From Bacteroidota bacterium (GTDB lineage: Bacteria > Bacteroidota > Rhodothermia > Rhodothermales > UBA10348): DNA of 64,000 bases. The DNA lies in NCBI GenBank assembly GCA_029262855.1, contig JAJCYP010000032.1, positions 1 to 64,000 on the forward strand, given 5' to 3'. How positions within the stretch are numbered: position 1 is the first letter of the stretch; the number at the start of each line of letters is the position of its first letter. The notes below the pieces were generated by a model. The model made no database searches. It was not told the DNA's origin and saw only the letters and a list, made by a program, of their open reading frames with translations. The position numbers were made by a program, and so were the translations under genes. Shown piece by piece: positions 1 to 64,000 of the stretch.

Positions 1-111
1 ACCTACGGGCCACAGGGACCCCTGCTGGATCCCCTTACGCCCACACAACGCCGCATCCTGGCCCTGCTCGATATCCCGCTCCCATGGGCCGAATCACAAT
101 GCCCAGACTAA
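1..111 (+). CDS. C-terminal tail of an unidentified gene (partial)
   Basis: Frame 1 is open from the first base to a TAA at 109-111 and encodes 36 residues, including the stretch LTPTQRRILALLDIPLPW. The gene begins outside the window. The tail reads like the end of a real protein (helical and charged), but it is too short to assign. It is convergent with the minus-strand genes that follow. Confidence 0.35.
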   Translation, partial: TYGPQGPLLDPLTPTQRRILALLDIPLPWAESQCPD

Positions 112-144
112 CACCGAAACGGTGCGGAAAACGCGGCTAGCCTT

Positions 145-390
145 TCAGATATTGTTCTGACGAAACAGGTCTTCCATGTCCACGGCGTCCGCGAGCGGCC
201 CGGACCGAAGCTGCAACAGGGCGAGCTGCGAGGCAGGAGTCGGCGCATATAGGTCAACAGCCGGACCGTAGGCCTTGGTCGCAGGAGGAGGAGCCACCTT
301 GCTTGATTCCAGTCCAGAGTGATCAATCAACGTGATCGACTCGCTTCTCGTGCCCGTCCAATCTGAGTGGTGTTTTGCGAAATCAATCAT
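145..390 (-). CDS. Small hypothetical protein, coupled to the Ntn-hydrolase gene
   Basis: An 81-residue ORF whose ATG (388-390 on the minus strand) overlaps the stop of the upstream Ntn-hydrolase gene in the arrangement ATGATTGA. This suggests translational coupling. The product has no signal peptide, a Pro/Ala-rich middle and an acidic C-terminus ending DMEDLFRQNNI. No family was recognised. The alternative is that it is a chance open frame after the true gene end, or the C-terminus of the hydrolase displaced by a frameshift. The overlap favours a separate small gene, but the evidence is limited. Confidence 0.4.
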   Translation of the reverse strand: MIDFAKHHSDWTGTRSESITLIDHSGLESSKVAPPPATKAYGPAVDLYAPTPASQLALLQLRSGPLADAVDMEDLFRQNNI

Positions 391-1225
391 GGATGTGGTT
401 TGTTCTGTCCAGATCTCCAGGCATGTGGAGCCGCTTTTTTTGTATGAACTCAATGCCTTCCAGTTTTCGTATGGTCGCAACTTCGGTTACACCACCCACT
501 CCGCGGGTACCTATAGAGACGTTTAGAAGATCCGAGGTCACGCTCACGAAGAGAGCAGCCAAATCGATGCAGTCCTGCAGCGGCAGGATGTCCCACGGCA
601 GGAGTATCGGCTGGTGCTTTTCCATTTCCTTCATGATGTCGCTTGCCGATTCCTCCCCGAGCTTGTTCTTCAGAATGTGAGGGAGGACCGGGTCAAAGCC
701 ATGGATGAGCCGGCTGACAATGTTCAGTTGGCCACCCCACGCCATTCCAAATTCCGAGTTGCCGAAGGCACGTTTTTCGGGGGTGGGGCTCCTGGGAATG
801 TCAAAACCAAACACCGTTCCGTAGGGCTCGCCAGAATCAAAGCCAGCTACGACAAATGTCATGTCGGGCTCGCCGGGTGAGTGCTCGAGTTCCTCCCATC
901 GACCGAGGAAAAAGTCGCTCAGCCTGATGGAATACTCTTCAATTGAAAGTCTGTCAACACCTAGAATTTCTTCGACCTCATTGCGATAGCTGTGCGCCGT
1001 TCTGCGTCCAATTACGGCGGAACCGTAGGTGACCGCTCCCACGAATTTGTGACCGTCGAAGGTTAGTAGCTTTGATGCGTTGTCGTAGTACACTTGATGG
1101 TGCTGTTCGCCTATTTGGGCTGATAGGGTTACCCTGCTATCAGCTGCCAGTACCATCCCCTCCGCGGCCTTTATTGCTATCCCGAGTGACAAATCTGACG
1201 CCTGCTTGGTTTGTTTAGTGGTCAA
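383..1225 (-). CDS. Proteasome-fold Ntn-hydrolase-like protein
   Basis: The N-terminal part matches the first strands of 20S proteasome beta-type subunits: SLGIAIK, then GMVLAADSR (the Asp17-Ser-Arg motif), then NASKLL containing the Lys33 equivalent. Aligning on the ADSR motif puts Ser13 at the position of the catalytic Thr1, so a Ser nucleophile exposed by removal of a short propeptide is possible. This is inference. The protein (about 280 residues) is longer than bacterial HslV and its second half is not recognised. The start is uncertain. I chose TTG at 1225, just ahead of the conserved strand; an ATG at 1309 adds 28 residues that look non-homologous. Divergent from the TPR gene. Function unknown: it could be a self-compartmentalising protease (compare Anbu) or an inactive relative. 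Confidence 0.6.
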   Translation of the reverse strand: MTTKQTKQASDLSLGIAIKAAEGMVLAADSRVTLSAQIGEQHHQVYYDNASKLLTFDGHKFVGAVTYGSAVIGRRTAHSYRNEVEEILGVDRLSIEEYSIRLSDFFLGRWEELEHSPGEPDMTFVVAGFDSGEPYGTVFGFDIPRSPTPEKRAFGNSEFGMAWGGQLNIVSRLIHGFDPVLPHILKNKLGEESASDIMKEMEKHQPILLPWDILPLQDCIDLAALFVSVTSDLLNVSIGTRGVGGVTEVATIRKLEGIEFIQKKRLHMPGDLDRTNHIHD

Positions 1226-1308
1226 TGTTCGGCACAAGAGTGCGAAAGGGCAATTCCGGCCGCTGGCAGCAGTATCTTTTTCCGCCCTCACACCCAGCAC
1301 CTCCTCCA

Positions 1309-2448
1309 TTGACCTACATAACAGACCTGCGAGACTACCTGGACGATGACGAGTTCATCGCGCCCAAAGGCGGCCCCGCCCAGCGCGTGGCCACCTTCCT
1401 GGCCGGAATCGTGGGTTGGGCGACAGCGTTTGAGATGGAAGCCGAGGAGAAAATGTCCTGGCTGCTCACCAACGTCTTTTGTTCTCAGCACGGACGCTCG
1501 GATTGCCCGGGTCAGATCCAGGCGTCCGCCCCCGTCGATGGCCTGATATTGTGGCGCTGTGACGTCTGCGAGGATGATGGAGAGATAAGTGGATGGGAAG
1601 ACGGGATGTGGGACCGCGTGGACGGGGTGGGCGATGACCCCGTGGAAGACCTGATGTTTCCGGTCCTCATGGACCACGAACCAGCCTCACTGCAAGAGGA
1701 GTTGGGCGCGAGTAATGAGGAGTTTGCCTTAGCTCTGGCACTGACCGCCGAGGGCCTGGAAGATCAGGGAATGAGGGCAAGCCTGGCACAAAGGGCCATA
1801 GAGATCTGGCCAGACTGCGTTGAAGGGTATTTGGTCTTGGCCGAGAGCGGGTACGAATCAGATGCCCATCGACTGGAGCTTCTGTGGACCGCCCTGGAGA
1901 TTGCCGAGCGGGAGATCGGAAAAGAGGCTTTCGAGGCGGCTCGTGGTACGTTCTGGGCGGTTGAAGAGACGCGGCCGTACATGGATGCCAAACTGCAACT
2001 GGCCTCCTGCCTCTGGGGTTATGGCGAGGCCGATGCCGCTCTGGATCACCTGGAGGAGATGCTCGAACTCAATCCGATGGACCACCAGGGGGCCAGATTC
2101 CACCGGATGCAGTATTTGGCAGTCCTGGAGAGATTTGAGGATCTGGATGAGTTGTTGGCTCGGTATCCGGAGGACACGGTTCCGGACACCGCCTACTGGA
2201 GACTCCTGCGCGGGATCATGACCATGAAGGATGACGCCGCCGGAGTCGCGGCCCTGCTGGCTGCGGCGCTTGAGTGCAATTCCTATGTGCCAGACTTTCT
2301 CCTGGAGCGCAATGTGGAGTTCGTTGAAGACGAAGACAAAGTTGAAGACGAGCAACTCATGGATGGCGTGAATTACGCCGCGCGTGCTCGCTCCGTTTGG
2401 CTACGCACTCCCGGGGCTCTCCGGTGGCTCATGCGTCAGACGCCGTAG
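1309..2448 (+). CDS. TPR-like repeat protein with N-terminal Cys/Trp-rich domain
   Basis: About 379 residues from a TTG at 1309 (MTYITDLRDYLDDDEF). An upstream ATG at 1225 gives 407 residues but the extra part looks unstructured, and there is no clear ribosome binding site for either. Residues 1-120 hold a compact domain with CSQHGRSDCPG and WRCDVCEDDG followed by ISGWEDGMWD, which looks like a small metal-binding or plant-like homeodomain-sized module. From about residue 130 to 350 there are degenerate helical pairs of TPR type, for example EFALALALTAEGLEDQG and AALDHLEEMLELNPMDHQGARF. It is probably a cytoplasmic scaffold. There is no evidence for a partner, though the divergent Ntn-hydrolase shares its upstream region. 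Confidence 0.6.
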   Translation: MTYITDLRDYLDDDEFIAPKGGPAQRVATFLAGIVGWATAFEMEAEEKMSWLLTNVFCSQHGRSDCPGQIQASAPVDGLILWRCDVCEDDGEISGWEDGMWDRVDGVGDDPVEDLMFPVLMDHEPASLQEELGASNEEFALALALTAEGLEDQGMRASLAQRAIEIWPDCVEGYLVLAESGYESDAHRLELLWTALEIAEREIGKEAFEAARGTFWAVEETRPYMDAKLQLASCLWGYGEADAALDHLEEMLELNPMDHQGARFHRMQYLAVLERFEDLDELLARYPEDTVPDTAYWRLLRGIMTMKDDAAGVAALLAAALECNSYVPDFLLERNVEFVEDEDKVEDEQLMDGVNYAARARSVWLRTPGALRWLMRQTP

Positions 2449-2527
2449 GCTGGAACGAGGGGGCCATCCCCCGGAAATCCTCCAATCGTTAATGTTGCCG
2501 CCCAGCGCAGGGCGGTATCATTGCGCC

Positions 2528-3619
2528 ATGATCAACGTTTTGTCAGTCGTCGGCACGCGGCCCAATTTTATCAAGGTTGGCCCCGTTCACTGGGCTGCCG
2601 CCGACCGTGCCACCGAGATCTCCCACCAGATTCTCCACACCGGCCAGCACTACTCGCCGGAGATGTCGGACATCTTCTTCAGGCAGCTTAGCCTGCCGGA
2701 ACCGGACGTGTACATGGGCCTGGGAGGAGGGTCGCACGCCGTTCAGACGGCCAGGATCATGGAGGCCTTCGAGGCTTACGCCATGGGCAATCGTCCAGAT
2801 GTGCTCCTGGTGTACGGCGACGTCAATTCGACCATGGCATGTGCCCTGGTAGCGGCCAAGCTTCACATCCCGATTGTGCACGTGGAGTCGGGCCTGCGGA
2901 GCGGAGACCGGACGATGCCCGAGGAGATCAACCGGTTGGTTACCGATGCGATTTCGGACCTGCTGTTGGTATCGGAGCCCGATGGGCTTAAGAATCTTGC
3001 CGGGGTCCCGAGCCACAAGATTGCCTACGTGGGCAACGTGATGATCGACTCTCTGGTGCGGTTCAAAGCCAGGGCGATGGCCTCGAGCGCGTTGGATGAT
3101 CTGGCGCTGAAGAAGGGCGAATATGTGCTGTCCACGCTTCACCGGCCGGCGACCGTCGATGACGCGGAGGGCCTTTCGAAGGTCTTGGACATCTTCGACC
3201 GCATCGCCCAAAAGCCGATTGTCTTTCCCATTCACCCCCGCACGCGGAAGAATCTGGACCTGTTTGGTTTGGGGCCTCGCGTGGAGGCATTGGACAACCT
3301 GCGGCTTGTCGACCCGGTGGGGTACATCGACTTTCTGCGGCTGCAGATGGACGCGGAGTTGGTGGTGACGGATTCAGGCGGGATTCAGGAGGAGACTACG
3401 TTTCTGAATGTGCCGTGCCTGACGCTGCGGCCCAACACGGAGCGGCCGGTGACGGTGAGTCTCGGGACGAATGAACTCCTGCCGCTGGATGCGGATTTGG
3501 TTGCCGACCGGGTGGGGAAGATTCGGGCTGGCGATTGGAAGGAGGCGCAGCCGATTGACGGCTGGGATGGTCGCGCGGGGGAGCGGGTTGTTGAGGCTGT
3601 CGTGGGGCGGTTTGGGTGA
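2528..3619 (+). CDS. wecB: UDP-N-acetylglucosamine 2-epimerase (non-hydrolysing)
   Basis: 363 residues, the usual length for WecB/MnaA. It interconverts UDP-GlcNAc and UDP-ManNAc in the cytoplasm for surface polysaccharide synthesis. Family motifs are in order: GTRPNFIKVGP near the N-terminus, YGDVNSTMA, HVESGLRSGDRTMPEEINR (catalytic acidic and Arg/His region), STLHRPATVD, FPIHPRTRKN and DSGGIQEE in the UDP-binding half. ATG 2528 is chosen because MINVLSVVGTRPN matches the family N-terminus; in-frame sequence upstream to 2384 is not homologous. It is followed after 79 bp by a glycosyltransferase on the same strand, so the two probably serve one glycan pathway. Confidence 0.93.
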   Translation: MINVLSVVGTRPNFIKVGPVHWAAADRATEISHQILHTGQHYSPEMSDIFFRQLSLPEPDVYMGLGGGSHAVQTARIMEAFEAYAMGNRPDVLLVYGDVNSTMACALVAAKLHIPIVHVESGLRSGDRTMPEEINRLVTDAISDLLLVSEPDGLKNLAGVPSHKIAYVGNVMIDSLVRFKARAMASSALDDLALKKGEYVLSTLHRPATVDDAEGLSKVLDIFDRIAQKPIVFPIHPRTRKNLDLFGLGPRVEALDNLRLVDPVGYIDFLRLQMDAELVVTDSGGIQEETTFLNVPCLTLRPNTERPVTVSLGTNELLPLDADLVADRVGKIRAGDWKEAQPIDGWDGRAGERVVEAVVGRFG

Positions 3620-3698
3620 GCTGTTTGGTCGTGGCCGATTTCCTCATCTTAAGGACTCGATAACACGGGGATCATACGGCCGGGTTAGTCTCGTGGCC

Positions 3699-4772
3699 AT
3701 GCGAATCCTGTACGGAATAAACGGCACCGGCAATGGGCACCGGAGCCGAGCCCTGGAGCTCGTACCGGCACTGAGCCGAAGAGCCGACCTGGACGTGATC
3801 GTCAGCGGGACCGCCTACTCGCTTCCCATGCCCTTCCCGCTGAAGGCTGAGTACGCTGGATTCTCCTTTGCCTATCGCCGGGGTCGGGTGGACCTGAGGC
3901 AGAGCATCCAGCAGTCGCGACTCTCCAGTGTGATCCGGGACGTTCGGGGGCTGGACGTCTCGTGTTACGACCTGGTGGTGTCCGACTTCGAGCCTGTCTC
4001 GGCCTGGGCCGCCAGGACAGGTGGCCGGCCGGTCATCGGCGTATCCCACCAGGCCAGTTTCCGTTACCCGGCCGTCCCAAGGCCGTCCCGGAAGGATCAC
4101 CTCAGCGAGTGGTTCATGCGCACCCTGGCCCCCACGCCTTCGGCGATTGGTCTCCACTATGCCCGATACGCTCCGGGGGTCCTGCCTCCGATCATCCGCG
4201 AACGGGTTCGCGAGCTCAGCCGCTCTTTCGGCAATCACATTGTCGTGTATCTGCCAGCCATCGAGTTGGATGAACTGGTCCCGGTGCTCGCCGGGCAAGC
4301 AGCCCCTTTCGTGGTGTTCAGCCCGGCGGTCGACGCAGTGGCGTACCGCGCCGCCAATGTGCGCGTCGAGCCATCGAGTGATGCCAATTTCGCCGATCAG
4401 CTGGCGTCATCCTCGGGGGTACTCTGCCACGCAGGTTTCGAACTCCCGTCGGAGGCCATGTACCTCGGCAAACCGCTGCTGGCCTGTCCGATCGGACGGC
4501 AGTACGAGCAGCAGTGCAACGCTGCGGCGCTCGAGCGCCTCGGGGTGGAGGTGATCTGGGACTGGGATGCTTCGGTGAAAACCCGGATCGCCGAGTGGAT
4601 CCGCCTTCGGAGACCGGTACACCTCCCCGAAGTCACCCACGTCGGCGCCCTCGCCGATGCCATCCTGTCGTATGCTTCTCCCGGGGCGACTCGCCGCAGG
4701 TCACCCAACCGACCCGTGGCGCCTATGCTGAAGCCTCAGTCGATGGCTCCGTCACCAGAACAAGTCGCGTAA
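3699..4772 (+). CDS. MJ1255/VC2487-type glycosyltransferase
   Basis: 357 residues starting MRILYGINGTGNGHRSRALELV. The glycine-rich GTGNGHRSR motif is typical of the GT-B, MurG-related family in which the first strand binds the acceptor. The C-terminal half has the nucleotide-sugar loop region VLCHAGFELPSEAMYLGKPLLACPIG, like the CxxGxxxxxEA(L/M)xxGKPxL pattern of UGT-like proteins. An earlier in-frame start at 3471 would overlap wecB and lacks homology. It lies directly downstream of wecB, suggesting use of a UDP-HexNAc-derived sugar. It overlaps the convergent phosphoesterase gene by 50 bp. The substrate is unknown. Confidence 0.8.
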   Translation: MRILYGINGTGNGHRSRALELVPALSRRADLDVIVSGTAYSLPMPFPLKAEYAGFSFAYRRGRVDLRQSIQQSRLSSVIRDVRGLDVSCYDLVVSDFEPVSAWAARTGGRPVIGVSHQASFRYPAVPRPSRKDHLSEWFMRTLAPTPSAIGLHYARYAPGVLPPIIRERVRELSRSFGNHIVVYLPAIELDELVPVLAGQAAPFVVFSPAVDAVAYRAANVRVEPSSDANFADQLASSSGVLCHAGFELPSEAMYLGKPLLACPIGRQYEQQCNAAALERLGVEVIWDWDASVKTRIAEWIRLRRPVHLPEVTHVGALADAILSYASPGATRRRSPNRPVAPMLKPQSMAPSPEQVA

Positions 4773-5532
4773 GGTCGTTGGCTGCCGGAAAAAGGAGTTC
4801 GAGGGTTCCGTCGGCCCGTTCCACCACCGCCGTGCAGCTCTCAACCCAATCGCCCGTGTTGACGTAGTGAATGCCATCTAAAGTCTGCGAATCCGCATGG
4901 TGAATGTGTCCGCAGATCACGCCGTGCGCGCCGCACTGTCGCGCACGGGTCGCTACGGCAGTGGTAAAGTCGGTGATGAAATGGAGCGCCTTTTTGGTCT
5001 TCAGTTTCAGCGCCGCCGAGAGTGACCAGTAATCCCGGCCAAGGGCCGCCGGGAGCCGGTTCAGGACCCGGTTCAGGACCCGGTTCAGGATCAGCAACAT
5101 CCCGTAGAGGCCCGCGCCGAGTCTTGAGATCCAGGGGGCCAGGCGGATGATGCCGTCGAATTCGTCCCCGTGGATGACCAGATATTTTCTTCCATCCGCC
5201 GTCAGATGGACAGCGTCACGAACGATTCTGAGCGATCCGATGGAATTGCCCACGAAACGCCGGGCAAACTCGTCGTGATTCCCGGGAATATAGACCACCG
5301 GCCGACCCTCGCGGGAGAGACCGAGGATCCAGTCGACGACCTCCTGGTGGAGCGGCGGCCAGTACCCGCTGCGCTCCAGCGCCCAGCCGTCAATGATATC
5401 GCCCACCAGGTACAGACTGTCGAACTCTATCGTATGCAGGAAATCAAGCAGCTCCCGGGTCCGCGTGTTCCGGCTCCCGAGATGTAGGTCAGAAATGAAG
5501 AGGGTCCGGAATCGCGTCCTGGGCAGGTCCAT
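4723..5532 (-). CDS. UDP-2,3-diacylglucosamine diphosphatase-like metallophosphoesterase
   Basis: 269 residues with the complete calcineurin-type metallophosphoesterase motif set: SDLHLGS, GDIIDGW, GNHDE, HGDEFD and GHIHHAD, which bind the two metal ions. This arrangement is that of the LpxH family, which hydrolyses UDP-2,3-diacylglucosamine to lipid X in lipid A synthesis. Many Bacteroidota carry a paralogous set of these proteins, so the exact substrate is inferred. Odd: residues around 145-157 read NRVLNRVLNRLP, encoded by a 12-bp tandem repeat. Its 3' end overlaps the convergent glycosyltransferase gene by 50 bp. Confidence 0.85.
   Translation of the reverse strand: MDLPRTRFRTLFISDLHLGSRNTRTRELLDFLHTIEFDSLYLVGDIIDGWALERSGYWPPLHQEVVDWILGLSREGRPVVYIPGNHDEFARRFVGNSIGSLRIVRDAVHLTADGRKYLVIHGDEFDGIIRLAPWISRLGAGLYGMLLILNRVLNRVLNRLPAALGRDYWSLSAALKLKTKKALHFITDFTTAVATRARQCGAHGVICGHIHHADSQTLDGIHYVNTGDWVESCTAVVERADGTLELLFPAANDLTRLVLVTEPSTEASA
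5056..5090. repeat. 12-bp tandem repeat inside the LpxH-like gene
   Basis: Three copies of CCGGTTCAGGA at 5056-5066, 5068-5078 and 5080-5090, at a strict 12-bp period. On the minus strand this encodes LNRV/LNRV/LNRL. Being a multiple of 3 it stays in frame, so slipped-strand changes would add or remove four residues without breaking the gene. Confidence 0.8.
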
Positions 5533-5724
5533 TGACGGGGGTTTTAAGCGTCCGTGACCGAAGCTCCCCCGGCATGGTTAGCCCAGCGTTAACCCAGCGT
5601 GTCGGGATTGTGATCTATCGGATCCAGGTACCGGCCACCGGGCTGTTCAAAATCGCTCACGACAGGAGATTATTTCCCGAATGCGCCGAGCATTTTTGCC
5701 ACCGCGGTGATAGTTTGCGGAGTC

Positions 5725-8700
5725 ATGACTTCCAAAGCATTCCTACTCTCGGCAGCCTGCCTGGTGCTGTCGATTCCGACGGTCGTCGCTCAGTCCGGCA
5801 AGATCGCTGGCCGCGTCATTGAGGCGGCCACTGGCGAGGGTCTGCCCGGTGTGAATGTGGTCCTGGAGGGGACGCTTCAGGGTACCATTACCTCGGTGGA
5901 TGGCTACTACGTCATTCTGAACGCCAAGCCGGGCACGCACGCGGTTCAGGCGTCCTTCGTGGGATTTGCCACACAGCTCGTCACCGGCGTTCGGGTCCTG
6001 ATCGATCAGACTACCACGGTTGACTTTGCCCTTCAGGAAGAGGTGCTGCTGGGTCAGGAGGTGGTCGTGGTCGCGCAACGCCCGGTGGTCCAGCGCGACG
6101 TTTCCAATAGCCGGCTCAACGTGGCGGCCGATGAGATAGAGGCCTTACCTGTCTCCTCCGTATCGAGCGTGGTAGGGCTGCAGGCGGGCGTTCAGGGATT
6201 GAGTGTCCGGGGATCCAATACCTCTGAAATCGCCTTCAACATCAACGGCCTGAACCTGCGCGACGAGCGGGACAACGGACCCGTGACCGGGATCAGTCTG
6301 GCCTCCGTGGAGGAGGTGCAGGTGCAGACGGGCGGCTTCAATGCCGAGTATGGCAACGTGCGCTCGGGCGTGGTCAATGTGATCACCAAGGAGGGGTCGC
6401 GTGACCGGTACGAGGCCGACGTCATTCTCCGATACAGCCCGCCGCAACAGAAGAATTTCGGGCAATCGGCCAACGATCCGGATGCGTACTGGATTCGCCC
6501 CTTCATCGACCCGGCGGTGGCCTTCACGGGCACGGAGAATGGGGACTGGGACCAGTACACACAGGCGCAGTATCCTCGGTTTGAGGGGTGGGTGGCCATT
6601 TCGGAGGAGCGTCTCACGGACGATGATCCCACCAACGACCTCACGCCGGAAGGGCTGCAGCAGGCGTTCCTCTGGCAACATCGCAAGGCATTCGAGGTCA
6701 CCCAGCCCGACTACGACATTGATTTCGGATTCGGCGGCCCGCTCCCGGGTTTCAGCAAACAACTGGGCGATGCGCGCTTCTACGCTTCTTTCCGCAGAGA
6801 CCAGGACATGTATCTCATCCCGCTCCACACGGACCGGCGGGAGGACGAGACCGCACACCTCAAGCTGACTTCGGATGTGGGGGCGGGGATGAAGCTCTCT
6901 ATCGAGACTCTGTTCTCTTCCTCCGTGGGCACCGCCTCGAGCCGCAGCGGAGCGCCGGGCATTTTTTCCGCCACGGGCATGGCCAGATCCCTGAGCCGGG
7001 TCAGCTTCATAGACACCCGAGTTTTTTCAACGGACTACTGGACCCCGGCCGAATTCAGATCGAGTTTGTTTGGAGCGCGGTTCACGCATGCGATATCGGG
7101 ATCAGCCTTCTATGAGATCCGGGCGCAGCGCTTTGCCACGGATTATGACGTCAATCCGGGTAGACTCCGGGATGAGTCGGCGGTGGTGTCGTTCGGTGGC
7201 GTCGGCTTCGACGAGGCCCCGTTCGGTTTCCAGCCGAAACCCACCTTCGGCGTGGACGGGATGCGGACGGGGGTCGGGATGTCGAACAGTCGGGACTCCT
7301 CGAAGGTGGTGGTCTACAACCTGAAGGCGGACTACACCAAGCAGGCGAATCGCTTTCTGGAGCTGAAGACTGGCGCGGAATTCAATCTGACCGATTCGCG
7401 TGTGAACTACGGGCAGTTCGACGCATTCCTGCCGTCGAGCAATTCGTGGTCACATTGGGATCGTGAGCCCACCCGCGGCGCGATTTACGCGCAGTCCAAG
7501 ATGGAATTCCAGGGGATGGTGGCCAACCTGGGTCTGCGGTATGACGCCTTCCAGGCGGGCGGTGACTGGTTTGAGTGGGACCCGTTTACGACGGCTTTCA
7601 GTGCGCGAAACGCGGCCAACATTGACACCCTCCTCGCGGCCTCGCCGAACAAGTTCGTACAGACGCTGAGTCCCAGGTTGGGGGTGTCTTTCCCGATCAC
7701 GACGCTGTCGAAGCTCTTCTTCAACTACGGGCATTTTCGGCAGCTCCCGGATCCGAACAGCCTCTTCCTGCTCCGCCAGTTCTCTGAGACCGGGCAGGTG
7801 TCGCGGATTGCCAACCCCAACAACCCGCTTCCCAAGACCGTCGCCTACGAAATCGGCTTTGAGCAGTCGTTCCTGGACCAGTTTCTGGTCCGGGTGGCAG
7901 GCTACTATAAGGATGTGAGCCTCCAGCCCTTCCTGGTGTCGTACAGTTCCCGGGACGGTCAGACCAGCTACAGTACCGACGAGCCGAATTCCTTTGAGGA
8001 CATTCGTGGATTCGAGTTCACGGTCTCCCGCAATCGCGGACGCTGGGTGCGAGGGTTCTTCAATTACACCTATATGGTCTTCAGGTCGGGCTACTTCGGT
8101 ATCCGGTCAAACAGCGAGAACCGCACGGCGCAGCGTGAATTCGAAAACTCGGACGCGGAACGTCGTCGCGCCTCCAGTCGGCCGGTTCCCCAGCCCTACG
8201 CCCGGCTGAATCTGGACATCCAGGTTCCGGAGAACTTCGGCCCCAGCGTGGCCGGAGTCGAGCCGCTGGCCGGTTGGCGTGTCAATGTGCTCACCACCTG
8301 GTCGCAGGGATCAGCGTTCACCTGGGCGGGGGGCGGATCCAAGCCCGGCGTGCTCAACAACACGCGGTTCCGCGACAACTGGAACGTGAATCTGCGCTTC
8401 GCCAAGAGTTTCACCGTCGGCGACCGCCGCGCGCAGTTCTTCGTGGATGTCTTCAACGCGCTCAATCGTAAGACCCTCAGCTTCAACGGCTTCGTGGACG
8501 GCGTCGATCAGAACGCCTACCTGCTCTCGCTGCATCTACCGGCGTCGAGCGACTATCCGAACATTCCGGGAGGCGACAAGATCGGCACCTACCGCGCTGA
8601 CGGTGTTGCCTACCAACCCATGTTTGCCGTCCAGTCTCGCAACGAGGTGGGGTCCTCCGTCGAGGGCGTGATCTACTACGAACGCTCCACCGAAAGCTTC

Positions 8701-8853
8701 CTGGAGAACCGGAACGGGGACTGGAGGAGCGTGGACGAAGCGCGGCTGAAACAGGTGATGGAGGACAAGGCCTACATCGACATGCCGAATCAGGGCTTCC
8801 TCACGTTTCTCAACCCCCGCGACATTTACATAGGCCTGCGCATCAACCTGTAA
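5725..8853 (+). CDS. TonB-dependent receptor with carboxypeptidase-regulatory N-terminal domain
   Basis: 1042 residues. A signal peptide (MTSKAFLLSAACLVLSIPTVVAQS) is followed by a carboxypeptidase-regulatory-like beta-sandwich (GKIAGRVIEAATGEGLPGVNVVLEGT, residues about 25-110). Then comes a plug domain (LPVSSVSSVVGLQAGVQGLSVRGSNTSEIAFNINGL, with VQTGGFNAEYGNVRSGVVNV) and a large C-terminal barrel ending DIYIGLRINL. It should take up an unknown ligand across the outer membrane. ATG 5725 is selected over GTG 5707 because it gives a clean signal peptide. The next gene starts 39 bp downstream and a PorV-like gene follows, a layout usual for Rhodothermota-type secretome operons. There is no SusD-like partner in the window, so a polysaccharide substrate should not be assumed. 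Confidence 0.88.
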   Translation: MTSKAFLLSAACLVLSIPTVVAQSGKIAGRVIEAATGEGLPGVNVVLEGTLQGTITSVDGYYVILNAKPGTHAVQASFVGFATQLVTGVRVLIDQTTTVDFALQEEVLLGQEVVVVAQRPVVQRDVSNSRLNVAADEIEALPVSSVSSVVGLQAGVQGLSVRGSNTSEIAFNINGLNLRDERDNGPVTGISLASVEEVQVQTGGFNAEYGNVRSGVVNVITKEGSRDRYEADVILRYSPPQQKNFGQSANDPDAYWIRPFIDPAVAFTGTENGDWDQYTQAQYPRFEGWVAISEERLTDDDPTNDLTPEGLQQAFLWQHRKAFEVTQPDYDIDFGFGGPLPGFSKQLGDARFYASFRRDQDMYLIPLHTDRREDETAHLKLTSDVGAGMKLSIETLFSSSVGTASSRSGAPGIFSATGMARSLSRVSFIDTRVFSTDYWTPAEFRSSLFGARFTHAISGSAFYEIRAQRFATDYDVNPGRLRDESAVVSFGGVGFDEAPFGFQPKPTFGVDGMRTGVGMSNSRDSSKVVVYNLKADYTKQANRFLELKTGAEFNLTDSRVNYGQFDAFLPSSNSWSHWDREPTRGAIYAQSKMEFQGMVANLGLRYDAFQAGGDWFEWDPFTTAFSARNAANIDTLLAASPNKFVQTLSPRLGVSFPITTLSKLFFNYGHFRQLPDPNSLFLLRQFSETGQVSRIANPNNPLPKTVAYEIGFEQSFLDQFLVRVAGYYKDVSLQPFLVSYSSRDGQTSYSTDEPNSFEDIRGFEFTVSRNRGRWVRGFFNYTYMVFRSGYFGIRSNSENRTAQREFENSDAERRRASSRPVPQPYARLNLDIQVPENFGPSVAGVEPLAGWRVNVLTTWSQGSAFTWAGGGSKPGVLNNTRFRDNWNVNLRFAKSFTVGDRRAQFFVDVFNALNRKTLSFNGFVDGVDQNAYLLSLHLPASSDYPNIPGGDKIGTYRADGVAYQPMFAVQSRNEVGSSVEGVIYYERSTESFLENRNGDWRSVDEARLKQVMEDKAYIDMPNQGFLTFLNPRDIYIGLRINL

Positions 8854-8891
8854 CCTCATCGCGCATGGACTGCGCCCCCCTGAAGATTTAC

Positions 8892-11000
8892 ATGCGTCTC
8901 CAATCATCCTGGCGGTGTTTCTGCCTCTTGGCCACTGTTCTGGCGATGGCACCTCCATCCGCCAATGGGCAGTTCGCCAACAAGTGGTTGTCTGCGGGCT
9001 CGCTCCACAACTGGTACTCGGAGGTTGGGAATGAGTGTGAGGTGTGTGGTTTTGTGGGCAACCAGCAGGACGGGCTCCGCTGGCCGGGCATCTACCGATT
9101 CCGTGATGCCCAGGCGGCAAAGGGCATTTGGATCGGCGCCAAGAACGTGACGGATGATCGCGGCACGGCCTGGAACACCCGCGTGGTTCATGCCGGCCCC
9201 CGGGTCCGGGGATCGGGCGAGTTTTTCCCGGTTCGATTCGAGATGGTCAGCCGTTTCGAGCCGCCGGCGGTCTTTGTCGATGGCGCCACGTCCGAGCCCG
9301 AGGCGTCGATGTCCAATGACACCGTGGATCCGACGATTCCGGCCGATCGCATGATCATCAATGAGGTGAACACGCTCCTGGGCCTCACGATGACGAGGCG
9401 CATCATGCAGTTCAGCCAGGACTATCACGACAACTATCACGTCATCGAATACACGTTCACCAATACGGGAAATACAGACGGCGACTCCGATATCGAACTC
9501 CCGAACCAGACGTTGCAGGACATTTGGATTTACCTGCAATGGCGCTGGTCGGTGGCCTTTGAGTCCCGGTTCCTGATCGGCAACGGAACCGGATGGGGCC
9601 TCAATGCCATGCTCGATACGCGGGGCGACGGCGTCAAGCCCGATCCTCCCGGCGAGCAGTTTCGGGCCCAGCTTGCCTGGCACGGAAAGTTTCCGCCCTT
9701 CACCTCCTACGACAACATCGGCGGGCCCATTTTGCCGGAAGCGCTTCCGGCCATCAACATCAACTCGGCCTCCCCAGATACGCTCGGACGCCTGGCGGCG
9801 TCCTCCTTCGTGGGTGCAGTCACGCTGCATGCCGATACGTCTCCGACCGACCCGGCGGACGACGCGAGCCAGCCCCGCACGACGTCTTGGATTGGTTCGG
9901 ACGAGCCATTTACCTCCCAGAACGACGCCTTCAACCCGGCCAAGATGGAGTCGGAGTACAGCCTGATGTCGGCCGGACACAAGTCGCCCCGGCATGCCGA
10001 CGTCGTGGAACCCTCCGGCATGCCGGGCTTCCTGGCGCCGACGGGCGATCCATCGCTCGGGACGCCGGGCGGTTTCTCCAATGCCAACGGGTATGGCCCC
10101 TACACGCTCGGACCGGGAGAAAGTGTGCGGATCGTACTGGCTGAGGCTACGGCTGGGCTGAGCCGCGATGCCAACATTTCTCTCGGGCGCCAATTCAAGC
10201 GAGCGGCTGATGCCGGAAATCCCACTGCTGATCTCAGCTACACCGTTGGAGGAGTGACCCACTCCATGCCGAAGAATGAGTGGGTGTTTACCAGCCGCGA
10301 CTCACTCTTCCAGACGTTTCAGCGAGCCACGGATGCGTTTAATGCCGGGTGGCAGATTCCACGGGCGCCGCTGCCGCCGTCCACGTTTGATGTGGCAGGT
10401 GGTGGAGACCGGATTCTGCTGACCTGGGATGTGTATCCCGAGGCCGATCACGAGGCATTCGAGATCTATCGCGCCGCGAGCCGATTCGATTCCACCCATG
10501 TTCTGATCCATACCGCGGGACCCGCCGAACGCACGTTTGACGACACCTCGCCCGTCCGAGGTCTGGATTATTACTACTACATCGTCTCCACAAAGAGTGT
10601 GGGTGCTGGGCCTGGCACCCCTGCCGGGACCCTGCGAAGCTCCCGCTACTACACACAGACCTACTCGCCTACCAACCTCAAACGGCAGGCTGGAACGAGC
10701 CTGGATCAGGTTCGGATTGTGCCCAACCCGTTCAAGCTGTCGGCCGATGCGAACATTCGCTTTCCTGACCAGACCGACAAGCTGGCCTTCTTTGATATCC
10801 CCGGCCGGTGTCGAATCGATATCTACTCCGAGTTGGGGGAATTGGTGGATACCATCGAGCATGTCGACGGCTCTGGAGACGACTTCTGGGATCACACCAC
10901 ATCATCGCGCCAGGTAGTGGTCTCGGGCCTCTACGTGGCGGTCATCACGGACCTGGATACCGGCGATCGCGTCGTCAAAAAATTCGTCATTATCCGGTGA
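8892..11000 (+). CDS. Secreted protein with fibronectin-like region and T9SS-type C-terminal domain
   Basis: 702 residues from ATG 8892 (MRLQSSWRCFCLLATVLAM, signal peptide ending ANGQ). ATG 8865 would add nine residues before the signal. The main body (residues 30-500) is not recognised. Residues about 505-600 look like a fibronectin type III module (ILLTWDVYPEADHEAFEIYR to YYYYIVSTK). The C-terminus (about 620-702) begins VRIVPNPFKLSADANIRF and ends VSGLYVAVITD...VVKKFVIIR, a variant T9SS sorting domain. It is probably exported with help from the PorV-like product of the next gene, and may work on the cell surface with the adjacent receptor. Confidence 0.8.
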   Translation: MRLQSSWRCFCLLATVLAMAPPSANGQFANKWLSAGSLHNWYSEVGNECEVCGFVGNQQDGLRWPGIYRFRDAQAAKGIWIGAKNVTDDRGTAWNTRVVHAGPRVRGSGEFFPVRFEMVSRFEPPAVFVDGATSEPEASMSNDTVDPTIPADRMIINEVNTLLGLTMTRRIMQFSQDYHDNYHVIEYTFTNTGNTDGDSDIELPNQTLQDIWIYLQWRWSVAFESRFLIGNGTGWGLNAMLDTRGDGVKPDPPGEQFRAQLAWHGKFPPFTSYDNIGGPILPEALPAININSASPDTLGRLAASSFVGAVTLHADTSPTDPADDASQPRTTSWIGSDEPFTSQNDAFNPAKMESEYSLMSAGHKSPRHADVVEPSGMPGFLAPTGDPSLGTPGGFSNANGYGPYTLGPGESVRIVLAEATAGLSRDANISLGRQFKRAADAGNPTADLSYTVGGVTHSMPKNEWVFTSRDSLFQTFQRATDAFNAGWQIPRAPLPPSTFDVAGGGDRILLTWDVYPEADHEAFEIYRAASRFDSTHVLIHTAGPAERTFDDTSPVRGLDYYYYIVSTKSVGAGPGTPAGTLRSSRYYTQTYSPTNLKRQAGTSLDQVRIVPNPFKLSADANIRFPDQTDKLAFFDIPGRCRIDIYSELGELVDTIEHVDGSGDDFWDHTTSSRQVVVSGLYVAVITDLDTGDRVVKKFVIIR

Positions 11001-11038
11001 GAAGCCTCCACAACATCGCCAAACCAGCCGCATCCGGC

Positions 11039-12055
11039 ATGTCGCGAGGCCTGCAGCGAGTACTGGTCCTCCTCCTCCTGGGAGTGGGGATTACCGGCAC
11101 CGCCCGCGCGCAGCAGCAGAAGCTGGCTCAGACGGGGATGAAGTTCCTGGCCGCCTCTCTGGATCCGCGTGCCGCCGCACTGGGCGATGCGGTTACGGCC
11201 GTTTCGGGAGGTCCGGAGATGATGTTCTATAACGCCGCCGGAATGGCGCGGCAGGACGACTTCCTGGCGGTGTCCTTCGGGCAGATGCAGTGGATTGCGG
11301 ACATCAACTACGACCAGGTGGCGCTGTCCCTGGCTCCTGGCGGGGGGCGGTATGGCGTGCTTGGATTCTCCGTCGTGTCGGTGGACTACGGAAACCTGGA
11401 AGGGACCATCCGCGCCGACAACGACGCGGGGTTTATCGAAACGGGGAATTTCTCGCCGAGCGCCATGGCGTTTGGCGTGGCCTACGCGCGCGCGCTGACC
11501 GATCGTTTTCAGGTGGGAGGGCAGCTGAAATTTGTGCACCAGGACCTCGGGCCCAACGTCGAACGCTTCGATGAGACGGGGAGCCAGGTAGTGGTGAGCA
11601 ACTCAAAAAACGTAAAGGCCTACGACTTCGGGGTCCTGTACCGCACGGGATTCGAGAGCATGACCTTTGCCTTCAGCGCCCGCAATTTCTCGTCCGAGGT
11701 GGAGTACGTGGACGAGAGTTTCCAGCTGCCGCTGACCCTCAAGATTGGCGTGGCGATGAATGTCCTGGACCTGACGGCCATGGCAGGCTCGAACCAGCAC
11801 CGGCTGAATCTGTCGGTGGATGCCGAGAACCCGCGTGACTTCTCGGAGCAGGTGAAGGCCGGACTCGAGTACGTCTTCATGGATTCGTTCTCGCTGCGGG
11901 GCGGCTACGCCTACCCCACCGACGAGCAGGGCATCAGCCTTGGAGGCGGTGTCTCACGCACGGTGCGGGGGATGACGGTGACGGCAGACTACGCGTACAC
12001 AGAGTTCGGCGTTTTTTCAGAGGTTCACCGATTTGCATTACGGCTTTCCCTGTAG
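11039..12055 (+). CDS. PorV/PorQ-family outer membrane protein
   Basis: 338 residues with a signal peptide (MSRGLQRVLVLLLLGVGITGTARAQ) and a FadL-like barrel. The N-terminal hatch-like region KFLAASLDPRAAALGDAVTAVSGGPEMMFYNAAGMA is the family hallmark. PorV binds T9SS cargo leaving the SprA translocon and shuttles it to the sortase. Divergent PorV paralogues are common beside cargo genes in this lineage, and here the gene sits between T9SS cargos. ATG 11039 is chosen over the in-frame upstream start because it gives the signal peptide. The C-terminus ends in an aromatic barrel strand (HRFALRLSL). Confidence 0.82.
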   Translation: MSRGLQRVLVLLLLGVGITGTARAQQQKLAQTGMKFLAASLDPRAAALGDAVTAVSGGPEMMFYNAAGMARQDDFLAVSFGQMQWIADINYDQVALSLAPGGGRYGVLGFSVVSVDYGNLEGTIRADNDAGFIETGNFSPSAMAFGVAYARALTDRFQVGGQLKFVHQDLGPNVERFDETGSQVVVSNSKNVKAYDFGVLYRTGFESMTFAFSARNFSSEVEYVDESFQLPLTLKIGVAMNVLDLTAMAGSNQHRLNLSVDAENPRDFSEQVKAGLEYVFMDSFSLRGGYAYPTDEQGISLGGGVSRTVRGMTVTADYAYTEFGVFSEVHRFALRLSL

Positions 12056-12065
12056 CGATTGCCCC

Positions 12066-13304
12066 ATGATTCTTTCCCCACTCTCACTGCCAGGCTTCAT
12101 CAGGACCGCGACCATCATGGTCGTGGTGTTCTCGGCTCTGGGCTGCGACTCCGGCCCGGCCGAGACACTGTACGACCCGGATCGCTCCGCGCTTCCGGAT
12201 CCAGTGATCCAGACGGTAAGTCCCTCCGCTGCGGCCTTCGCCGGTGTGGATGAAGTCACCATCGTTGGGAGCAATTTCTCTCCCAGTCCGGCAGAGAACT
12301 ACGTCTACTTCGGAAAGGAGCGGGCGCAGCTGGTGTCTGGCTCGGCTACTGAGTTGACGGTGGTGCCGCCGGCCACTCCGAATCCGGAGGTGGGAATTCG
12401 GGTCTCTGTGCTGGGCGCTGTCAATTTCAGCAATACCTGGACGTACGCGCTTGAGGCTGCCATCGAGCCTCACGGCGGCTTCGGGAAAGTCGAGTCCGCG
12501 ACGGCCATGACCACCGACGCGGAAGGCAACATGTATGTGGGGCTGATTGTCGATGGGGTCTCGCAGGGAATCAAGCGCATCACCCCGGACAACGTCCGCA
12601 CGGATTATGTGTCTTCCACCTTCCAGTGGACCGCCATGGCCCTCGGACCCGACGGATTCCTGTACGCGGTCCGAAATATCAGGGCGGTGTTCCGCTTCAT
12701 GGAGGGAGGTTCGCAGGAGGTATTCACGGCGCTGACTCCCTCCAGCGTCCGGCTGAATGCGTTGGCCTTCGACGCCAGTGGCAACCTCTGGACGGGGGGG
12801 AGCCACGACGAAATATTCCGGGTTACTCCGGAAAAGGCGGTGTCCAGATTCGCCTTCGACGCCGAGGTCACCGCACTGGCGGTGTCCGGCACGACGCTCT
12901 TTGCCGCCGCCAACGACAATTCCGGGTCAGCCGTGTGGTCCTTCCCGATCGAGGCATCCGGCAGTCTCGGGCCCGGCACGCGTTTGCATGATGTCACGGC
13001 TGCGCTGGGTCCTGGCAAACAGGGAACCGGCCTGGCTTTTGCATCGGACGGCACCATCTACGTGGCCACCGACCATGCCGATCCGGTGTGGTTCGCTGCC
13101 CCGGGGGGCACCCTGTCGCCGCTCTATCCGGGCGTGCTTCGGCAACCGGAGGTCGGAGGAAGTCAGATCCCCGCCGTTCCCTCCCTGGACCTGGCGTGGG
13201 GCCCCGATCCCTTCCTTTATTTACTCCAGAGTCGTGCGTCCGGGGGTCTCGCGGGAGACAGTCGTCCGCTGATTCGAATCAACACAAGAAAGGAGCGCGG
13301 ATGA
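12066..13304 (+). CDS. Lipoprotein with IPT/TIG domain and beta-propeller
   Basis: 412 residues. The N-terminus has a lipoprotein signal (VVVFSALGC, lipidated Cys near residue 29). Residues about 45-135 form an IPT/TIG immunoglobulin-like domain (IQTVSPSAAAFAGVDEVTIVGSNFSPSPAENYVYFGKERAQLVS). The rest is an NHL/SMP30-like propeller with repeating blades such as AMTTDAEGNMYVGL, AMALGPDGFLYAVR, ALAFDASGNLWTG and GLAFASDGTIYVAT. It lies 10 bp after the PorV-like gene, so it is probably co-transcribed as an outer-membrane-anchored partner of the receptor/secretion group. The ligand is unknown. Confidence 0.8.
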   Translation: MILSPLSLPGFIRTATIMVVVFSALGCDSGPAETLYDPDRSALPDPVIQTVSPSAAAFAGVDEVTIVGSNFSPSPAENYVYFGKERAQLVSGSATELTVVPPATPNPEVGIRVSVLGAVNFSNTWTYALEAAIEPHGGFGKVESATAMTTDAEGNMYVGLIVDGVSQGIKRITPDNVRTDYVSSTFQWTAMALGPDGFLYAVRNIRAVFRFMEGGSQEVFTALTPSSVRLNALAFDASGNLWTGGSHDEIFRVTPEKAVSRFAFDAEVTALAVSGTTLFAAANDNSGSAVWSFPIEASGSLGPGTRLHDVTAALGPGKQGTGLAFASDGTIYVATDHADPVWFAAPGGTLSPLYPGVLRQPEVGGSQIPAVPSLDLAWGPDPFLYLLQSRASGGLAGDSRPLIRINTRKERG

Positions 13305-13363
13305 TGGTGCCTTAGGACCACATCCTCCTCCAGACCCATACCACCAACACTTAGGCTAACCCC

Positions 13364-14734
13364 ATGAGACACTTGTTAATCGCCGCTTTTGCGGTATTTC
13401 TCGTCGTGCCTTCACAGGCACAGACTCAATGGAATCTCGACTCGTCGTTTTCGACCGCTGGCGTTTCCGGACACGGAATCGCGGTAGATGCGGAGGGTAA
13501 AATCTGGTGGCAGCCCTTCAGCGCCACCGACAGCATCCAGGTCAACGACCTCGATGGGGCATATTACGCCACCCGAGCTATCCACATCTTCAACCCGGAT
13601 GGTTCGGAGTCCACCATGTCCCCCCTCAAGGTGATCGATTTTGGCGGCGGTGTAGCGGACACCCTGGGCGGGTACGTGACCAGAGACTCCAATGGCGCCA
13701 AGATTTGGGACAGCAAATCCGGACGTGGGCTCACTTCTGACGGGGACGGTAACATCATCATTTCGGCGTGGAAATGGACCTACAAGGTGAACCATCAAAC
13801 GGGCGCCGGAATGGCACGGTCGACCGCCGCCATCGACGCCGGGTTCTGCGCGCTCACTGCTGCGGCGGCCGCCTCCGAATCGGGAAACGTGTTCGTCGCA
13901 GCGGTCTGTCCGGGCGCGCCCATTATTGAGTTGGCCAGCGACCTCAGCATCATCGGCAACGCCGTCGACGAGTCCCGTGGTTTCGCTCGGTCATTTGCAG
14001 TCTCTCCGAATGGCAACAAGATCTACTGGGCGGGCTACACGAACCTGGGTATCGACCTCTACGAGCGGGCCGACGAGTTCTCGGCATTCGATTCCCTGGG
14101 TTTTGTGATTCCGGGCATGTCTGCCGAATCGTTTGGCTGGCAGCCGGTTACGGGCTACCTCTGGGTCTCTTCGGGCTCTCCGAACGATCTGCCGAACCGG
14201 TACACCGGTGCCACCACGACCTGGTTGCCCAACGCCTGGTACGGATTCGATCCAGCGGAACTGGCCGTGGACACCGTGCCGGTACCCAAGGTTTTCTTCC
14301 AATGGAGCTTTGAAGGCGCCGGCTCCGGCGAAGGGCGCCCGCGTGGCATTGCCTTTTCTCCGGATGGATCGATGGCCTATGTGACCCAGTTCAGCCAAAC
14401 TGGCGAGGAGCAGGTCCAGGTGTTCTCGGCCACGGCGGTGAACATCGAGACGGTGGGTGAGGACGTTCCGACGGACTTCGTGCTCATGCAGGCCTATCCG
14501 AACCCCTTCAATCCGACGACCAATATCGAGTTCTCGCTGGCGGCGGCTGGCCACGCCAACCTGGCAGTATTCGATGTTCAGGGCCGCGAAGTGTCGGTGC
14601 TGGCCGACCAGCAGATGGCGCCCGGTACGTACCGGTACCAGTTCGACGCCGCGGGGCTGCCCTCGGGCGTTTACCTGTACCGGCTCCAGTTTGAGGGCCA
14701 GGTCATGACCGGCCGCATGACCCTTCTCAAATAG
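13364..14734 (+). CDS. Secreted beta-propeller-like protein with T9SS type A sorting domain
   Basis: 456 residues with a signal peptide (MRHLLIAAFAVFLVVPSQAQ) and a propeller-like body: GHGIAVDAEGKIWW near the start and RGIAFSPDGSMAYVTQF near residue 330. A canonical T9SS type A sorting domain covers about residues 378-456 (QAYPNPFNPTTNIEFSL, FDVQGREV, GLPSGVYLYRLQFEGQ, TGRMTLLK). It is therefore expected to be exported and attached to, or released from, the cell surface. A strong hairpin lies 20 bp after the stop, making this the likely end of the operon that begins at 5725. Its function is unknown. Confidence 0.82.
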   Translation: MRHLLIAAFAVFLVVPSQAQTQWNLDSSFSTAGVSGHGIAVDAEGKIWWQPFSATDSIQVNDLDGAYYATRAIHIFNPDGSESTMSPLKVIDFGGGVADTLGGYVTRDSNGAKIWDSKSGRGLTSDGDGNIIISAWKWTYKVNHQTGAGMARSTAAIDAGFCALTAAAAASESGNVFVAAVCPGAPIIELASDLSIIGNAVDESRGFARSFAVSPNGNKIYWAGYTNLGIDLYERADEFSAFDSLGFVIPGMSAESFGWQPVTGYLWVSSGSPNDLPNRYTGATTTWLPNAWYGFDPAELAVDTVPVPKVFFQWSFEGAGSGEGRPRGIAFSPDGSMAYVTQFSQTGEEQVQVFSATAVNIETVGEDVPTDFVLMQAYPNPFNPTTNIEFSLAAAGHANLAVFDVQGREVSVLADQQMAPGTYRYQFDAAGLPSGVYLYRLQFEGQVMTGRMTLLK

Positions 14735-14753
14735 CCAGACCCGATTGCTGACG

Positions 14754-14788
14754 AGAAGGGCGCCCGGAATGCATCCGGGCGCCCTTCT
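14754..14788 (+). terminator. Perfect 15-bp stem hairpin after the T9SS gene
   Basis: AGAAGGGCGCCCGGA (14754-14768), a 5-nt loop ATGCA, then the exact reverse complement at 14774-14788. It sits 20 bp after the stop at 14734 and before the start of the next gene at 14826. Only GGTTTCC follows, not a run of T, so it is a GC-rich terminator or 3'-end-stabilising hairpin rather than a textbook intrinsic terminator. Confidence 0.6.
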
Positions 14789-14825
14789 GGTTTCCGCTCT
14801 TGTGGTGCTCACTGTCGCTTCCCCC

Positions 14826-16625
14826 ATGCGTTTCCTCCGCTTTCCCGCTGCCGTCCTGGCCTTTCTGATTGTCGGCATCCTCGTGCCGCAGCGCTCGGCG
14901 TGGGCGCAGTCCGAATCGCCCAAGCACGAAATGCGGGCTGCCTGGATGGCCACGGTGGCCAATCTGGACTGGCCCACAAACAAGTTCATGACGACCCAGC
15001 AGAAGAAGGACGAACTGCTGCGGTCGCTGGACGGCCTTCAGGCTGCGGGAATCAACGCCGTGATTTTCCAGGTGCGCGACGAGGCCGACGCCCTGTACGC
15101 GTCGTCCTTCGAGCCGTGGTCGTACTTCCTCACGGGTGTCCAGGGCCAGGCGCCCGATCCCTACTTCGACCCCCTTGAGTTCGCGGTGGAGGAGGCCCAC
15201 AGACGGGGCATGGAGCTGCACGCATGGTTCAATCCGTATCGCGTGTGGGTGTCCAGTCGGGACTATCCCCGGGACACATCCCATGTCCTGCTCAAGCGGC
15301 CCGAATGGCTGCTGGAGGTTGGAAGCGTCAAGATTCTGGATCCGGGGATTCCTGACGTTCGCCAGTACGTGATAGACGTGGTCATGGATGTGGCTACCCG
15401 ATACGACGTGGACGGCATCCACTTTGACGACTATTTCTATCCGTACCCGCCCAACCAGATGCAGAACGAGGACCGCGATACGTTCACTCAGTATCGCGGG
15501 TCGTTCACCACGATAGAGGTATGGCGAGAGTTCAACACCAACATGCTCGTGCGCGGGGTCTGGGAAGCTCTACAGGCTCAAGCGCCCCACGTCAAATTCG
15601 GAATCAGTCCATTCGGCATCTGGAGGTCGGGCGTGCCTTCCGGCATCATCGGTCTTTCTGCCAAGGACGCCGTTCATGCCGATGCCGTCAATTGGATGCA
15701 GCAGGAGTGGTTGGACTACCTCACCCCTCAACTGTATTGGGCATTCGGAGGCGGGCAGGACTACGCGAAGCTCGCGCCATGGTGGGCTTCTCAGGCGAAT
15801 GGCCGGCACATTTATACCGGCCACGGACTGTATCGCTCGGATGCCTCCACCTACTCCGGGACGCTGTTCTCGGAGCACGAAGTGCCCAATCAGGTTCGCT
15901 TCAATCGGGCGACCGAAGGGATCCAGGGAAGCGTCTTCTTTCGGTCCAGAAACGTAACAGACTTCCGGTCCCGGGGCTTCGCCGATACGCTTCGCACCGA
16001 TCTGTTTCGGTACCCCGCGCTGACTCCGTCCATTCCCTGGAAGAGTCAGGATCAGGCCGATCCCGTGGAAGGATTGCAGGCCGTTTGGGCGTCGAATGGC
16101 GTAACGGTGAGTTGGGATGCCTCCGTCTCCGGGGCAGTTCGCACGTACGCGGTCTATCGTGTGGTGTCCGAGCTGGAGCCATCCTGGGAGGAGGCCATGC
16201 CGCGTGCGGAGAACCTGCTCGCGGTAACCGGGGAGACCAGTTTGGTCGATGCGGCTGCTACCGGTGTCGGTCCCTACCACTACATGGTTACGGCCGTCAG
16301 TGTGAACTCCGTGGAGAGTCCACCCTCGGTTCCGGCCAGGGTGGTCAGCACGGACCCTGCCGTGGTCGCGAGGGCCGAGTTGGAGGTGGAGGTCTGGCCG
16401 AATCCCTTCCACGACCGGCTGAACGTCCTCGTCAGCAGCGACGCGGGTTCGGTTTCCGTGTATGACGTGCTGGGCAGGCGTGTGGCGTCCATCCCCGGTG
16501 ATGGTTCGAGTCGATTCTGGGATGGCCGTGACACGGCGGGGAGGGCGCTCCCAACCGGCACCTACTTCGTGGTGGTGGAAGGGCGCCGGGGCCGCGCGGT
16601 ACGCTCGGTCGTCAAGGGGTTCTGA
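14826..16625 (+). CDS. GHL10/DUF187-type glycoside hydrolase-like protein with T9SS domain
   Basis: 599 residues. ATG 14826 gives a signal peptide (MRFLRFPAAVLAFLIVGILVPQRSAWAQ); in-frame sequence upstream lies inside the preceding hairpin. The body (residues about 35-390) matches the YngK/GHL10 family: EMRAAWMATVANLDWPTNK, GINAVIFQVRDEADALY, ELHAWFNPYRVW, VDGIHFDDYFYPYP, FGISPFGIWRSG and WLDYLTPQLYWAFG. These are presumed carbohydrate-active TIM barrels, with acidic residues in the FDDYFYP strand likely catalytic. A fibronectin-like segment follows (about 430-515) and then a T9SS sorting domain starting VEVWPNPFHDRLNV. It probably acts on a peptidoglycan- or polysaccharide-like substrate outside the cell. 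No neighbour shows which. Confidence 0.85.
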   Translation: MRFLRFPAAVLAFLIVGILVPQRSAWAQSESPKHEMRAAWMATVANLDWPTNKFMTTQQKKDELLRSLDGLQAAGINAVIFQVRDEADALYASSFEPWSYFLTGVQGQAPDPYFDPLEFAVEEAHRRGMELHAWFNPYRVWVSSRDYPRDTSHVLLKRPEWLLEVGSVKILDPGIPDVRQYVIDVVMDVATRYDVDGIHFDDYFYPYPPNQMQNEDRDTFTQYRGSFTTIEVWREFNTNMLVRGVWEALQAQAPHVKFGISPFGIWRSGVPSGIIGLSAKDAVHADAVNWMQQEWLDYLTPQLYWAFGGGQDYAKLAPWWASQANGRHIYTGHGLYRSDASTYSGTLFSEHEVPNQVRFNRATEGIQGSVFFRSRNVTDFRSRGFADTLRTDLFRYPALTPSIPWKSQDQADPVEGLQAVWASNGVTVSWDASVSGAVRTYAVYRVVSELEPSWEEAMPRAENLLAVTGETSLVDAAATGVGPYHYMVTAVSVNSVESPPSVPARVVSTDPAVVARAELEVEVWPNPFHDRLNVLVSSDAGSVSVYDVLGRRVASIPGDGSSRFWDGRDTAGRALPTGTYFVVVEGRRGRAVRSVVKGF

Positions 16626-16693
16626 TGTTGTGAGAGCCCCGTAGGCTCCACCATAGAGTCCTGACAAAAAAAGAACGAAAAAACAACAGGGCG

Positions 16694-16707
16694 TCACGAA
16701 TTCGTGA
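16694..16707. promoter_or_regulatory. 14-bp perfect palindrome
   Basis: TCACGAATTCGTGA at 16694-16707, a perfect 14-bp palindrome about 310 bp upstream of the giant surface-protein gene. It could be a binding site for a dimeric regulator. No such role is shown by the sequence alone. Confidence 0.3.
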
Positions 16708-16750
16708 TTTTGGCACGTACTCCCGCCTGGCGGGCTCTATGAATCATAAA

Positions 16751-16779
16751 TAACGGATACACGACTCGTCTATCCGTTA
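16751..16779. promoter_or_regulatory. 9-bp inverted repeat with 11-nt spacer
   Basis: TAACGGATA (16751-16759) and TATCCGTTA (16771-16779) are exact inverted repeats separated by 11 nt. The half-site centres are 20 bp apart, about two helical turns, as expected for a dimeric repressor or activator on one DNA face. It lies 240 bp upstream of the giant gene. It could also be an RNA hairpin. Confidence 0.35.
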
Positions 16780-17019
16780 CATGAATAGAGCTCTGTCACC
16801 CACAACACTCAGAGGGGCCGATGTACACCCACCCCGAGTGGGTCGAGCGACCAACGCTCGGTCCACCTTTGTCCACGTCTGGTCATGCGCTTCGGCCGGC
16901 GCCAGCCCGCCGTGCGGCCAGGCCTGGTCCGCCTTCGCGACCCGCTCGCCGTCCAAGTGTGATCCCCACTCCCCTGAGGACACCCCGCCCCCGCCAGGGC
17001 TCAAGACTTGCCAGAACCG

Positions 17020-20000
17020 ATGTCCAGTCACCCCTCAAAGGCCCACCCGGCCTCGCTCAAGATTATTTCCCGCGGCCTTGGGCGGCCATTTACTCTCCTT
17101 GCCTGTCTTGCCATTGCCGCCGGCCTGGCGGCAGGTTGCGGCCCTGACCCGGTCTCGTCTGGGGCAGGGTCCGCGAGGGAGGATACGCTGGCCGCGCCAT
17201 CGTCGAACCTCGATGGAATCGAGCGCAAGCGGCGGCGGGACGAGTATTTCCACATGCTGCTGCGGGATCCGAGCACCGACAGGATTCCCGAGGGCATTCG
17301 CCTTCGGGAGCAGGCCTCTGCCCGCCTCCGACCGACCTATGAATCGCTGGTTGCAGCGACACTGGGGAAAGTTGCCGCCAACACCACCTATGAGTGGAGG
17401 GAAGTAGGCCCCAACGATGTCGGAGGCCGGACGCGAGCCTTTGTGGTTGACGTGACCGACCAGGACGTCCTCATTGCAGGCGGCGTCTCGGGTGGTATCT
17501 GGAGGTCGACGGATCGGGGGGCGACCTGGCGCCAGGTCAGCGAGAACGATGTCAGCGTGACCTCCATCGTTCAGGACACACGGGCGGGAGAGACCCACAA
17601 CTGGTACGCGTCGACTGGGGAACTCCGGGAGTCCTTCAGCAACAACGGTCAGTTTACCGGCCCCCTCTTTGGGAACGGTCTCTACAAGTCAACCGACGGC
17701 GGCAACAGTTGGAGTCGAATTCAGACGGCCGGAAGCCCCGCGTTCGTGGATACAGAGTTTGATCGCGTCGGGAGAATTGTAATCAGTCCCACCACCGGGA
17801 CCATCGTCATGGCCAGCAGCAGCGATGGTCTATTCAGGTCTACCGACGGAGGCGCTACGTTTATTCACGCACACGGCACGTCGGAACAGCACCCGTGGTC
17901 TGATGTCGTGGCGGGCGCGAGCGGCGTATTCATCGGCGTGTTGTCGGGCCCATCCGGTGCTTCTACAAACGGCCTCTACCGTTCCGTGGACGACGGTGCG
18001 AGTTGGCAGCCGCTATCCGGGGCCGATCCCCTGAGAGTTCCGACCATTCGTTCGGTGATGGCCCTGGCTCCGAGCAACCAGGACTTGCTCTACGTCATGA
18101 CCTATATGGGGGCGGACAAGGTGGTTTCCGGCACCACGGTCGAGGATGTCCGGTTTCACAAGGTCACGCTCTCCACGGCGGTCTTCGAGGACCTAAGTGC
18201 CAATATTCCATTCCTGCCAAGAAGTGTCGGCGACGAGGGAAATGGCACCTTGGACACTCAGGGCGGATACAACATGGCCATCGCCGTCCACCCCACGGAC
18301 CCGAGCCACGTCTTCATGGGTGGCACGAGCCTGTTCCGGTCAAGGGATGGTTTTGCGACGCCAGTGTCAGATCTGGACGGGTGGATCGGTGGCTACGCCA
18401 TCACCAACAACAACAATCAATACATCAACCACCACCCGGATCAGCATGCCCTCTTCTTCGATCCCTTCGAGCCAGACAGGCTCTACAGCGGGCACGACGG
18501 GGGGCTGAGCGTAGCGGATGACGTGACACCCTTGGGTCCTGTCGCGTGGACAGACCTGAACAACGGCTACAACGTGACCCAGTTGTACCACGTCTCCCTG
18601 GCCCAAGCCTCCGGCGACAACCGGGTACTGGGCGCGACTCAGGACAACGGTAGTCCCTGGTTCCGCTTCTTCGACCGGACCGGTACCACCTCGACCTCGG
18701 TCGATATATCGAGTGGGGACGGAGCGTGGAGCTATATCGCCGCATGGGGCTATCTGGCCTCATCACAGGAGGGCGGCCTCTCATACCAGGCCCGTAACCC
18801 CGGCGATACCCCTTCGCTTTGGCGGACCCACTTCTCGCCTTGCAGCGACTGCGGTATGCAGTTCATCAATCCCGGGACCGTCGAGCCCAACGACGAGAAG
18901 ATCATTTTCTATCCGGCGGGGTCTGATCTGTACCGCTCCAGGGGCACCGATGGCCGGGAAGGATGGGACCGGCTTGCGAAGATGACCTTCTTGGACGACT
19001 ATCGCTACAGTGCGTTGACCGTGTCAACGAATCCTCGAGGCGTATTGTATGTCGCCGGATTCAAGCCATCGGCCTCCCCGAAAATATTCAGACTGGACGC
19101 TGCTGAGACCTCGGCCGTAGCTCCAGTCGAGCGCTCCATATCGCTCGCACCGTCCGGTGCATACATCCTGGAAATTGCCGTAAATCCGGATGATGCAGAC
19201 GAGATCCTCGTGGCGATCTCAAACTACGGCGTAGCCAGCCTCTGGCACTCCACCGATGGTGGTGTGAACTATACAGATGTCGAGGGGAATCTGGCGGGAG
19301 CGGACGGGCCTTCCATCAAGACCGCCGAGATTGCCGTGTTCGGGTCGGGAAAGACCTACTTCGTGGGAACGAGCACGGGAGTCTATGCCGCGGCTGAGTT
19401 GAAGGGTTCTGGCACCGTTTGGGGCCAGGTTGCCGTCGGAGTCGTGGATCAGGCCCCCACATCTTGGTTGACGTCACGGACATCCGACGGGCGCCTTGCA
19501 GTTGGGACCCACGGGCGCGGAGTGTTCATGGGATTCGCCTCACCGCCGACTCCAGCCAACCGGGCATTCACCTTGGCCGGAGATGTAACAATCTCAAGGG
19601 CCGGCGATCAGGTGATCATCCACGAAGACGGCAAGTCGGCTATCAGCATACCGATCGACGCCCTGAACAGGCTGTCATTCTCCGGGCCGATCTCGGCAAC
19701 GGAGTTCACGATTGATTACTCGGGCGGTAGTCCGATTCCATCCGGTGGCCTGTGGCTAGTCGCTCAATTCTGGAGCGATACGTTCCGATTCCTGCTCGAC
19801 GGAGCGGCTGGAACCGGCGCCGGTACGCCACCGATCAGCGTATTCGGTGGAGGCGGTCCGGATACCTTCGAGGTGGACTTCGGTGGAGGATCTCCTGTCA
19901 TAGACGAGAAAATGCAATTCCACGGGAGTGACGGCGATGATCGTTTGATTCTCAAGAATGGCGTCTACTCGGAGATTCGCCACGTGCAGGGGGCTCTCGG

Positions 20001-23000
20001 ATTTGGCAGCGTCTCTTTCGATGGCCCGGGCGGACTCTTCGAGTTGGAATATACCTTCATGGAGATGGCCGATGACCTTCTCCGGGCCAACACCCGGACC
20101 TTTGCCTACGAGGGAGGGGACGAGACCATCACGGTCACGACCGATGCAGCAACGGCGGACCGGTCCATCATCGAGACCAATCTGGGCGGAACGGTCACAT
20201 TCCGCAACCCGAATACCGTGTTCAACCTGGAGGCCGGAGACGGGGACGATTCGATCGTGTACTGGATCACCGATCCGAACTTTTGGGCGTTGCCCTCCCT
20301 CTTTGGGGGGGACGGCCTCGACTTCTTTTCCGTCAAGCCCCACGAGGTCACGCCTATCTCGGTGTTTGGAGATGCTCCGGCCGGATTTCCCGGTGACGTG
20401 CTGGAACTCGAACTGGCAGGCGTCGAGGGCGTGGCGACCTTGGGTACCCGGTTCTGGGTCTTCAACAATCGGGAGAATGTCGAGGTGGACGGCATCGAGA
20501 CGGTCACCCAGGCGGTTACCGCCTCTGGAGCGACCACTGTCCGGATTGACGGACCCGACCTCGTCCTGACGGATGCCGCCGGAAACGAGGTGTTTCGCGG
20601 CCCGGCCAACGGACCCTTCGTTCCGTTCCTGCGTGGTAGCAGCGGAGACGACTCCTTCGTATTGGACCTGACAAGTGGTGATCCACTTCCTCCTGGCGGC
20701 CTTCAAGTTGCCCTGGGAGACGGGGACGATCTCTTTGAGATTCGGGTGGCGCCCGGGATGGCGCCACCCGGACCCGTCGTCGTGTTCGGCGGTGATGGTG
20801 ACGATGTGCTCCGCATGGACTTCCAGGGAGGCGCTGGCATCCTGCCCGACAATATCTCCTTCCACGGCGGGGCCGGTAGCGATCAAGTCGAGTTGGATGG
20901 GGGCGTCTTCGACGCCATGGATTACACTTTCGTCTCGGAGAATGACGGGGGAATTTCGTTTTCGGGTCCCCTGGGGCAATTTGCGTTGACCTACACCGGC
21001 CTGGAGCCGATTATGGACAACGGGCTCGCAGGAACCCGAATGTTCACATTCAGCGGTGCCGACGACACTATCACGCTCGCCGATGATGGCGTGCCCGGTG
21101 ACAACAAGTCCTTTATCGACTCGGATATTGGAGGTGAGATCGTCACGTTCACCAATCCGATCACGTCTCTGACGGTGAATGCCGGAAGTGGAGATGACAC
21201 GATCGTTTTTCTGGGACTCGATTCGGCCGCACCGGCCGTCTCCATCTTCCTCAATGGAGACCTGGGTGATGACAACCTCGCGGTAGCGCCATCGGCTACG
21301 CACACCGTTGCCGTGGACGGAGGAGCACCGACTACCTGTCCCGGCGACCGCCTGACCTTCTCAAGCGGTACCCCCAATCCTCCTCTGCAGCCCGGATCAG
21401 GTACAGTTTCCTTCACAGGGTCCGAGAAGGACGTGGCCTATGCCTCCATTGAACTGTTCTTGGGCAGCTCGGGAGACCTGTCGGTGGACCTGGTCCACAT
21501 CAAGGACACGGCCTGGGCCTCGGACCAGGTGATCATCCAGGTGACGGTCACCAACCTGGGGAGCGCGGCGGTGAGCTGCGTGACGGTTGACCTGACGGGA
21601 GTCGCCTCGATTCTGGAGATCGACGTGGACAACTCTTCGGGACTCCTGACACCGGCCGCCACCAGCGGCACCTTTGACAAGACGACGCTCCTCTGGACGG
21701 TGACGACGGTTCCGGCGGGCGGGACGCAGACGCTCTCGATCCCGGCCGTCGTCAATACGGCGCTCTCGGGCCCGTTCGACTCCACCGCCAGGGTCTCGAC
21801 ACTGGGAACGGATACAGATCCAACCAACGACGAATCAACGGGCACCCTCACGGTGCTTGATCCCTTCGTCTTCCCGGTCAAGGCGCAGCCGACCGCGGCC
21901 GAGTTCGAAGAGGACCTGGCCGGGGAGGATCGCCTGCTGATAGGCCTCTTCCAGGGCTCGCCTGGCCTGGACAGCGCACTCCTTTGCCGCTTCCCGGCGC
22001 CGGACGGCGACCTCTTCACGGCCGTCATCCACGAGAAGCTGCACCGGACATGCTCGGAGGGTCTGCCCTACCCGCTGGCGGTGAACGACATCTGGCGGGA
22101 CCCGGACGGGGCGCATGAAGGCCGGATCTGGCTGACCAGTTGGGGCTGGGGCGGTCTTTACTACACCGACGATGTCAACGGCCCCTGGACGGCCGTCGAG
22201 CCGACGCCCGGCATCGCCAAGCCCGGGTGGGTGAACGTGTACGCCATCACCGAGGATGCAACGGACGACATCCTCTACATCTCGGCCAACAACGGGCTCC
22301 TCTTCCGCTCGCTGAACGGGGGCGGGATTTGGCAGCGGGTCTCATCGCTTCCGGGGGTGGCGAAGGCCACGGCCTGGTCGTTGATTGCGCACCCGACCGT
22401 GCCGGGGACGCTCTATGCGGGCACGTTCGGTCTGGGCGTGTACGTTTCGACGGACTTTGGCTATACCTGGGAGGAGATCTCGGGCAATGCGGCGCTTCTG
22501 CCGGCCAACGCGGGGCACATCTTCGACCTGGAGATCATCGAGGATGACTCGGTGCTGCCGAGCGACTTCTACCTGTACGCAGGCACGGGCCGCGGCGTGT
22601 GGTGGCAGGAGCTGACGGCTCCGGCTCCCGCGTGGACCTTTGCCGGTCCGGTGGTGCCGGGGCTCTCCAGTCCGGAGATCCGCTCGCTGGCCGTCGGGAT
22701 GGACGCCTCGGGCATCGACGGCGAGCCGGACCTGTACGCGGCCAGTTGGGGCCTGGGCGTGTTCCGGCTGGTGACGCCGTTCTCGGGCGGGACGCTCTCG
22801 CCCTTTGGACTTCGCACGGGAAACGTGACGATGCTGGCCGTGGCGCCCGGCGGCCGCGTTGTGGCGGCGACCGAGGGCGGGGGACTGGTGCAGTTGGAGG
22901 CCTCGTTCGCCACGGCGGTGGACGCCCCCGACGCGCTTCCGACCGGCTACGTGCTGGAGCAGAACTACCCGAACCCGTTCAACCCGGTGACGACCATCCG

Positions 23001-23205
23001 CTACCAGGTACCGGAGGCGGGGCGGATCCGTGTGGCGGTCTTCGACCTCCTGGGCCGCGAGGTGGCGCTTCTCGTGGAGGGCCTCGTCGAGGCCGGGCAC
23101 CACGAAGCGAGCTTCGACGCGACCGGCCTGCCGTCGGGCACCTACGTCTACCGCATGGAAGCTCCGGGAATCAACCAATCCAGACTACTCACACTCTTGA
23201 AATAG
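17020..23205 (+). CDS. Giant propeller and acidic-repeat surface protein with T9SS domain
   Basis: 2061 residues. The N-terminus carries a lipoprotein-type signal with lipobox LAAGC (Cys40). Residues about 110-830 form a sortilin/BNR-like propeller with Asp-box-like repeats (STDRGATWRQV, STDGGNSWSRI, SVDDGASWQPL). Residues about 840-1480 carry acidic Gly/Asp repeats resembling RTX calcium-binding turns (GGGGPDTFEVDF, AGDGDDSIVYW, LGDGDDLFEIRV, GGDGDDVLRMDF, AGSGDDTIVFL). About 1487-1610 is a DUF11-like adhesin module, about 1640-1960 a second propeller, and about 1980-2061 a type A sorting domain (QNYPNPFNPVTTIRYQV to LPSGTYVYRM). ATG 17020 is chosen over TTG 17008. It is probably a surface adhesin or glycan-binding protein. 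Odd: a lipobox and a T9SS sorting domain in one chain. Confidence 0.85.
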   Translation: MSSHPSKAHPASLKIISRGLGRPFTLLACLAIAAGLAAGCGPDPVSSGAGSAREDTLAAPSSNLDGIERKRRRDEYFHMLLRDPSTDRIPEGIRLREQASARLRPTYESLVAATLGKVAANTTYEWREVGPNDVGGRTRAFVVDVTDQDVLIAGGVSGGIWRSTDRGATWRQVSENDVSVTSIVQDTRAGETHNWYASTGELRESFSNNGQFTGPLFGNGLYKSTDGGNSWSRIQTAGSPAFVDTEFDRVGRIVISPTTGTIVMASSSDGLFRSTDGGATFIHAHGTSEQHPWSDVVAGASGVFIGVLSGPSGASTNGLYRSVDDGASWQPLSGADPLRVPTIRSVMALAPSNQDLLYVMTYMGADKVVSGTTVEDVRFHKVTLSTAVFEDLSANIPFLPRSVGDEGNGTLDTQGGYNMAIAVHPTDPSHVFMGGTSLFRSRDGFATPVSDLDGWIGGYAITNNNNQYINHHPDQHALFFDPFEPDRLYSGHDGGLSVADDVTPLGPVAWTDLNNGYNVTQLYHVSLAQASGDNRVLGATQDNGSPWFRFFDRTGTTSTSVDISSGDGAWSYIAAWGYLASSQEGGLSYQARNPGDTPSLWRTHFSPCSDCGMQFINPGTVEPNDEKIIFYPAGSDLYRSRGTDGREGWDRLAKMTFLDDYRYSALTVSTNPRGVLYVAGFKPSASPKIFRLDAAETSAVAPVERSISLAPSGAYILEIAVNPDDADEILVAISNYGVASLWHSTDGGVNYTDVEGNLAGADGPSIKTAEIAVFGSGKTYFVGTSTGVYAAAELKGSGTVWGQVAVGVVDQAPTSWLTSRTSDGRLAVGTHGRGVFMGFASPPTPANRAFTLAGDVTISRAGDQVIIHEDGKSAISIPIDALNRLSFSGPISATEFTIDYSGGSPIPSGGLWLVAQFWSDTFRFLLDGAAGTGAGTPPISVFGGGGPDTFEVDFGGGSPVIDEKMQFHGSDGDDRLILKNGVYSEIRHVQGALGFGSVSFDGPGGLFELEYTFMEMADDLLRANTRTFAYEGGDETITVTTDAATADRSIIETNLGGTVTFRNPNTVFNLEAGDGDDSIVYWITDPNFWALPSLFGGDGLDFFSVKPHEVTPISVFGDAPAGFPGDVLELELAGVEGVATLGTRFWVFNNRENVEVDGIETVTQAVTASGATTVRIDGPDLVLTDAAGNEVFRGPANGPFVPFLRGSSGDDSFVLDLTSGDPLPPGGLQVALGDGDDLFEIRVAPGMAPPGPVVVFGGDGDDVLRMDFQGGAGILPDNISFHGGAGSDQVELDGGVFDAMDYTFVSENDGGISFSGPLGQFALTYTGLEPIMDNGLAGTRMFTFSGADDTITLADDGVPGDNKSFIDSDIGGEIVTFTNPITSLTVNAGSGDDTIVFLGLDSAAPAVSIFLNGDLGDDNLAVAPSATHTVAVDGGAPTTCPGDRLTFSSGTPNPPLQPGSGTVSFTGSEKDVAYASIELFLGSSGDLSVDLVHIKDTAWASDQVIIQVTVTNLGSAAVSCVTVDLTGVASILEIDVDNSSGLLTPAATSGTFDKTTLLWTVTTVPAGGTQTLSIPAVVNTALSGPFDSTARVSTLGTDTDPTNDESTGTLTVLDPFVFPVKAQPTAAEFEEDLAGEDRLLIGLFQGSPGLDSALLCRFPAPDGDLFTAVIHEKLHRTCSEGLPYPLAVNDIWRDPDGAHEGRIWLTSWGWGGLYYTDDVNGPWTAVEPTPGIAKPGWVNVYAITEDATDDILYISANNGLLFRSLNGGGIWQRVSSLPGVAKATAWSLIAHPTVPGTLYAGTFGLGVYVSTDFGYTWEEISGNAALLPANAGHIFDLEIIEDDSVLPSDFYLYAGTGRGVWWQELTAPAPAWTFAGPVVPGLSSPEIRSLAVGMDASGIDGEPDLYAASWGLGVFRLVTPFSGGTLSPFGLRTGNVTMLAVAPGGRVVAATEGGGLVQLEASFATAVDAPDALPTGYVLEQNYPNPFNPVTTIRYQVPEAGRIRVAVFDLLGREVALLVEGLVEAGHHEASFDATGLPSGTYVYRMEAPGINQSRLLTLLK

Positions 23206-23707
23206 GAATCTTCTCGACCGGGGAGGCCGGCTATTCGAGGACTTACCGGATCCGACATCCCCGAAGTGGACCTGGAGCGATTCGCCGAAATGACTCTGGG
23301 GGAGCTCTTGGTTCTACATGAGGGTAACATCGCTCGATACAGAATCGGACTGCGGGAGTTCGAGAAATGGAGGGCGCTGTGGTCACCTGGGTGACGCGGG
23401 TTGGATGGCCTCTCTGGTGCCGGGGGAGGGGGGGCTCCGACCCGAGAAGAATTGTCCACCGGCAATTTCAATCTGCCCCCTCCTAAGCGCGCAGTGGCAA
23501 TTCCGCCGCCGAGCCAGGGCGGATCGCTTGAGTAGCGGCTGGGCGAGATGGGGGTTCGAGACTGAGGGCCCCTCCAGCGTGTAAAGGCGAAGCCCGGCGA
23601 CATGATGTAGTCCAGGCTGAGCGTGTCCACGATCACGCCAGTGCGGCGCGTTTTGCGCGGTACCTATATCTTGCCGTGAGACTCTCCCCCAAAGAATTCT
23701 GAGGCCG
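23206..23707. other. 502-bp non-coding stretch with a detached Fic 3' end
   Basis: The first 6 bp follow the giant gene stop. 23212-23423 is a 98-99 percent copy of the end of the Fic-family gene located 2.2 kb downstream (see repeat entries). 23424-23707 contains no credible gene: it starts with a G-rich run and shows no recognised homology. Transcription signals for the 23708 gene may lie at its end. Confidence 0.6.
23212..23423 (+). repeat. Direct repeat copy 1: detached 3' end of the Fic gene
   Basis: 212 bp matching 25450-25661 at an offset of exactly 2238 bp. I see only two mismatches: GCC versus GTC in the ERF(V)EM region, and GTT versus GCT in the LL(A)LH region. Both ends are sharp. 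It corresponds to the last about 60 codons of the Fic-family gene, its stop, and 29 bp beyond. No Fic sequence precedes it, so it is a 5'-truncated pseudogene fragment lying 6 bp after the giant gene stop. Confidence 0.92.
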
Positions 23708-24154
23708 ATGGACGAAGCCAAACTGATTGACAAGCTGAAACTGATCGAAGCCCTCTTCGCTGGAGCTACCACGGGAGGCGAAAAGATGGCCGCGGCGCTA
23801 GCGCGGGAGCGAATCGTCGAACGGCTGAGGGTCCTGAATGCTATGGCGCCGCCCGTCGAGTACCGTTTTTCCATGACCGACATGTGGTCGCGGAAAGTGT
23901 TTGTGGCGCTTTTGAGACGGTATGACATCCAACCCTACCGGTATCCACGCCAGCGACACACGACGGTGATGGCCAAGGTGACGAAGCGCTTCGTCGATGA
24001 GACGCTCTGGCCGGAGTTCGAACAGATATCGGACACTCTGCGCGCCTACTTGTCGGATGTGACGGACCGAGTGGTGCATCAGGTGATCCATGAAGACAGC
24101 TCGGATGCCGAAGTGGTTATGGAAAGGGGGCAGCTTCCGCTTGACCTTGGTTGA
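23708..24154 (+). CDS. Hypothetical protein upstream of the Fic gene
   Basis: 148 residues, starting MDEAKLIDKLKLIEALFAGATTGGEK, no signal peptide or membrane segment. It is predicted mainly helical, with a basic middle (MWSRKVFVALLRRYDIQPYRYPRQRHTT) and an acidic C-terminal third. No family could be named. It lies inside the 2.2-kb segment bounded by the Fic repeats and ends 33 bp before a set of four direct repeats in front of the Fic gene. It could be a regulator or partner of the Fic protein, or a remnant of a mobile element. Both are inference. Confidence 0.6.
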   Translation: MDEAKLIDKLKLIEALFAGATTGGEKMAAALARERIVERLRVLNAMAPPVEYRFSMTDMWSRKVFVALLRRYDIQPYRYPRQRHTTVMAKVTKRFVDETLWPEFEQISDTLRAYLSDVTDRVVHQVIHEDSSDAEVVMERGQLPLDLG

Positions 24155-24187
24155 GGGTTCTGTCTTGATTCTGGACGTTCGGAAGAA

Positions 24188-24258
24188 TGTGGCGCAAGCA
24201 GTAAAATGTGGCGCTAGTGAGGAACAATGTGGCGCAAGTGGGCATCAAGTGGCGCAAG
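24188..24258. promoter_or_regulatory. Four 11-bp direct repeats at about 20-bp spacing
   Basis: TGTGGCGCAAG at 24188-24198, TGTGGCGCTAG at 24207-24217, TGTGGCGCAAG at 24228-24238 and AGTGGCGCAAG at 24248-24258. Start-to-start distances are 19, 21 and 20 bp, so all four lie on the same helical face. The last copy ends 9 bp before the Fic ATG (24268), where bound protein would block transcription or translation initiation. This is an iteron-like operator array. The Fic protein's own N-terminal winged-helix-like region is a candidate binder, which would make this autoregulation. That is inference. Confidence 0.8.
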
Positions 24259-24267
24259 TAGCGTGTC

Positions 24268-25632
24268 ATGTCCCTTTCTGAACAATACGAGAGCATAATT
24301 CAGGCACTGGCGGGTGGTCCGGAGGTCGGGCTCCCGCTATCCGATCTCGACGCTGACCTGAAGCGCCAAGGGCTGGATCTCCCGCGTCGGACTCTCCAGC
24401 GAAGGCTCTCGACTCTGGTTGACGGGGGACGAGCCCAGGCGCTCGGCACTGGGGCAGGGACGCGATACCGGTTGCCGGACAGCGGACCGTCTCCCGCCAT
24501 GCAATGGTCCCTGCCACTCTCTCCCGGGGCGCACGAGGTATTTCGGCTTGTGTCAAGACCGATCACTCACCGTCGACCAGTACCGTACCACCCGGAGTTC
24601 CTCTTGAACTACAATCCGGGATTGACATGGTACCTGTCTGAGGAAGAGCGGGCCGATCTGCGGGACTCCGGTAGCACGCCTCTCGGGAGTGAGCCTGCTG
24701 GGACCTACGCACGCGCTGTCCTGGATCGACTCCTGATAGATCTGTCGTGGGCATCGAGCCATCTTGAGGGAAACACCTATTCGCTTCTCGACACCCGAAA
24801 TTTGATAGAGTTTGGTCAGCGCGCAGAGGGGAAGGATGCGCTGGAAGCTCAGATGATTCTCAATCACAAGCATGCGATTGAGATGCTGGTGGAGCAGGCG
24901 GCCACTGTCACACTCTCTCCGTTCACGGTTCGCAACCTGCATGCGGCCCTGGCAGAAGATCTGCTTCCCGAGTCAACAGCAGAGGGGCGATTGCGGCGTC
25001 AGCCGGTCCAGATTAGTGGATCCGTGTTTACCCCCCTCGGCGTTCCTCAACAGATCGAGGAGTACTTCGGGCTGCTCCTTCAGAAGGCAGCCGCCATTCC
25101 GGATCCATTCGAGCAGGCTTTCTTCCTTTTGGTGCATATCCCTTATCTCCAGCCCTTCGACGACATGAACAAGCGGGTGGCCCGGGTCGGGGCTAATCTC
25201 CCGCTCATCCGACAGAATCTCTGCCCCCTTTCCTTCCTGGATGTCCTACGGGATCTATACCTGACGGGTGTCCTGGGGGTCTACGAGCTCAACAGGGTAG
25301 ACTTGCTTCGTGACCTGTTCGTATGGGCCTATCACCGCTCCAGCGAGCAGTACAAGTCCGTGCGACAGACCCTCGTCGCCCCCAATCCCTTCCGTCTCCG
25401 CTACCGAGATCAGATGGTAGCAGTTCTCCAGGAGGTGGTCCGGATTGGATCTCGACCGGGGAGGCCGGCTATTCGAGGACTTACCGGATCCGACATCCCC
25501 GAAGTGGACCTGGAGCGATTCGTCGAAATGACTCTGGGGGAGCTCTTGGCTCTACATGAGGGTAACATCGCTCGATACAGAATCGGACTGCGGGAGTTCG
25601 AGAAATGGAGGGCGCTGTGGTCACCTGGGTGA
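24268..25632 (+). CDS. Fic-family protein with degenerate active-site motif
   Basis: 454 residues. Residues 1-75 look like a winged helix-turn-helix (GLPLSDLDADLKRQGLDLPRRTLQRRLSTLVDGG, then a wing). The Fic core follows: an inhibitory-helix-like motif SSHLEGN at 163-169 ([S/T]xxxE[G/N] pattern) and the Fic loop at 295-306, QPFDDMNKRVAR. The canonical loop is HxFx[D/E]GN[G/K]RxxR, so the catalytic His is Gln295 and the first Gly is Met300, while Asn301, Lys302 and Arg303 are kept. Classic AMP transfer is therefore doubtful. The protein may be a DNA-binding regulator or use a different chemistry. The start at 24268 lies 9 bp after the direct repeats. Its last 180 bp are repeated upstream at 23212. 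Confidence 0.85.
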   Translation: MSLSEQYESIIQALAGGPEVGLPLSDLDADLKRQGLDLPRRTLQRRLSTLVDGGRAQALGTGAGTRYRLPDSGPSPAMQWSLPLSPGAHEVFRLVSRPITHRRPVPYHPEFLLNYNPGLTWYLSEEERADLRDSGSTPLGSEPAGTYARAVLDRLLIDLSWASSHLEGNTYSLLDTRNLIEFGQRAEGKDALEAQMILNHKHAIEMLVEQAATVTLSPFTVRNLHAALAEDLLPESTAEGRLRRQPVQISGSVFTPLGVPQQIEEYFGLLLQKAAAIPDPFEQAFFLLVHIPYLQPFDDMNKRVARVGANLPLIRQNLCPLSFLDVLRDLYLTGVLGVYELNRVDLLRDLFVWAYHRSSEQYKSVRQTLVAPNPFRLRYRDQMVAVLQEVVRIGSRPGRPAIRGLTGSDIPEVDLERFVEMTLGELLALHEGNIARYRIGLREFEKWRALWSPG

Positions 25633-25661
25633 CGCGGGTTGGATGGCCTCTCTGGTGCCGG
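25450..25661 (+). repeat. Direct repeat copy 2: 3' end of the intact Fic gene
   Basis: The resident copy of the 212-bp repeat, covering the Fic C-terminus, the stop at 25630-25632 and 29 bp downstream. Its right boundary (25661) coincides with the point where a 5'-truncated Uma2 gene begins, so this boundary is a recombination joint rather than an arbitrary end of similarity. Confidence 0.92.
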
Positions 25662-26025
25662 AGACGTCTTGATACGCGTGCAGAGCCCGATTCGGTTGGA
25701 CGGATGCAGCGAGCCGGAGCCCGATATCGCGCTCGTCCGGCGTGGTCCAGATTATCGGAAGCGTCATCCCGCGCCGGAAGAGGTGCTTCTGGTCATTGAG
25801 GTGGTCGACCCCTCTCCGGAACGAGACACGGGTGCGAAGCGGGCCATCTATTCGGAGGCCGGTATTGATGAGCTCTGGGTGGTCGATCTTGGTGCCCGTC
25901 GGGTGGAGGTCTCCCAGAGGCTGGTTGGCACCGACTATTTGGGCGAGGCGGAACACAGCGAGGATATGGTTTTCTCTGGGCTCGTGCCATTTGTGAGAAT
26001 GGAGCTGGCCGAGTTGGAGTGGTAG
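25662..26025 (+). pseudogene. 5'-truncated Uma2-family (DUF820) endonuclease
   Basis: Only the second half of a Uma2-type PD-(D/E)XK nuclease remains: VLIRVQSPIRLDG, then SEPEPDIALVRR, LLVIEVVDPSPERDTGAKRAIYSEAGIDELWVVDL and a normal C-terminus. The usual first 70-90 residues (FTVEEYxxMxExGIL to HVELIDGEI region, still seen in the intact Uma2 gene at 57369) are missing. Homology starts right where the Fic repeat ends at 25661. An ATG at 25639 would start translation in the repeat and give 128 residues, but that N-terminus is not Uma2 sequence. It is probably a nonfunctional remnant created by insertion or deletion. Confidence 0.8.
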
Positions 26026-26142
26026 CGCGCTGCGAATCGCATGCCCAGCCGTGCCTGCGACACGACGGAGTTCCGTCTATCTTCAGGCACACACCGGCGC
26101 CGCGACCGAGCCGCCACCTGTACTGCCGATGACTCGCGATTT

Positions 26143-29100
26143 ATGACCCAACCCCTGTCGGAGCACCCTAATGCTCGCAAGCTCGCCCTCGGTCTGGCCC
26201 TGCTCTGGGCCCCGGTAGGCCGAACCCGCATGGTCGAAGCCATGAAGGCCATGGGCTTCCACACCGGCTCCGAACGCGGTTTTGACGCCGCTGAGGTGAA
26301 GAGGCAACTGCAGGTCCTCCAGGATCGCGGCTGGCTGTGGATGGGTGACCTGAGTCACGGGCGGGAGCGCCTGTTTCCGTCAAAGGGTAAACTGAGCTTC
26401 GACCACGGTTTGCTGTATTGCCTCAGTGATCCGGGGCGGGCGCAGATGTACCGTGAACTCTTGGAAGAATTTACTCCGGAGGACCTCGAAATAAAGCTGT
26501 TTCGTACCTGGGGAGTAGATCCGGAGTATTGGTGGCGTTTGCCACTCCACGATCGCGCCAGCAGAAGCGGTCTGGTCCGTCTGAAGCTCTTCACGGGAGC
26601 AACGCGGGAGGACCTTCGGGAGCTGAAGGCCCGCCTCAGCTACTATGGATGGGAAAATATCTGGCGTGAGGTCTGCCTGGAGAGTTTCGACCCGGAGCTG
26701 TTTCGGCGCGTTGACGGACAGTGGAGGTCTGAGGCGCTGACCCAGATTATGGCCGACCTGCTCGGTGGGTTTTACCAGGACTACTACCAGGATGTCTACC
26801 GGTGGATTCTGGATACCACGGCCAGGGACCCGGCGTCCCAGCCCAGCAGTGTCCGCCACCACGTGGCCGCCGTGCGCATTCTGCGAGGCGACAGGGAAGA
26901 GGCCGCGCGGCTACTTGAGGGACTGGATACGGGCTTTTCTGACTCCCTCCATGCAGCGTTGCGGGCACAGGAGGGCGATTGGGCGGGAGCGCGCACGGCA
27001 TTTGAGGAAGCGCTGAAGCGGATGCGCAAGGAACTCGGGAAGAGGGACCGGTTCCTCTTCCCGGCCATCGGCTGCCTCTACCCGCTCTCGCTGCTGGCTC
27101 TCCACACGGTCGATGATCTCGAGGCAGCCCGCAAGTTCTGTCAGGCGGAGTCGGGAAAACGGAACAAGGACGGTACGCATGGATGGCTGCTGTGGGTGCA
27201 CGCGATTGCGGTCCGGCTGGGTACTGCCGATCCAGAGACGACAGCGTTTTCCGTGGGCAGATGGCGCGGAACGGCGCATCTGGAGAACCTGTGGCGCGTG
27301 CTTCTGCGGACCTGGTTGGGGCGGGAGACCTTTCCGGCGGTGCAGCGCGGACAGGAGGACCCGATGGATGAACTGGTGGGTTCGGTCCGGGCTCACCTCA
27401 AGAAGCTGGAGTTCGGATGGCTGGACGACCTGGTGGCTACGTGCGCGAGCGTCTATGCGGGAGGAGACCCGCCGCCTGGATTCTTCGTCAGCGCCGCGCA
27501 GGAAAAATGGCGACTGGTTCTGGATGCGCTGGCGGCGCTGTCTGGGTCCACTGGAAAGGGGAAGGGAAAGCGAGCACCCGCTGCCAAGCGCATGCTGTGG
27601 GCGGTGAGCGTGGACGGGTCCGGGCGCATCCTGGACGTGTCACCGCTGGAACAGCGAAGAGGCAAGCGAGGATGGAATGCGCCGCGACCGGTGCCACTGT
27701 CCCGGCTGGCCAAGGCCACGAAACTGGATCCGGTCGATGCGGCCGTAGCTCGCTCCGTCAAGGCCGAGCGTTACTACGCTTCACGCTTCCGTATGGACCG
27801 CGCCACCGCCATGCTGGCCCTTGTGGAACACCCCCGCGTGGTGCTTGCCCATGATACGTCCCGCCTGGTGGAGGTCAGCCGGGGCACGGCGGGCCTGGAG
27901 GTCCTGCGCGAGGGGGACGTTTTCCGCGTGGTCATGAATCCCCCACCGCATGAGCCGGAGGACGAGGAGGATGAATGGGGTCCGGCCCGGGACGCAAACG
28001 TGCAGCGTGAGGCGGAAGAACTGCGCTTTGTTCACGTCGCGGTCGAATCGCCGACACGGATACGCGTGGTACACTACACCGAGCAGCAGCGGGCGGTGGC
28101 GCAGATCCTGGCCTCGGACGTTACCGTGCCCGCAGGTGCCGAAGAGGAGCTTCAGCGGACCCTCCGGGCGCTGAGCGGCCATTTTGAGATTCAGTCGGAC
28201 CACACCGCCCCAGCCCGGCAACAGGACCCCGAAACCCGTCTGCGCGCAGAGTTGGCCTCGGCCGGCCATGGCGTGCTTCTTCGCCTGGTGGCGGCGCCGC
28301 TCGGCCCCAACGGGCCGCGGCTCACGCCCGGTCTGGGCCGTCCGCGTCTCATGGCCACCGTGGACGGAGAGCCCGTGGCCACGATGCGGGATCTCACCGC
28401 CGAGCGCGCGGGCGTGGACCGCGTCCTGGATGCGGTGGGCTTCCTGGAAGATCCGTTTTCGGGTGACCAGGTAATCGAGTGGCTGGTCGAGGACCCCGAG
28501 TTGGCGCTCGCACTCATCGCCGAACTGCCGTCCGTGGAGGCGGTGGCCGGCCTGGATTGGCCCCGGGGAGCGCCCGTGCGGGTGGTGCCCGTACATCCAT
28601 CTGCGGTGAGCGTGCGCGTGACCACCGACCGGGACTGGTTCGGCATGGAGGGAGAGGTGCAGGTGGCCGAGGGACTGGTCCTCTCGTTTGCCGCGCTCCT
28701 GGCCGCGGGCGCCGGTCGCAGCCGGTTCATTCCAATGGGCGATGGCACCTATGCCGCGCTTTCCCGTGAGTTGCACGAACGCGTCCGTGAGCTTTCCGCG
28801 CTCACGCAGACGGTGGGGGACACCGTACAAGTTCCACACGCAGCCGTTTCGCTGGTGGAGGAGTTCGCCGAGGACACCACCATGGAGGCGGACAACGCCT
28901 TTCGGGAGCGCGTGGACCGCCTGCGGGACGCCCGCGGGTGGACGCCACCGGTTCCGTCGGGTTTGCAGGCTACGCTGCGGCCCTACCAGGAAGACGGTTT
29001 CGTCTGGGCCATGCGTCTGGCGCGCGCGGGCTTTGGGGCCTGTCTGGCCGACGACATGGGCCTCGGCAAGACCATTCAGGCGATGGGGGTCCTGCTGTCG

Positions 29101-30366
29101 CGGGCATCCGAGGGACCCGCGCTCGTGGTGGCACCGACGTCCGTATGCGGAAACTGGGCCTCCGAGATTCGGCGGTTTGCGCCGTCGCTGGATCCCACGA
29201 TCTTCGGTGGCGGGGACCGTGAGGCTGCGATTGCTTCGGCCGGCGCCGGTTCGGTGATCATTGTCAGTTACGGCCTGATGTTGCAGGAACAGAAGCTGTT
29301 TGCCTCGCGGACCTGGTCTACGCTCGTGGCCGATGAGGCCCAGGCCGTAAAGAATGCCGGCGCCAAGCGTTCTCGGGCCCTCTTCGCACTGGATGCCGGC
29401 TTTCGACTGGCGCTGTCCGGGACGCCCATTGAGAACCGGTTGTCCGAGCTGTGGTCCATCATGCGTTTCTGTAATCCCGGGCTGCTCGCCTCTTCGCGCC
29501 GATTCCAGGAGCACTTTGCGGGGCCCATCGAGCGCGATGGCGACCGCGACGCCCAGCGAAGACTTCGCCGTCTTGTGGGGCCCTTCGTGCTGCGTCGCAC
29601 CAAAGGCGAGGTGCTTCGAGATCTTCCGGAGCGGACCGAACTGGTGCTCCACGTGGACGCCGATGTGGCGGAAGTGGCCCACTACGAGGCCCTCCGGCGC
29701 ACGGCCGTATCCGAGGCCTTGGACGTGGCCGGCGCCTCGCCGGGGCAGTCCCAGTTCCACATCCTGGCGCTGTTGACGAAACTGCGCCGGGCCGCCTGCG
29801 ACCCCCGCCTGGTAACACCCGAATACCCCGGCCGGGGAGCCAAGGTGCGCGCCTTCTTCGAACTCGCCGAGGAACTGGTGGCCAACGGCCACAAGGCACT
29901 CGTATTCAGTCAGTTCGTGGACTTCCTGACCTTGCTCCGGGAGCCGCTGGATGAGGCCGGAGTAGCGTATCAGTACCTGGACGGCTCCACGCCGGCCGCC
30001 GAGCGTACGCGGCGCGTGAGTTCCTTCCAGGCCGGGGAAGGGGATCTGTTCCTGATCAGTCTCAAGGCCGGCGGTTTCGGCCTCAACCTGACCGCGGCCG
30101 ACTACGTGGTGATCACCGATCCCTGGTGGAATCCCGCCGCCGAGGATCAGGCCATGGGTCGCGCGCACCGGATCGGGCAGAGTCGTCCCGTTACCGCGTA
30201 CCGCCTTGTGCGGGAAGGCACGCTCGAGGAGGGGATTCTCCGGCTCCACCACGAGAAGCGGGCGCTGGCCGAGGGGATTCTCGCCGACAGCGGCGAGGCC
30301 AGGGCCATACCGGACTCAGAAGAACTGCTGGCGCTCATGCGGGGCGAGGACCTGGAGCCTGCTTGA
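26143..30366 (+). CDS. SNF2/SWI2-family helicase-like ATPase
   Basis: 1407 residues from ATG 26143 (MTQPLSEHPNARKLALGLALLW). ATG 26041 adds 34 residues. The C-terminal about 470 residues are a complete SNF2 ATPase: LRPYQEDGFVWA, Walker A ADDMGLGKT (about residue 970), Walker B DEAQ (about 1064), SGTPIENRLSELWS (about 1093), FVLRRTKGEVLRDLPE, KALVFSQF, YLDGSTP, LISLKAGGFGLNLTAADYV and DPWWNPAAEDQAMGRAHRIGQ (about 1330). It should translocate on double-stranded DNA and remodel protein-DNA complexes, as in RapA/HepA relatives. The first about 940 residues have helical-repeat character (residues 200-450) but no recognised domain. No zinc-binding SWIM motif was found. It stands alone, without adjacent restriction or defence partners. 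Confidence 0.88.
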   Translation: MTQPLSEHPNARKLALGLALLWAPVGRTRMVEAMKAMGFHTGSERGFDAAEVKRQLQVLQDRGWLWMGDLSHGRERLFPSKGKLSFDHGLLYCLSDPGRAQMYRELLEEFTPEDLEIKLFRTWGVDPEYWWRLPLHDRASRSGLVRLKLFTGATREDLRELKARLSYYGWENIWREVCLESFDPELFRRVDGQWRSEALTQIMADLLGGFYQDYYQDVYRWILDTTARDPASQPSSVRHHVAAVRILRGDREEAARLLEGLDTGFSDSLHAALRAQEGDWAGARTAFEEALKRMRKELGKRDRFLFPAIGCLYPLSLLALHTVDDLEAARKFCQAESGKRNKDGTHGWLLWVHAIAVRLGTADPETTAFSVGRWRGTAHLENLWRVLLRTWLGRETFPAVQRGQEDPMDELVGSVRAHLKKLEFGWLDDLVATCASVYAGGDPPPGFFVSAAQEKWRLVLDALAALSGSTGKGKGKRAPAAKRMLWAVSVDGSGRILDVSPLEQRRGKRGWNAPRPVPLSRLAKATKLDPVDAAVARSVKAERYYASRFRMDRATAMLALVEHPRVVLAHDTSRLVEVSRGTAGLEVLREGDVFRVVMNPPPHEPEDEEDEWGPARDANVQREAEELRFVHVAVESPTRIRVVHYTEQQRAVAQILASDVTVPAGAEEELQRTLRALSGHFEIQSDHTAPARQQDPETRLRAELASAGHGVLLRLVAAPLGPNGPRLTPGLGRPRLMATVDGEPVATMRDLTAERAGVDRVLDAVGFLEDPFSGDQVIEWLVEDPELALALIAELPSVEAVAGLDWPRGAPVRVVPVHPSAVSVRVTTDRDWFGMEGEVQVAEGLVLSFAALLAAGAGRSRFIPMGDGTYAALSRELHERVRELSALTQTVGDTVQVPHAAVSLVEEFAEDTTMEADNAFRERVDRLRDARGWTPPVPSGLQATLRPYQEDGFVWAMRLARAGFGACLADDMGLGKTIQAMGVLLSRASEGPALVVAPTSVCGNWASEIRRFAPSLDPTIFGGGDREAAIASAGAGSVIIVSYGLMLQEQKLFASRTWSTLVADEAQAVKNAGAKRSRALFALDAGFRLALSGTPIENRLSELWSIMRFCNPGLLASSRRFQEHFAGPIERDGDRDAQRRLRRLVGPFVLRRTKGEVLRDLPERTELVLHVDADVAEVAHYEALRRTAVSEALDVAGASPGQSQFHILALLTKLRRAACDPRLVTPEYPGRGAKVRAFFELAEELVANGHKALVFSQFVDFLTLLREPLDEAGVAYQYLDGSTPAAERTRRVSSFQAGEGDLFLISLKAGGFGLNLTAADYVVITDPWWNPAAEDQAMGRAHRIGQSRPVTAYRLVREGTLEEGILRLHHEKRALAEGILADSGEARAIPDSEELLALMRGEDLEPA

Positions 30367-30462
30367 TCTCAGCGCGACGCCGAGCAGGCGACCGGGCACT
30401 TGCACTCTTCCCCTCCTGTTTCGTATAAGAACCTATCCCTGCTCCCCCACTCCCCGAGTACC

Positions 30463-31344
30463 ATGGCAAAGCGCCTCCCTGGACTCGTGCTCCTCGTAGT
30501 CGTGGCTTTTCCGGCCAGGGCACAGGAGGGACAGCACGAAGGCCCCACAACCAGTGACCCCGTTGTAAACCAGAACGTCACCACGGCCCGAATGGCCGCC
30601 TTCCGGACCACGACACTTCCGGCGCTGGCGACGGCCGCCGAGGAAGACGACGAGGCCGGCCGGACTGGCGCGATGTTTCAGGAGATGAGCTCCGACATCG
30701 AATACGAGTCGTTCTCGATCGGGAGCCTGGATGGGACCAACTTCGCGGTGCAGGCCGGGTATGCTCGCTCCAACGCTACGGGGAGCTGGCTCTACGGAGG
30801 CAATGCGGTGTTCAACAGCCGCAAGTTTGATTTCGCCGGCGCCGAATCGAACCTCTTTACCACGGTGCAGCTGTTCGGCAACCGCACGGTGAGCAGCAGC
30901 CTGGCCCGGGAAGCCTACGTAGGCACCACCGTCACGGGCCAGTTCAACGACATCGACGGAGCCGACACCGCGTTCTCGATCGGCCTGCACGCGGTACAGA
31001 ATCACTTCATGAACAACGGCGGCAGCTTCACCTATGGGGGCATGCTCCAGGCCAACATGGCCGGGGATCTTACCACGTTCCTCGGCAATCTGGCCGTGAT
31101 GTATGGAGTGCCGATTGGAAGGTCGCTGGCCCTGAACGTTGACGCGCTCCTGGTCTACACGGTGGCCCAATCCTTTGACGGTACCAAGATCGATTTGGGA
31201 AATCGATTCATGCTGAACCCGGGCGCCTACCTGACGTGGTTCGCCACGCCGTCGTTTGGACTCAACCTGGGCGTCAAGACGGCCCTGCTCCTGGAAGATT
31301 ACTCGAGCATCGAGGCGGTTCTTGGCGCGCGATTCCGGTTCTAG
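30463..31344 (+). CDS. Outer-membrane beta-barrel protein
   Basis: 293 residues with a signal peptide (MAKRLPGLVLLVVVAFPARAQ) and alternating-strand segments through to a terminal aromatic strand VLGARFRF, typical of outer-membrane barrels. Residues 20-75 are a Thr/Ala/acidic linker. No named family was recognised. It starts a tight plus-strand group: the CsgG-like lipoprotein gene begins 3 bp after its stop, then a second CsgG-like gene and the caspase gene follow with overlaps or 2-bp gaps. This suggests one operon at the outer membrane. Confidence 0.7.
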   Translation: MAKRLPGLVLLVVVAFPARAQEGQHEGPTTSDPVVNQNVTTARMAAFRTTTLPALATAAEEDDEAGRTGAMFQEMSSDIEYESFSIGSLDGTNFAVQAGYARSNATGSWLYGGNAVFNSRKFDFAGAESNLFTTVQLFGNRTVSSSLAREAYVGTTVTGQFNDIDGADTAFSIGLHAVQNHFMNNGGSFTYGGMLQANMAGDLTTFLGNLAVMYGVPIGRSLALNVDALLVYTVAQSFDGTKIDLGNRFMLNPGAYLTWFATPSFGLNLGVKTALLLEDYSSIEAVLGARFRF

Positions 31345-31347
31345 GCC

Positions 31348-32034
31348 ATGTTTCGACTCCTGCTGGTCCTGGTTGCGGCCACGCTGGTTGGCTGCGCGAG
31401 CGTGAGCACCGAGCGCGTCAAGCCGGACTACGCGGCGGCGGACGATCTGACGTTTCCCGCCTACGATGGTCTGCGAACCCGCATCCAGGTCATCCGATTC
31501 GGGATTCCCCGGGACATCACCGACCAGTACCCGAAGCTGGCCGAGCAGCGCGTGGGATTCGGTCTGCACAACCGCATAATCGAGGGCTTCTTCGACACGG
31601 GCCGCTTCGAGTTCATTGAGGAGAAACAGGCCATGCTGGACCGGATGGCCAACCAGTGGAAACTCTCGATGGCCGGCCTGGTGTCGGAGGGCACGGAAGT
31701 AGAAGCGGGCCAGCTCCGCGCACCCCAGTACCTGGTCTACGCGGAGGTCTACGACTTTGCCGTCACGACGTCGGAGGAAGTCCGCGGCGTGCGATCGGAG
31801 GTGACAAACGCCACCATCATGGGGCTCCAGGTACGCCTGGTCGACGTGGAGTCGGGCGAGTTCATCGTGGGCTCCGGAGAGGGGGAGGCCTCCAGCGCGG
31901 CTGTCGGCGCCTGGGCATCACCCGAACTGGAATTCGACCAGTCGACGGTGGGCATTGCCACCGAGCGCGCCATGAAAGTGGCCCTCATCAACGTGATCCG
32001 CCGCATGGAAGAGCGCGGCTGGAGCGCTTCGTGA
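31348..32034 (+). CDS. CsgG-like lipoprotein
   Basis: 228 residues. Lipoprotein signal LVAATLVGC (Cys16). The body has the CsgG/HfaB-type pattern: RIQVIRFGIPRDI, then FGLHNRIIEGFFDTGRFEFIEEKQAM, PQYLVYAEVYDF, MGLQVRLVDVESGEFIVGSGEG and a C-terminal helix. CsgG forms an oligomeric outer-membrane export channel for curli subunits. Many relatives are uncharacterised periplasmic lipoproteins, and the transmembrane hairpins of true CsgG cannot be confirmed by eye. It overlaps or abuts the next gene (TGA at 32032-32034, GTG 32031 or ATG 32037), indicating co-translation. Confidence 0.7.
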   Translation: MFRLLLVLVAATLVGCASVSTERVKPDYAAADDLTFPAYDGLRTRIQVIRFGIPRDITDQYPKLAEQRVGFGLHNRIIEGFFDTGRFEFIEEKQAMLDRMANQWKLSMAGLVSEGTEVEAGQLRAPQYLVYAEVYDFAVTTSEEVRGVRSEVTNATIMGLQVRLVDVESGEFIVGSGEGEASSAAVGAWASPELEFDQSTVGIATERAMKVALINVIRRMEERGWSAS

Positions 32035-32036
32035 GC

Positions 32037-32717
32037 ATGTGGCGCCGGCCCCACACAGCAGGAGTTTGGGCGATTGGACTGGCGATGCTCCTGGCCGTCC
32101 CGCTGTCGTCGGCCCAGGATACTCCGCCCAGACCAGCGCGCGCAGAGTCGCCGCCGAAGCCGGAGATGCCCACCCTCGCCGTCGTGGGCCTCGCGAATGA
32201 AGTCTCCAGCGACGAGTGGGAGGATCTGCGCATCGGCATGGGCCTGCGCGCCATCCTGTCCCAGGAGCTCTTCGAGACCGGCCACTTCGAACTCCTGGAA
32301 GAAAAGGCCGAGATCCGGGAGCAGCTGCGGGCGCTCTCGCGCGGCCTGTGGGAGGAGGGCTTGAGACAGGATGGCGCGGAGACCCGGCTCCTGGCCGGAG
32401 TTGGAGCCCTCCAGCCGGACTATGTGGCCTACGGCAAGGTGGTTTATTTCGGGCGGCCGCGCTCGCGCGCGAACATTGGACCGGTAAGACGGAACCGGCA
32501 GACCATCGAGATCGGTCTGGAACTGACCATGCTGGAGGTGGCCTCAGGGCGGCGAACCATCGCCGAGGCCCGGGGGAAGGCACAAACGGTTGCCACATCG
32601 GCGTTCTTCGTCTACCAGGAGGACCGGGTCGAGCTGGACGAGTCTGCCGTGGGTACGGCCACGCGGAAGGCCATGAGCCAGGCCGTGGAGGAGCTCATGG
32701 AAAAGCTGGACCTGTGA
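32037..32717 (+). CDS. Second CsgG-like exported protein
   Basis: 226 residues from ATG 32037. A GTG at 32031 that overlaps the upstream stop is an alternative. Signal peptide ends AVPLSSAQ, without a lipobox Cys. The body parallels the preceding gene: TLAVVGLANEVSS, LRAILSQELFETGHFELLEEKAEIREQ, PDYVAYGKVVYFG, IEIGLELTMLEVASGRRTIAEARG and AVGTATRKAMSQAVEELM. The two CsgG-like proteins are therefore diverged paralogues in tandem, one lipidated and one soluble in the periplasm. Its stop TGA overlaps the caspase gene start (TGATG at 32715-32719). Confidence 0.7.
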   Translation: MWRRPHTAGVWAIGLAMLLAVPLSSAQDTPPRPARAESPPKPEMPTLAVVGLANEVSSDEWEDLRIGMGLRAILSQELFETGHFELLEEKAEIREQLRALSRGLWEEGLRQDGAETRLLAGVGALQPDYVAYGKVVYFGRPRSRANIGPVRRNRQTIEIGLELTMLEVASGRRTIAEARGKAQTVATSAFFVYQEDRVELDESAVGTATRKAMSQAVEELMEKLDL

Positions 32718-34288
32718 TGCGCCCGTGGACACTGCTCATAGCCCTTGCCCTCCTGCCGGCTGTAGGCCAGGCCGCCCAGGGCCAGGCCGCGGCCGGGCGG
32801 GCCGCCGCACCGGCGCCGTCCGTTCCAGCCGCCGCCACGCCAACTCAGGCCGCCGACACCCCGCTCTTCCTCGACATCTTCTGGACCGTCGACGGCCAGG
32901 CCATCCAGTCTCCGGCCATGCGTCTGGCGCTGGAGCGTCGCCTCCGGCAGGCCGGTTTCCGGCCGGTTCGGACGGAAGACCAGGCTACGGCTACCCTCGT
33001 GCTTGGTGTGGCGGCGCGGCGCAACACCGAAATGCTGGGCGTCTTCTCCTCGTACGCCGAGCTCTCGGCCCAGGTCTACGACATGGCCACGGGCCGGGAG
33101 CTGTATGCGGCGTCCTTCGACCGTGAGCGGGGTCTCCACCTGAGCTTTGAAGAGGCCGGCCGGCTGGCCATCGAGCACGCACTCTCCCGTTTCGTGGAGC
33201 ACCTGCTGCCGGAGGTCTCCATTGTATCGGAGGCGTTCTACCGGCAGACCGGCCAGATGGAGATGCCGGCGGACGAGCGGCCTCCGGAGATCGTCATTCT
33301 GGAGCCGGCCCTCACGCGTGGTATCAAGCTGGTCCGAAAGACCCCGACGGTCCGCATCCGTGGCCGAGTACTGGACGCCAGCCCCATCGCCTCCGTTGAG
33401 GTGAACGGCCAGCCCGTGCTGCTGGATACCTCGTCAGAATTTGTGCTCGACGTGCCGGTGGAGGAGGGGGATAACCCGGTGGTGGTGTCGGCCGTGGACG
33501 CCTACGGAAACGTGAGCGAAAGTGCGTTCGAATTGCCTCGGGAGAGGGCGCAGGCCCCGGTGGACGGCCGCTACGTGGCCCTCGTGATCGGCATTGATTC
33601 CTACGACGGGGTGTGGGCACCGCTGGACAACGCCAGTGGCGATGCGGTGGCGGTGGCGGCGGTCCTCCAGGACGAGTACGGGTTCGACGAGGTGACGACG
33701 CTACTGAACGAGGAAGCCACCCGGGTGAACATTCTCCGCGCATTCGAACGCCTCATCGAGAACACGGGGCAGCACGACAACGTCCTGATCTACTACGCAG
33801 GCCACGGCGACTATCAGGACCGGATGCGACGCGGATTCTGGGTCCCGGCCGACGCGGAGACGCGATCGATCATCGACTTCATCCCGAATTCGGTCATCCG
33901 TGACCTGGTGCGCGGGATTCCGAGTCGGCACACGCTCCTGATCGCGGACGCCTGCTTTGCTGGCGAGGTCTTCCGGGGCGAGGATCTCGAGGCCGTTTCG
34001 CCGACTGGAGCGGAGGATGTGCAGGCTGTGCGCTGGGTGCCTTCCCGGAAGGCCATGACCTCCGGGGGCGTCGAGCCAGTGATGGACGGAGGGGTGGAAG
34101 GCCATTCACTGTTCGCCTCGGAACTGCTGCGGGCGCTTCGGAGCGCCCGCGAGCCGCTGCCCGCGAGCGCCGTGTTCCAGGCGATCCGGGGTCCGGTGGT
34201 CGAGCGGACCCCCCAGACCCCGGTCTTCAGCGCGATCGGTGACGCCGGAGATGAAGGCGGCCAGTTTGTCTTCGTGCGACGCCAGTAG
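32717..34288 (+). CDS. Exported caspase-like (C14) protein with Ig-like module
   Basis: 523 residues. A signal peptide (MRPWTLLIALALLPAVGQAAQG) is followed by a Pro/Ala linker. Residues about 45-165 are an alpha/beta domain like those in LPP20/CsgG-type lipoproteins. Residues about 190-275 are an Ig-like domain (PPEIVILEPALTRG, RGRVLDASPIASVEVNGQPV, VVVSAVDAYGNVSES). Residues about 285-523 are a caspase-like domain (ALVIGIDSYDG, PLDNASGDAVAVAAVL) with the catalytic dyad His363 in YYAGHGDY and Cys413 in IADACFAGE. It should be an active Cys peptidase in the periplasm or on the outer membrane, where caspase homologues are rarely studied. It is co-translated with the CsgG-like genes and convergent, 8 bp apart, with a papain/hydrolase fusion carrying the same kind of Ig-like module. 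Confidence 0.85.
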   Translation: MRPWTLLIALALLPAVGQAAQGQAAAGRAAAPAPSVPAAATPTQAADTPLFLDIFWTVDGQAIQSPAMRLALERRLRQAGFRPVRTEDQATATLVLGVAARRNTEMLGVFSSYAELSAQVYDMATGRELYAASFDRERGLHLSFEEAGRLAIEHALSRFVEHLLPEVSIVSEAFYRQTGQMEMPADERPPEIVILEPALTRGIKLVRKTPTVRIRGRVLDASPIASVEVNGQPVLLDTSSEFVLDVPVEEGDNPVVVSAVDAYGNVSESAFELPRERAQAPVDGRYVALVIGIDSYDGVWAPLDNASGDAVAVAAVLQDEYGFDEVTTLLNEEATRVNILRAFERLIENTGQHDNVLIYYAGHGDYQDRMRRGFWVPADAETRSIIDFIPNSVIRDLVRGIPSRHTLLIADACFAGEVFRGEDLEAVSPTGAEDVQAVRWVPSRKAMTSGGVEPVMDGGVEGHSLFASELLRALRSAREPLPASAVFQAIRGPVVERTPQTPVFSAIGDAGDEGGQFVFVRRQ

Positions 34289-34296
34289 AGCCGCTC

Positions 34297-37200
34297 CTAA
34301 CGGATCTCAAGCAGCCAGTAGGTCAGCACCTCCTTCAGCCGGGGAATAAGGCCCCGCTCCTGCGGCCTCTCGCCGTCCCGGAGGACCTTGTACAAGTCCT
34401 GCAGAATGGGCTCGGCCTCGGCAAAGTACCCGTGCCCCAGGAGGTCCGTGTCCACCGTGGATGCGTCGACGGTATCGATGCCATCGATCACGACCAGCCC
34501 CTCGCCTGAATCGCCCGCCCGCGCGTAGCCGTGGACGGCCTGGGACGCCTGGAGCGCCCTGTCGCGCGAGGAGGCGTAGAGGGTGACACGGCTGGCCGTC
34601 GATGGAATCACGGGCGCGATCTGCTCGGCAAACGTCTGGGCGTCGATGTCCGGCGCCGCAAGCAGGACCTGATCGAAGATCCGGCCGGCATCCCTGCGGG
34701 CAAACTCGGCTAGGGCCTTGGTCAAGGCCCGGTTACCCATCGAGTGTCCAATGACGTGGATGCGGTCGGCGCCGCTGGCGGAGGACACATCGGACAAAAA
34801 TTCATACAGGTGAGGCCAGGACCACTCCACGTCCGCCTCGTCCCGGGTGTATGCGCCCAGGGAGCCGTCGGACGGCCAGCTGTAGAAAATGGGCGCTCCC
34901 TGGAAGTCCAGGTCGTAGGCCAGTTGGCCCGTCCGACGGGCGGCGTCCTCGAAGGTCACGTTGTAGCCGTGAACGAAGACGAACGCGGACCGGGCGCTCG
35001 ACCGCTCGACCAGCAGCCGCATCTCATCGAGCGCGGTGCCCCTGTCAAGCGGAAGTACTTCCTGCAGCATGACGTGCCTGGAAGGGTCCTCGCGGAATTC
35101 GAATCGCCACCAAACGGGCGATTCCAATTCGCCCATCGAGTGGCCCTTCGGGATGCTCACCGCCGCCCGACCGTACTCCAGGTTGCCGCGCTGCCCGGCA
35201 TAAAAGGTACCAGGATCAGTCGCTCCGCTTCGGGCGCGGTCGGTGCCATAGTAGACGTTCACGGTCACGTATTCCTCGTCTCCCGGAACGTAAGCCTGAT
35301 TTTGGCGAACGGATTCGGCCGATGTGGTGTCATCGAGGATCTGATAGTCAGCCGTGACCTCATTGCCCAGGCCGTCCAGAGCCCGGATGGTCAGTACCGC
35401 CTCGTCAGCTGCCATGGGGACTTCGGCCTCGAACCGGCTGCCGTTCAGTGTGGCGGCCAGGCCGTTGACATACAGGCCACTGACCCCGGCCGGGTCCGTG
35501 ACGGTTCCACTCACCCGCTGGATCCGGTGGCGCTTTCGGACTCCGATGCCGCGCAGTTTTCCTTTCACCACCGAAGGCTCGACCACCGCGACCAACGGGG
35601 GCTCCCGGTCCAGGGCCTGTCGCTCGAAGCGGTAGGTCACCGTGGTACGATTGCCCGCGGGATCGGCGGCCGTGACCACCACCTGTGCGCTGTCTCCGTC
35701 GAGCACCACCGGGACCCTGAGTGTACCATCGGCTCCCAGTTCGAGGGGGCGCTCGCCCAATCGCACGAATGCGATTCCGTTCTCGTCGTGTGCGGAAAGA
35801 AGGAGATCAGCCGTCTCCGTGCCGGGCTTCAGTAGAATCGTCTGACCATCTTCAGCCGGGGCCGGGTCGAGTGCGGTGATTACCGGGGGGTGGGTATCCG
35901 TATCGGTGTCGGTGCCGATGTGCTCGATCTCCACCGTGATGGGAACCACCGAGCCGGCGCCGGCCACCGAGGCAAATTCAGCGGTAAAGGCAATGCGGTC
36001 GGCCTCGAACTCGATCTGCGACTCGGCAATGGCGCGGTCACCGAGCGCAGCCAGCACACGCGCCTCGTACGTTCCCTCGCCCTGCTCGACGCCGGAGATG
36101 ATGGTCTTCAGGTCGAGCGGTTCGGTCGAATACAGTACCGTCAGGTAGTCGATTCCCGGGCGATCGTCCAGGTAGAAGGCGAAGTCCCCCGAGAGGGAGA
36201 CATCGCTCCCCGCATGCGGGAGAAAGGGCGAAACCGTGGAATCCACCGGCACGAGGGGCGTGACCTGGCGCGACAGGTCCGAGGCGAACGCATAGACGTA
36301 GGCGGGCTGGGTGTTCGTGAGGAAGGCCTCGAACTCGGTCTGCGACGGGTAGACCTCGTCCATTCGGTAGACCGTGCCGGTCCGCGATGCCTTCATATCC
36401 TGGCCGGAGAGGAGCTTGAGGGTCAGGGCGCCGGCAAGAGGAGGCGCGTCCTTCGGAAGCTCCTGCGCCGCGTAGACATCGAAACCGTACTTGACGTACT
36501 CGGCAAAGTCGTCATACTTGACCCAGACAAAGCCCTCGTTTCCCCAGCGCGTGCCCCAACTGTTCATCAGTTCGAAGGCCCCGCCATACTTGTTGTCGTC
36601 GTAGCTCACGATGGTCATCGCGTGGCCGTCGTAGGGCGTCACCTCGTCGTCCGGATACGGCTCCCAGAGGTCGTCATGCTCATTCAGGAACGAGGTCGGC
36701 ACCAACATTCCGATGACCACCGGCTTGCCCTCGGAGAGGCTCTTCTTTATCGGAAGCACCTTGTCCTTGCTACCCTGGCCGAAGAGGCGTGTGTACTCCA
36801 GGATCCGGTTCGGCCCGGCCTGTTCGTGATCGCGGACCGAGACGCCTCGGCCGCAGTCAAAAGGAAACTGGCTCAGGTCCGCCGCGCCACGCTCCCGAAT
36901 GATCTCCAGCGCATGAGGAATGTAGGCGCCCCGCGTGCAGGTGGGGTCCGATCCGTACTGGTTGCGCAGCTGATTGTAGACATACGACGGGGAGAACGCG
37001 CTGGCCGTAATGACCTCGGTGTCCGTCCAGCCGTTCTGAATCGCCTGGATGATCGTACGCGCCCCGTAGGCCGTGGCCCAGGCCACGCATGTGCCGGTCT
37101 TACCCTGATTGCCCGGCACCGGGGCATATGATTTGAGGGAAGTAGCCAGCGGAAGCGACTCGAACGAGGACCGCATGAGCGGAGCCATGAGGGGGACGGC

Positions 37201-37317
37201 CTCGTAGGAGGCGTCATCCAGAATCATTCCTCGGCCGAAGGATTCCTGTGCGGCTGCCTCCAGCGGGAGCAGCAGGGCCAGGAGAAGGAGGGTGCAGGGC
37301 GGGAGGTGGGGGCGCAT
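34297..37317 (-). CDS. Papain-like (C1) peptidase fused to DUF900-type alpha/beta hydrolase
   Basis: 1006 residues. ATG 37317 is chosen: it has a good ribosome binding site (AAGGAG) and a signal peptide (MRPHLPPCTLLLLALLLPLEAAAQ). An upstream in-frame start at 37392 adds 25 residues. Residues about 60-310 are a C1 peptidase with oxyanion Gln71 and nucleophile Cys77 (GNQGKTGTCVAWATAYG), His235 (YDGHAMTIVSYDD) and Asn255 (ELMNSWGTRWGNEG). The middle has beta-rich modules, including an Ig-like unit at about 600-690 resembling the one in the caspase gene. The C-terminal third is a DUF900-type hydrolase: VNVYYGTDRARSG, FVFVHGYNVTFEDAARR (about 780) and the nucleophile elbow VIGHSMGNRAL (about 858). 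Two catalytic domains in one exported chain is unusual. Its convergent position suggests a link with the caspase operon. Confidence 0.85.
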   Translation of the reverse strand: MRPHLPPCTLLLLALLLPLEAAAQESFGRGMILDDASYEAVPLMAPLMRSSFESLPLATSLKSYAPVPGNQGKTGTCVAWATAYGARTIIQAIQNGWTDTEVITASAFSPSYVYNQLRNQYGSDPTCTRGAYIPHALEIIRERGAADLSQFPFDCGRGVSVRDHEQAGPNRILEYTRLFGQGSKDKVLPIKKSLSEGKPVVIGMLVPTSFLNEHDDLWEPYPDDEVTPYDGHAMTIVSYDDNKYGGAFELMNSWGTRWGNEGFVWVKYDDFAEYVKYGFDVYAAQELPKDAPPLAGALTLKLLSGQDMKASRTGTVYRMDEVYPSQTEFEAFLTNTQPAYVYAFASDLSRQVTPLVPVDSTVSPFLPHAGSDVSLSGDFAFYLDDRPGIDYLTVLYSTEPLDLKTIISGVEQGEGTYEARVLAALGDRAIAESQIEFEADRIAFTAEFASVAGAGSVVPITVEIEHIGTDTDTDTHPPVITALDPAPAEDGQTILLKPGTETADLLLSAHDENGIAFVRLGERPLELGADGTLRVPVVLDGDSAQVVVTAADPAGNRTTVTYRFERQALDREPPLVAVVEPSVVKGKLRGIGVRKRHRIQRVSGTVTDPAGVSGLYVNGLAATLNGSRFEAEVPMAADEAVLTIRALDGLGNEVTADYQILDDTTSAESVRQNQAYVPGDEEYVTVNVYYGTDRARSGATDPGTFYAGQRGNLEYGRAAVSIPKGHSMGELESPVWWRFEFREDPSRHVMLQEVLPLDRGTALDEMRLLVERSSARSAFVFVHGYNVTFEDAARRTGQLAYDLDFQGAPIFYSWPSDGSLGAYTRDEADVEWSWPHLYEFLSDVSSASGADRIHVIGHSMGNRALTKALAEFARRDAGRIFDQVLLAAPDIDAQTFAEQIAPVIPSTASRVTLYASSRDRALQASQAVHGYARAGDSGEGLVVIDGIDTVDASTVDTDLLGHGYFAEAEPILQDLYKVLRDGERPQERGLIPRLKEVLTYWLLEIR

Positions 37318-37690
37318 GAGGATGCTCCTTTTCAAGTCCTCGTGGATCCCCGGCCGCGGGTCATGCCGGGGCGTTACCCCCAACATAGCCAATATTGCGA
37401 TTATTCACCGCGTGGCCACCGATCGGGACTGGCCGGACAATCGTCTGGTGGGAGACGCCGCTCCGTGAGCGCGCGGGAGGTGGGCGTCAGGATCAACGTG
37501 GGATTGCCTTCGAATATTGATCGGGAATTCGACAGCTGGAACTTGAACGTTCAGAATTTAAGATCCGACCACTTGACATCACAAGTAATCCTTGCTATTC
37601 AGTGTCTCGGGTTGATTCTCGCAGCCCACCACATCCCGCGCCGGCTGGAGTGCCTTCCGGAACAGGTTCCATCGATTTCCCCAACTTACG
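37318..37690. other. Intergenic region between the C1 peptidase and sHdr clusters
   Basis: 373 bp between divergent genes, so it must hold promoters for both directions. Apart from the rightward promoter-like element listed separately and the minus-strand ribosome binding site near 37326-37331, I see no gene, repeat or clear terminator. It is richer in A and T towards its right end. Confidence 0.5.
37573..37601 (+). promoter_or_regulatory. Promoter-like element upstream of the sulfur cluster
   Basis: TTGACA (37573-37578), a 17-bp spacer and TATTCA (37596-37601), about 90-135 bp before the FadL-like gene start. It resembles a sigma70-type promoter. Bacteroidota housekeeping promoters usually differ (TTTG/TAnnTTTG), so its use is uncertain. 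Confidence 0.35.
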
Positions 37691-37735
37691 ATGCGATTTA
37701 TCCCTCTACTGACCATGCTCAACACGCAGCAGGTC

Positions 37736-39055
37736 ATGCGACTCAGCTGCATTCTTCTGCTTGCCGCTGCTTTCGCGTCCGCGCCGGCCTCCGCCCAGGT
37801 GGGTCACACGCTCAGCGGCGTGGGCCCGGTGGACCAGGCGTGGTCGGGTGCCGGTACCGCCAATCCCCAGGACATCATGGGGGCGCTGCACTGGAATCCA
37901 GCCGCGATCACCTCATTCCAGACGAACCAGCTGGGAGTGGGAATCCAGTTCCTTTTTCCCACGAGTGATCTCAACTCGTCGGTTGCGGCTGGGGCATTCG
38001 GTCCCGTCTTTGGTCCCCCTGTAGCCCTGGCCGGGACCACTGAAGGTGAAGCGGGTCCTTTCCCCATGCCATCGGTCGCCTACGTTCACGGGGCCGGGCA
38101 GTCAGACTGGACCTTTGGCGTGGGCGCATTCGTCGCCGGCGGATTCGGCACCGATTACCCTGCCGCCACGAGTCTGGCCGGGAATCCCATCAACACCCCC
38201 CAACCGCCTAATGGACTCGGCTTCGGCCACATATTCTCGGAGTTCGCTATGATGCAGCTGGCCCCGACGGTGGGATACCGGTTGTCGGACCGCGTATCGG
38301 TGGGCGTTGCGCCCACGATCAACTACGCGCTTCTGGAGGTGAGTCCGTTCCCTGCCGCGCCCCCAGACGACGCCAACGGGGACGGTTTCCCGAGCTACGC
38401 CGCCGCTCCGAGTACAGGAGCGCTCGGCTTTGGCTTCCAGGCGGGCATCCACGTCACGATGGACTCCGGATTCAGCCTGGGGGCGTCGTTCAAGAGTCCT
38501 CAGAATTTTTCCGAGTTCGAATTCGACGGGAAGGATGAGAGCGGCGCGCCCAAGCCGATGACGTTCGACCTGGACTACCCGATGATTCTGTCGGCTGGCG
38601 TCGGCTACTCGGGCCAGAAGATTGAACTGGCCGCCGATGTACGCTACCTGGACTACGAGAACACGAACGGTTTCCAGGAAGCTGGATTCGACAACACCGG
38701 GGCGGTCACCGGGTTTGGATGGAACAGCATCACGGCGTTTGCCGTGGGTCTGCAGTACAGGCTCACCGATAAACTGCCTGTTCGCGTGGGGTACTCGTTC
38801 AACGAAAATCCCATTGACGACGAGGTGACCTTTTTCAACACCCCGGCCAATGCCATCATTCAGAGCCGTATCAGCGGCGGCCTGAGCTTTGAGGCCACCG
38901 AGAAGGTGACTGCCTCAGCCGGATTTCAGTACGGGTTCGAGAACTCAATCGAGGGCAACTGGAAGCACCCCCAGTTCGGTACCATTCCGGGGACAAGCGT
39001 CGAGAGCACGCTTTCGACCCTCTTTGTAATGTTCGGTCTGCAATTTTCGCTGTAA
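37736..39055 (+). CDS. FadL/TodX-family outer-membrane transport protein
   Basis: 439 residues from ATG 37736, which starts a signal peptide (MRLSCILLLAAAFASAPASAQ). In-frame ATGs at 37691 and 37715 lengthen it. The mature N-terminus (GPVDQAWSGAGTANPQDIMGALHWNPAAITSF) is the FadL-type hatch. The rest is a 14-strand-type barrel ending LFVMFGLQFSL. The family imports hydrophobic compounds such as fatty acids and aromatics. Its stop is 22 bp before tusA on the same strand, so it is likely part of the sulfur operon and could admit a hydrophobic sulfur substrate (organosulfur compound or sulfur). That role is inference. Confidence 0.82.
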   Translation: MRLSCILLLAAAFASAPASAQVGHTLSGVGPVDQAWSGAGTANPQDIMGALHWNPAAITSFQTNQLGVGIQFLFPTSDLNSSVAAGAFGPVFGPPVALAGTTEGEAGPFPMPSVAYVHGAGQSDWTFGVGAFVAGGFGTDYPAATSLAGNPINTPQPPNGLGFGHIFSEFAMMQLAPTVGYRLSDRVSVGVAPTINYALLEVSPFPAAPPDDANGDGFPSYAAAPSTGALGFGFQAGIHVTMDSGFSLGASFKSPQNFSEFEFDGKDESGAPKPMTFDLDYPMILSAGVGYSGQKIELAADVRYLDYENTNGFQEAGFDNTGAVTGFGWNSITAFAVGLQYRLTDKLPVRVGYSFNENPIDDEVTFFNTPANAIIQSRISGGLSFEATEKVTASAGFQYGFENSIEGNWKHPQFGTIPGTSVESTLSTLFVMFGLQFSL

Positions 39056-39077
39056 CGCCACACTAACGCCAAGAGCC

Positions 39078-39320
39078 ATGTCTGAAATCACCATCGATGC
39101 CAAGCTGGACTGCACCGGGCTTCTGTGCCCCATGCCGGTCGTCAAGACCAAAAAGGCTCTGAAGCCCCTTGAGATCGGACAGACCCTGGAGATGATATCG
39201 ACAGATGCTGGCGCCACGCCCGATATGCAGGCATGGTCCCGGCAGACCGGTCACGACCTGCTATCTGCCGAGGAATTGGACGGTGGGGTCTACCGATTTG
39301 TCATAAGGAAGACCCACTGA
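39078..39320 (+). CDS. tusA: TusA-family sulfur carrier protein
   Basis: 80 residues, the normal TusA size. The conserved CPMP motif (Cys17-Pro-Met-Pro) holds the persulfide-carrying Cys, and a second Cys is at 12. In sulfur oxidisers with sHdr systems, TusA passes sulfane sulfur between DsrE-type proteins and the oxidation complex in the cytoplasm. It is the first cytoplasmic gene of the cluster, 32 bp before a DsrE-family gene, which agrees with that role rather than with tRNA thiolation. Confidence 0.93.
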   Translation: MSEITIDAKLDCTGLLCPMPVVKTKKALKPLEIGQTLEMISTDAGATPDMQAWSRQTGHDLLSAEELDGGVYRFVIRKTH

Positions 39321-39352
39321 CCCTGTCAAACACATAGCAGAGGAATCGTACC

Positions 39353-39874
39353 ATGCCTACAGACAACCACAAGCCGCGCCGTCTGGCCATAGTCTCCAGC
39401 AAGGGGACGCTCGATTGGGCCTATCCGCCGTTCATCCTCGCCAGCGCTGCGGCCGCTATGGATTGGGAAGTCGGCATCTTCTTCACCTTCTACGGCCTTC
39501 CGCTGCTCAAGAAGGATCTCACGGCCAGCGTTTCTCCAATGGGCAATCCTGCCATGCCCATGAAGATGCCCTTTGGTTCGGACGGTTTTCAGAACATTGA
39601 CTGGAAGATCCCCAACGTGCTCACGTCCAATCTGCCAGGGTTCGAGTCGGTGGCCACGTCTCTCATGAAGAAGTCATTCAAGAATAAGGGGGTCGCCACC
39701 GTTGAGGAGCTCCGCGAGATGTGCGTCGAGATGGATGCGCGCCTGATCGGGTGCCAGATGACCATGGACGTGTTCGGCTTCGAGAGGGGCGACTTTATTG
39801 ATGAGTGCGAAATCGGCGGAGCTGCCATGTTCCTGGAGTACGCGGCGGACGCGGACGTCAACCTCTTCATCTGA
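39353..39874 (+). CDS. DsrE-family sulfurtransferase (DsrE3-like, long form)
   Basis: 173 residues of the DsrE/DsrF/DrsH-like fold: LAIVSSKGTLDWAYPPFILASAAAAMDWEVGIFFTFYGL at the N-terminus and ARLIGCQMTMDVFGFERGDF with the conserved Cys134 likely to carry persulfide (others are Cys124 and Cys152). Such proteins trap and transfer sulfane sulfur with TusA in sHdr-containing organisms, where they are called DsrE3A. The subgroup is inferred from length and the MTMDVFG motif. It is followed 24 bp later by a lipoate ligase gene. Confidence 0.85.
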   Translation: MPTDNHKPRRLAIVSSKGTLDWAYPPFILASAAAAMDWEVGIFFTFYGLPLLKKDLTASVSPMGNPAMPMKMPFGSDGFQNIDWKIPNVLTSNLPGFESVATSLMKKSFKNKGVATVEELREMCVEMDARLIGCQMTMDVFGFERGDFIDECEIGGAAMFLEYAADADVNLFI

Positions 39875-39898
39875 GCGGTCACAGCAGACGAGCACGGT

Positions 39899-40981
39899 AT
39901 GCCCATCAGAGTTGTCGATGCGGGGGAGGTGTCGGGCCTGCGGTCGCAGGCGGCATACCATGGCGTGGCGAGGGCCTTCGAACCCACTACGCCGAACACC
40001 ATCGTAGTCCTTACGCCCGGGGATGCGCATGTCTGCATCGGGTTTCATCAGCGGGTCGCGGGAGAGGTTGATCTGGCGTACTGCCGGCGCGAGGGCCTGC
40101 CGGTCGTCCGGCGCGAAATAGGTGGAGGCACGGTTCTGTTGGACCGGGACCAGCTCTTTGTCCAGTGGATATTTCATCCCTCCAGTCTGCCGCGCCAGAT
40201 CGGGCAGCGGTTTGCCCTGTTCACCGCTCCGATGATTGCCGCGTTCCGGGAGTTCGGAATCCGGGCCGAGTATGTGCCCGCAAACGATGTCCAGGTCGAC
40301 GGCAGAAAGATCAGTGGCACGGGGGCCGGGGCGGTGTGTGAGGCGGAGATCGTGGTGGGCAACTTCCTCTTTGATTTTGACCATGAGCGTATGGCGCGCG
40401 TTCTGGATTTTCCGGACGACACGTTCCGGCGCAACTACCGGGAGGGTCTCTACCGCTACATGACCACCATGCGCCGAGAACTGGGCAAGGCTCCCGGCCG
40501 CGAACGCGTCAAGTCCGTCTACCTGAAGTACTGCGCCGAAGCACTGGGGGAGACGCTCGTGTCGGGAGAATTCTCGGCCCGCGAGTTGGAGGCGATGGAG
40601 GCCACCGAGTCCCGTTTCGCCACCCGGGAGTGGCTGCACCGGGAAGGGGGGCTGGAGCGCCCCGGCCGGAAGATCCACGCCGATGTCTGGGTATACCAGG
40701 GCACCGAATCCACGGCCCCGGGAAACATCCGCACGACGGTCCGACTCCGCCACGATACCATAGACGCCATCACATTTGATTGCGCCTTTCCGGTTCAGGA
40801 GAGCGGTGCCCTTCGGCGCCTGGAATCTGAACTGCGCCATGTGCGGCTGGCCCATGAGCCAGTGGCGGCGGCCGTAGACCGATCAAAGATACACCTGGGC
40901 CCCGGCGGCCTGGACCGAGGCGACGTGATTCGCGCCGTCCTCGGAGCCGGAGCACCAGCCAGCAGCATCGTGCATCCATAA
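39899..40981 (+). CDS. Lipoate-protein ligase-family protein
   Basis: 360 residues of the LplA/LipB/BirA fold. Substrate-binding motif RREIGGGT at 71-78, HVCIGFHQR near the N-terminus and the catalytic-type Lys137 in DGRKISGTGAG. A C-terminal accessory-like part (about 230-350) is present. It should adenylate lipoate or octanoate and attach it to Lys74 of one or both LbpA proteins. A second ligase gene, at 48325, keeps RRPTGGGA and Lys145, so this cell has two different family members in one cluster. Division of labour (octanoyl versus lipoyl, LbpA1 versus LbpA2) cannot be read from sequence. Confidence 0.82.
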   Translation: MPIRVVDAGEVSGLRSQAAYHGVARAFEPTTPNTIVVLTPGDAHVCIGFHQRVAGEVDLAYCRREGLPVVRREIGGGTVLLDRDQLFVQWIFHPSSLPRQIGQRFALFTAPMIAAFREFGIRAEYVPANDVQVDGRKISGTGAGAVCEAEIVVGNFLFDFDHERMARVLDFPDDTFRRNYREGLYRYMTTMRRELGKAPGRERVKSVYLKYCAEALGETLVSGEFSARELEAMEATESRFATREWLHREGGLERPGRKIHADVWVYQGTESTAPGNIRTTVRLRHDTIDAITFDCAFPVQESGALRRLESELRHVRLAHEPVAAAVDRSKIHLGPGGLDRGDVIRAVLGAGAPASSIVHP

Positions 40982-40999
40982 ACCTCGAACCCCTGACAC

Positions 41000-41380
41000 G
41001 TGGAAGACCCCGAAGGAAAGAAAATCCTGGTGATCCAGACCCATGGCGTGCAGACGCCCACCCGCACGTACTCCCCGCTATTCTATGCGATGGCGGCGGC
41101 CGCCATGGAAATGGAGGTGATGGTGTGGTTCACCATGGATGGCACCAATCAACTCAGAAAAGGAGCGGCCGAGAAGGTCCAACTCGATCCAACCAGCCAC
41201 GTGACACTCAAAACGATGCTTGAGATGGCGATGGATTCGGATGTGGAGTTGACGGTCTGCCAGCAGAGCCTGACACTGTGGGACATGACGCAGAGTGACT
41301 TGATCGACGGCGTTGGAATCATGGGCGCGACCAGCATCATTGACCTGTCGCTGTCGGCCGATCACGTGATGTACTTCTAA
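41000..41380 (+). CDS. DsrE-family sulfurtransferase (short form)
   Basis: 126 residues starting at GTG 41000 (MEDPEGKKILVIQTHGVQTPTRTYSPLFYAMAAAAMEMEV). There is no earlier or better start, and the next Met lies inside the conserved helix. Single Cys87 in LTVCQQSLTLWDM is the expected persulfide carrier. It resembles the short DsrE3-type proteins (DsrE3B) that accompany TusA in sHdr gene clusters. It lies 12 bp before the first lbpA gene, so sulfur delivery directly to LbpA or sHdr is likely. Confidence 0.85.
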   Translation: MEDPEGKKILVIQTHGVQTPTRTYSPLFYAMAAAAMEMEVMVWFTMDGTNQLRKGAAEKVQLDPTSHVTLKTMLEMAMDSDVELTVCQQSLTLWDMTQSDLIDGVGIMGATSIIDLSLSADHVMYF

Positions 41381-41392
41381 ACCAAAACCGCC

Positions 41393-41860
41393 ATGGCTGA
41401 ACGCGAAGACATACACGGTTGCATTGTCCACAAGGAGTTGCACTACTCGGTGGAAGACCACACGTGGGTGCGCCCGAACGACGATGGCACCGTCACGGTA
41501 GGCATGACAGACATTGCCCAGGGTCTGGCAGGGCCCATTCTGCACGCCCGCATCAAGAAGGTGGGCACGGTCCGAAAAAAGGGCCGCCCCATCGCCACCG
41601 TCGAGAGCAGCAAATGGGTCGGACCGGTCAAGCTGCCGGTAGATGGAACCATCGCCGTGGTCAACGAGACGGTGGCATCCGATCCGCAGGTCATCAATCG
41701 GAGCCCGTACACCAAGGGTTGGTTGGTGAGAATCCAGCCGGACAATCTGGATGAGGACCTGGCGCAAATGGTGACCGGCCAGGCCGCTGTGGATGCGTAT
41801 CGCGAACGCATTGAAACAGAGGGCCTCACGTGCGCGCACGTGGCGGACTTCGAAGACTGA
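41393..41860 (+). CDS. lbpA1: Lipoate-binding protein LbpA (first copy)
   Basis: 155 residues, GcvH-like: HYSVEDHTWVRPNDDGTVTVGMTDIAQGLAGPI followed by the lipoylation site ATVESSKWVGP with Lys74. There are no glycine-cleavage genes nearby; instead it sits beside sHdr genes, the known context of LbpA, which is required for sHdr-type sulfur oxidation and is not exchangeable with GcvH. The lipoyl arm probably carries sulfur intermediates between sHdr active sites. Ends 10 bp before shdrC1. Confidence 0.92.
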   Translation: MAEREDIHGCIVHKELHYSVEDHTWVRPNDDGTVTVGMTDIAQGLAGPILHARIKKVGTVRKKGRPIATVESSKWVGPVKLPVDGTIAVVNETVASDPQVINRSPYTKGWLVRIQPDNLDEDLAQMVTGQAAVDAYRERIETEGLTCAHVADFED

Positions 41861-41870
41861 GGGCGGAGGC

Positions 41871-42581
41871 ATGGAATTCCCTCTGGACCTGAGTGGCAGT
41901 GCGTATCGAGACGTTCCATTTGAGGAAAAGGAGCGTCTTCTGGACGAGGTGAAGTCGGACCTCCGGTTCCAAGACGTGATGTACGGATGCTACGAGTGTG
42001 GCATCTGCGTGGCCGCCTGTCCGTCGGCCCGGTTCTACGATTTCAGCCCGCGGGTGATTGCCCAGGCGGTGGCCCGCGAAGACGCCGATCTGGTCTATAC
42101 GCTCATGAACGACAGCATCTGGGACTGCTCCCAGTGCTTTTCGTGTGACCGGTGTCCCCGAGCGAATTCTCCGGGCGGCCTCATCACGATCATGCGTGAG
42201 GTGGCCGTCAACAACGCCCTTCAGACGGCCCGGAAAGCGCTGGAGGGGTATGAGCGGATCATCTACAAGATCATGTCCACCGGGACGCAGGTGTCTCCGG
42301 ACATGTTGCAACCCGACGCGTTCCCCGACTGGGGAACACACGTGCATGAGATTGCGGACAATCTGGAGATCTGGCGCAGGGCGCTCCCGCCCGAGACGCT
42401 CCATACCACGGAGACGGGTTGGTCCATCGACGACAAGACCATCATCGAGCTCTACCTGATCTGGCACATGACCGGGGTCATGGATATGATCAAAGGTGTG
42501 GACGAAGGGCTCTTCATGATCCTGGTGGACGTGATGGAAGAACGTCTGGAAGAGGCGGGCTACGATGTGGAATTCGAATGA
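41871..42581 (+). CDS. shdrC1: sHdrC1, iron-sulfur subunit of sHdr complex
   Basis: 236 residues. ATG 41871 follows a good ribosome binding site (GGCGGAGG). Two [4Fe-4S] motifs: CYECGICVAACP (Cys40, 43, 46, 50) and CSQCFSCDRCP (Cys86, 89, 92, 95). The second has CxxCxxCxxC spacing. Like HdrC it should relay electrons between the HdrA flavin and the HdrB active site. The C-terminal half is helical and lacks further Cys. It is 39 bp upstream of shdrB1. Confidence 0.9.
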   Translation: MEFPLDLSGSAYRDVPFEEKERLLDEVKSDLRFQDVMYGCYECGICVAACPSARFYDFSPRVIAQAVAREDADLVYTLMNDSIWDCSQCFSCDRCPRANSPGGLITIMREVAVNNALQTARKALEGYERIIYKIMSTGTQVSPDMLQPDAFPDWGTHVHEIADNLEIWRRALPPETLHTTETGWSIDDKTIIELYLIWHMTGVMDMIKGVDEGLFMILVDVMEERLEEAGYDVEFE

Positions 42582-42620
42582 CCGACTCCATCAACCGGGG
42601 CAGTCACCAACAGCAAGAAG

Positions 42621-43823
42621 ATGAGTGATTTCATACCACTGGATGTCATAAACGGCGGTGCGCGTGGAAGGAAGTTCGAGTGGGACACCGCGCGTGCTCC
42701 CACCGAGGACTACCACGACGCGGTGCTTCAACTGGAGAAAGAGGGCGAGTGGGAAGTCCAGCGCGTGCCAGAACCGTACATCGAGGTTAATACGCGATAC
42801 GGCCGGGTCAAGAGGATTCCGATCGAGCGGACCTGGCACCACAAGAGCTGCGGGCAGTGCGGGCACATCCCCGGCTACTCCACCTCCATCTACTGGCTGA
42901 ACCGCAAGCTGGGGCTGGACTATCTGGACCCCAAGGACCAGACCTCGTGCACGGCGTGGAATTATTACGCCTCGGCTACCTCAAATCCGGCTGCTCAGGC
43001 CAGCGTGGCCATGCGCAATTTCGCGGCCGCGGCAGAGACGGACTACTTCCCGATCATCCACTGCGGAACGAGTTTTGGCCACTACAAGGAGGTGCGGCAC
43101 GAACTGATCCACCACCACGAACTCCGGAGGAAGGTGCGAGACGTGCTGTCCCGCCTCGGCAAGAAACTGGTGATGCCCGAAGAGATCGTGCACTACAGCG
43201 AGTGGGTGCATGTCATGCGGCACCGGTTTGCGGAGCTGCAGACGATAGACATGAGTCATATCACGGCCACGGTCCATCCGGCGTGTCACTACCACAAGCT
43301 CGAGGCGGAAGACGCCATCTACGACCCGGAGATCTACGGTGCTCAGCGCACCGCGGTCATCACCGGGACCCTGCAGGCCATCGGCGTCAACGTGGCGGAC
43401 TACTCCAGCTGGTACGACTGCTGCGGCTTTGGATTCAGGCACATCCTGGTCTCACGTGATTTCTCGCGCTCCTTTGCCGTTCAGCGCAAGATTGAGGTCA
43501 TGAAGGAAGAGGTGAATCCGGACGTAACGGTGACCCACGACACCGGCTGTGTGACCACACTGGATCAGAGCCAATTTGCGGGCCAGGCGCACGACAGAAA
43601 AGTTGGGATTCCGGTGATGTCGGACTCCCAGATGGCGGCACTGGCCATGGGTGCACACCCATACAAGGTGCTGCAACTCCACTGGCACAATACCAACAAC
43701 AAGCCCTTTCTGGAGAAGCTGGGGATCGATCAGGCCCAAAAATGGGCCGAATTCGAGGCCGCCTGTGACAAGCTCAAGAGCGGCGAAAAGAAATACCTGA
43801 CATGGGAGGATGCGGATGCCTAG
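42621..43823 (+). CDS. shdrB1: sHdrB1, catalytic-type subunit with CCG domain
   Basis: 400 residues. The second half has a CCG-type cluster motif: HPACHYHK, then YDCCGFGF and DTGCVTT, in the order expected for the cofactor-binding Cys of HdrB, though the last position reads CxxT rather than CxxC. The first half has SCGQCGHIPGYSTSIYW and a lone SCTAWNYYASAT. In HdrB proteins CCG domains bind unusual Fe-S clusters at which disulfide or C-S chemistry takes place. Its 3' end overlaps shdrA by 14 bp, indicating translational coupling. Confidence 0.9.
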   Translation: MSDFIPLDVINGGARGRKFEWDTARAPTEDYHDAVLQLEKEGEWEVQRVPEPYIEVNTRYGRVKRIPIERTWHHKSCGQCGHIPGYSTSIYWLNRKLGLDYLDPKDQTSCTAWNYYASATSNPAAQASVAMRNFAAAAETDYFPIIHCGTSFGHYKEVRHELIHHHELRRKVRDVLSRLGKKLVMPEEIVHYSEWVHVMRHRFAELQTIDMSHITATVHPACHYHKLEAEDAIYDPEIYGAQRTAVITGTLQAIGVNVADYSSWYDCCGFGFRHILVSRDFSRSFAVQRKIEVMKEEVNPDVTVTHDTGCVTTLDQSQFAGQAHDRKVGIPVMSDSQMAALAMGAHPYKVLQLHWHNTNNKPFLEKLGIDQAQKWAEFEAACDKLKSGEKKYLTWEDADA

Positions 43824-44883
43824 CAGTGACATTCTGGTGATCGGCGGCGGCCCCGCCGGGATCCAAGCGGCCCGCGGTATCGCGGACCTCGGATACAAGG
43901 CCATCGTGGTTGAAAAGCGAGACCGCCTGGGCGGAATGCCCGATGAAGCCGGGTACGCAGCCCTCACGCCCGATATGCGGGACACGGGCGAGGCCATCGC
44001 AGAAATGGTCGCCCCCATCCTGGACAATCCGGGTGTTGAACTGAGATTCGGTACAACGGCCACGGCCTGCACGGGGGTGGCGGGCGATTTCAACGTGACC
44101 CTCCAGAAGGCCGATGGGGCGGCCGAGGACATCTGCGTGGGCTCGGTCATAATCTGCACGGGCTTCAAGCATTTCGATCCGGGCCGCGAGACACAGCAGT
44201 ACGGCTACTACCAGTACGACGACGTGATCACGCTGGTGGATTGCGAACGGATGCTCAAGGCCAAGAACTTTGTTCGCCCGTCCAATGGCGAGGTGCCCGA
44301 GCGGGTCTGCTTCATCCAGTGCGTGGGATCGCGCGACCGACAGATTGGCAACGAATACTGCTCCAAGGTTTGTTGCGGCGTCGCGTCCAAGGAGGCCATC
44401 GAGATTCGCCAACAGGTACCCGGCTGTCGCGTATTCGTTTTCTACATCGACATGCGGATGTACGGCTACTGGGAAAATGAGATCTACTGGCCAGCCCAGG
44501 AGAAGTACAAGGTCAACTATGTCAAGGGAATCGCCACCGAAGTGGTCCGCAAGGGCGATAAACTCATTGTGAAGGGCGAGGACACGACGTTGCGCAGGCC
44601 CATGGAGGTCCCGATGGACATGGTGATTCTCTCGGTGGGCATGGAGCCCAGTGAAGGAACCGAGGCCATGGCCAAGGTCTTCGGCGTCAAGCAGAACAAG
44701 TACCGCTTCATTGAGACCATCGGGGGCGCGCTCGACACGGTGTCGACCACCGTCTCGGGGATTTTTGCGGCGGGGGCATGTACGGGCCCGGCCGATCTGG
44801 AGGACTCGACGTCCTCGGGCGGGGCGGCTGCGATGAAGGCCATCGCCTGCGTGCGCAAGGCCAACACTCAAATCCCGGCCTGA
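43810..44883 (+). CDS. shdrA: sHdrA, FAD- and FeS-binding subunit
   Basis: 357 residues, the short sHdrA form without the extra ferredoxin domains of methanogen HdrA. FAD-binding VIGGGPAGIQAARG at residues about 10-23 and EKRDRLGG, then the HdrA signature IQCVGSRD with Cys167/171 region and YCSKVCCGVASKEA (Cys184, 188, 189) for the [4Fe-4S] cluster. The C-terminal GIFAAGACTGPADLEDSTSSGGAAA closes the FAD domain. It is the central electron hub of the complex. Start ATG 43810 overlaps shdrB1; ATG 43816 is an alternative. Confidence 0.93.
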   Translation: MRMPSSDILVIGGGPAGIQAARGIADLGYKAIVVEKRDRLGGMPDEAGYAALTPDMRDTGEAIAEMVAPILDNPGVELRFGTTATACTGVAGDFNVTLQKADGAAEDICVGSVIICTGFKHFDPGRETQQYGYYQYDDVITLVDCERMLKAKNFVRPSNGEVPERVCFIQCVGSRDRQIGNEYCSKVCCGVASKEAIEIRQQVPGCRVFVFYIDMRMYGYWENEIYWPAQEKYKVNYVKGIATEVVRKGDKLIVKGEDTTLRRPMEVPMDMVILSVGMEPSEGTEAMAKVFGVKQNKYRFIETIGGALDTVSTTVSGIFAAGACTGPADLEDSTSSGGAAAMKAIACVRKANTQIPA

Positions 44884-44891
44884 CGGACGCC

Positions 44892-45674
44892 ATGTCGACC
44901 ACCGTTGCCCTTGATACCGAAAGTGCCCGCGCCTTCATGGAGGAGGCGCTGGCGGGGATTGCCGATGAGGAGATCGATTCGATCTGTCAGGACGTAGCCC
45001 TGAAGAGCCGGTTCTTTCGGTCCAAGTTGGCGCCCAGCCCCGCGGCGGCGCGTGAGTCCGGGCCGCCGCGGGGCCCATCGCCGCCACTCGCCGACGAGGA
45101 CGTCCGGCGAATTCTGCGGGCCGTCTTTGCCACGCGTCGCCGGGTGGATTCCATAATGAAGGAGTACGGTGCCGAGGCCCTCGGGTCCTGGATGCGTGCG
45201 CTCGTGAGGGAGTCCGACCCGCTGGATACCCGCCTGCAGACCTTCGACGATGCGCTCTCGGCTTTGCCCGAGAGCCATCGATACGACCTGGCCACCGAGC
45301 TTCTGCACTTCACCTATCCGGAGCGCTATTGGCTGTGGACCCGCTGGATGTGGGATCCCAAGACTGACACGGGCGCGCTGCCGCTCGTGGTGTCGGAGGA
45401 CTTTGAACTCCACGCCGATTCCCTGCCCGAGCGATACCGGAATGTGGGCCGGGCGGTTGCCTTTGTGCAGCGTGTGGGTGAAGCCGCCGGATTTCGTGTT
45501 GCGGGTCGGGGTGCGTTCGCCACGGATGTGTACCTCAGTTTTGTGTACGTGATTTACGTCTATACCGTGCTGCGCATGCGGATGACCCAGGAATTCAATC
45601 GCGTCATGCCCGAGTTGCCGGAATTCTCCAGGCGCCTGTTGGGCGTAAAACAACCCTTGGACTATGCCTGTTGA
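44892..45674 (+). CDS. shdrH: sHdrH, conserved protein of sHdr clusters
   Basis: 260 residues from ATG 44892, 8 bp after shdrA. No cofactor motif or membrane segment was recognised; Cys is nearly absent apart from one near the N-terminus and one at the end. It is mostly helical with aromatic-rich stretches (FTYPERYWLWTRWMWDP, DVYLSFVYVIYVYTVLRM). Identification rests on position between shdrA and the next hdr gene and on size, as in known sHdr clusters, where the role of H is not established. Its 3' end overlaps shdrB3 by 11 bp. Confidence 0.78.
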   Translation: MSTTVALDTESARAFMEEALAGIADEEIDSICQDVALKSRFFRSKLAPSPAAARESGPPRGPSPPLADEDVRRILRAVFATRRRVDSIMKEYGAEALGSWMRALVRESDPLDTRLQTFDDALSALPESHRYDLATELLHFTYPERYWLWTRWMWDPKTDTGALPLVVSEDFELHADSLPERYRNVGRAVAFVQRVGEAAGFRVAGRGAFATDVYLSFVYVIYVYTVLRMRMTQEFNRVMPELPEFSRRLLGVKQPLDYAC

Positions 45675-46926
45675 CAAGACTCAGATCATCGAAAAAGAGC
45701 TCGCGGTTGTCGATGGGATAGAACTGTCCGCCGACTGGAATCGCATGTTTGAGCAGCGAACGCTGTTCGACTACGATCTCCAGTACATGGACCGGATTAC
45801 CGATTTGGACGGCGGCGAGTCCCTGGGATGGTGCTACCAGTGTGCACAATGCATCCCGGTGTGCCCGGTGAATACCGTGGGCGACTACGGGCCGAGAAAA
45901 ATCTTTCGCAAGGCGCAGACGGGGACCAACCTGTTCGAGCACCCGGACCTCTGGCAGTGTACCACGTGCGCCAACTGCCTGCGGGTGTGCCCCAAGGAAG
46001 TCAACATGATCGACATCATGCCGGCCGTGCGCGAGGAGGCCGTGATGGAGGGCTACGTGCCTGACGAACTCCAGGAGGCCTTCGAGAACACGTTCGAGTA
46101 CGGGAATCCGCTTGGCGAGTCCCCCCGCAAACGGGCGGCCTGGATTCAGGAGACGGGCGCCACCGTTCCCGTCATGAAGGACATCGGGCGGGCAGTGGAT
46201 ATTCTCTGGTTTGTGGAATGTTACCCGGCCTACCACCCGCGGGGCAAGGAAGCGAGTGCCGCGCTGGCCCGGGTTCTTGGTACGCTCGGCGTGGATTTTG
46301 GCGTCCTGGGGACCGAAGAAAAGTGCACGTGCGACTCGCAGCGCCTGGCCGGTGAGAAGGGCCTGTTCGAGGAGTTTGCCGAAGCCAACATCAAGACGCT
46401 CGGCAAGTACAGCTTCAACACGATCCTGGTGACCGATCCGCATGCGCTGAACGCCCTTCGGAAGGAGTATCCGGCCATGGGAGGGGAGTACGATGTGGTG
46501 CACTACACCACGTACCTGGCTCCCCGGATGCAGGAGCTCAAGTTTACGCGTAAGCTGGATTATCGCGTCACCTTCCACGACCCGTGCTACCTGGGGCGTC
46601 ACAACGGCGAATACGAGGCGCCCCGCCAGATGCTTGCTGCGATCCCGGGAGTTGAGGTGACCGAGATGCAACGATGCCGCGAGAACAGTTTTTGTTGCGG
46701 CGGCGGTGGCGGTGGCATGTGGCTGGACGGCTTCATGTCCGACCACGTGAAGGAGCGCCTTTCTGAGCAGCGGGTGAAGGAGGCCGTTGAAACCGGCGCG
46801 GATGTATTGGCCGTGTGCTGCCCCTATGAGGTGTCCCGCTTTACGGACGCCGTCAAGTCGACCGGAAACGAGGGTAAACTCGTGGTCCGGGACATCATCG
46901 AGTTGGTCACCGAGGCGATGGGATGA
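45664..46926 (+). CDS. shdrB3: sHdrB3, fused HdrC/HdrB-type subunit
   Basis: 420 residues. An N-terminal ferredoxin part with CYQCAQCIPVCP (Cys57, 60, 63, 67) and CTTCANCLRVCP (Cys99, 102, 105, 109) is fused to two CCG domains. The first has VECYPAYHPRG and EEKCTCDS, the second HDPCYLGRHN, NSFCCGGGGGGMW and AVCCPYEV. This HdrD-like C+B fusion replaces separate sHdrC2 and sHdrB2 subunits in the sHdr type that works with EtfAB and a quinone reductase, both present downstream. It is clearly paralogous to the C-terminal 350 residues of the EMO protein at 52383. Confidence 0.88.
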   Translation: MPVDKTQIIEKELAVVDGIELSADWNRMFEQRTLFDYDLQYMDRITDLDGGESLGWCYQCAQCIPVCPVNTVGDYGPRKIFRKAQTGTNLFEHPDLWQCTTCANCLRVCPKEVNMIDIMPAVREEAVMEGYVPDELQEAFENTFEYGNPLGESPRKRAAWIQETGATVPVMKDIGRAVDILWFVECYPAYHPRGKEASAALARVLGTLGVDFGVLGTEEKCTCDSQRLAGEKGLFEEFAEANIKTLGKYSFNTILVTDPHALNALRKEYPAMGGEYDVVHYTTYLAPRMQELKFTRKLDYRVTFHDPCYLGRHNGEYEAPRQMLAAIPGVEVTEMQRCRENSFCCGGGGGGMWLDGFMSDHVKERLSEQRVKEAVETGADVLAVCCPYEVSRFTDAVKSTGNEGKLVVRDIIELVTEAMG

Positions 46927-47378
46927 AAAAGGTACTTGCCGAAACGGGCCGCTTTGACCTGCGCCCGGACCTGACCTACGCCCGCAAAGAGCATCTCTGG
47001 CTCCGAATTGAGGGGAAGAAGGCCGCAATCGGGATGGAGCCGCTGGAGATCGAATCCAAAGGTGCCATTGTCGTCGTACAGTTTGAGGCGGCCGGTACCC
47101 TTCTCGGTCGCGGTGACCCGTTCGGGTCCATGGAGGCAGAGAAGCATGTAGGCGTGTTGCGCTCGCCGGTTGCGGGACGGATCACGGCTGTGAACGAGCG
47201 GGTGCAGCAGGATCCTCGCCTGGTGGCCCGTGACCCCTACGGAAAGGGGTGGATGATTGAGGTGGCCTTGGACGACTTTGACCCGGACGGAGAGGACTTT
47301 GTCACGGGGGCGGAGGCCGCCGAGTGGCACGCGGCCGAAGTCAAACGATATGCGGAGGAAGGATGGCTGGCCGAGTGA
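46923..47378 (+). CDS. lbpA2: Lipoate-binding protein LbpA (second copy)
   Basis: 151 residues, GcvH-like with lipoylation site SMEAEKHVGVLRSP at Lys74, the same index as in the first LbpA. The surroundings differ (MEAEKH versus VESSKW), so this is a diverged paralogue rather than a recent duplicate. ATG 46923 overlaps the shdrB3 stop by 4 bp (ATGGGATGA region), and its own end overlaps the next radical SAM gene by 16 bp. This binds lipoyl carrier and lipoyl synthesis genes into one translational unit. Confidence 0.9.
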   Translation: MKKVLAETGRFDLRPDLTYARKEHLWLRIEGKKAAIGMEPLEIESKGAIVVVQFEAAGTLLGRGDPFGSMEAEKHVGVLRSPVAGRITAVNERVQQDPRLVARDPYGKGWMIEVALDDFDPDGEDFVTGAEAAEWHAAEVKRYAEEGWLAE

Positions 47379-48319
47379 CAACCGCCACCCTGGAGGAGGA
47401 TCCGTTCGGGGTGCGACAGGCGCACTTCCCGGATGAAATCAGCTTCTTTGCCCCCGGACTCAAACGGTTCAGTACGGCGGAGTTCGAGCAGAGAATGCCG
47501 AGGGCCTTTCTGCCGATCAGCCTGACCGGCAGCGCGTGCGCCCTGAAGTGTGACCACTGCGATACGCGCATTCTCGACCCCATGATTGCGCTCGACCGGA
47601 GGGAGGGCCTGTTGGCCCTGTGCCGCAGGCTGCACGAGACCGGGACGACGGGCGTGCTTATCAGTGGCGGCTCGCTTCGAGACGGCACGGTGCCCTTGAT
47701 GAAACACATGGAGGACATCGCCCGGGTCCGCTCTGAATTGGGTATGCGGGTAATGGTCCATACGGGGGTGGTCAAAGAGGAAACCTCGGCGGCCCTCAAG
47801 GATGCCGGTGTGGAGGGGGTGATGCTGGACATCATCGGCGATGACGCGACCATCCGGGACGTGTATCACCTGAACCTGACTACCCGCGATTTTGACCATT
47901 CGCTGGAGGTGCTTGCCGCTCACGGGCACAGCATCAGGCCTCACATCATTCTGGGCCTCAACTGGGGGAAGATCCAGGGCGAGTACCAGGCGCTAGAGAT
48001 GATCAGCCGCTACCCGGTCCACGCTCTGGTACTGGTCATTCTCACGCCGTTGACGGGGACTCCCATGCAGGGCGTGACTCCGCCGCCGGTCGAAGACATT
48101 GAGGCCTTCTTTCGAACCGCAAGGCTGACCATGCCTGATACACTGATCATGTTGGGTTGCGCCCGCCCGGCCGGCGCCCACAAGGCGGCGGTGGACAGGG
48201 CAGCGGTAGACTGCGGCCTGAACGGGATTGCGTATCCCGCCGAGGGCATCGTTGACTACGCACGCTCGCGTAGTCTCTCCTTCCGGTTTCACGAACACGC
48301 CTGCTCCTGCGGATGTTGA
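47363..48319 (+). CDS. lipS1: LipS-type radical SAM lipoyl synthase (probably LipS1)
   Basis: 318 residues from ATG 47363, with ribosome binding site GGAGGAAGG. Radical SAM motif CALKCDHC (Cys59, 63, 66) and SAM-binding ISGGSLRDG. The C-terminus ends HEHACSCGC, a Cys cluster suited to an auxiliary Fe-S cluster that donates sulfur. In the LipS1/LipS2 pathway two such enzymes together insert two sulfurs into protein-bound octanoate, replacing LipA. Which of the two LipS genes here is LipS1 is inferred from gene order only. It has a lipoate ligase gene 5 bp downstream. Confidence 0.78.
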   Translation: MAGRVTTATLEEDPFGVRQAHFPDEISFFAPGLKRFSTAEFEQRMPRAFLPISLTGSACALKCDHCDTRILDPMIALDRREGLLALCRRLHETGTTGVLISGGSLRDGTVPLMKHMEDIARVRSELGMRVMVHTGVVKEETSAALKDAGVEGVMLDIIGDDATIRDVYHLNLTTRDFDHSLEVLAAHGHSIRPHIILGLNWGKIQGEYQALEMISRYPVHALVLVILTPLTGTPMQGVTPPPVEDIEAFFRTARLTMPDTLIMLGCARPAGAHKAAVDRAAVDCGLNGIAYPAEGIVDYARSRSLSFRFHEHACSCGC

Positions 48320-48324
48320 CACCC

Positions 48325-49491
48325 ATGCCAGATTGGAGATACATCGAAGAAGACGATGTGGCCGCGGACTACGGGTTGGCGGCCGATGAGTACCTGAGGA
48401 GCGCAGCCACCGGCACCCTGGGCGGCCCCGCCCTCAGGCTCTACACGTACCGTTCCCATTGCGCTCTGGCGGGCCGGTTTCAGAACATCCAGGCGGAGAT
48501 TGATCTGGAGTACTGCCGGCGCGCGGGGATCGCGGTTGGCAGGCGGCCCACCGGCGGAGGGGCCATCATCATGGGTAAGGGTCAGCTGGGCGTCTGCTTT
48601 ACGGCCCCGGCTTCGTATTCGCTGATTGCCGACTGTGGCCAGCTGCCGCCGGGGGAGATTTACCGGGTTCTGTCGCGTCCCATCGTCTCGGCGCTGGCCC
48701 GGCTCGGGATCACCGCCTCCTTTGGGGGGCGCAATGATCTGGAGGTAGACGGGCAGAAGATTGCCGGGCTGGGCGTCTGTTATGATGCGGCGGGCTCGAT
48801 GCTCTTCCACGCCAGCGTGCTGGTGGACCTGGACGTCGACCTGATGCTGAAGGTGCTGAAGGTGCCCGCACAGAAGATCCACGGCAAAGCCAGAGTCGGG
48901 GCCGTCGAGGAGCGGATCACCACGGCGAGTCGTCTGCTTGGGGCGCCCGTCTCCACGGACGAGGTGCGCGGGCACCTGCGGCAGGCCTACGAAGATGCGT
49001 TTGACATTTCGCTCAGGCCCCGGGACTTCTCGAGCGCCGAGCGTGAGGAGATTGAGACCCTGGCGGCCACCAAGTACCGCACGGAGGACTGGCTCTACCA
49101 GCGCACGCCCCAGCGGGACATGACCGGGATGAGCGTGGTCCGGACCCCGGCAGGCGTACTTCGCACATACGTGGGCCTGATGGGCAACACCATCAAGAGT
49201 GTGCTCATCACCGGCGATTTCTTCGAGTCGGCCGGCGTGTTCAACCAGTTCGAGACCCGCCTGAAGTGGAGTCCCATGGACCGCAAGGCCATCGCGGCAG
49301 CCGCGGCCGACGTGCTGCAGGAAGACTCCGGCCTGGGAATTGAGCCTCGACACCTGGTGCGGGCCGTCTGGCAGGCCGGCCAGCGCGCCCTGCGGGAAGA
49401 CGGCCACACCTACGACGGGTCGTGCTACTACCCGGACTCAAAAGGCACGCCGGAGTCGGTGGCCGATCCCCAAACCCATTCGCACGCGTAG
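48325..49491 (+). CDS. slpl: Lipoate:protein ligase of the sLpl(AB) type
   Basis: 388 residues from ATG 48325. ATG 48313, overlapping the upstream stop, is an alternative. The LplA/LipB fold has SHCALAGRFQNIQAEID, RRPTGGGAIIMGKGQ (73-87) and Lys145 in DGQKIAGLGVC. A C-terminal LplB-like accessory domain (about 250-360) is fused, as in the sLpl(AB) ligases found beside lbpA and lipS genes in sHdr-containing bacteria. Placed between the two lipS genes, it probably loads octanoate or lipoate on LbpA. Distinct from the ligase at 39899. Confidence 0.85.
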   Translation: MPDWRYIEEDDVAADYGLAADEYLRSAATGTLGGPALRLYTYRSHCALAGRFQNIQAEIDLEYCRRAGIAVGRRPTGGGAIIMGKGQLGVCFTAPASYSLIADCGQLPPGEIYRVLSRPIVSALARLGITASFGGRNDLEVDGQKIAGLGVCYDAAGSMLFHASVLVDLDVDLMLKVLKVPAQKIHGKARVGAVEERITTASRLLGAPVSTDEVRGHLRQAYEDAFDISLRPRDFSSAEREEIETLAATKYRTEDWLYQRTPQRDMTGMSVVRTPAGVLRTYVGLMGNTIKSVLITGDFFESAGVFNQFETRLKWSPMDRKAIAAAAADVLQEDSGLGIEPRHLVRAVWQAGQRALREDGHTYDGSCYYPDSKGTPESVADPQTHSHA

Positions 49492-49498
49492 GCCTTTC

Positions 49499-50590
49499 AT
49501 GGAAGTTATCGCCTCGGAAGCCATCACCAGCCCACCACAGGTCAGCCCGGACTGGGTCCGCCTGAGCGGCGCGAGCGCCATGGCGCTTCGCCTGGCCTCC
49601 GGCCGATTCAGCCGGGACTTTGACTTCGGCGGCATCAATCTGCTGCTCAACTATGACGAGGGCTGCCTGTCGGACTGCGCCTACTGCGGCCTGGCGCGGA
49701 CGCGGCCGGGCCACTACGAGGAGAAGTCCTTCATCCGGGTAGACTGGCCGCTGGTGGAGACCGACGTGCTGGCTGAGCGCATGGCCGAGCACAAAGACTC
49801 TCTGACGCGCCTTTGCATCTCCATGGTCACCCACGCCAGGGCGTTCAAGGACACGGTCGACATCACCGAGCGCGTCGCCCGGAAGGTGGACACGCCCATG
49901 TCGATCCTTGTGGCTCCGCCCACCCTCAACTATGACCGGCTGAAGACCTTCCGGGAAGTAGGGGTGGATATGATTGGCATCGGACTGGACGCGGTGACCG
50001 AGGAGCTTTTCCGCCAGAAACGGACGGACGTCCCAAATGGTGGGCTGAAGTGGGACAACTACTGGAACGTGGTGGAGTGGTCGCGACAGCTTTTCGGGCC
50101 GTGGAAGGTGAATTGCCACACCCTCGTGGGCCTCGGCGAGACGGATTACGACATGGCCCAGATGTTCTTCCGTCTCAAGAGCATGGAGGTGTTTTCCTAC
50201 CTGTTCAACTTCAACCCGGAGCCGGACAGCCGGATGGGGCATCAACCGGTGGCTCCGCTCACGCGGTGGCGGCGCATCCAGCTGATGAAGACCCTCATCG
50301 AGGAGTACGATCTGGCCGCGGATCGCCTGACCTTCGACGACGCAGGCGCGCTCTGCGGTCTCCGCGCAGACTCTCCGCAACTGGACCACATGATCAGGCG
50401 CGTTGCCGCCCAGGGCACGGCATTCATGACGGACGGCTGCCCCAGTTCCGGTGGAGAACCCGGCTGTACACGGCCCTACGGCAGCTACAAACCCAGCGAC
50501 CCGTACCGAGACTACCCCTTCCAGCCAGACGTCGATGATCTGGCGGCCATCCGAGGCGAACTCAGGCTGGACGAACTGCTCCGCGCATGA
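49499..50590 (+). CDS. lipS2: LipS-type radical SAM lipoyl synthase (probably LipS2)
   Basis: 363 residues from ATG 49499, 7 bp after the ligase stop. Radical SAM motif CLSDCAYCGLARTRPG (Cys56, 60, 63), with biotin-synthase-like features such as VGLGETDYDMAQMFF and FNFNPEPDSRMG. The C-terminal DGCPSSGGEPGCTRPYGSY may hold auxiliary-cluster Cys. With the other LipS it should convert octanoyl-LbpA to lipoyl-LbpA. The LipS1/LipS2 labels may be swapped. No lipT-like flavoprotein, which accompanies these genes in some organisms, is seen. Confidence 0.8.
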   Translation: MEVIASEAITSPPQVSPDWVRLSGASAMALRLASGRFSRDFDFGGINLLLNYDEGCLSDCAYCGLARTRPGHYEEKSFIRVDWPLVETDVLAERMAEHKDSLTRLCISMVTHARAFKDTVDITERVARKVDTPMSILVAPPTLNYDRLKTFREVGVDMIGIGLDAVTEELFRQKRTDVPNGGLKWDNYWNVVEWSRQLFGPWKVNCHTLVGLGETDYDMAQMFFRLKSMEVFSYLFNFNPEPDSRMGHQPVAPLTRWRRIQLMKTLIEEYDLAADRLTFDDAGALCGLRADSPQLDHMIRRVAAQGTAFMTDGCPSSGGEPGCTRPYGSYKPSDPYRDYPFQPDVDDLAAIRGELRLDELLRA

Positions 50591-50627
50591 CCCTAAGCTC
50601 ACCCCAATCAAACCGCAAGAAGACCAC

Positions 50628-51389
50628 ATGCACATAGTCGTTCCCATCAAACTGGTCCCCGACCTGGCCGAAGAACTCGAGGTGGATGCATCGGGGACGG
50701 CCCTGGACACCGAGTGGCTTCGGTACCGTACCAACGAGTTCGACGACCACGCGCTCGAGGAGGCGCTGCAACTGCGAGAGGTCTCGGGCGGCACCGTGAC
50801 CGCAATTGCCCTGGATGCGGAGGAGGCGGACAAGAGCCTCTATACCGCCGCGGCCAAGGGAGCGGACAGGCTGATCAAGATCACTGGGGCGGGCGAGAAG
50901 CCCTCCAGCCACGCTACCGCGCGTGCGTTCGCTGACGCCATCGCGGGCCTGGATGCCGATCTGGTCCTGACCGGCGTGCAGGCCGTGGACGACCGCGACG
51001 GCCAGAACGCCGTATTGATTGGCCGCTACATGGATATTCCCCACGTGAGCGTGGTGACGGGCGTGAGCATCCAGGGGGATACCGCCCTGGTCCACAAGGA
51101 ATATGCCGGCGGCGCGATGGGAGAATTTGAGGTCACCCTTCCTGCGGTCCTGGGTATCCAGGCGGCGCGCGAGACCCCCCGCTATGCTCCAGTGGGCAAG
51201 GTGCGGCGTGCCATGCGCAGCGCCACGATTGAGGAGCTGGCCTCCTCCGGCACTGCTGAAGCCGGGTCCTCCGTGACCCGCATGTTCAGGCCAGAGAAGG
51301 GACAGGGAGCCAAGATGCTGACCGGATCAGCGGATGCCATCGCCGACCAACTCATCACCATTATGCGCGACAACGGGGTGAACCTATGA
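50628..51389 (+). CDS. etfB: Electron transfer flavoprotein beta subunit
   Basis: 253 residues from ATG 50628 (MHIVVPIKLVPDLAEELEVD). It has the EtfB pattern: NEFDDHALEEALQLRE, a nucleotide-binding loop near DADLVLTGVQAVDDRDGQNAVLIGRYMDIPHVSVV and the C-terminal arm. It forms a heterodimer with EtfA, binding AMP or a second FAD. In this cluster it probably takes electrons from the sHdrA/B3 complex and hands them to EMO in the membrane. It overlaps etfA by 4 bp. Confidence 0.92.
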   Translation: MHIVVPIKLVPDLAEELEVDASGTALDTEWLRYRTNEFDDHALEEALQLREVSGGTVTAIALDAEEADKSLYTAAAKGADRLIKITGAGEKPSSHATARAFADAIAGLDADLVLTGVQAVDDRDGQNAVLIGRYMDIPHVSVVTGVSIQGDTALVHKEYAGGAMGEFEVTLPAVLGIQAARETPRYAPVGKVRRAMRSATIEELASSGTAEAGSSVTRMFRPEKGQGAKMLTGSADAIADQLITIMRDNGVNL

Positions 51390-52351
51390 GTGCCGATGTA
51401 TTCATTGTGACCGAACACCTGGGCGGCAGCCTGGACGATGTCACGTTCGAGCTGCTGGGCAAGGGCCGCGATCTGGCAACGTCCACCGGCGGGCAGTTGG
51501 TGGCCGTCCTCATGGGGAGTGGCGCCGAGGGGCTGGCCGCCGAGCTCGGGGCCGCCGACCGCGTACTGTACGTGGACCATCCGGCGCTGGCCGACTTCAA
51601 TCCCGCGACCCACGGCGCGGCCCTGGCGGCCGTCGTCGGAGAGCGGAGTCCACAGATCGTGCTCGTGGGCAACACCTCGATGGGTATGGACCTGGCCGCC
51701 GCCTTATCGGTCGATGCCGACCTGCCGCTCATAGCCTACGCCACCGGCGTTGAGCACGGGGCCGACGGGCTCACCGTCACGAGCCAGCTCTACGCGGGCA
51801 AGATGCATGTAGAATCCAGGCCCACCGGCGGCCGGTGCATCATCTCAGTCATGGCGGGCTCCTTCGACGGGTCTGCGGGCCGGGGTGGGGGATCTCCCGA
51901 GGTGGAATCCTACGCCGCTCCTGCTTCCATTGAATCTTCCCGGGTGCGGTTTGTCCGCCTCATGGAGCCGGAAGCTGGCGATGTCGACATCACCCAGAGC
52001 GATATTCTGGTGAGCATCGGAAGGGGTATCCAGAGCGAGGATAATATCCCGATGGCCCAGGAACTGGCCGACGCCCTGGGGGGCGCAGTGTCCGCATCGA
52101 GGCCCATTATTGACAACAAGTGGTTACCCAAGACCCGGCAGGTGGGCAAGTCAGGCGTGAAGGTAAAACCCAGACTCTACCTGGCCCTTGGGATCAGCGG
52201 CGCGCCAGAGCACTGGGAGGGCATGAAAGACTCCCAGTTGATCATTGCCGTCAATACCGACCCCAATGCGCCCATCTTTGACTTTGCCCACTACGGTGTG
52301 ACCGAAGACATCTTCGAGGTGATGCCGGCACTCACCGCCCGGGTCACGTGA
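51386..52351 (+). CDS. etfA: Electron transfer flavoprotein alpha subunit
   Basis: 321 residues. The FAD-binding C-terminal domain is complete: DILVSIGRGIQSEDNIPMAQELADALGG, SRPIIDNKWLPKTRQVGKSGVKVKPRLYLALGISGAPEHW and IIAVNTDPNAPIFDFAHYGVTEDIFEVMPAL. It starts ATGAG over the etfB stop (4-bp overlap), so the subunits are co-translated. It is a soluble electron carrier between the sHdr complex and the membrane oxidoreductase encoded 31 bp downstream. Confidence 0.94.
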   Translation: MSADVFIVTEHLGGSLDDVTFELLGKGRDLATSTGGQLVAVLMGSGAEGLAAELGAADRVLYVDHPALADFNPATHGAALAAVVGERSPQIVLVGNTSMGMDLAAALSVDADLPLIAYATGVEHGADGLTVTSQLYAGKMHVESRPTGGRCIISVMAGSFDGSAGRGGGSPEVESYAAPASIESSRVRFVRLMEPEAGDVDITQSDILVSIGRGIQSEDNIPMAQELADALGGAVSASRPIIDNKWLPKTRQVGKSGVKVKPRLYLALGISGAPEHWEGMKDSQLIIAVNTDPNAPIFDFAHYGVTEDIFEVMPALTARVT

Positions 52352-52382
52352 GCGCAACTTGAAGCACGCGGGGTGCTGAACC

Positions 52383-54479
52383 ATGGAAACGCGCGAGATT
52401 TTTAGAGCTTTTCCCTTCCTCATGCAGGCCGCGTTCTACGTGGTTGCCATGCTGGCCATTGCCGTATTCCTCTACGGATTCTGGCAGCGGATAGCCAAGT
52501 ATCGGAAGGGTTCGGCGGCTCAGCGTTTCGATAAGCTGGGGGCGCGCATCCTGCGGGCCTCCCGGTTGATGACCACAAACGCCACGGTCTGGAAGCGGGA
52601 TTCGTACGCCGGCCTGGCGCACCTCTTGATCTTCTGGGGATTCGTGGTCCTGTTCATCGGTACCACCATCATTGCCATCGATCACGATGTGCTCAGGTTC
52701 TTTGGTGTGCACACGCTCAAGGGCACGTTCTATCTGTGGTTTTCCCTGTCGATGGACGTATTCGGAGTGCTCTTCATCGTGGGCCTGGTCATGATGGTGG
52801 TGCGGCGCGGCGGCCTGCGGCCCGCGCAGTTGGATTACGCCCGGTCAGACCGGCCCGGCCAGGTGGTGGACCGAAGCGGGTTCACGCGCGATGATCAGAT
52901 CTTCTTGTGGCTTCTTTTTCTGGTGGCTGTCACGGGCTTTCTGCTGGAGGGACTCCGGATTTCGGCCGACCGACCCTCTTTTGAAGTCTGGTCTCCGGTG
53001 GGCTGGGCCGTAGCGAACCTGCTGGACGCCGTGGGACTGAGGTCTTCGGCGCACTCGCTGCACGCCTACACCTGGTGGATCCACGCGGTCATGGTGCTGG
53101 GGTTCATTGGGTACATCCCGTACTCCAAGGCCATGCACATGCTGGTGGACTTCGCGAACCTGGTCTTCCAGGACGACATGGCCGCCAAGAGGCTTCCCCG
53201 GGTTTCCGAGGAGAAGATGAAAGTGGGGGCGGGCTACGCGGCTATCACAGACTTTTCGTGGAAAGAACTGCTGGACCTGGACGCCTGCACCAAGTGCGGG
53301 AGATGCCATGTGGCCTGCCCGGCCAATGCATCCGGTGGCCCGCTCTCACCGCGCGATTTGATCCTGGATCTTCGCACGTATGCCGATGCCTCGATTGGGC
53401 GCCCCGAATGGCTGGGCCAGTCCTTTGGCGATGGGGCCAACTGGCCGGGCGACAAGGTAGCGGGTATCTCCGTACCGGGGGACGTCATCCGCCCGGAGAC
53501 CCTCTGGGCGTGTACAACCTGCATGGCCTGTGTGGAAACGTGCCCGGTGGGCATTGAGCACGTCACCAGCATCGTCCAGATGCGGCGCCACCTGGTGGAG
53601 GAGGGAGAGATGGAGGACTCCCTCCAGGATGCACTCGCCAACATCGGGGACTACGGCAATTCTTTCGGGCAGTCCGAACGGGCCCGCGCCAGGTGGACGC
53701 GCGAACTCGACTTCCAGATCAAGGATGCGCGCAAGGAGGAGGTGGAGTTCCTCTGGTTCGTGGGGGACTACGCGTCCTATGATCCCCGTGGCCAGGAGTT
53801 GTCCCGGTCGGTGGCTCGAGTACTCCACGCCCTCTCGGTCGATTTCGGCCTCCTCTACGAAGGGGAGAAGAATGCCGGCAACGACGTCAGGCGTGTGGGC
53901 GAGGAAGGCCTCTACGAGATGCTGGCCGAGGACAACATTGCCACGCTGGAGAAGGCCCGCTTCCGGGAGATCATCACCACCGACCCGCACTCCTACAACA
54001 CGATACGGAACGAGTACCCCGAATTCGGTGGCCAGTACTCCATTCGCCACTATACCGCTCTCCTGGCAGACTGGATCGAAGAAGGCAGAGTACCCATCGC
54101 CCGGAAACTCAATGTAAAGGCCACCTACCACGACCCCTGCTATCTGGGCCGGTACAACGACGGCGTGGCACCGCCGCGACGGATTCTGGAGGCGCTCGGC
54201 GTGGATTTCCACGAGATGGCCCGCTGCGGCAAGAATTCCTTCTGCTGCGGCGCCGGCGGCGGGCGCATATGGATGGACGACTCCGGCCTCGAGGAGCGCC
54301 CGAGCGAGATCCGTATCCGTGAGGCCCTCGAGATCGAGGGCGTGGAGGTGTTTGTCGTGGCCTGCCCCAAGGACTACGCCATGTATACCGATGCCGTCAA
54401 GACCTCAGGCAACGAGGGGCGGATTGTGGTCAAGGACATCATTCAACTGGTCGAAGAGGCGCTGCAGCCTACCGTGTGA
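52383..54479 (+). CDS. emo: EtfAB:quinone oxidoreductase EMO (cytochrome b/FeS/CCG fusion)
   Basis: 698 residues. The N-terminal 260 residues have about five membrane segments (for example MQAAFYVVAMLAIAVFLYGF, HLLIFWGFVVLFIGTTIIAI and HAVMVLGFIGYIPYSKAMHM) with His residues suited to haem b, like NarI-type cytochromes. Two [4Fe-4S] motifs follow: CTKCGRCHVACP (about 302) and CTTCMACVETCP (about 377). The C-terminal part has two CCG-domain folds. The second is intact (HDPCYLGRYN at 586, NSFCCGAGGG near 621, VACPKDYAM). The first has lost its Cys: VGDYASYDPRG and EKNAGNDVRR stand where sHdrB3 has VECYPAYHPRG and EEKCTCDSQR. It should pass electrons from EtfAB to menaquinone. The last 4 bp overlap the next gene. 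Confidence 0.87.
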   Translation: METREIFRAFPFLMQAAFYVVAMLAIAVFLYGFWQRIAKYRKGSAAQRFDKLGARILRASRLMTTNATVWKRDSYAGLAHLLIFWGFVVLFIGTTIIAIDHDVLRFFGVHTLKGTFYLWFSLSMDVFGVLFIVGLVMMVVRRGGLRPAQLDYARSDRPGQVVDRSGFTRDDQIFLWLLFLVAVTGFLLEGLRISADRPSFEVWSPVGWAVANLLDAVGLRSSAHSLHAYTWWIHAVMVLGFIGYIPYSKAMHMLVDFANLVFQDDMAAKRLPRVSEEKMKVGAGYAAITDFSWKELLDLDACTKCGRCHVACPANASGGPLSPRDLILDLRTYADASIGRPEWLGQSFGDGANWPGDKVAGISVPGDVIRPETLWACTTCMACVETCPVGIEHVTSIVQMRRHLVEEGEMEDSLQDALANIGDYGNSFGQSERARARWTRELDFQIKDARKEEVEFLWFVGDYASYDPRGQELSRSVARVLHALSVDFGLLYEGEKNAGNDVRRVGEEGLYEMLAEDNIATLEKARFREIITTDPHSYNTIRNEYPEFGGQYSIRHYTALLADWIEEGRVPIARKLNVKATYHDPCYLGRYNDGVAPPRRILEALGVDFHEMARCGKNSFCCGAGGGRIWMDDSGLEERPSEIRIREALEIEGVEVFVVACPKDYAMYTDAVKTSGNEGRIVVKDIIQLVEEALQPTV

Positions 54480-55558
54480 GACAGACGCTTGGCACATACT
54501 TGGAAGACCCTCTCTTGGGGCGGCTCTACGCCGACATCCGGGCGGCCGGCCGCGTGCGCTCCATTTCGGTGGACCTGACCCACCAGTGCAACCTGAGGTG
54601 CACCGGGTGCTACTATTTTTCGGAGGGCATGGACCGCTTCCAGACCCAGCGGGATGACTCGGTGTTTGACCGCTTCCTGGAGAGCGAGATTGCGCGCGGT
54701 ACCAACTTCGTGACCGTGGTGGGCGGAGAGCCCAGCCTGGAGCTGGGACGCCTCAAGAAAGTCTACGACCGGTTCTGGATGAACGTGGCCACCAACGGGC
54801 TTCGCCGGATTCCGCGCGAGGGCTTCGAGCGTATGCCGATCGGGGTCTCGCTCTGGGGCAACCACTCGACGGACCTGGTCATGCGCGGCGGCGGACGGAC
54901 CGACGTCTTCACGCGCGCCCTGAAGAACTACCGGGATGACCCCCGCGCCTTCTGGTATTACACCGTCTCGCCCGGAAAGGCCCACGAGATCGAGGGTGTT
55001 GTCCGGACCTGCGTCGAGAACGGAAACCGCGTCCTTTACAACTACTACAGCGACATCGACGGACTGGGGGGCGAGCTGGATTACCGGCAGGGCTTCTCCG
55101 ACGTGCGGCGCGCCATCGACCGCACCATCGAGCAGTATCCCGACCAGATCCTCATGACCTCCTACTTCAGCGAGATCGTGGCCACCGGGCACCTGTTCGG
55201 GCAGAAGTGGGGACACGACGTGTGCACGAACACCACCTTCGATCACCCCGCCAATGCCGTCCGGGTGCAGAACGGCAACCCCTTCAACCCCCACTTCAGA
55301 GCCTACAACGCCGATTTTACTACAACTCGTCGTTGCTGCACCGGCATCGACCGGGATTGCGAGAGTTGCCTGGACGTCTGGGAGCACTTCTCCTGGATCA
55401 TGCTCAACATGCGCAAACACCTGGCCTCCAGGCAGGCCTTCACCGACTGGCTGACCACGATGTACCTGTTCTACCTCATCAACAGGATCGTCGATTTCGA
55501 GAGCGGCGTGAAGCTGCTGCCGGAGATCCACCGGCTGAGCGGGGTATCGACCTCGTAG
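54476..55558 (+). CDS. Radical SAM protein of unknown function at the end of the sHdr cluster
   Basis: 360 residues from GTG 54476, which overlaps the emo stop as GTGTGA. Radical SAM motif CNLRCTGCYYF (Cys38, 42, 45) and TVVGGEPSLELGRL (the GGE SAM-binding motif). The C-terminal region has CCTGIDRDCESCLDVW, a Cys-rich block like the auxiliary-cluster domain of SPASM/twitch enzymes. It does not resemble LipS1 or LipS2 beyond the core. Translational coupling to emo suggests a function for this pathway: maturation of a cofactor or peptide, or a modification of LbpA or EMO. No substrate can be named. Confidence 0.82.
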   Translation: MRQTLGTYLEDPLLGRLYADIRAAGRVRSISVDLTHQCNLRCTGCYYFSEGMDRFQTQRDDSVFDRFLESEIARGTNFVTVVGGEPSLELGRLKKVYDRFWMNVATNGLRRIPREGFERMPIGVSLWGNHSTDLVMRGGGRTDVFTRALKNYRDDPRAFWYYTVSPGKAHEIEGVVRTCVENGNRVLYNYYSDIDGLGGELDYRQGFSDVRRAIDRTIEQYPDQILMTSYFSEIVATGHLFGQKWGHDVCTNTTFDHPANAVRVQNGNPFNPHFRAYNADFTTTRRCCTGIDRDCESCLDVWEHFSWIMLNMRKHLASRQAFTDWLTTMYLFYLINRIVDFESGVKLLPEIHRLSGVSTS

Positions 55559-55590
55559 CCATCATGGGGGCGTTCCGTCTCGTTGGTGCC

Positions 55591-55609
55591 CTTCTGCTTC
55601 GGGTAGAAG
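55591..55609. terminator. Small hairpin between convergent genes
   Basis: CTTCTGC at 55591-55597 pairs with GTAGAAG at 55603-55609 (one G-T pair), loop TTCGG. It lies 32 bp after the radical SAM stop and just beyond the 3' end of the convergent antitoxin-like gene, so it may end transcription from either side. No T run is present. Weak evidence. Confidence 0.3.
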
Positions 55610-55610
55610 C

Positions 55611-55853
55611 CTAAGTTCCCTCTTGGTTGATGATGGCACGGAGTCGCTCCCTTGTCTTGTCAAAGGGAACGGTCTTGGTATCACCCCGGTCGAGAGCGGC
55701 CATCCGTCGTTTGGCCTCCTCAAACCAGGCTTCGTCGATGGCCTGCCGATCACTGGAATCCAGGCTTTCCGCAACCACTTTTGCGATGCGGATCCGGTCT
55801 GCCTCGCTTAAGGCGAGAACTTGGTCCAGAAGCTCTTCGGCCATTTTGGTCAT
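55611..55853 (-). CDS. Addiction-module antitoxin-like protein (Unstab_antitox type)
   Basis: 80 residues: AEELLDQVLALSEADRIRIAKVVAESLDSSD, then EAWFEEAKRRMAALDRGDTKTVPFD. This matches the putative addiction-module family (TIGR02574/PF09720-like), usually the antitoxin of a RelE/ParE-type toxin encoded just downstream. Here the downstream side runs straight into the convergent sHdr cluster and no toxin ORF is present, so it is an orphan. A second 80-residue member lies at 56918-57160 on the same strand. Confidence 0.8.
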   Translation of the reverse strand: MTKMAEELLDQVLALSEADRIRIAKVVAESLDSSDRQAIDEAWFEEAKRRMAALDRGDTKTVPFDKTRERLRAIINQEGT

Positions 55854-55941
55854 CGTATTCCCCTGATATTGGAGGCGTTGACGGTGAATAACGCAACCGA
55901 ACTGGAGATGCTCCCCCGGCCCTGGGGATGCCCGGCCTCCC

Positions 55942-56475
55942 CTACCCGGGCAACTCCGCCATCACGCTGCACCCGTTCCCAGGCTGGGAAGTGACAACGA
56001 ACGATCCTCCCAATTCCTGGCACCGCTCCCACAGCCCGGCAATGCCATAGTGACGTTCGCGTACCAGCTCTGACGACGACGCAGGTGGTCTGAATCCAAC
56101 ACCGTCGTCTCGCACCGAGGCCACAATTCCGTTGGGGCCAGGGCGAATCTCGATCCAAACGCGGCCGGCCTTGGCGTGCTTCAGGACGTTGTTGAGCGAT
56201 TCGTTGATGACGGCGTAGGCCACATCTGCCGAGGCCTCGGCCGTGTCGTCGCAAGCGCCGTCAAACGTGGTGGTGACGTCGGGGGCTCCTGGGATTCGGG
56301 TGAGGGTCTCTACGCGGGACTTGACGGCGTTCGTGAGTCCGAGGGCCTGCACGAGCGGCGGCCGGAGATGATTGCAGACCTCCCGAAGTTCGTCCGCCAG
56401 GTCACTGACGGCCTGGCGGGCCTCCTCGATCTCCGGCGAAGCGTGGTGGAGGTTCCGCGGGATGCCGAGATGCCA
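55942..56475 (-). pseudogene. C-terminal fragment of a two-component sensor histidine kinase
   Basis: Reads on the minus strand as the end of the HisKA_3 dimerisation region (SPEIEEARQAVSDLADELREVCNHLRPP) followed by a complete HATPase domain: NESLNNVLKHAKAGRVWIEI (N box), RDDGVGFRPP (G1), HYGIAGLWERCQELGGSF and GNGCSVMAELPG. All sensor parts and the phosphoacceptor His motif region are missing. Upstream coding similarity stops near 56440-56475, where a plus-strand T9SS tail begins. A GTG near 56350 could yield a free HATPase domain of 136 residues, but a remnant is more likely. Confidence 0.72.
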
Positions 56476-56673
56476 TCGCTCTATCCCAATCCGGCATCCG
56501 GCGAGGTCTTCTTTTCCGGAGCGGATTCTATCCGTCTCTTTGACATGGTTGGGAGAGAGGTTGCGCGCGGGATCGATGGCCGTGTGGACCTGTCGGCATT
56601 GGCGCCGGGGGTCTATCTGGCGCGCACGTCGGAGGGCAGTAAGGTGGTTTCGCGTTCCGTGGTTGTGCGCTGA
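56446..56673 (+). pseudogene. Detached T9SS C-terminal sorting domain
   Basis: The frame encodes EVPRDAEMPSLYPNPASGEVFF, then IRLFDMVGREVARG, LSALAPGVYLARTSEGS and VVSRSVVVR: a full T9SS sorting domain with normal stop but no upstream cargo. An ORF frame continues upstream to 56176, but that part is only the complement of the histidine kinase fragment. It is the 3' end of a lost secreted-protein gene, fused at about 56440-56475 to the end of a lost kinase gene. Confidence 0.75.
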
Positions 56674-56756
56674 AGCCTAGCACTCCTCTGACGCTATCGC
56701 TCGCCGAGCGTTCGGGAGAGATCACGGAGCTGTTCTTGCTCGGTCCCAATTATGTT

Positions 56757-56774
56757 ACTAACACAAATGTTAGT
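56757..56774. promoter_or_regulatory. Short inverted repeat in the decayed region
   Basis: ACTAACA (56757-56763), loop CAAA, TGTTAGT (56768-56774). An AT-rich 7-bp inverted repeat in the otherwise featureless 244 bp between the T9SS fragment and the antitoxin-like gene. It could be an operator or recombination site remnant. Confidence 0.25.
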
Positions 56775-56917
56775 GATGAGGGCGACCCCAACCGCCTAGT
56801 GGGCCGGGTCGGATTTCCGAAGGTGGGCTATCGCACCCACCAGAATCGCCTGATCCGTGACTTGATACAGCACTGCGAAGGGAAACCGGCGGAGGAGTAT
56901 GCGCCGATTTCTCCCGA

Positions 56918-57160
56918 TCAACCTGCCTTCCCTTCGATGAGTGCACGCAATTCCTCCCTGACGTTATCCCAGGGAATAGTCTCCACGCGCCCCTCGTCGA
57001 CGTCTCGAATTCGGCGTTCCACCTCGGCGGTCCACTCCTCCTCCGTTCTGCCTCCCGGTGGTCCCTGGACACTTCCAATCAGGAGCTGCGCCAATAACAA
57101 GCGATCCTGGGGTTTGAGTCTCAGGGCCTTATCGAAGAGCGTGTCCAATGTGTACGCCAT
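56918..57160 (-). CDS. Second addiction-module antitoxin-like protein
   Basis: 80 residues from ATG 57160 (MAYTLDTLFDKALRLKPQDRLLLAQLLIGSV), with the family C-terminus WTAEVERRIRDVDEGRVETIPWDNVREELRAL. Sequences upstream in the same frame are not homologous. It has the same length and family as the gene at 55611 but is diverged. There is again no RelE/ParE-like toxin next to it: downstream lies 244 bp without a gene. It may act alone or be a leftover of a toxin-antitoxin locus. Confidence 0.8.
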   Translation of the reverse strand: MAYTLDTLFDKALRLKPQDRLLLAQLLIGSVQGPPGGRTEEEWTAEVERRIRDVDEGRVETIPWDNVREELRALIEGKAG

Positions 57161-57368
57161 GGTATTCCCTATGATAGGTGGAGGGAAGAAGTCGCATTTA
57201 CGCAACGGTACGCGCGGTGGTCCCAAGGCAAACCTGTTGTGGCCACGAAGTGACGGGCGCCTCGGGAAGTGTTCTGTCGGGGCTGGGTGCGTTGCATAAG
57301 GCACGCGGAGGCCCTCTTTGGGTCTAGAAACCCATCGCCATATCCAGCGTGCCAACATCAGAACTTTC

Positions 57369-58001
57369 ATGCAAACTGCCGTGGTGCCCGCCAAAGACGC
57401 TCCCTACAGATTCACCATTGAGGACTACCTCAAAATGGGAGAGGCGGGAATTCTGCTACCGGAGGACCGGGTGGAGCTCATCGACGGACAGGTTGTTGCG
57501 ATGAGCCCCATCGGGACCTGGCACGTGGTGTCCATCATGCGGCTCAACAGGATTCTCGCAGGGCAGTTGGGGAAGGGGTATGGTCTCAGCCCGCAGGGTG
57601 GGCTCAACATCGGGAAGCACTCCCAACTGGTGCCGGACATCGTGGTCGTGCCCTCTGAGGATCAGTGGGACACCGGCCTGCGCGGACCGGATTGTCTGTT
57701 GGTCATTGAGGTAGCGCAGACCTCGCTGGCCACGGACCGCACCACAAAGAAGGCCATCTACGCCTCGGAGGGGGTGCCAGAATACTGGATCGTGGATCTG
57801 AGCGCTCGAGCGGTCGAGGTGTACCGCGATCCCCAGGACGGAGACTACCGTTCCAGAACCCGTTACACCCGTGAAATGGTGGTGCCGTGCGATTCGGTGC
57901 CGGGCGTTTCCGTGCCGGTGTCGGATATCACACCTCCCCTGGAGGCGCCGGAGGAGGGGGATGGTCGGCAGCTCCCAGGGGAGAGCGGAGCCCCGGCATA
58001 G
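57369..58001 (+). CDS. Uma2-family (DUF820) endonuclease-like protein
   Basis: 210 residues from ATG 57369 (MQTAVVPAKDAPYRFTIEDYLKMGEAGIL). It has the complete family pattern: EDRVELIDGQVVAMSPIG, LVPDIVVVPSEDQW (PD of the PD-(D/E)XK core), CLLVIEVAQTSLATDRTTKKAIYASEGVPEYWIVDLS. In many copies the EV-x-S/T-x-S...D...K residues form the metal site. These are all present here. Function in bacteria is poorly known; a restriction-endonuclease-like fold is established. It is the intact counterpart of the truncated copy at 25662. Confidence 0.85.
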   Translation: MQTAVVPAKDAPYRFTIEDYLKMGEAGILLPEDRVELIDGQVVAMSPIGTWHVVSIMRLNRILAGQLGKGYGLSPQGGLNIGKHSQLVPDIVVVPSEDQWDTGLRGPDCLLVIEVAQTSLATDRTTKKAIYASEGVPEYWIVDLSARAVEVYRDPQDGDYRSRTRYTREMVVPCDSVPGVSVPVSDITPPLEAPEEGDGRQLPGESGAPA

Positions 58002-58010
58002 AGCGTTGCC

Positions 58011-58952
58011 TCAGACGTGGAATTGGACCAGCTTGCCCAGAAGCGGCCCTTTCCGGTACTGGGAGTGGTCCAGCAAGGAGTCCTCAGATTTGACGGAGCG
58101 CGTCTCGACGAGCCCGAACAGCCAGGCCATGCGGTCGAAAACGCGTACCCGAAGGGCGCTCGCCAGGATCTTGTCGGGGCTCCGCCAGGTGGCCTCGACC
58201 TGGTTCGCTAGTCTGGGAAAGGCCCGGAGGTAGTGCCCGGCAAAGAAGTCGTCGCTCTGCCACTGGTCTCCGAATCGCTGGACCAGATACAGGGGGAAGA
58301 GGAACGAGTGCTGGATGAACGGCAGTTCCTCGAACCCGTCCGAATACCCCCAGTTGAGCCTGCGGGCGTAGGTCGTGAATACGGGTGGGAGCAGGGCCTG
58401 TGTACCGGAATCGATCAGGGCCTGGGCCTTCCGGGTCCAATAGGCTTTACCATGTCGCTTCCGCAGAAGTCCTCCCAGCTTCAGCGTGAGGTGAAGCCGG
58501 TTCAGGGCCCCGAAATCTTCTTCCGTCCGGACGCGTTGCCAAGGGATGTCGATGTCGCCCCCCGAGGTATATGCCGCGTAGTAGCGTTCGAGGGCCTCAT
58601 TGCAGAGGCGCAAATTGAAATTTCCCGTGCCGGTCAGTCTGATGCCTTCCGGGCCGATCTGCTGGATGAGCGTCTCCAGGAGAAGGACGATCGGAATGTC
58701 CGGAGGCGGCTCCTCATCCAATCGCTCGGGAAAACTCACCATGTCCGGGCTGTCAAACGGCTGGAAGAGGAAGGCGGTCATCTGATCCGGCGACAGCCCG
58801 CAGAAATCGTCCACCCGCTGCTGGTTGTGCCGGTTCATAAACGCGGCGGCCGCCGCGTCGCGCTCCTCGATTGAGTCCCACTCTCTGCTGTGGAGGAAGG
58901 TCAGCAGATTATCCTGCAATGATCCGTTGGCGGACCCGTTGTGTCCGGTCAT
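58011..58952 (-). CDS. Conserved-looking hypothetical protein
   Basis: 313 residues from ATG 58952 (MTGHNGSANGSLQDNLLTF). An ATG at 59012 adds 20 residues with no clear value. It has no signal peptide or membrane helix. Features are GLSPDQMTAFLFQPFDSP, then RLTGTGNFNLRLCNEALERYY, HLTLKLGGLLRKRHGKAYWTRKAQALI and an aromatic-rich C-terminal half. The segment LTGTGNF...EAL is reminiscent of the linker seen in SEC-C or pRiA4b ORF-3-like proteins, but I cannot assign a family. Codon use and frame are consistent with a real gene. Confidence 0.65.
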   Translation of the reverse strand: MTGHNGSANGSLQDNLLTFLHSREWDSIEERDAAAAAFMNRHNQQRVDDFCGLSPDQMTAFLFQPFDSPDMVSFPERLDEEPPPDIPIVLLLETLIQQIGPEGIRLTGTGNFNLRLCNEALERYYAAYTSGGDIDIPWQRVRTEEDFGALNRLHLTLKLGGLLRKRHGKAYWTRKAQALIDSGTQALLPPVFTTYARRLNWGYSDGFEELPFIQHSFLFPLYLVQRFGDQWQSDDFFAGHYLRAFPRLANQVEATWRSPDKILASALRVRVFDRMAWLFGLVETRSVKSEDSLLDHSQYRKGPLLGKLVQFHV

Positions 58953-59042
58953 AGGGGTCGGGGTTTGGCGGGGCTTGACCCAGCCAAGATACTTCACGTG
59001 ATGCCTCTGCAAAGCCCAGCCACGACAGGCTCCACAGCGGCC

Positions 59043-61607
59043 TTAACGAAGCTTGATAATCGTCCGAGAACTCGCGCTGTCACCCACGCTCAATCGGCAC
59101 ACGTAGGCTCCGCTGGCCACCTCGGCGCCGTTACCGGCGAGGCCGTCCCATTCGACGGTGTAGTTTCCGGCAGGGAGCGGCCCCTCCTGCAGCGTGCGGA
59201 TGAGCCGGCCCTGCAGGTCATAGATCGCCAGACTCACGTGGGGCACCGCCCCGGGTATCGAAAACGCCAGTACGGTCCCCTTGGAAAACGGATTGGGGTA
59301 GTTGGCCGCAATCAGCGGTTGACGCGCATCGGGCAAGACCCCCGGAGTCCGCTCCACATCGGTCACGAGCGTCACGCCCACGCTTCGGTTCTCACCCTCC
59401 CCGTTGGCCAGGTACAGGTTGACGTTATCCGGTCTGAAGGAGGGCTCGGCCGCATAGGCGGTCTGCCACGCTTCGTCCGACAATCGGAGGTAGTTGGTAC
59501 TGACGTGCTCGTAGTAGCTCATCACGGGGCCGACAAAGGAAACGGGCCCCACGCCGGCCACCTCAGCGGTGAGAAACGCCATGTCCAGCGGGCCCGTGCC
59601 GGCATGCATGACCCAGCCAACGTCGTTTCCACTCCCGTCCGTGGGGGCCGTGTGTATATCGGCGACCACGAGGTCGGGTATGACCGACTGATCGGCCCCG
59701 CCGAAGTAGAGGGTGGTATACCAACCGTCGATGGTAGGCCCGCAGGTTAGGGGCTCCCGGATCATGCGACGAAGAAAGGATGAGTCGCCGGCATTGAGCA
59801 TCTCGCCGCGGATTTCTTTGTGGGCGATGGAGGCCAGGGTGTCGCTCACGGCCGCGAAGTTGTCAAAGAACGAAACAACCCTCCTGCCCGACCACCCGTC
59901 GATCTCTAAGCCCGAAAAGCGGGTTGATATGTCCCGCGAAAGCGTGCTGATTCGCTCGAAAAAGCCTGGGATCGGCTCGACGTAACTGTAGGGATACTCG
60001 CACACGATGCCCCCGGTATACGACTGCTTGGCGTAGAGAAGGTTATCGTGGCGAAGCTGCGCCCAGGCGGCAAGCTGCGTGGTCATTTTCTGTTGCCACC
60101 ATGCCGCTGTCTGCATGAAGGGGGGGAGGTGGGAGCGGTCCTCCGGAGGATTCAGCTCCCGAATGGAATCGAGCCACCCGTTGTAGATCGTGCTCCGCCA
60201 GAAAGACTCATCGTAACCATCGATCAGGTACCGAAGGGCCGCCAACTGCTCGCCGTAGCCGTAACGCTGGATCTCCTCGGTGAGCAGTTGACCAGCGGCA
60301 TCATTGCCGAGCGAAAAGAGGACGTCGTACGTGGAGGGCAGAATTCTGGCTTCAGGCGAGGGGGGGACCTCGTCGTAGACAACATGGCCAGTCACGTAGG
60401 AATCAATCACGAACCGCTGCCCCAGAAGCATGAACGCGGAGGCGGGCGCGAGTCCGTCGGGATCAGAGATGTTGGTGGAATACAGAATCTGGGAATTGAT
60501 TCTCTGCGTGGCGTAGGACTTCTCCGACAACAGCGCCTGAAAAGCCACCCAGGTGGCCTCGTCCTGCAAATCGACCGCCGATCCGATCCCGGATTCCTGC
60601 ATGAGTCGTTCGAGGTGGTCGAGCGTCACGTTGTCCGGCTCGCCGACGAAAAAGGCGATGATCTCGTCGATGTCTCGTAGGGCGTCCCGTACCTGAGCCG
60701 ACGCCACCAATTCCTGCATCAGGACCGCGTCGACCGATTGCCGCTGAACATCGGCGTCAGACGGCTTGCAGCGTGCGGTCTCAGGTGCAATCAGATAGAA
60801 CTCCGTGCGACCCAGCCACATCATGGCCTTGAAATAGCGCGTCAGTTCCTCAGACAGGGTGTAATGCCCCCGGGGTGTGAACTGGCTGTAGTCGATGACC
60901 CGGCAGGTCTCCGAGAAGAGTGGGTGCTGGCTGTCGGTCTCGGCAGCGACCCGCGCGAGTATGTCATCCTGGCGCGCCAGGGTGGCCGCGAAAGCCGCTT
61001 CCACCAGCTCGCCAGAAAGCAGGCTGCGCGCGACCACGAGGAAAAGGTCCAGATCCTCCACGTTGGTCTGCATCGAGGGCGAAAAGTCGCTCCGGGCCGC
61101 GTAGAGGCCCACCTCTTCGTGCAGCCGATCCAGAAGTGACTGTAGCCGCGGGATGATGACGCTCTCCTCGGTCTGACGGAGAATGAGGTCGTACGACATG
61201 TGGAACGCGTGCAGGATGGCGTCACTCGATATGAAGACGGGCAGGTCGCGCCTATAGATGTCCACGAAAGCAGACCCGAACGAGTTGGGCTGAATCCTCT
61301 CGGTTACGACAAACCCGTGGCGGCCAACCATGGCCTTCTCGCTTGCCGTAAGGCTGTAGTAGGTGTCAATCGAATCGGCATACAGCGCGCCCTGAAACTG
61401 GCTGGAAATCTGCCGCCTGAAGACACCTGCCGGATGCAAACTGAGCAGTTCATCGGCAGAGACCTGGGGATACTGCGCCAGGAAGGCCTGGTATTCGTCC
61501 ACGCTGAATACTCGATCCTGCGCCATGGCCGTGCCGGACCCCGTCTGCACGCTCGCGACCTCGCAAGCCAGGATCAGGATGAGAAGCAGTCCAGCGGATC
61601 GGGCCAT
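59043..61607 (-). CDS. DUF3160-type secreted protein with T9SS sorting domain
   Basis: 854 residues from ATG 61607 (signal peptide MARSAGLLLILILACEVASV). The long ORF starts further upstream but without homology. The body matches DUF3160: FSVDEYQAFLAQYP, YYSLTASEKAMVGRHGFVVTER, DLPVFISSDAILHAFHMSYDLILR, RYFKAMMWLGRTEFYL, FMLLGQRFVIDSY and NFAAVSDTLASIAHKEI. A T9SS domain (ANYPNPFSKGTVLAFSI to VASGAYVCRLSV) covers the last about 85 residues. The family is of unknown function and occurs in secreted proteins of several phyla. It stands alone on the minus strand, divergent from the SRPBCC gene. Confidence 0.85.
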   Translation of the reverse strand: MARSAGLLLILILACEVASVQTGSGTAMAQDRVFSVDEYQAFLAQYPQVSADELLSLHPAGVFRRQISSQFQGALYADSIDTYYSLTASEKAMVGRHGFVVTERIQPNSFGSAFVDIYRRDLPVFISSDAILHAFHMSYDLILRQTEESVIIPRLQSLLDRLHEEVGLYAARSDFSPSMQTNVEDLDLFLVVARSLLSGELVEAAFAATLARQDDILARVAAETDSQHPLFSETCRVIDYSQFTPRGHYTLSEELTRYFKAMMWLGRTEFYLIAPETARCKPSDADVQRQSVDAVLMQELVASAQVRDALRDIDEIIAFFVGEPDNVTLDHLERLMQESGIGSAVDLQDEATWVAFQALLSEKSYATQRINSQILYSTNISDPDGLAPASAFMLLGQRFVIDSYVTGHVVYDEVPPSPEARILPSTYDVLFSLGNDAAGQLLTEEIQRYGYGEQLAALRYLIDGYDESFWRSTIYNGWLDSIRELNPPEDRSHLPPFMQTAAWWQQKMTTQLAAWAQLRHDNLLYAKQSYTGGIVCEYPYSYVEPIPGFFERISTLSRDISTRFSGLEIDGWSGRRVVSFFDNFAAVSDTLASIAHKEIRGEMLNAGDSSFLRRMIREPLTCGPTIDGWYTTLYFGGADQSVIPDLVVADIHTAPTDGSGNDVGWVMHAGTGPLDMAFLTAEVAGVGPVSFVGPVMSYYEHVSTNYLRLSDEAWQTAYAAEPSFRPDNVNLYLANGEGENRSVGVTLVTDVERTPGVLPDARQPLIAANYPNPFSKGTVLAFSIPGAVPHVSLAIYDLQGRLIRTLQEGPLPAGNYTVEWDGLAGNGAEVASGAYVCRLSVGDSASSRTIIKLR

Positions 61608-61702
61608 GGGCGTTCGGAGATGGTGGCAGTACCAACAATACACCGACTCGGTAACGAGCACACAAGTCCAGAACACTCATTCTGTCACAACCAAAAAGAA
61701 CC

Positions 61703-62185
61703 ATGCACACCGTACACGTATCACGCGACATCAATCAGCCGCATCGTCTCGTCTGGAGCGCCCTCGACGATTTCGGAGGGATCCACAAGTTCCACCCGCT
61801 GGTGGAGTCCTCGCCCATCGTAAACGGCATCGGGTCCGGGGAAGGGGCCGAGCGCGTCTGTCACTTTAAGGGCGGCGGTACCCTGCACGAGCGCGTCGTC
61901 GACTACACGCCCGAACGGAAGATGACCGTGACCGTCCTGGAGGCCGGCAAGTTTCCCCTGAAGGCGGCCCGCGCCGAACTGGAGGCGGTCCCCACAGACC
62001 AAGGAGTCACGAGGACTTCGATGACCATGCACTTCCAGCCGAAGTTCGGACCCATGGGCTGGTTGATGGCCAAGGTCCTCATGAAGAAGCGGTTCGAACG
62101 GGTCCTCACCGGCATGCTGAAAGGGCTCGAAGAGCATGTGGCGCGTCAGGCCGAGTTGTCAGGACCACTTGCGGTTGATGACTAA
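61703..62185 (+). CDS. SRPBCC-family (START-like) protein
   Basis: 160 residues: MHTVHVSRDINQPHRLVWSALDDFGGIHKFHPLVESS, then HFKGGGTLHERVVDYTPERKMTV and a long C-terminal helix (KKRFERVLTGMLKGLEEHVARQ). This is the helix-grip fold of polyketide cyclase/SRPBCC proteins, which bind hydrophobic ligands. The substrate is unknown. It precedes the PadR gene by 28 bp and may share its operon. Confidence 0.85.
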   Translation: MHTVHVSRDINQPHRLVWSALDDFGGIHKFHPLVESSPIVNGIGSGEGAERVCHFKGGGTLHERVVDYTPERKMTVTVLEAGKFPLKAARAELEAVPTDQGVTRTSMTMHFQPKFGPMGWLMAKVLMKKRFERVLTGMLKGLEEHVARQAELSGPLAVDD

Positions 62186-62213
62186 TTCTATTAAATAGAG
62201 CAAAACGGAATCC

Positions 62214-62549
62214 ATGAAGCTCCTGTCCCGGACCGAGGAAATGCTGTTGCTGGTAGTGTGTCGCCTGCAGGCGGACGCCTATGCCTTGGACATCCGCCGC
62301 GAGGTGGAGGATCTGACCGGCCAGCATTTCTCGGTGGGGGGCATCTACGTCCCCCTGGACCGGCTGGTGAAGAAGGGCTTGCTCCTGACGGAGGCGGGGT
62401 CCACCACAGAGGGCCGACAGGGTCGCCCAAGGAAGCGCTATCAGATCACTGACTCCGGCCTGAAGGCGCTGTCCGAGATCAAGGCGCTCAGCGGGAGCAT
62501 GTGGGGTGGGATGCCTGAGGCGCTTCTACGGAAGCTGACCTTTACATGA
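62214..62549 (+). CDS. PadR-family transcriptional regulator
   Basis: 111 residues with the PadR winged helix: TEEMLLLVVCRLQADAYALDIRREVE, HFSVGGIYVPLDRLVKKGLLLTEAG and GRPRKRYQITDSGLKALSE. It is the short PadR form, dimerising through the C-terminal helix. Its stop overlaps the ABC permease start (ATGA at 62546-62549), the arrangement in which PadR proteins regulate the adjacent FtsX-type exporter gene in Bacteroidota. Autoregulation is likely but no operator was identified. Confidence 0.9.
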   Translation: MKLLSRTEEMLLLVVCRLQADAYALDIRREVEDLTGQHFSVGGIYVPLDRLVKKGLLLTEAGSTTEGRQGRPRKRYQITDSGLKALSEIKALSGSMWGGMPEALLRKLTFT

Positions 62550-64000
62550 CCGGTCACGACTCCCTGATGCCCGTTTGGGCCCAGGTCCTCCTGGAAAGAC
62601 TGGTACGCGAGCGAAACCGGGACGCCATCATCGGGGACTTCGCAGAAGTCTACTCCGAGATCGCCCGTCGCGAGGGGAAGAGCACGGCTGTACGCTGGTA
62701 CCTGACTCAACTCCTGGCATCGATTCCGTCCTTTATCACCAACGGAATCCCTCTGGGAGGAGCCATGCTGAAGAACTACGCCCGAGTGGCAGGAAGAAAT
62801 CTGGCGAAGCGCAAGTTCTTCTCGGCGCTCAATATTGGAGGTCTGGCCATCGGGATGGCGATTTCCTTGCTGATCTTCCAGTACGCGGCCTACGAGACCG
62901 GCTTTGACCGGCATGTGGAGGACGCCGATCGCACCTTCCGGGTGACGGCCACTGCGTTCAGGAACGGCGTGCATGAGAGCAAGAACGCGGACCTGTTCCA
63001 CGCCATGGCGCCGGTGATCGAAGCCGAGATCCCGGCGGTGGAGAACCTGGCGCGCCTCCATACGGCCACCGCGACCATCCGTCTGGTAGCCCACCCGGAG
63101 GCCACCATGGGGTTGGAGCACATGGCCTACGTGGATCCGGCTTTCTTTGACCTCATGTCGTACAGTCGGCTCCGGGGCGATCCGGCGGCAGCCCTTGCTG
63201 AGCCTGGAGGTGTGGTGGTGACCGAGTCCGAGGCGCTCCGCCTCTACGGGAGGTCGGACGTATTGGGCCAGTCTGTGGAGGTCTACGGGTGGGTGGAGCA
63301 GCCCGGCGTCATCCGCGCTGTTGTGCACGATCCCCCCGGCCCAACCCACATTCGTGCAACGCTCTTCCAGTCGATAGAGGACCTCCTGACCAATACGGAG
63401 AGTCAGTATGCCGAGACCGACGGTTGGTCGTGGTCCAACTTCAATATCTACGTGCGATTGGCAGCGAGCGCGGATCCGGACGCCGTTCCGGGGGATATCG
63501 ATCGTGCCATGTCCACCGCCAGCGACCGATGGGTGACCGATACGTTCAGGAGGGAATCCGGCCTGCAGCCCATCAGGCGGGTCCATCTCTTCAATGATTT
63601 CGACGATGCCTTTGCGCCTCAGGGGGCCTACCGCAGGGTGGCATTCATATCGATCATTGGACTCTTCGTACTGCTGATTGCCTGGCTGAACTACGTGAAC
63701 CTGTCCACGGCCCGGGCCATGGAGCGGGCAAAGGAAGTCGGAGTGAGAAAGGCCTCCGGCGCCCGGCGATCACAGGTGGTGAGCCAGTTTGTCCTGGAGT
63801 CGGCCCTGGTCAATACGCTGGCGCTGCTGATTGCGCTGGTTGTTGCCGACAGGATGTTGCCCTGGCTGAGTGCTGTGGCGGGGATCTCCGTCGGCAGTTC
63901 GGATTGGCTGTCCGCTCGGCTGTGGGTCATGCTTCTGGTGGTCTTTGGAGTGGGATCCGTCGTGGCCAGTTTCTATCCGGCGCTGATCATCTCGGCGTTT
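62546..64000 (+). CDS. FtsX-like ABC transporter permease (partial, runs off the edge)
   Basis: 485 residues visible, open to the end of the window. A soluble N-terminal prefix (LLERLVRERNRDAIIGDFAEVYSEIARREGK) precedes YARVAGRNLAKRKFFSALNIGGLAIGMAISLLIF (membrane segment 1 at about 93-112). Then comes a periplasmic MacB-PCD-like domain (FDRHVEDADRTFRV to LQPIRRVHLF), then membrane segments from about 364 (FISIIGLFVLLIAWLNYVNLSTARAMERAKEVGVRK). The ERAKEVGVRKASGARR stretch is the FtsX coupling loop that contacts the ATPase. It probably exports an antimicrobial, lipid or signal with a separately encoded ATPase, under control of the coupled PadR. Confidence 0.88.
   Translation, partial: MTGHDSLMPVWAQVLLERLVRERNRDAIIGDFAEVYSEIARREGKSTAVRWYLTQLLASIPSFITNGIPLGGAMLKNYARVAGRNLAKRKFFSALNIGGLAIGMAISLLIFQYAAYETGFDRHVEDADRTFRVTATAFRNGVHESKNADLFHAMAPVIEAEIPAVENLARLHTATATIRLVAHPEATMGLEHMAYVDPAFFDLMSYSRLRGDPAAALAEPGGVVVTESEALRLYGRSDVLGQSVEVYGWVEQPGVIRAVVHDPPGPTHIRATLFQSIEDLLTNTESQYAETDGWSWSNFNIYVRLAASADPDAVPGDIDRAMSTASDRWVTDTFRRESGLQPIRRVHLFNDFDDAFAPQGAYRRVAFISIIGLFVLLIAWLNYVNLSTARAMERAKEVGVRKASGARRSQVVSQFVLESALVNTLALLIALVVADRMLPWLSAVAGISVGSSDWLSARLWVMLLVVFGVGSVVASFYPALIISAF

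Follow-up and report, generated by a model that had tools for sequence, protein, structure and literature searches.

In the stretch of DNA analysed here (the window, 64,000 nucleotides of contig JAJCYP010000032.1 from a Bacteroidota bacterium), four direct repeats stand immediately ahead of a gene encoding a Fic-family protein with an N-terminal winged helix-turn-helix (wHTH). We consider it likely that these repeats are the gene's own operator, bound by the winged helix of its own product, in a probably autorepressing arrangement in which the Fic domain would be a sensor or otherwise altered. More broadly, the data are best read as showing a family of wHTH-Fic proteins that are autoregulated, probably by repression, each through an operator array of its own.

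The repeat array and its surroundings

The earlier note had described four repeats spaced by 19-21 bp, with the last stopping 9 bp short of the Fic ATG; the coordinates confirm this arrangement (Table 1). Specifically, the four units follow one another at distances of 19, 21 and 20 bp from start to start, and 9 bp separate the end of unit 4 from the ATG at 24268, which is the first possible Fic start because an in-frame TAG occupies 24259-24261. The array is placed in the 113-bp gap between the upstream open reading frame (ORF) and this ATG, and no sigma-70-like promoter was recognised in 24100-24320. The label 'iteron', used in the note, is usable only in the sense of a direct-repeat array, without any replication meaning.

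Table 1. Features of the window discussed in the text, with positions numbered along the window.
Feature	Position	Strand	Remarks
212-bp direct duplication, upstream copy	23212-23423		210/212 identical
148-aa ORF	23708-24154		directly upstream of the array
Operator array (putative), four direct 11-bp units, core TGGCGC	24188..24258	+	same architecture upstream of homologs
Array unit 1, TGTGGCGCAAG	24188-24198	+	
Array unit 2, TGTGGCGCTAG	24207-24217	+	
Array unit 3, TGTGGCGCAAG	24228-24238	+	
Array unit 4, AGTGGCGCAAG	24248-24258	+	
wHTH-Fic gene, 454 aa	24268..25632	+	Pfam Fic 3.6e-9
N-terminal winged helix-turn-helix, residues 1-70	24268..24477	+	AlphaFold2 models and fold matches
Recognition helix, residues 40-52	24385..24423	+	P39, R40, R41 and R45 track the operator core
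SSxxEGN motif, S163-N169, invariant	24754..24774	+	aligned with the FICD class II inhibitory Glu motif
Fic/DOC domain core	24913..25203	+	
Gln295 codon replacing the catalytic His (LQPFDDMNKR)	25150..25152	+	alignment with FICD
212-bp direct duplication, downstream copy	25450-25661		
Uma2-family ORF, 128 aa	25639-26025		
SNF2-type helicase, 1441 aa	26041-30366		

The 8-mer TGTGGCGC has 8 matches in the window against 3.8 expected, and 3 of 100 shuffles reach 8; this word alone is therefore not rare, and the signal lies in the clustering and register of the units. Clusters of at least four copies of an 11-mer inside 80 nt, counted with up to two mismatches, are rare: the window has two, at 24186 and at 32766, the second being a GC-rich run, and among 20 shuffled windows 19 contained no such cluster and 1 contained one. 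A search of the 4.74-Mb assembly for TGTGGCGCN{8,16}TGGCGC gave three matches, each of them inside the Fic array. The repeat-count test on the window's own 200 bp gave a modest result (p<=0.033), and the strong support for the array comes from the homologs rather than from this count.

A regulon was considered and rejected, the pattern TGTGGCGCN{8,16}TGGCGC being found nowhere else in its own genome. Of 98 loci tested, only 6 carry a second cluster of the same words at 60% or more of the operator coverage; four of these six were inspected and proved to be an in-gene stretch (L042) or to contain no phased array by eye. That the repeats act in RNA, as a leader structure, is a reading to which their place directly ahead of the start codon lends itself; we regard it as extremely improbable, since the folding of 24155-24290 is no better than that of shuffles (z -0.10) and a 10.5-bp period in direct repeats is a mark of DNA geometry.

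As to the surroundings, the 148-aa ORF has no second copy in its own genome, and at the usual thresholds neither Pfam nor NCBIfam nor PADLOC offered a convincing family for it. When the first 31 loci were searched at E<=1e-3, the other 28 gave no match to this ORF, which is therefore no conserved partner. The Uma2-family ORF matches only from profile position 53 and may therefore be truncated. Two genes downstream of the Fic gene, the SNF2-type helicase shows strong PADLOC matches to the DpdE and ZorD profiles, and a defence neighbourhood is possible. A defence role was also considered for the Fic gene, which gave weak PADLOC matches to PDC-S04 and SoFic, but no conserved partner gene supports such a role. 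On annotated plasmids the homologous gene mostly stands alone. Integrases or recombinases are often close by, defence-type genes (SIR2, TIR, HipA) occasionally so, and none of these is a conserved partner. In addition, a segment of 212 bp, which covers the last part of the Fic gene and some sequence beyond it, is repeated upstream of the 148-aa ORF, so that the whole module lies between direct repeats. This duplication could be a tandem-duplication scar, the product of integration by recombination, or an assembly effect.

Fold and active site of the wHTH-Fic protein

The AlphaFold2 model of the whole protein, built on an alignment of 43 sequences, reached a pLDDT of 93.8 and a pTM of 0.73, and its winged helix consists of helices 3-15, 24-33 and 40-52 and of wing strands 57-59 and 66-68. 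Winged-helix regulators were absent among the matches listed for a fold search with this whole model, and the N-terminus was therefore modelled and searched alone. Residues 1-76 gave a pLDDT of 91.1 and matched Zur (3mwm; Z 11.4, 2.5 A, 74 aligned) as well as TtgV, PadR-type and Fur-type repressors, this group of regulators scoring Z of about 10-11. Winged helices of other kinds, linker histone and Z-alpha domains among them, were matched too. Such Z values are typical for common winged-helix arrangements and therefore support the fold, not a subfamily. The H1-H2-H3 order followed by a two-strand wing, which characterises winged-helix regulators, is present in the models at pLDDT 91-94. The winged helix-like region that the earlier note had surmised at the N-terminus is thus borne out, with residues 1-70 modelled at high confidence and matching wHTH repressors.

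The Fic/DOC profile PF02661 scores 37.8 bits on the window protein against a cut-off of 24, and all 56 family members compared match the Pfam Fic/DOC profile (E<=0.01). The Fic motif HxFx[D/E]GN[G/K]R with its catalytic His is replaced in the window protein by YLQPFDDMNKR, in which Gln295 stands where FICD has the catalytic His. The absence of this His, also claimed in the note, extends to the family: wherever the motif of a homolog can be read, Gln stands in its place. Of the 59 discovery rows, 58 show the full motif with Gln, and the remaining one, L043, ends after YLQP; of the 57 held-out rows, 55 show it, L087 being cut off and L132 unaligned there. Class II Fic proteins carry an inhibitory motif, [S/T]xxxE[G/N], ahead of the Fic core. 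Its counterpart here, SSxxEGN, is invariant in 56 sequences and aligns with that of FICD. The kept inhibitory Glu motif, together with a Fic pocket that contains Gln, suggests nucleotide or ligand sensing, or an altered activity.

Arrays and core words in homologous genes

Repeats upstream of homologous Fic genes, on which the earlier note had made its reading depend beforehand, were present in both a discovery set and a held-out set. In the discovery set (54 genes), the upstream regions contain 200 direct pairs of identical 6-mers spaced by 18-22 bp, compared to a mean of 20.4 and a maximum of 34 in control windows of the same loci; in the held-out set (50 genes, fetched afterwards) the count was 356, against a control mean of 19.8 and a maximum of 39. 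At least one such pair is present in 40 of the 54 discovery genes and missing in 14, and present in 28 of the 50 held-out genes and missing in 22; many of the genes that lack it show inverted, imperfect or otherwise spaced copies. Inverted 6-mer pairs are likewise enriched in the discovery set.

Helical phasing, also part of the note, becomes clear at the family level from the peaks of the pair distances. These lie at 11, 19-22, 31-32, 40-42 and 60-65 bp in the discovery set and cluster over the relatives at 10-11, 20-21, 31 and 40-42 bp, while the off-phase distances of 13-17, 24-28 and 34-38 bp are within the control range in the held-out set, and off-phase distances likewise in the discovery set. 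The repeated words differ by lineage and include TGGCGC, TGTCGC, TTGCGC, TGTCC and GAGCTC; further words read upstream are TGGCGCG, TGTCGCGA, TTGCGCCTA, TGGCACGAT, TTGTCCATTA, TGTCCTTAT, TCGTTTCA, TGGCCGTAT and others, and A/T flanks lie on either side of the unit cores. L004/L029, which is among the nearest relatives (62% identity) and stands outside the counts, clearly has an array, with TGTCGCGAAA three times at about 20-bp spacing. Two further homologs have a strict one-turn period instead of two turns, with units of about 10 bp in L104 (TTGGCGCGG) and of about 11 bp in L110 (ATGACCCGAA).

Homolog start codons were chosen by rule. Genes were dropped for want of a usable start (L004, L029, L084, L134), as partial or duplicate (L002, L019 twice, L044, L043, L068 and three held-out duplicates), for a short upstream (one held-out gene) or for an upstream similar to another (seven held-out genes). 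A count of the one best 7-mer repeat per gene had little power, p<=0.05 being reached by 38 of 58 genes, and its positives L009, L010 and L017, owed to unrelated simple tandem repeats, were removed from the pooled discovery test. An automatic motif search picked the visible core in many genes and was wrong in some, the same three among them.

When both sets are combined (107 non-redundant genes), each gene has on average 5.74 pairs at 18-22 bp in its 200 bp of upstream sequence. The corresponding rate is 0.50 on the downstream side of the stop codon (103 genes), 0.61 in the stretch -450..-250 (100 genes) and 0.43 within the gene (107 genes). Canonical Fic genes with the HPFxDGNGR motif, of which 21 from related genomes were counted, likewise have an upstream rate of 0.43, after 9 of 30 loci without a recognisable Fic motif had been dropped. 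These rates bear on the reading of the repeats as a mobile-element end or recombination site, bound by a transposase or integrase. Integrase or recombinase genes do lie near the Fic gene on several plasmids, and the 212-bp duplication flanks the window module; yet the phased repeats are confined to the 5' side, as the downstream rate of 0.50 against 5.74 upstream indicates, 9 of 15 plasmid regions have no annotated integrase or recombinase (2 of the 9 carry no annotation), and the core word tracks the Fic helix, as described below. This reading therefore appears very unlikely.

Repeat coverage peaks at -100..-41 relative to the start codon, and in several homologs the array touches the start codon, a position that suits blocking. 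A protein that binds the array to switch on either its own gene or one transcribed divergently is accordingly rather unlikely in our judgement, the more so as the characterised Fic-HTH autoregulator CccR is described as a repressor (PMC9755527). Activation would fit the arrays that extend beyond -120 in some homologs, and also two Roseibium plasmids on which a divergent DNA-repair exonuclease gene starts from the intergenic region of the array. On these plasmids (L056, L165) the exonuclease is accompanied in the divergent direction by a large ATPase gene, annotated as AAA family or YhaN family, and the array could exert control in both directions.

Phylum-wide scans place the family in 15 of 395 genomes at E<=1e-20 and, at E<=1e-50, in 13/398, 9/337, 22/377 and 20/396 genomes, E-values and tallies that depend on the genomes drawn. 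Named hits include Pseudoxanthomonas koreensis and metagenome-assembled genomes labelled Betaproteobacteria, Gammaproteobacteria, Chitinophagaceae, Bacteroidetes, Akkermansiaceae, Verrucomicrobia and Myxococcales. The family was also found on 30 plasmid records and at 16 viral-contig loci, and a phage collection yielded only one distant match, at 31% identity.

The variation of the repeated word was compared with the recognition helix, numbered from the Thr at the helix start as 0 (T42 in the window protein), so that P39 is -3, R40 is -2, R41 is -1 and R45 is +3. The +3 residue separates TGG/TGT cores (Arg) from TTGCGY cores (Tyr, Phe, His or Ser). This two-class rule held for all 30 classifiable discovery genes and for 23 of 26 held-out genes, the three misses being genes with TGTCRC as the main core. 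With four core classes and both sets taken together (79 homologs), Arg at +3 goes with TGG/TGT in 64 of 64 cases and Tyr, Phe or Ser at +3 with TTGCGY in 14 of 15; L108 breaks the rule, and 35 of 114 rows without a clear class among the four cores were left out of these core-helix counts. A second rule, by which genes with D, E, H or N at -3 should have a TGTCGC core and not TGGCGC, was fixed before the held-out set was fetched. In that set D/E/H/N at -3 goes with TGT in 8 of 8 cases, and 19 of 24 genes with P/A/S/K have TGG (Fisher p 1.2e-4 without correction for the tree), six rows with other residues at -3 falling outside the rule. In addition, Lys at -1 goes with TGTC cores in 10 of 10 cases.

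On the tree, -3 changes about 7 times and +3 about 4 times, the latter too few for significance, and in independent-pair sign tests neither single-position rule reaches 0.05. A combined -3/-2/-1 rule, chosen after seeing the data, gives a median p of 0.016 over independent pairs. By partial Mantel test, core and helix are correlated given the rest of the protein (r 0.117, 20/2000 permutations), an effect that is small and above chance; the largest per-residue values are found at residues 40, 51, 58 and 45, with some body positions close (0.155 vs 0.182). Since relatedness limits all these tests, we treat the code as likely, not proven: the operator core word likely tracks recognition-helix residues of the N-terminal winged helix.

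This correspondence also weighs against another host regulator as the binder of the array. Repeats ahead of a gene do not by themselves identify the protein that binds them; yet here the core word varies between relatives and tracks the helix encoded by the adjoining gene, the array pattern is unique in its own genome, and Fic genes of the other type in related genomes lack the array. We thus judge another regulator to be unlikely, and binding by the Fic protein itself is the reading followed here.

Proposed autoregulation and comparison with known systems

From the computed features, namely the array, its phasing and conservation over the family, the wHTH fold and the core-helix tracking, we infer a mechanism of binding, repression, cooperativity and ligand response. 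The TGGCGC core would be read by residues 40-52 of the Fic protein, with the wing probably in contact with the A/T flanks of the units. With units one or two helical turns apart, several monomers or dimers would be set on one face of the DNA, and because the protomers would lie there side by side, binding is probably cooperative. As the array fills the 113-bp gap up to the ATG, its occupancy should block transcription, and the protein would thus lower its own expression by negative autoregulation from an array set against the start codon. The Fic domain may then be a nucleotide or ligand sensor that frees the DNA, or an altered enzyme held low by autorepression.

A broader proposal, which we put forward tentatively and hold at somewhat less than an even chance, is that a Fic branch spread over several phyla has lost the catalytic His and turned into solitary, ligand-gated, self-addressed repressors. 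Each would have a phased operator array to itself, and the operator words would have diversified together with a few helix positions (roughly -3, -2, -1 and +3 around the helix Thr), which would keep copies in the same cell from repressing one another; the family would amount to a natural, readable code of protein-DNA recognition. If this is true, a functionally blank and repeatedly found Gln-for-His Fic branch gains a function, that of a DNA-bound, self-addressed regulator; more than 100 naturally matched pairs of recognition helix and operator become available for testing how winged-helix specificity changes; candidate orthogonal repressor-operator pairs are ready for use; and the role of Fic domains without the catalytic His becomes testable by reporter gene.

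Searches of a collection of PMC papers found none on operator arrays of the Gln-for-His wHTH-Fic branch, and since no account was found of an N-terminal wHTH branch with phased, diversified arrays, we judge the variant to be new. To our knowledge, the eukaryotic FICD/HYPE has no winged helix. It is the closest solved Fic fold (PDB 4u0u; Z 24.9, 2.6 A, 236 aligned, 17% identity), with an inhibitory Glu motif that aligns with that of the window protein and with its catalytic His present. Proteins of the SoFic type (PDB 3eqx, 3zcn; the latter solved with ATP, according to its entry title) share the Fic fold, with Z of about 22 to the window model, and have their winged helix at the C-terminus, as described in PMC2686095, at the opposite end from that of the window protein. 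The same 2009 Fido-domain analysis (PMC2686095) notes Fic-HTH fusions and proposes that the HTH regulates fic expression. Likeness in the active site is found in the bacterial Doc clade D2 of a 2015 survey (PMC4454073), whose motif Qx[FY]x[DE][GV]NKR has Gln for His as here; this likeness is drawn from the survey's description, in which the clade is usually single-domain and no DNA-binding domain or operator is mentioned.

The nearest published case is CccR of Yersinia pseudotuberculosis, described as a Fic autorepressor (PMC9755527), an account repeated in a 2026 review (PMC12894286). Like the window protein, CccR is a Fic protein with its own DNA-binding domain, and it is reported to bind and repress its own promoter (PMC9755527), a behaviour that is predicted for the window protein from the array and the core-helix tracking only. 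According to the same description, CccR differs in being a secreted effector with a C-terminal HTH and an intact catalytic residue, His192, needed for toxicity, whereas the window protein has an N-terminal wHTH and Gln295. The two also differ in their operators, that of CccR being described as two inverted 10-bp boxes separated by 26 bp, a single spaced palindrome with no phased array in that account (PMC9755527), and that of the window protein being, in our reading, an array of four direct units.

Follow-up and report, generated by a model that had tools for sequence, protein, structure and literature searches.

A probable type II sHdr-LbpA operon for sulfane sulfur oxidation in a Rhodothermales genome

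The window, which is the whole stretch of 64,000 nucleotides analysed here (positions 1 to 64,000 of contig JAJCYP010000032.1, assembly GCA_029262855.1), carries 19 contiguous genes that fill positions 37736-55558, all on the plus strand and with spacings of -14 to +39 bp. The 19 genes listed by the first-pass annotation, their order and their maximal gap of 39 bp are all present as it described them. Families were assigned using Pfam and NCBIfam profiles, and these agree with the gene names given there except that the first gene named dsrE is a dsrE2 and that the second LbpA is devoid of the usual two cysteines. The same gene set, mostly in the same order, was seen again in dozens of loci of other phyla, and the metal-ligand cysteines and catalytic lysines are kept across 14-61 homologues; this recurrence and conservation indicate that the gene set is more than a chance assembly. 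No sulfur-responsive regulator was seen in the operon of the window. ArsR-family regulators, comparable to sHdrR/SoxR, adjoin the sHdr operons of 11 relatives (loci L023, L038, L039, L042, L043, L047, L049, L050, L067, L073 and L077), which fits with a control by sulfane sulfur.

The first gene (37736-39055) encodes a FadL/OmpP1-like outer-membrane barrel (PF03349, E 1.5e-26), a candidate for the uptake of hydrophobic substrates, for which we preferred the start at 37736 on account of its signal peptide (the longest open reading frame begins at 37691). Sulfur-transfer genes come next: tusA (39078-39320; PF01206, E 1.3e-25), for a sulfur carrier with an invariant C17 and a single copy in the genome; dsrE2 (39353-39874; NF047629, 213 bits for a curated cut-off of 210), for a sulfurtransferase with an invariant C134; and, behind the LplA-type lipoate/octanoate-protein ligase gene lpl1 (39899-40981; PF21948, E 3.7e-32; catalytic lysine motif GRKISG kept), a gene for a second DsrE-family sulfurtransferase (41000-41380; PF02635, E 1.7e-19; C87 invariant). 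The gene for the GcvH-like lipoate-binding protein LbpA1 (41393-41860; PF01597, E 2.3e-34) precedes the core genes. These are shdrC1 (41865-42581), for an HdrC-like protein with two [4Fe-4S] clusters and 8 cysteines invariant in 52 sequences; shdrB1 (42621-43823; PF02754), for an HdrB-like CCG protein, the proposed catalytic subunit, with 8 cysteines invariant in 53 sequences; shdrA (43810-44883), for a FAD/FeS protein of 357 aa; shdrH, or Hyp (44895-45674); and shdrB3 (45664-46926), whose 420-aa product fuses an HdrC-like dicluster part to a CCG HdrB-like part and has 12 cysteines invariant in 61 sequences. Downstream lie lbpA2 (46923-47378; PF01597, E 2.6e-22), the genes for two putative radical SAM lipoyl synthase halves, lipS1 (47366-48319) and lipS2 (49499-50590), on either side of lpl2 (48313-49491), then etfB (50628-51389; PF01012), etfA (51386-52351; PF01012 and PF00766), a gene for an EMO-like membrane protein (52383-54479) and a gene for a third radical SAM protein (54476-55558).

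Type II sHdr systems have been defined by the presence of shdrC1B1AHB3 and etfAB in one cluster, B3 corresponding to fused C2 and B2 (PMC11582611). In the window, shdrC1B1AHB3 and etfAB lie together in one cluster, the 4Fe-4S dicluster and the CCG domain are within the single B3 protein, a hallmark of the type, and the separate shdrC2 and shdrB2 genes of type I are absent. The complete EtfAB/EMO-type sHdr cluster announced by the first-pass annotation is therefore present, and the best explanation of the operon, to which we give a probability of about 0.8, is that it is a complete type II sHdr-LbpA operon oxidising sulfane sulfur. The EMO-like gene directly follows etfA; its product combines a hydrophobic, membrane N-terminal part with two [4Fe-4S] clusters and a CCG domain, and its cluster-type cysteines (sets 302-312, 377-387 and 586/621/622/661) are invariant in 41 sequences, features of a putative ETF:menaquinone oxidoreductase. 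The nearest solved relative of EtfB is the non-bifurcating ETF 1o94, which suits a plain electron-transfer role.

The distant Hdr homology, and the ties of Etf proteins to bifurcation in other systems, would also be in keeping with a reductive or bifurcating Hdr complex, in which disulfide reduction is powered by ETF or quinol. However, sHdrA aligned end to end with the Hyphomicrobium denitrificans sHdrA (6tjr) at 296 bits (42% identity over 338 aligned residues), whereas the methanogen HdrA proteins, of about 650 residues, gave 213 bits or less and over the core only. The protein thus groups with H. denitrificans sHdrA and not with ordinary HdrA; a grouping with the latter had been named beforehand as fatal to the sHdr assignment. 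A canonical HdrABC was rejected on the short sHdrA and on the absence from the operon of hydrogenase and formate dehydrogenase partner genes (MvhAGD, FdhAB). As the EtfB relationship to 1o94 and the accompanying TusA, DsrE, LbpA and LipS proteins, which form the oxidative set (PMC6067878, PMC11582611), also speak against it, we regard a reductive complex as highly unlikely.

The conserved core protein sHdrH has no Pfam or NCBIfam family. The fold of its AF2 model (pLDDT 88) is similar to that of helix-hairpin-helix DNA glycosylases, with Z 7.5 to 3fhf and 3n0u and lower scores for further members of that fold; a Foldseek search of the model against the PDB gave no significant match (best E 0.6). 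We take this predicted resemblance as a lead, not as a result.

The oxidative reading is further backed by the lipoate-binding proteins. In the LbpA proteins of sHdr systems, a lipoyl lysine is accompanied by two cysteines that are strictly conserved (PMC6067878), and LbpA1 has all three residues (K74, C10 and C147). LbpA2 keeps K74 and has no cysteine, and most of its homologues have zero or one; it is a lipoyl-carrier-like protein, which we did not assign as a typical sHdr LbpA. The second ligase, Lpl2, is LplA-type with a C-terminal domain (PF21948 and PF10437) and an invariant catalytic Lys149. LipS1 and LipS2 have an invariant CX3CX2C motif, and their best NCBIfam matches are both under the curated cut-offs (NF053742, 225.8 bits for a cut-off of 230, and NF053743, 178.6 bits for a cut-off of 270, respectively). 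The third radical SAM protein has the CX3CX2C motif and six further invariant cysteines. It is 55-66% identical among aligned loci (14 loci), and its gene lies at most 0.4 kb from lipS2, lpl, emo or tusA in all 14 other loci, immediately behind lipS2 in five of them; across 395 genomes of the phylum, the protein was found in two, both sHdr-bearing. Its structural model resembles SPASM-type enzymes (BlsE, Z 13.3; SkfB, Z 12.6), the cysteine regions being of low confidence. This protein is an undescribed sHdr-associated family, and together with LbpA2 it makes up the least described part of the operon. It may mature LbpA or another sHdr protein. A more specific reading, which we hold tentatively and at somewhat less than even odds, is that the operons of the Bacteroidota/KSB1/Planctomycetota type form a type II sub-kind with a SPASM-like radical SAM enzyme maturing LbpA or sHdr and with LbpA2 as a carrier served by its own ligase. 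Both dedicated parts would then be new, and LbpA2 could act as a lipoate assembly platform or relay upstream of LbpA1. For studies of the sHdr pathway, the gene of this third radical SAM protein, being conserved, offers a concrete target.

We asked whether the operon belongs to the genome in which it was found. The assembly comprises 4.74 Mb in 146 contigs, is 98.95% complete and has a contamination estimate of 4.29%. The taxonomic placement called for earlier identifies the host as a member of the Rhodothermia: its alternative complex III (ACIII) subunit B scores 1280 bits to Rhodothermus marinus vs 437 bits to Flavobacterium johnsoniae, the chains compared being those of PDB entries 6f0k and 6btm. 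T9SS-type sorting domains flank the operon on both sides, in line with the T9SS-bearing genome described beforehand. Genes for a SNF2-type helicase and for CsgG-like, caspase-like (Peptidase_C14) and papain/DUF900 proteins lie to the left of the operon (26041-37392); of the genes to its right (57318-58001), one belongs to the TIGR02574 addiction-module family and another is Uma2 nuclease-like. That the operon came from another organism by an assembly or binning artefact might be argued from the number of contigs and the contamination estimate, from its absence in other members of the class and from left-flank DNA unmatched in two congeners. However, it is located within a contig (C32) of 100,277 bp that shows collinearity with the congener G001 between 67 and 100 kb, at 70-79% DNA identity; its tetranucleotide signature correlates at 0.88-0.93 with the remainder of this contig and with two others (C123 and C3) vs 0.41-0.73 with the related loci of other phyla, and its GC and GC3 equal those of the host sequence compared. 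An artefact is barely credible on these data, and the collinearity and matching oligonucleotide signature likewise contradict the chimeric junction between 37 and 56 kb against which the first-pass annotation had warned. The operon is native and ameliorated. An empty-site comparison with G001 did not locate the insertion point of the operon, since synteny breaks off near contig position 67 kb.

Scanning of GTDB contigs with sHdrB3 yielded 60 related loci, in Saprospiraceae, Cyclobacteriaceae, KSB1, Calditrichota, Planctomycetota and Sulfobacillus. The operons of the Saprospiraceae, Cyclobacteriaceae, KSB1 and Calditrichota metagenome-assembled genomes (MAGs; L022-L081) have a gene order near-identical to that of the window, the nearest relative (L024, KSB1) being 78% identical over four core proteins; they differ in that several have an ArsR regulator ahead, in the variable positions of the radical SAM and etf genes and in that most are without a recognisable FadL gene. 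In a core-gene tree, the window falls in a 26-row clade with KSB1, Calditrichota and Bacteroidota (SH-aLRT 97), beside a KSB1/Planctomycetota clade and apart from Sulfobacillus, its exact sister being unplaced. Plasmids were searched for type I outgroups and yielded a single weak match, a cyanobacterial one.

Within the host class the full operon is absent from the other 243 of 244 genomes, the sHdrA search in relatives covering 119. In the phylum sample (n=395 genomes), a related operon was found in G247 and G309 only. Matches to sHdrB3 with E<1e-60 occurred in 114 of the 395 genomes, and most of these are a widespread membrane CCG protein, roughly 680 aa long, which was rejected; a real sHdrB3 gene was present among them only in G000, G247 and G309. 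Genomes G190, G364 and G520, where B3-like genes adjoin distant HdrA-like genes, were left out of the count. The loci of two of these, L133 and L134 (G364 and G520, other Bacteroidota), contain etfBA, emo, a B3-like gene (43%) and a pair of HdrA-like genes (about 30%), with no C1 or B1. The absence of the operon from the other 243 class genomes points to a horizontal origin, loss in all relatives being the less likely reading. Pairwise distances of the sub-modules correlate with r 0.50 to 0.94 (core vs Etf-EMO, r 0.94), and the operon was likely acquired largely as a unit, probably from a Calditrichota/KSB1/Bacteroidota pool. The occurrence in a heterotroph-like, T9SS-bearing lineage had been singled out as unusual; this stands for the host class, in which the operon is unique, but not more widely, as operons of this kind occur in many MAGs assigned to Saprospiraceae and Cyclobacteriaceae and also in KSB1, Calditrichota and Planctomycetota, and the same type was already reported in the heterotroph Thermomicrobium roseum (PMC6776052).

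The Bacteroidota locus L028 has a molybdoenzyme gene next to sHdr, and we searched for this enzyme in six genomes. The host carries it on a second contig (C50), in a neighbourhood that encodes an MBL-rhodanese protein, two SulP-type sulfate transporters, a sulfide:quinone oxidoreductase (SQR; 366 bits to mitochondrial SQOR), a SoeA-like protein, a fused SoeBC-like protein and MobA. The congener G001, which has no sHdr, bears the same set, without the MBL-rhodanese gene in the stretch fetched; within the genus, the module therefore predates the operon. Between the SQR gene and a SulP gene lies a gene for a 307-aa protein (L151, 4771-5694) with no Pfam or NCBIfam match and 34% identity in G001. 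The SoeABC-like set has the domains of the molybdoenzyme, FeS and membrane subunits, and in other lineages at least seven loci (L028, L070, L073, L075, L076, G247 and G309) have a SoeA-like gene next to sHdr; the locus of the host also occurs in congeners lacking sHdr, hence it is not sHdr-specific. As SoeA has no curated model, sulfite oxidation is called here from synteny and domain composition, which support, and do not prove, sulfite as the substrate. The check for sulfite-oxidation genes in the rest of the genome, proposed by the first-pass annotation, thus yielded a candidate beside SQR. The single match to the PF00174 sulfite oxidase family reads as MsrP, a Tat protein, and was rejected.

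Searches of the whole genome for the single families AprA and SoxB detected neither, the sole SoxB-like match being below the cut-off, which extends to the genome the earlier remark that no Sox genes were in view. Without SoxB and AprA, the use of thiosulfate that had been suggested is unsupported in its direct, Sox-type form, and sulfide is the better-supported source. The gene content of the second locus accordingly suggests that sulfide is the probable starting compound and that sulfate is the probable product. The MBL-rhodanese protein could compete for persulfide. Organic sulfur is the other source to be weighed: the operon might serve the use of organosulfur compounds or thiols (volatile methyl-sulfur compounds, or long-chain thiols via the FadL-like porin), sHdr oxidising the sulfur released. 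The FadL-like gene does stand first in the operon, other sHdr organisms are tied to organic sulfur and thiol oxidation was proposed in T. roseum (PMC6776052). However, just two of the 41 complete loci compared had a match to FadL (rapid divergence may conceal further ones), genes for methanethiol or dimethyl sulfide were not seen in the operon and the genome encodes SQR, so that we consider this reading unlikely.

The observed parts, namely the genes with their order, families and conserved residues, and the genomic SQR, SoeABC-like and ACIII genes, may be assembled into a sulfide-based pathway. SQR would probably yield sulfane sulfur from sulfide, and TusA and the DsrE proteins would bring it to the sHdr complex (C1B1A-H-B3). 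This complex would oxidise the sulfane sulfur to sulfite with lipoate-loaded LbpA1 as a swinging-arm carrier, LbpA being presumably lipoylated on site by the Lpl ligases with LipS1/LipS2. Electrons would pass from EtfAB to EMO, menaquinone, ACIII and a terminal oxidase, and the sulfite would probably be oxidised by the SoeABC-like enzyme adjoining SQR. On this scheme, the operon probably joined an SQR-SoeABC module that was already old in the genus. Substrate, direction, electron path and the expression of the genes are inferred, the mechanistic steps from the known family.

With this operon, the EtfAB/EMO type of cytoplasmic sulfur oxidation now reaches the Rhodothermota, and one genome pairs it with candidate SQR and SoeABC-like enzymes, so that a SoxB- and AprA-independent path from sulfide to sulfate can be put to the test. 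Screens based on the type I order hdrC1B1A-hyp-hdrC2B2, as in a Bohai Sea study (PMC12345210), would overlook such lineages. We found no report of sHdr in Rhodothermales in the open-access literature searched. Earlier descriptions of etfAB-bearing type II clusters come from Firmicutes and Actinobacteria (PMC6067878), from Sulfobacillus (PMC4378227) and from Thermomicrobium (PMC6776052). The type I system of Hyphomicrobium denitrificans resembles that of the window in its sHdrA homologue, LbpA, LipS1/LipS2, sLpl, TusA and DsrE but has separate C2 and B2 instead of B3, and the type I core definition comprises neither etfAB nor EMO (PMC11582611). T. roseum, a heterotroph of a different phylum (Chloroflexota), has a 19-gene hdr-etf cluster with hdrABC, etfAB, tusA, dsrE1, dsrE2 and several lbpA genes (PMC6776052), a likeness drawn from published gene content and not gene by gene. 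The type II system of Sulfobacillus ('Group III' of Cao et al. 2018, PMC6067878; type II of PMC11582611) shares with the window shdrC1B1AHB3, etfBA, lbpA, tusA, dsrE and the Lpl ligase, its loci likewise have an EMO-like gene behind etfBA, and its core proteins are 57-70% identical to those of the window; compared with it, the operon of the window adds in-operon lipS1/lipS2, a second ligase, a second LbpA and the third radical SAM gene. Taken together, these comparisons indicate that the operon adds a member to the already known type II kind, and its clade may count as a variant on account of the third radical SAM gene and of LbpA2 with its lack of cysteines.
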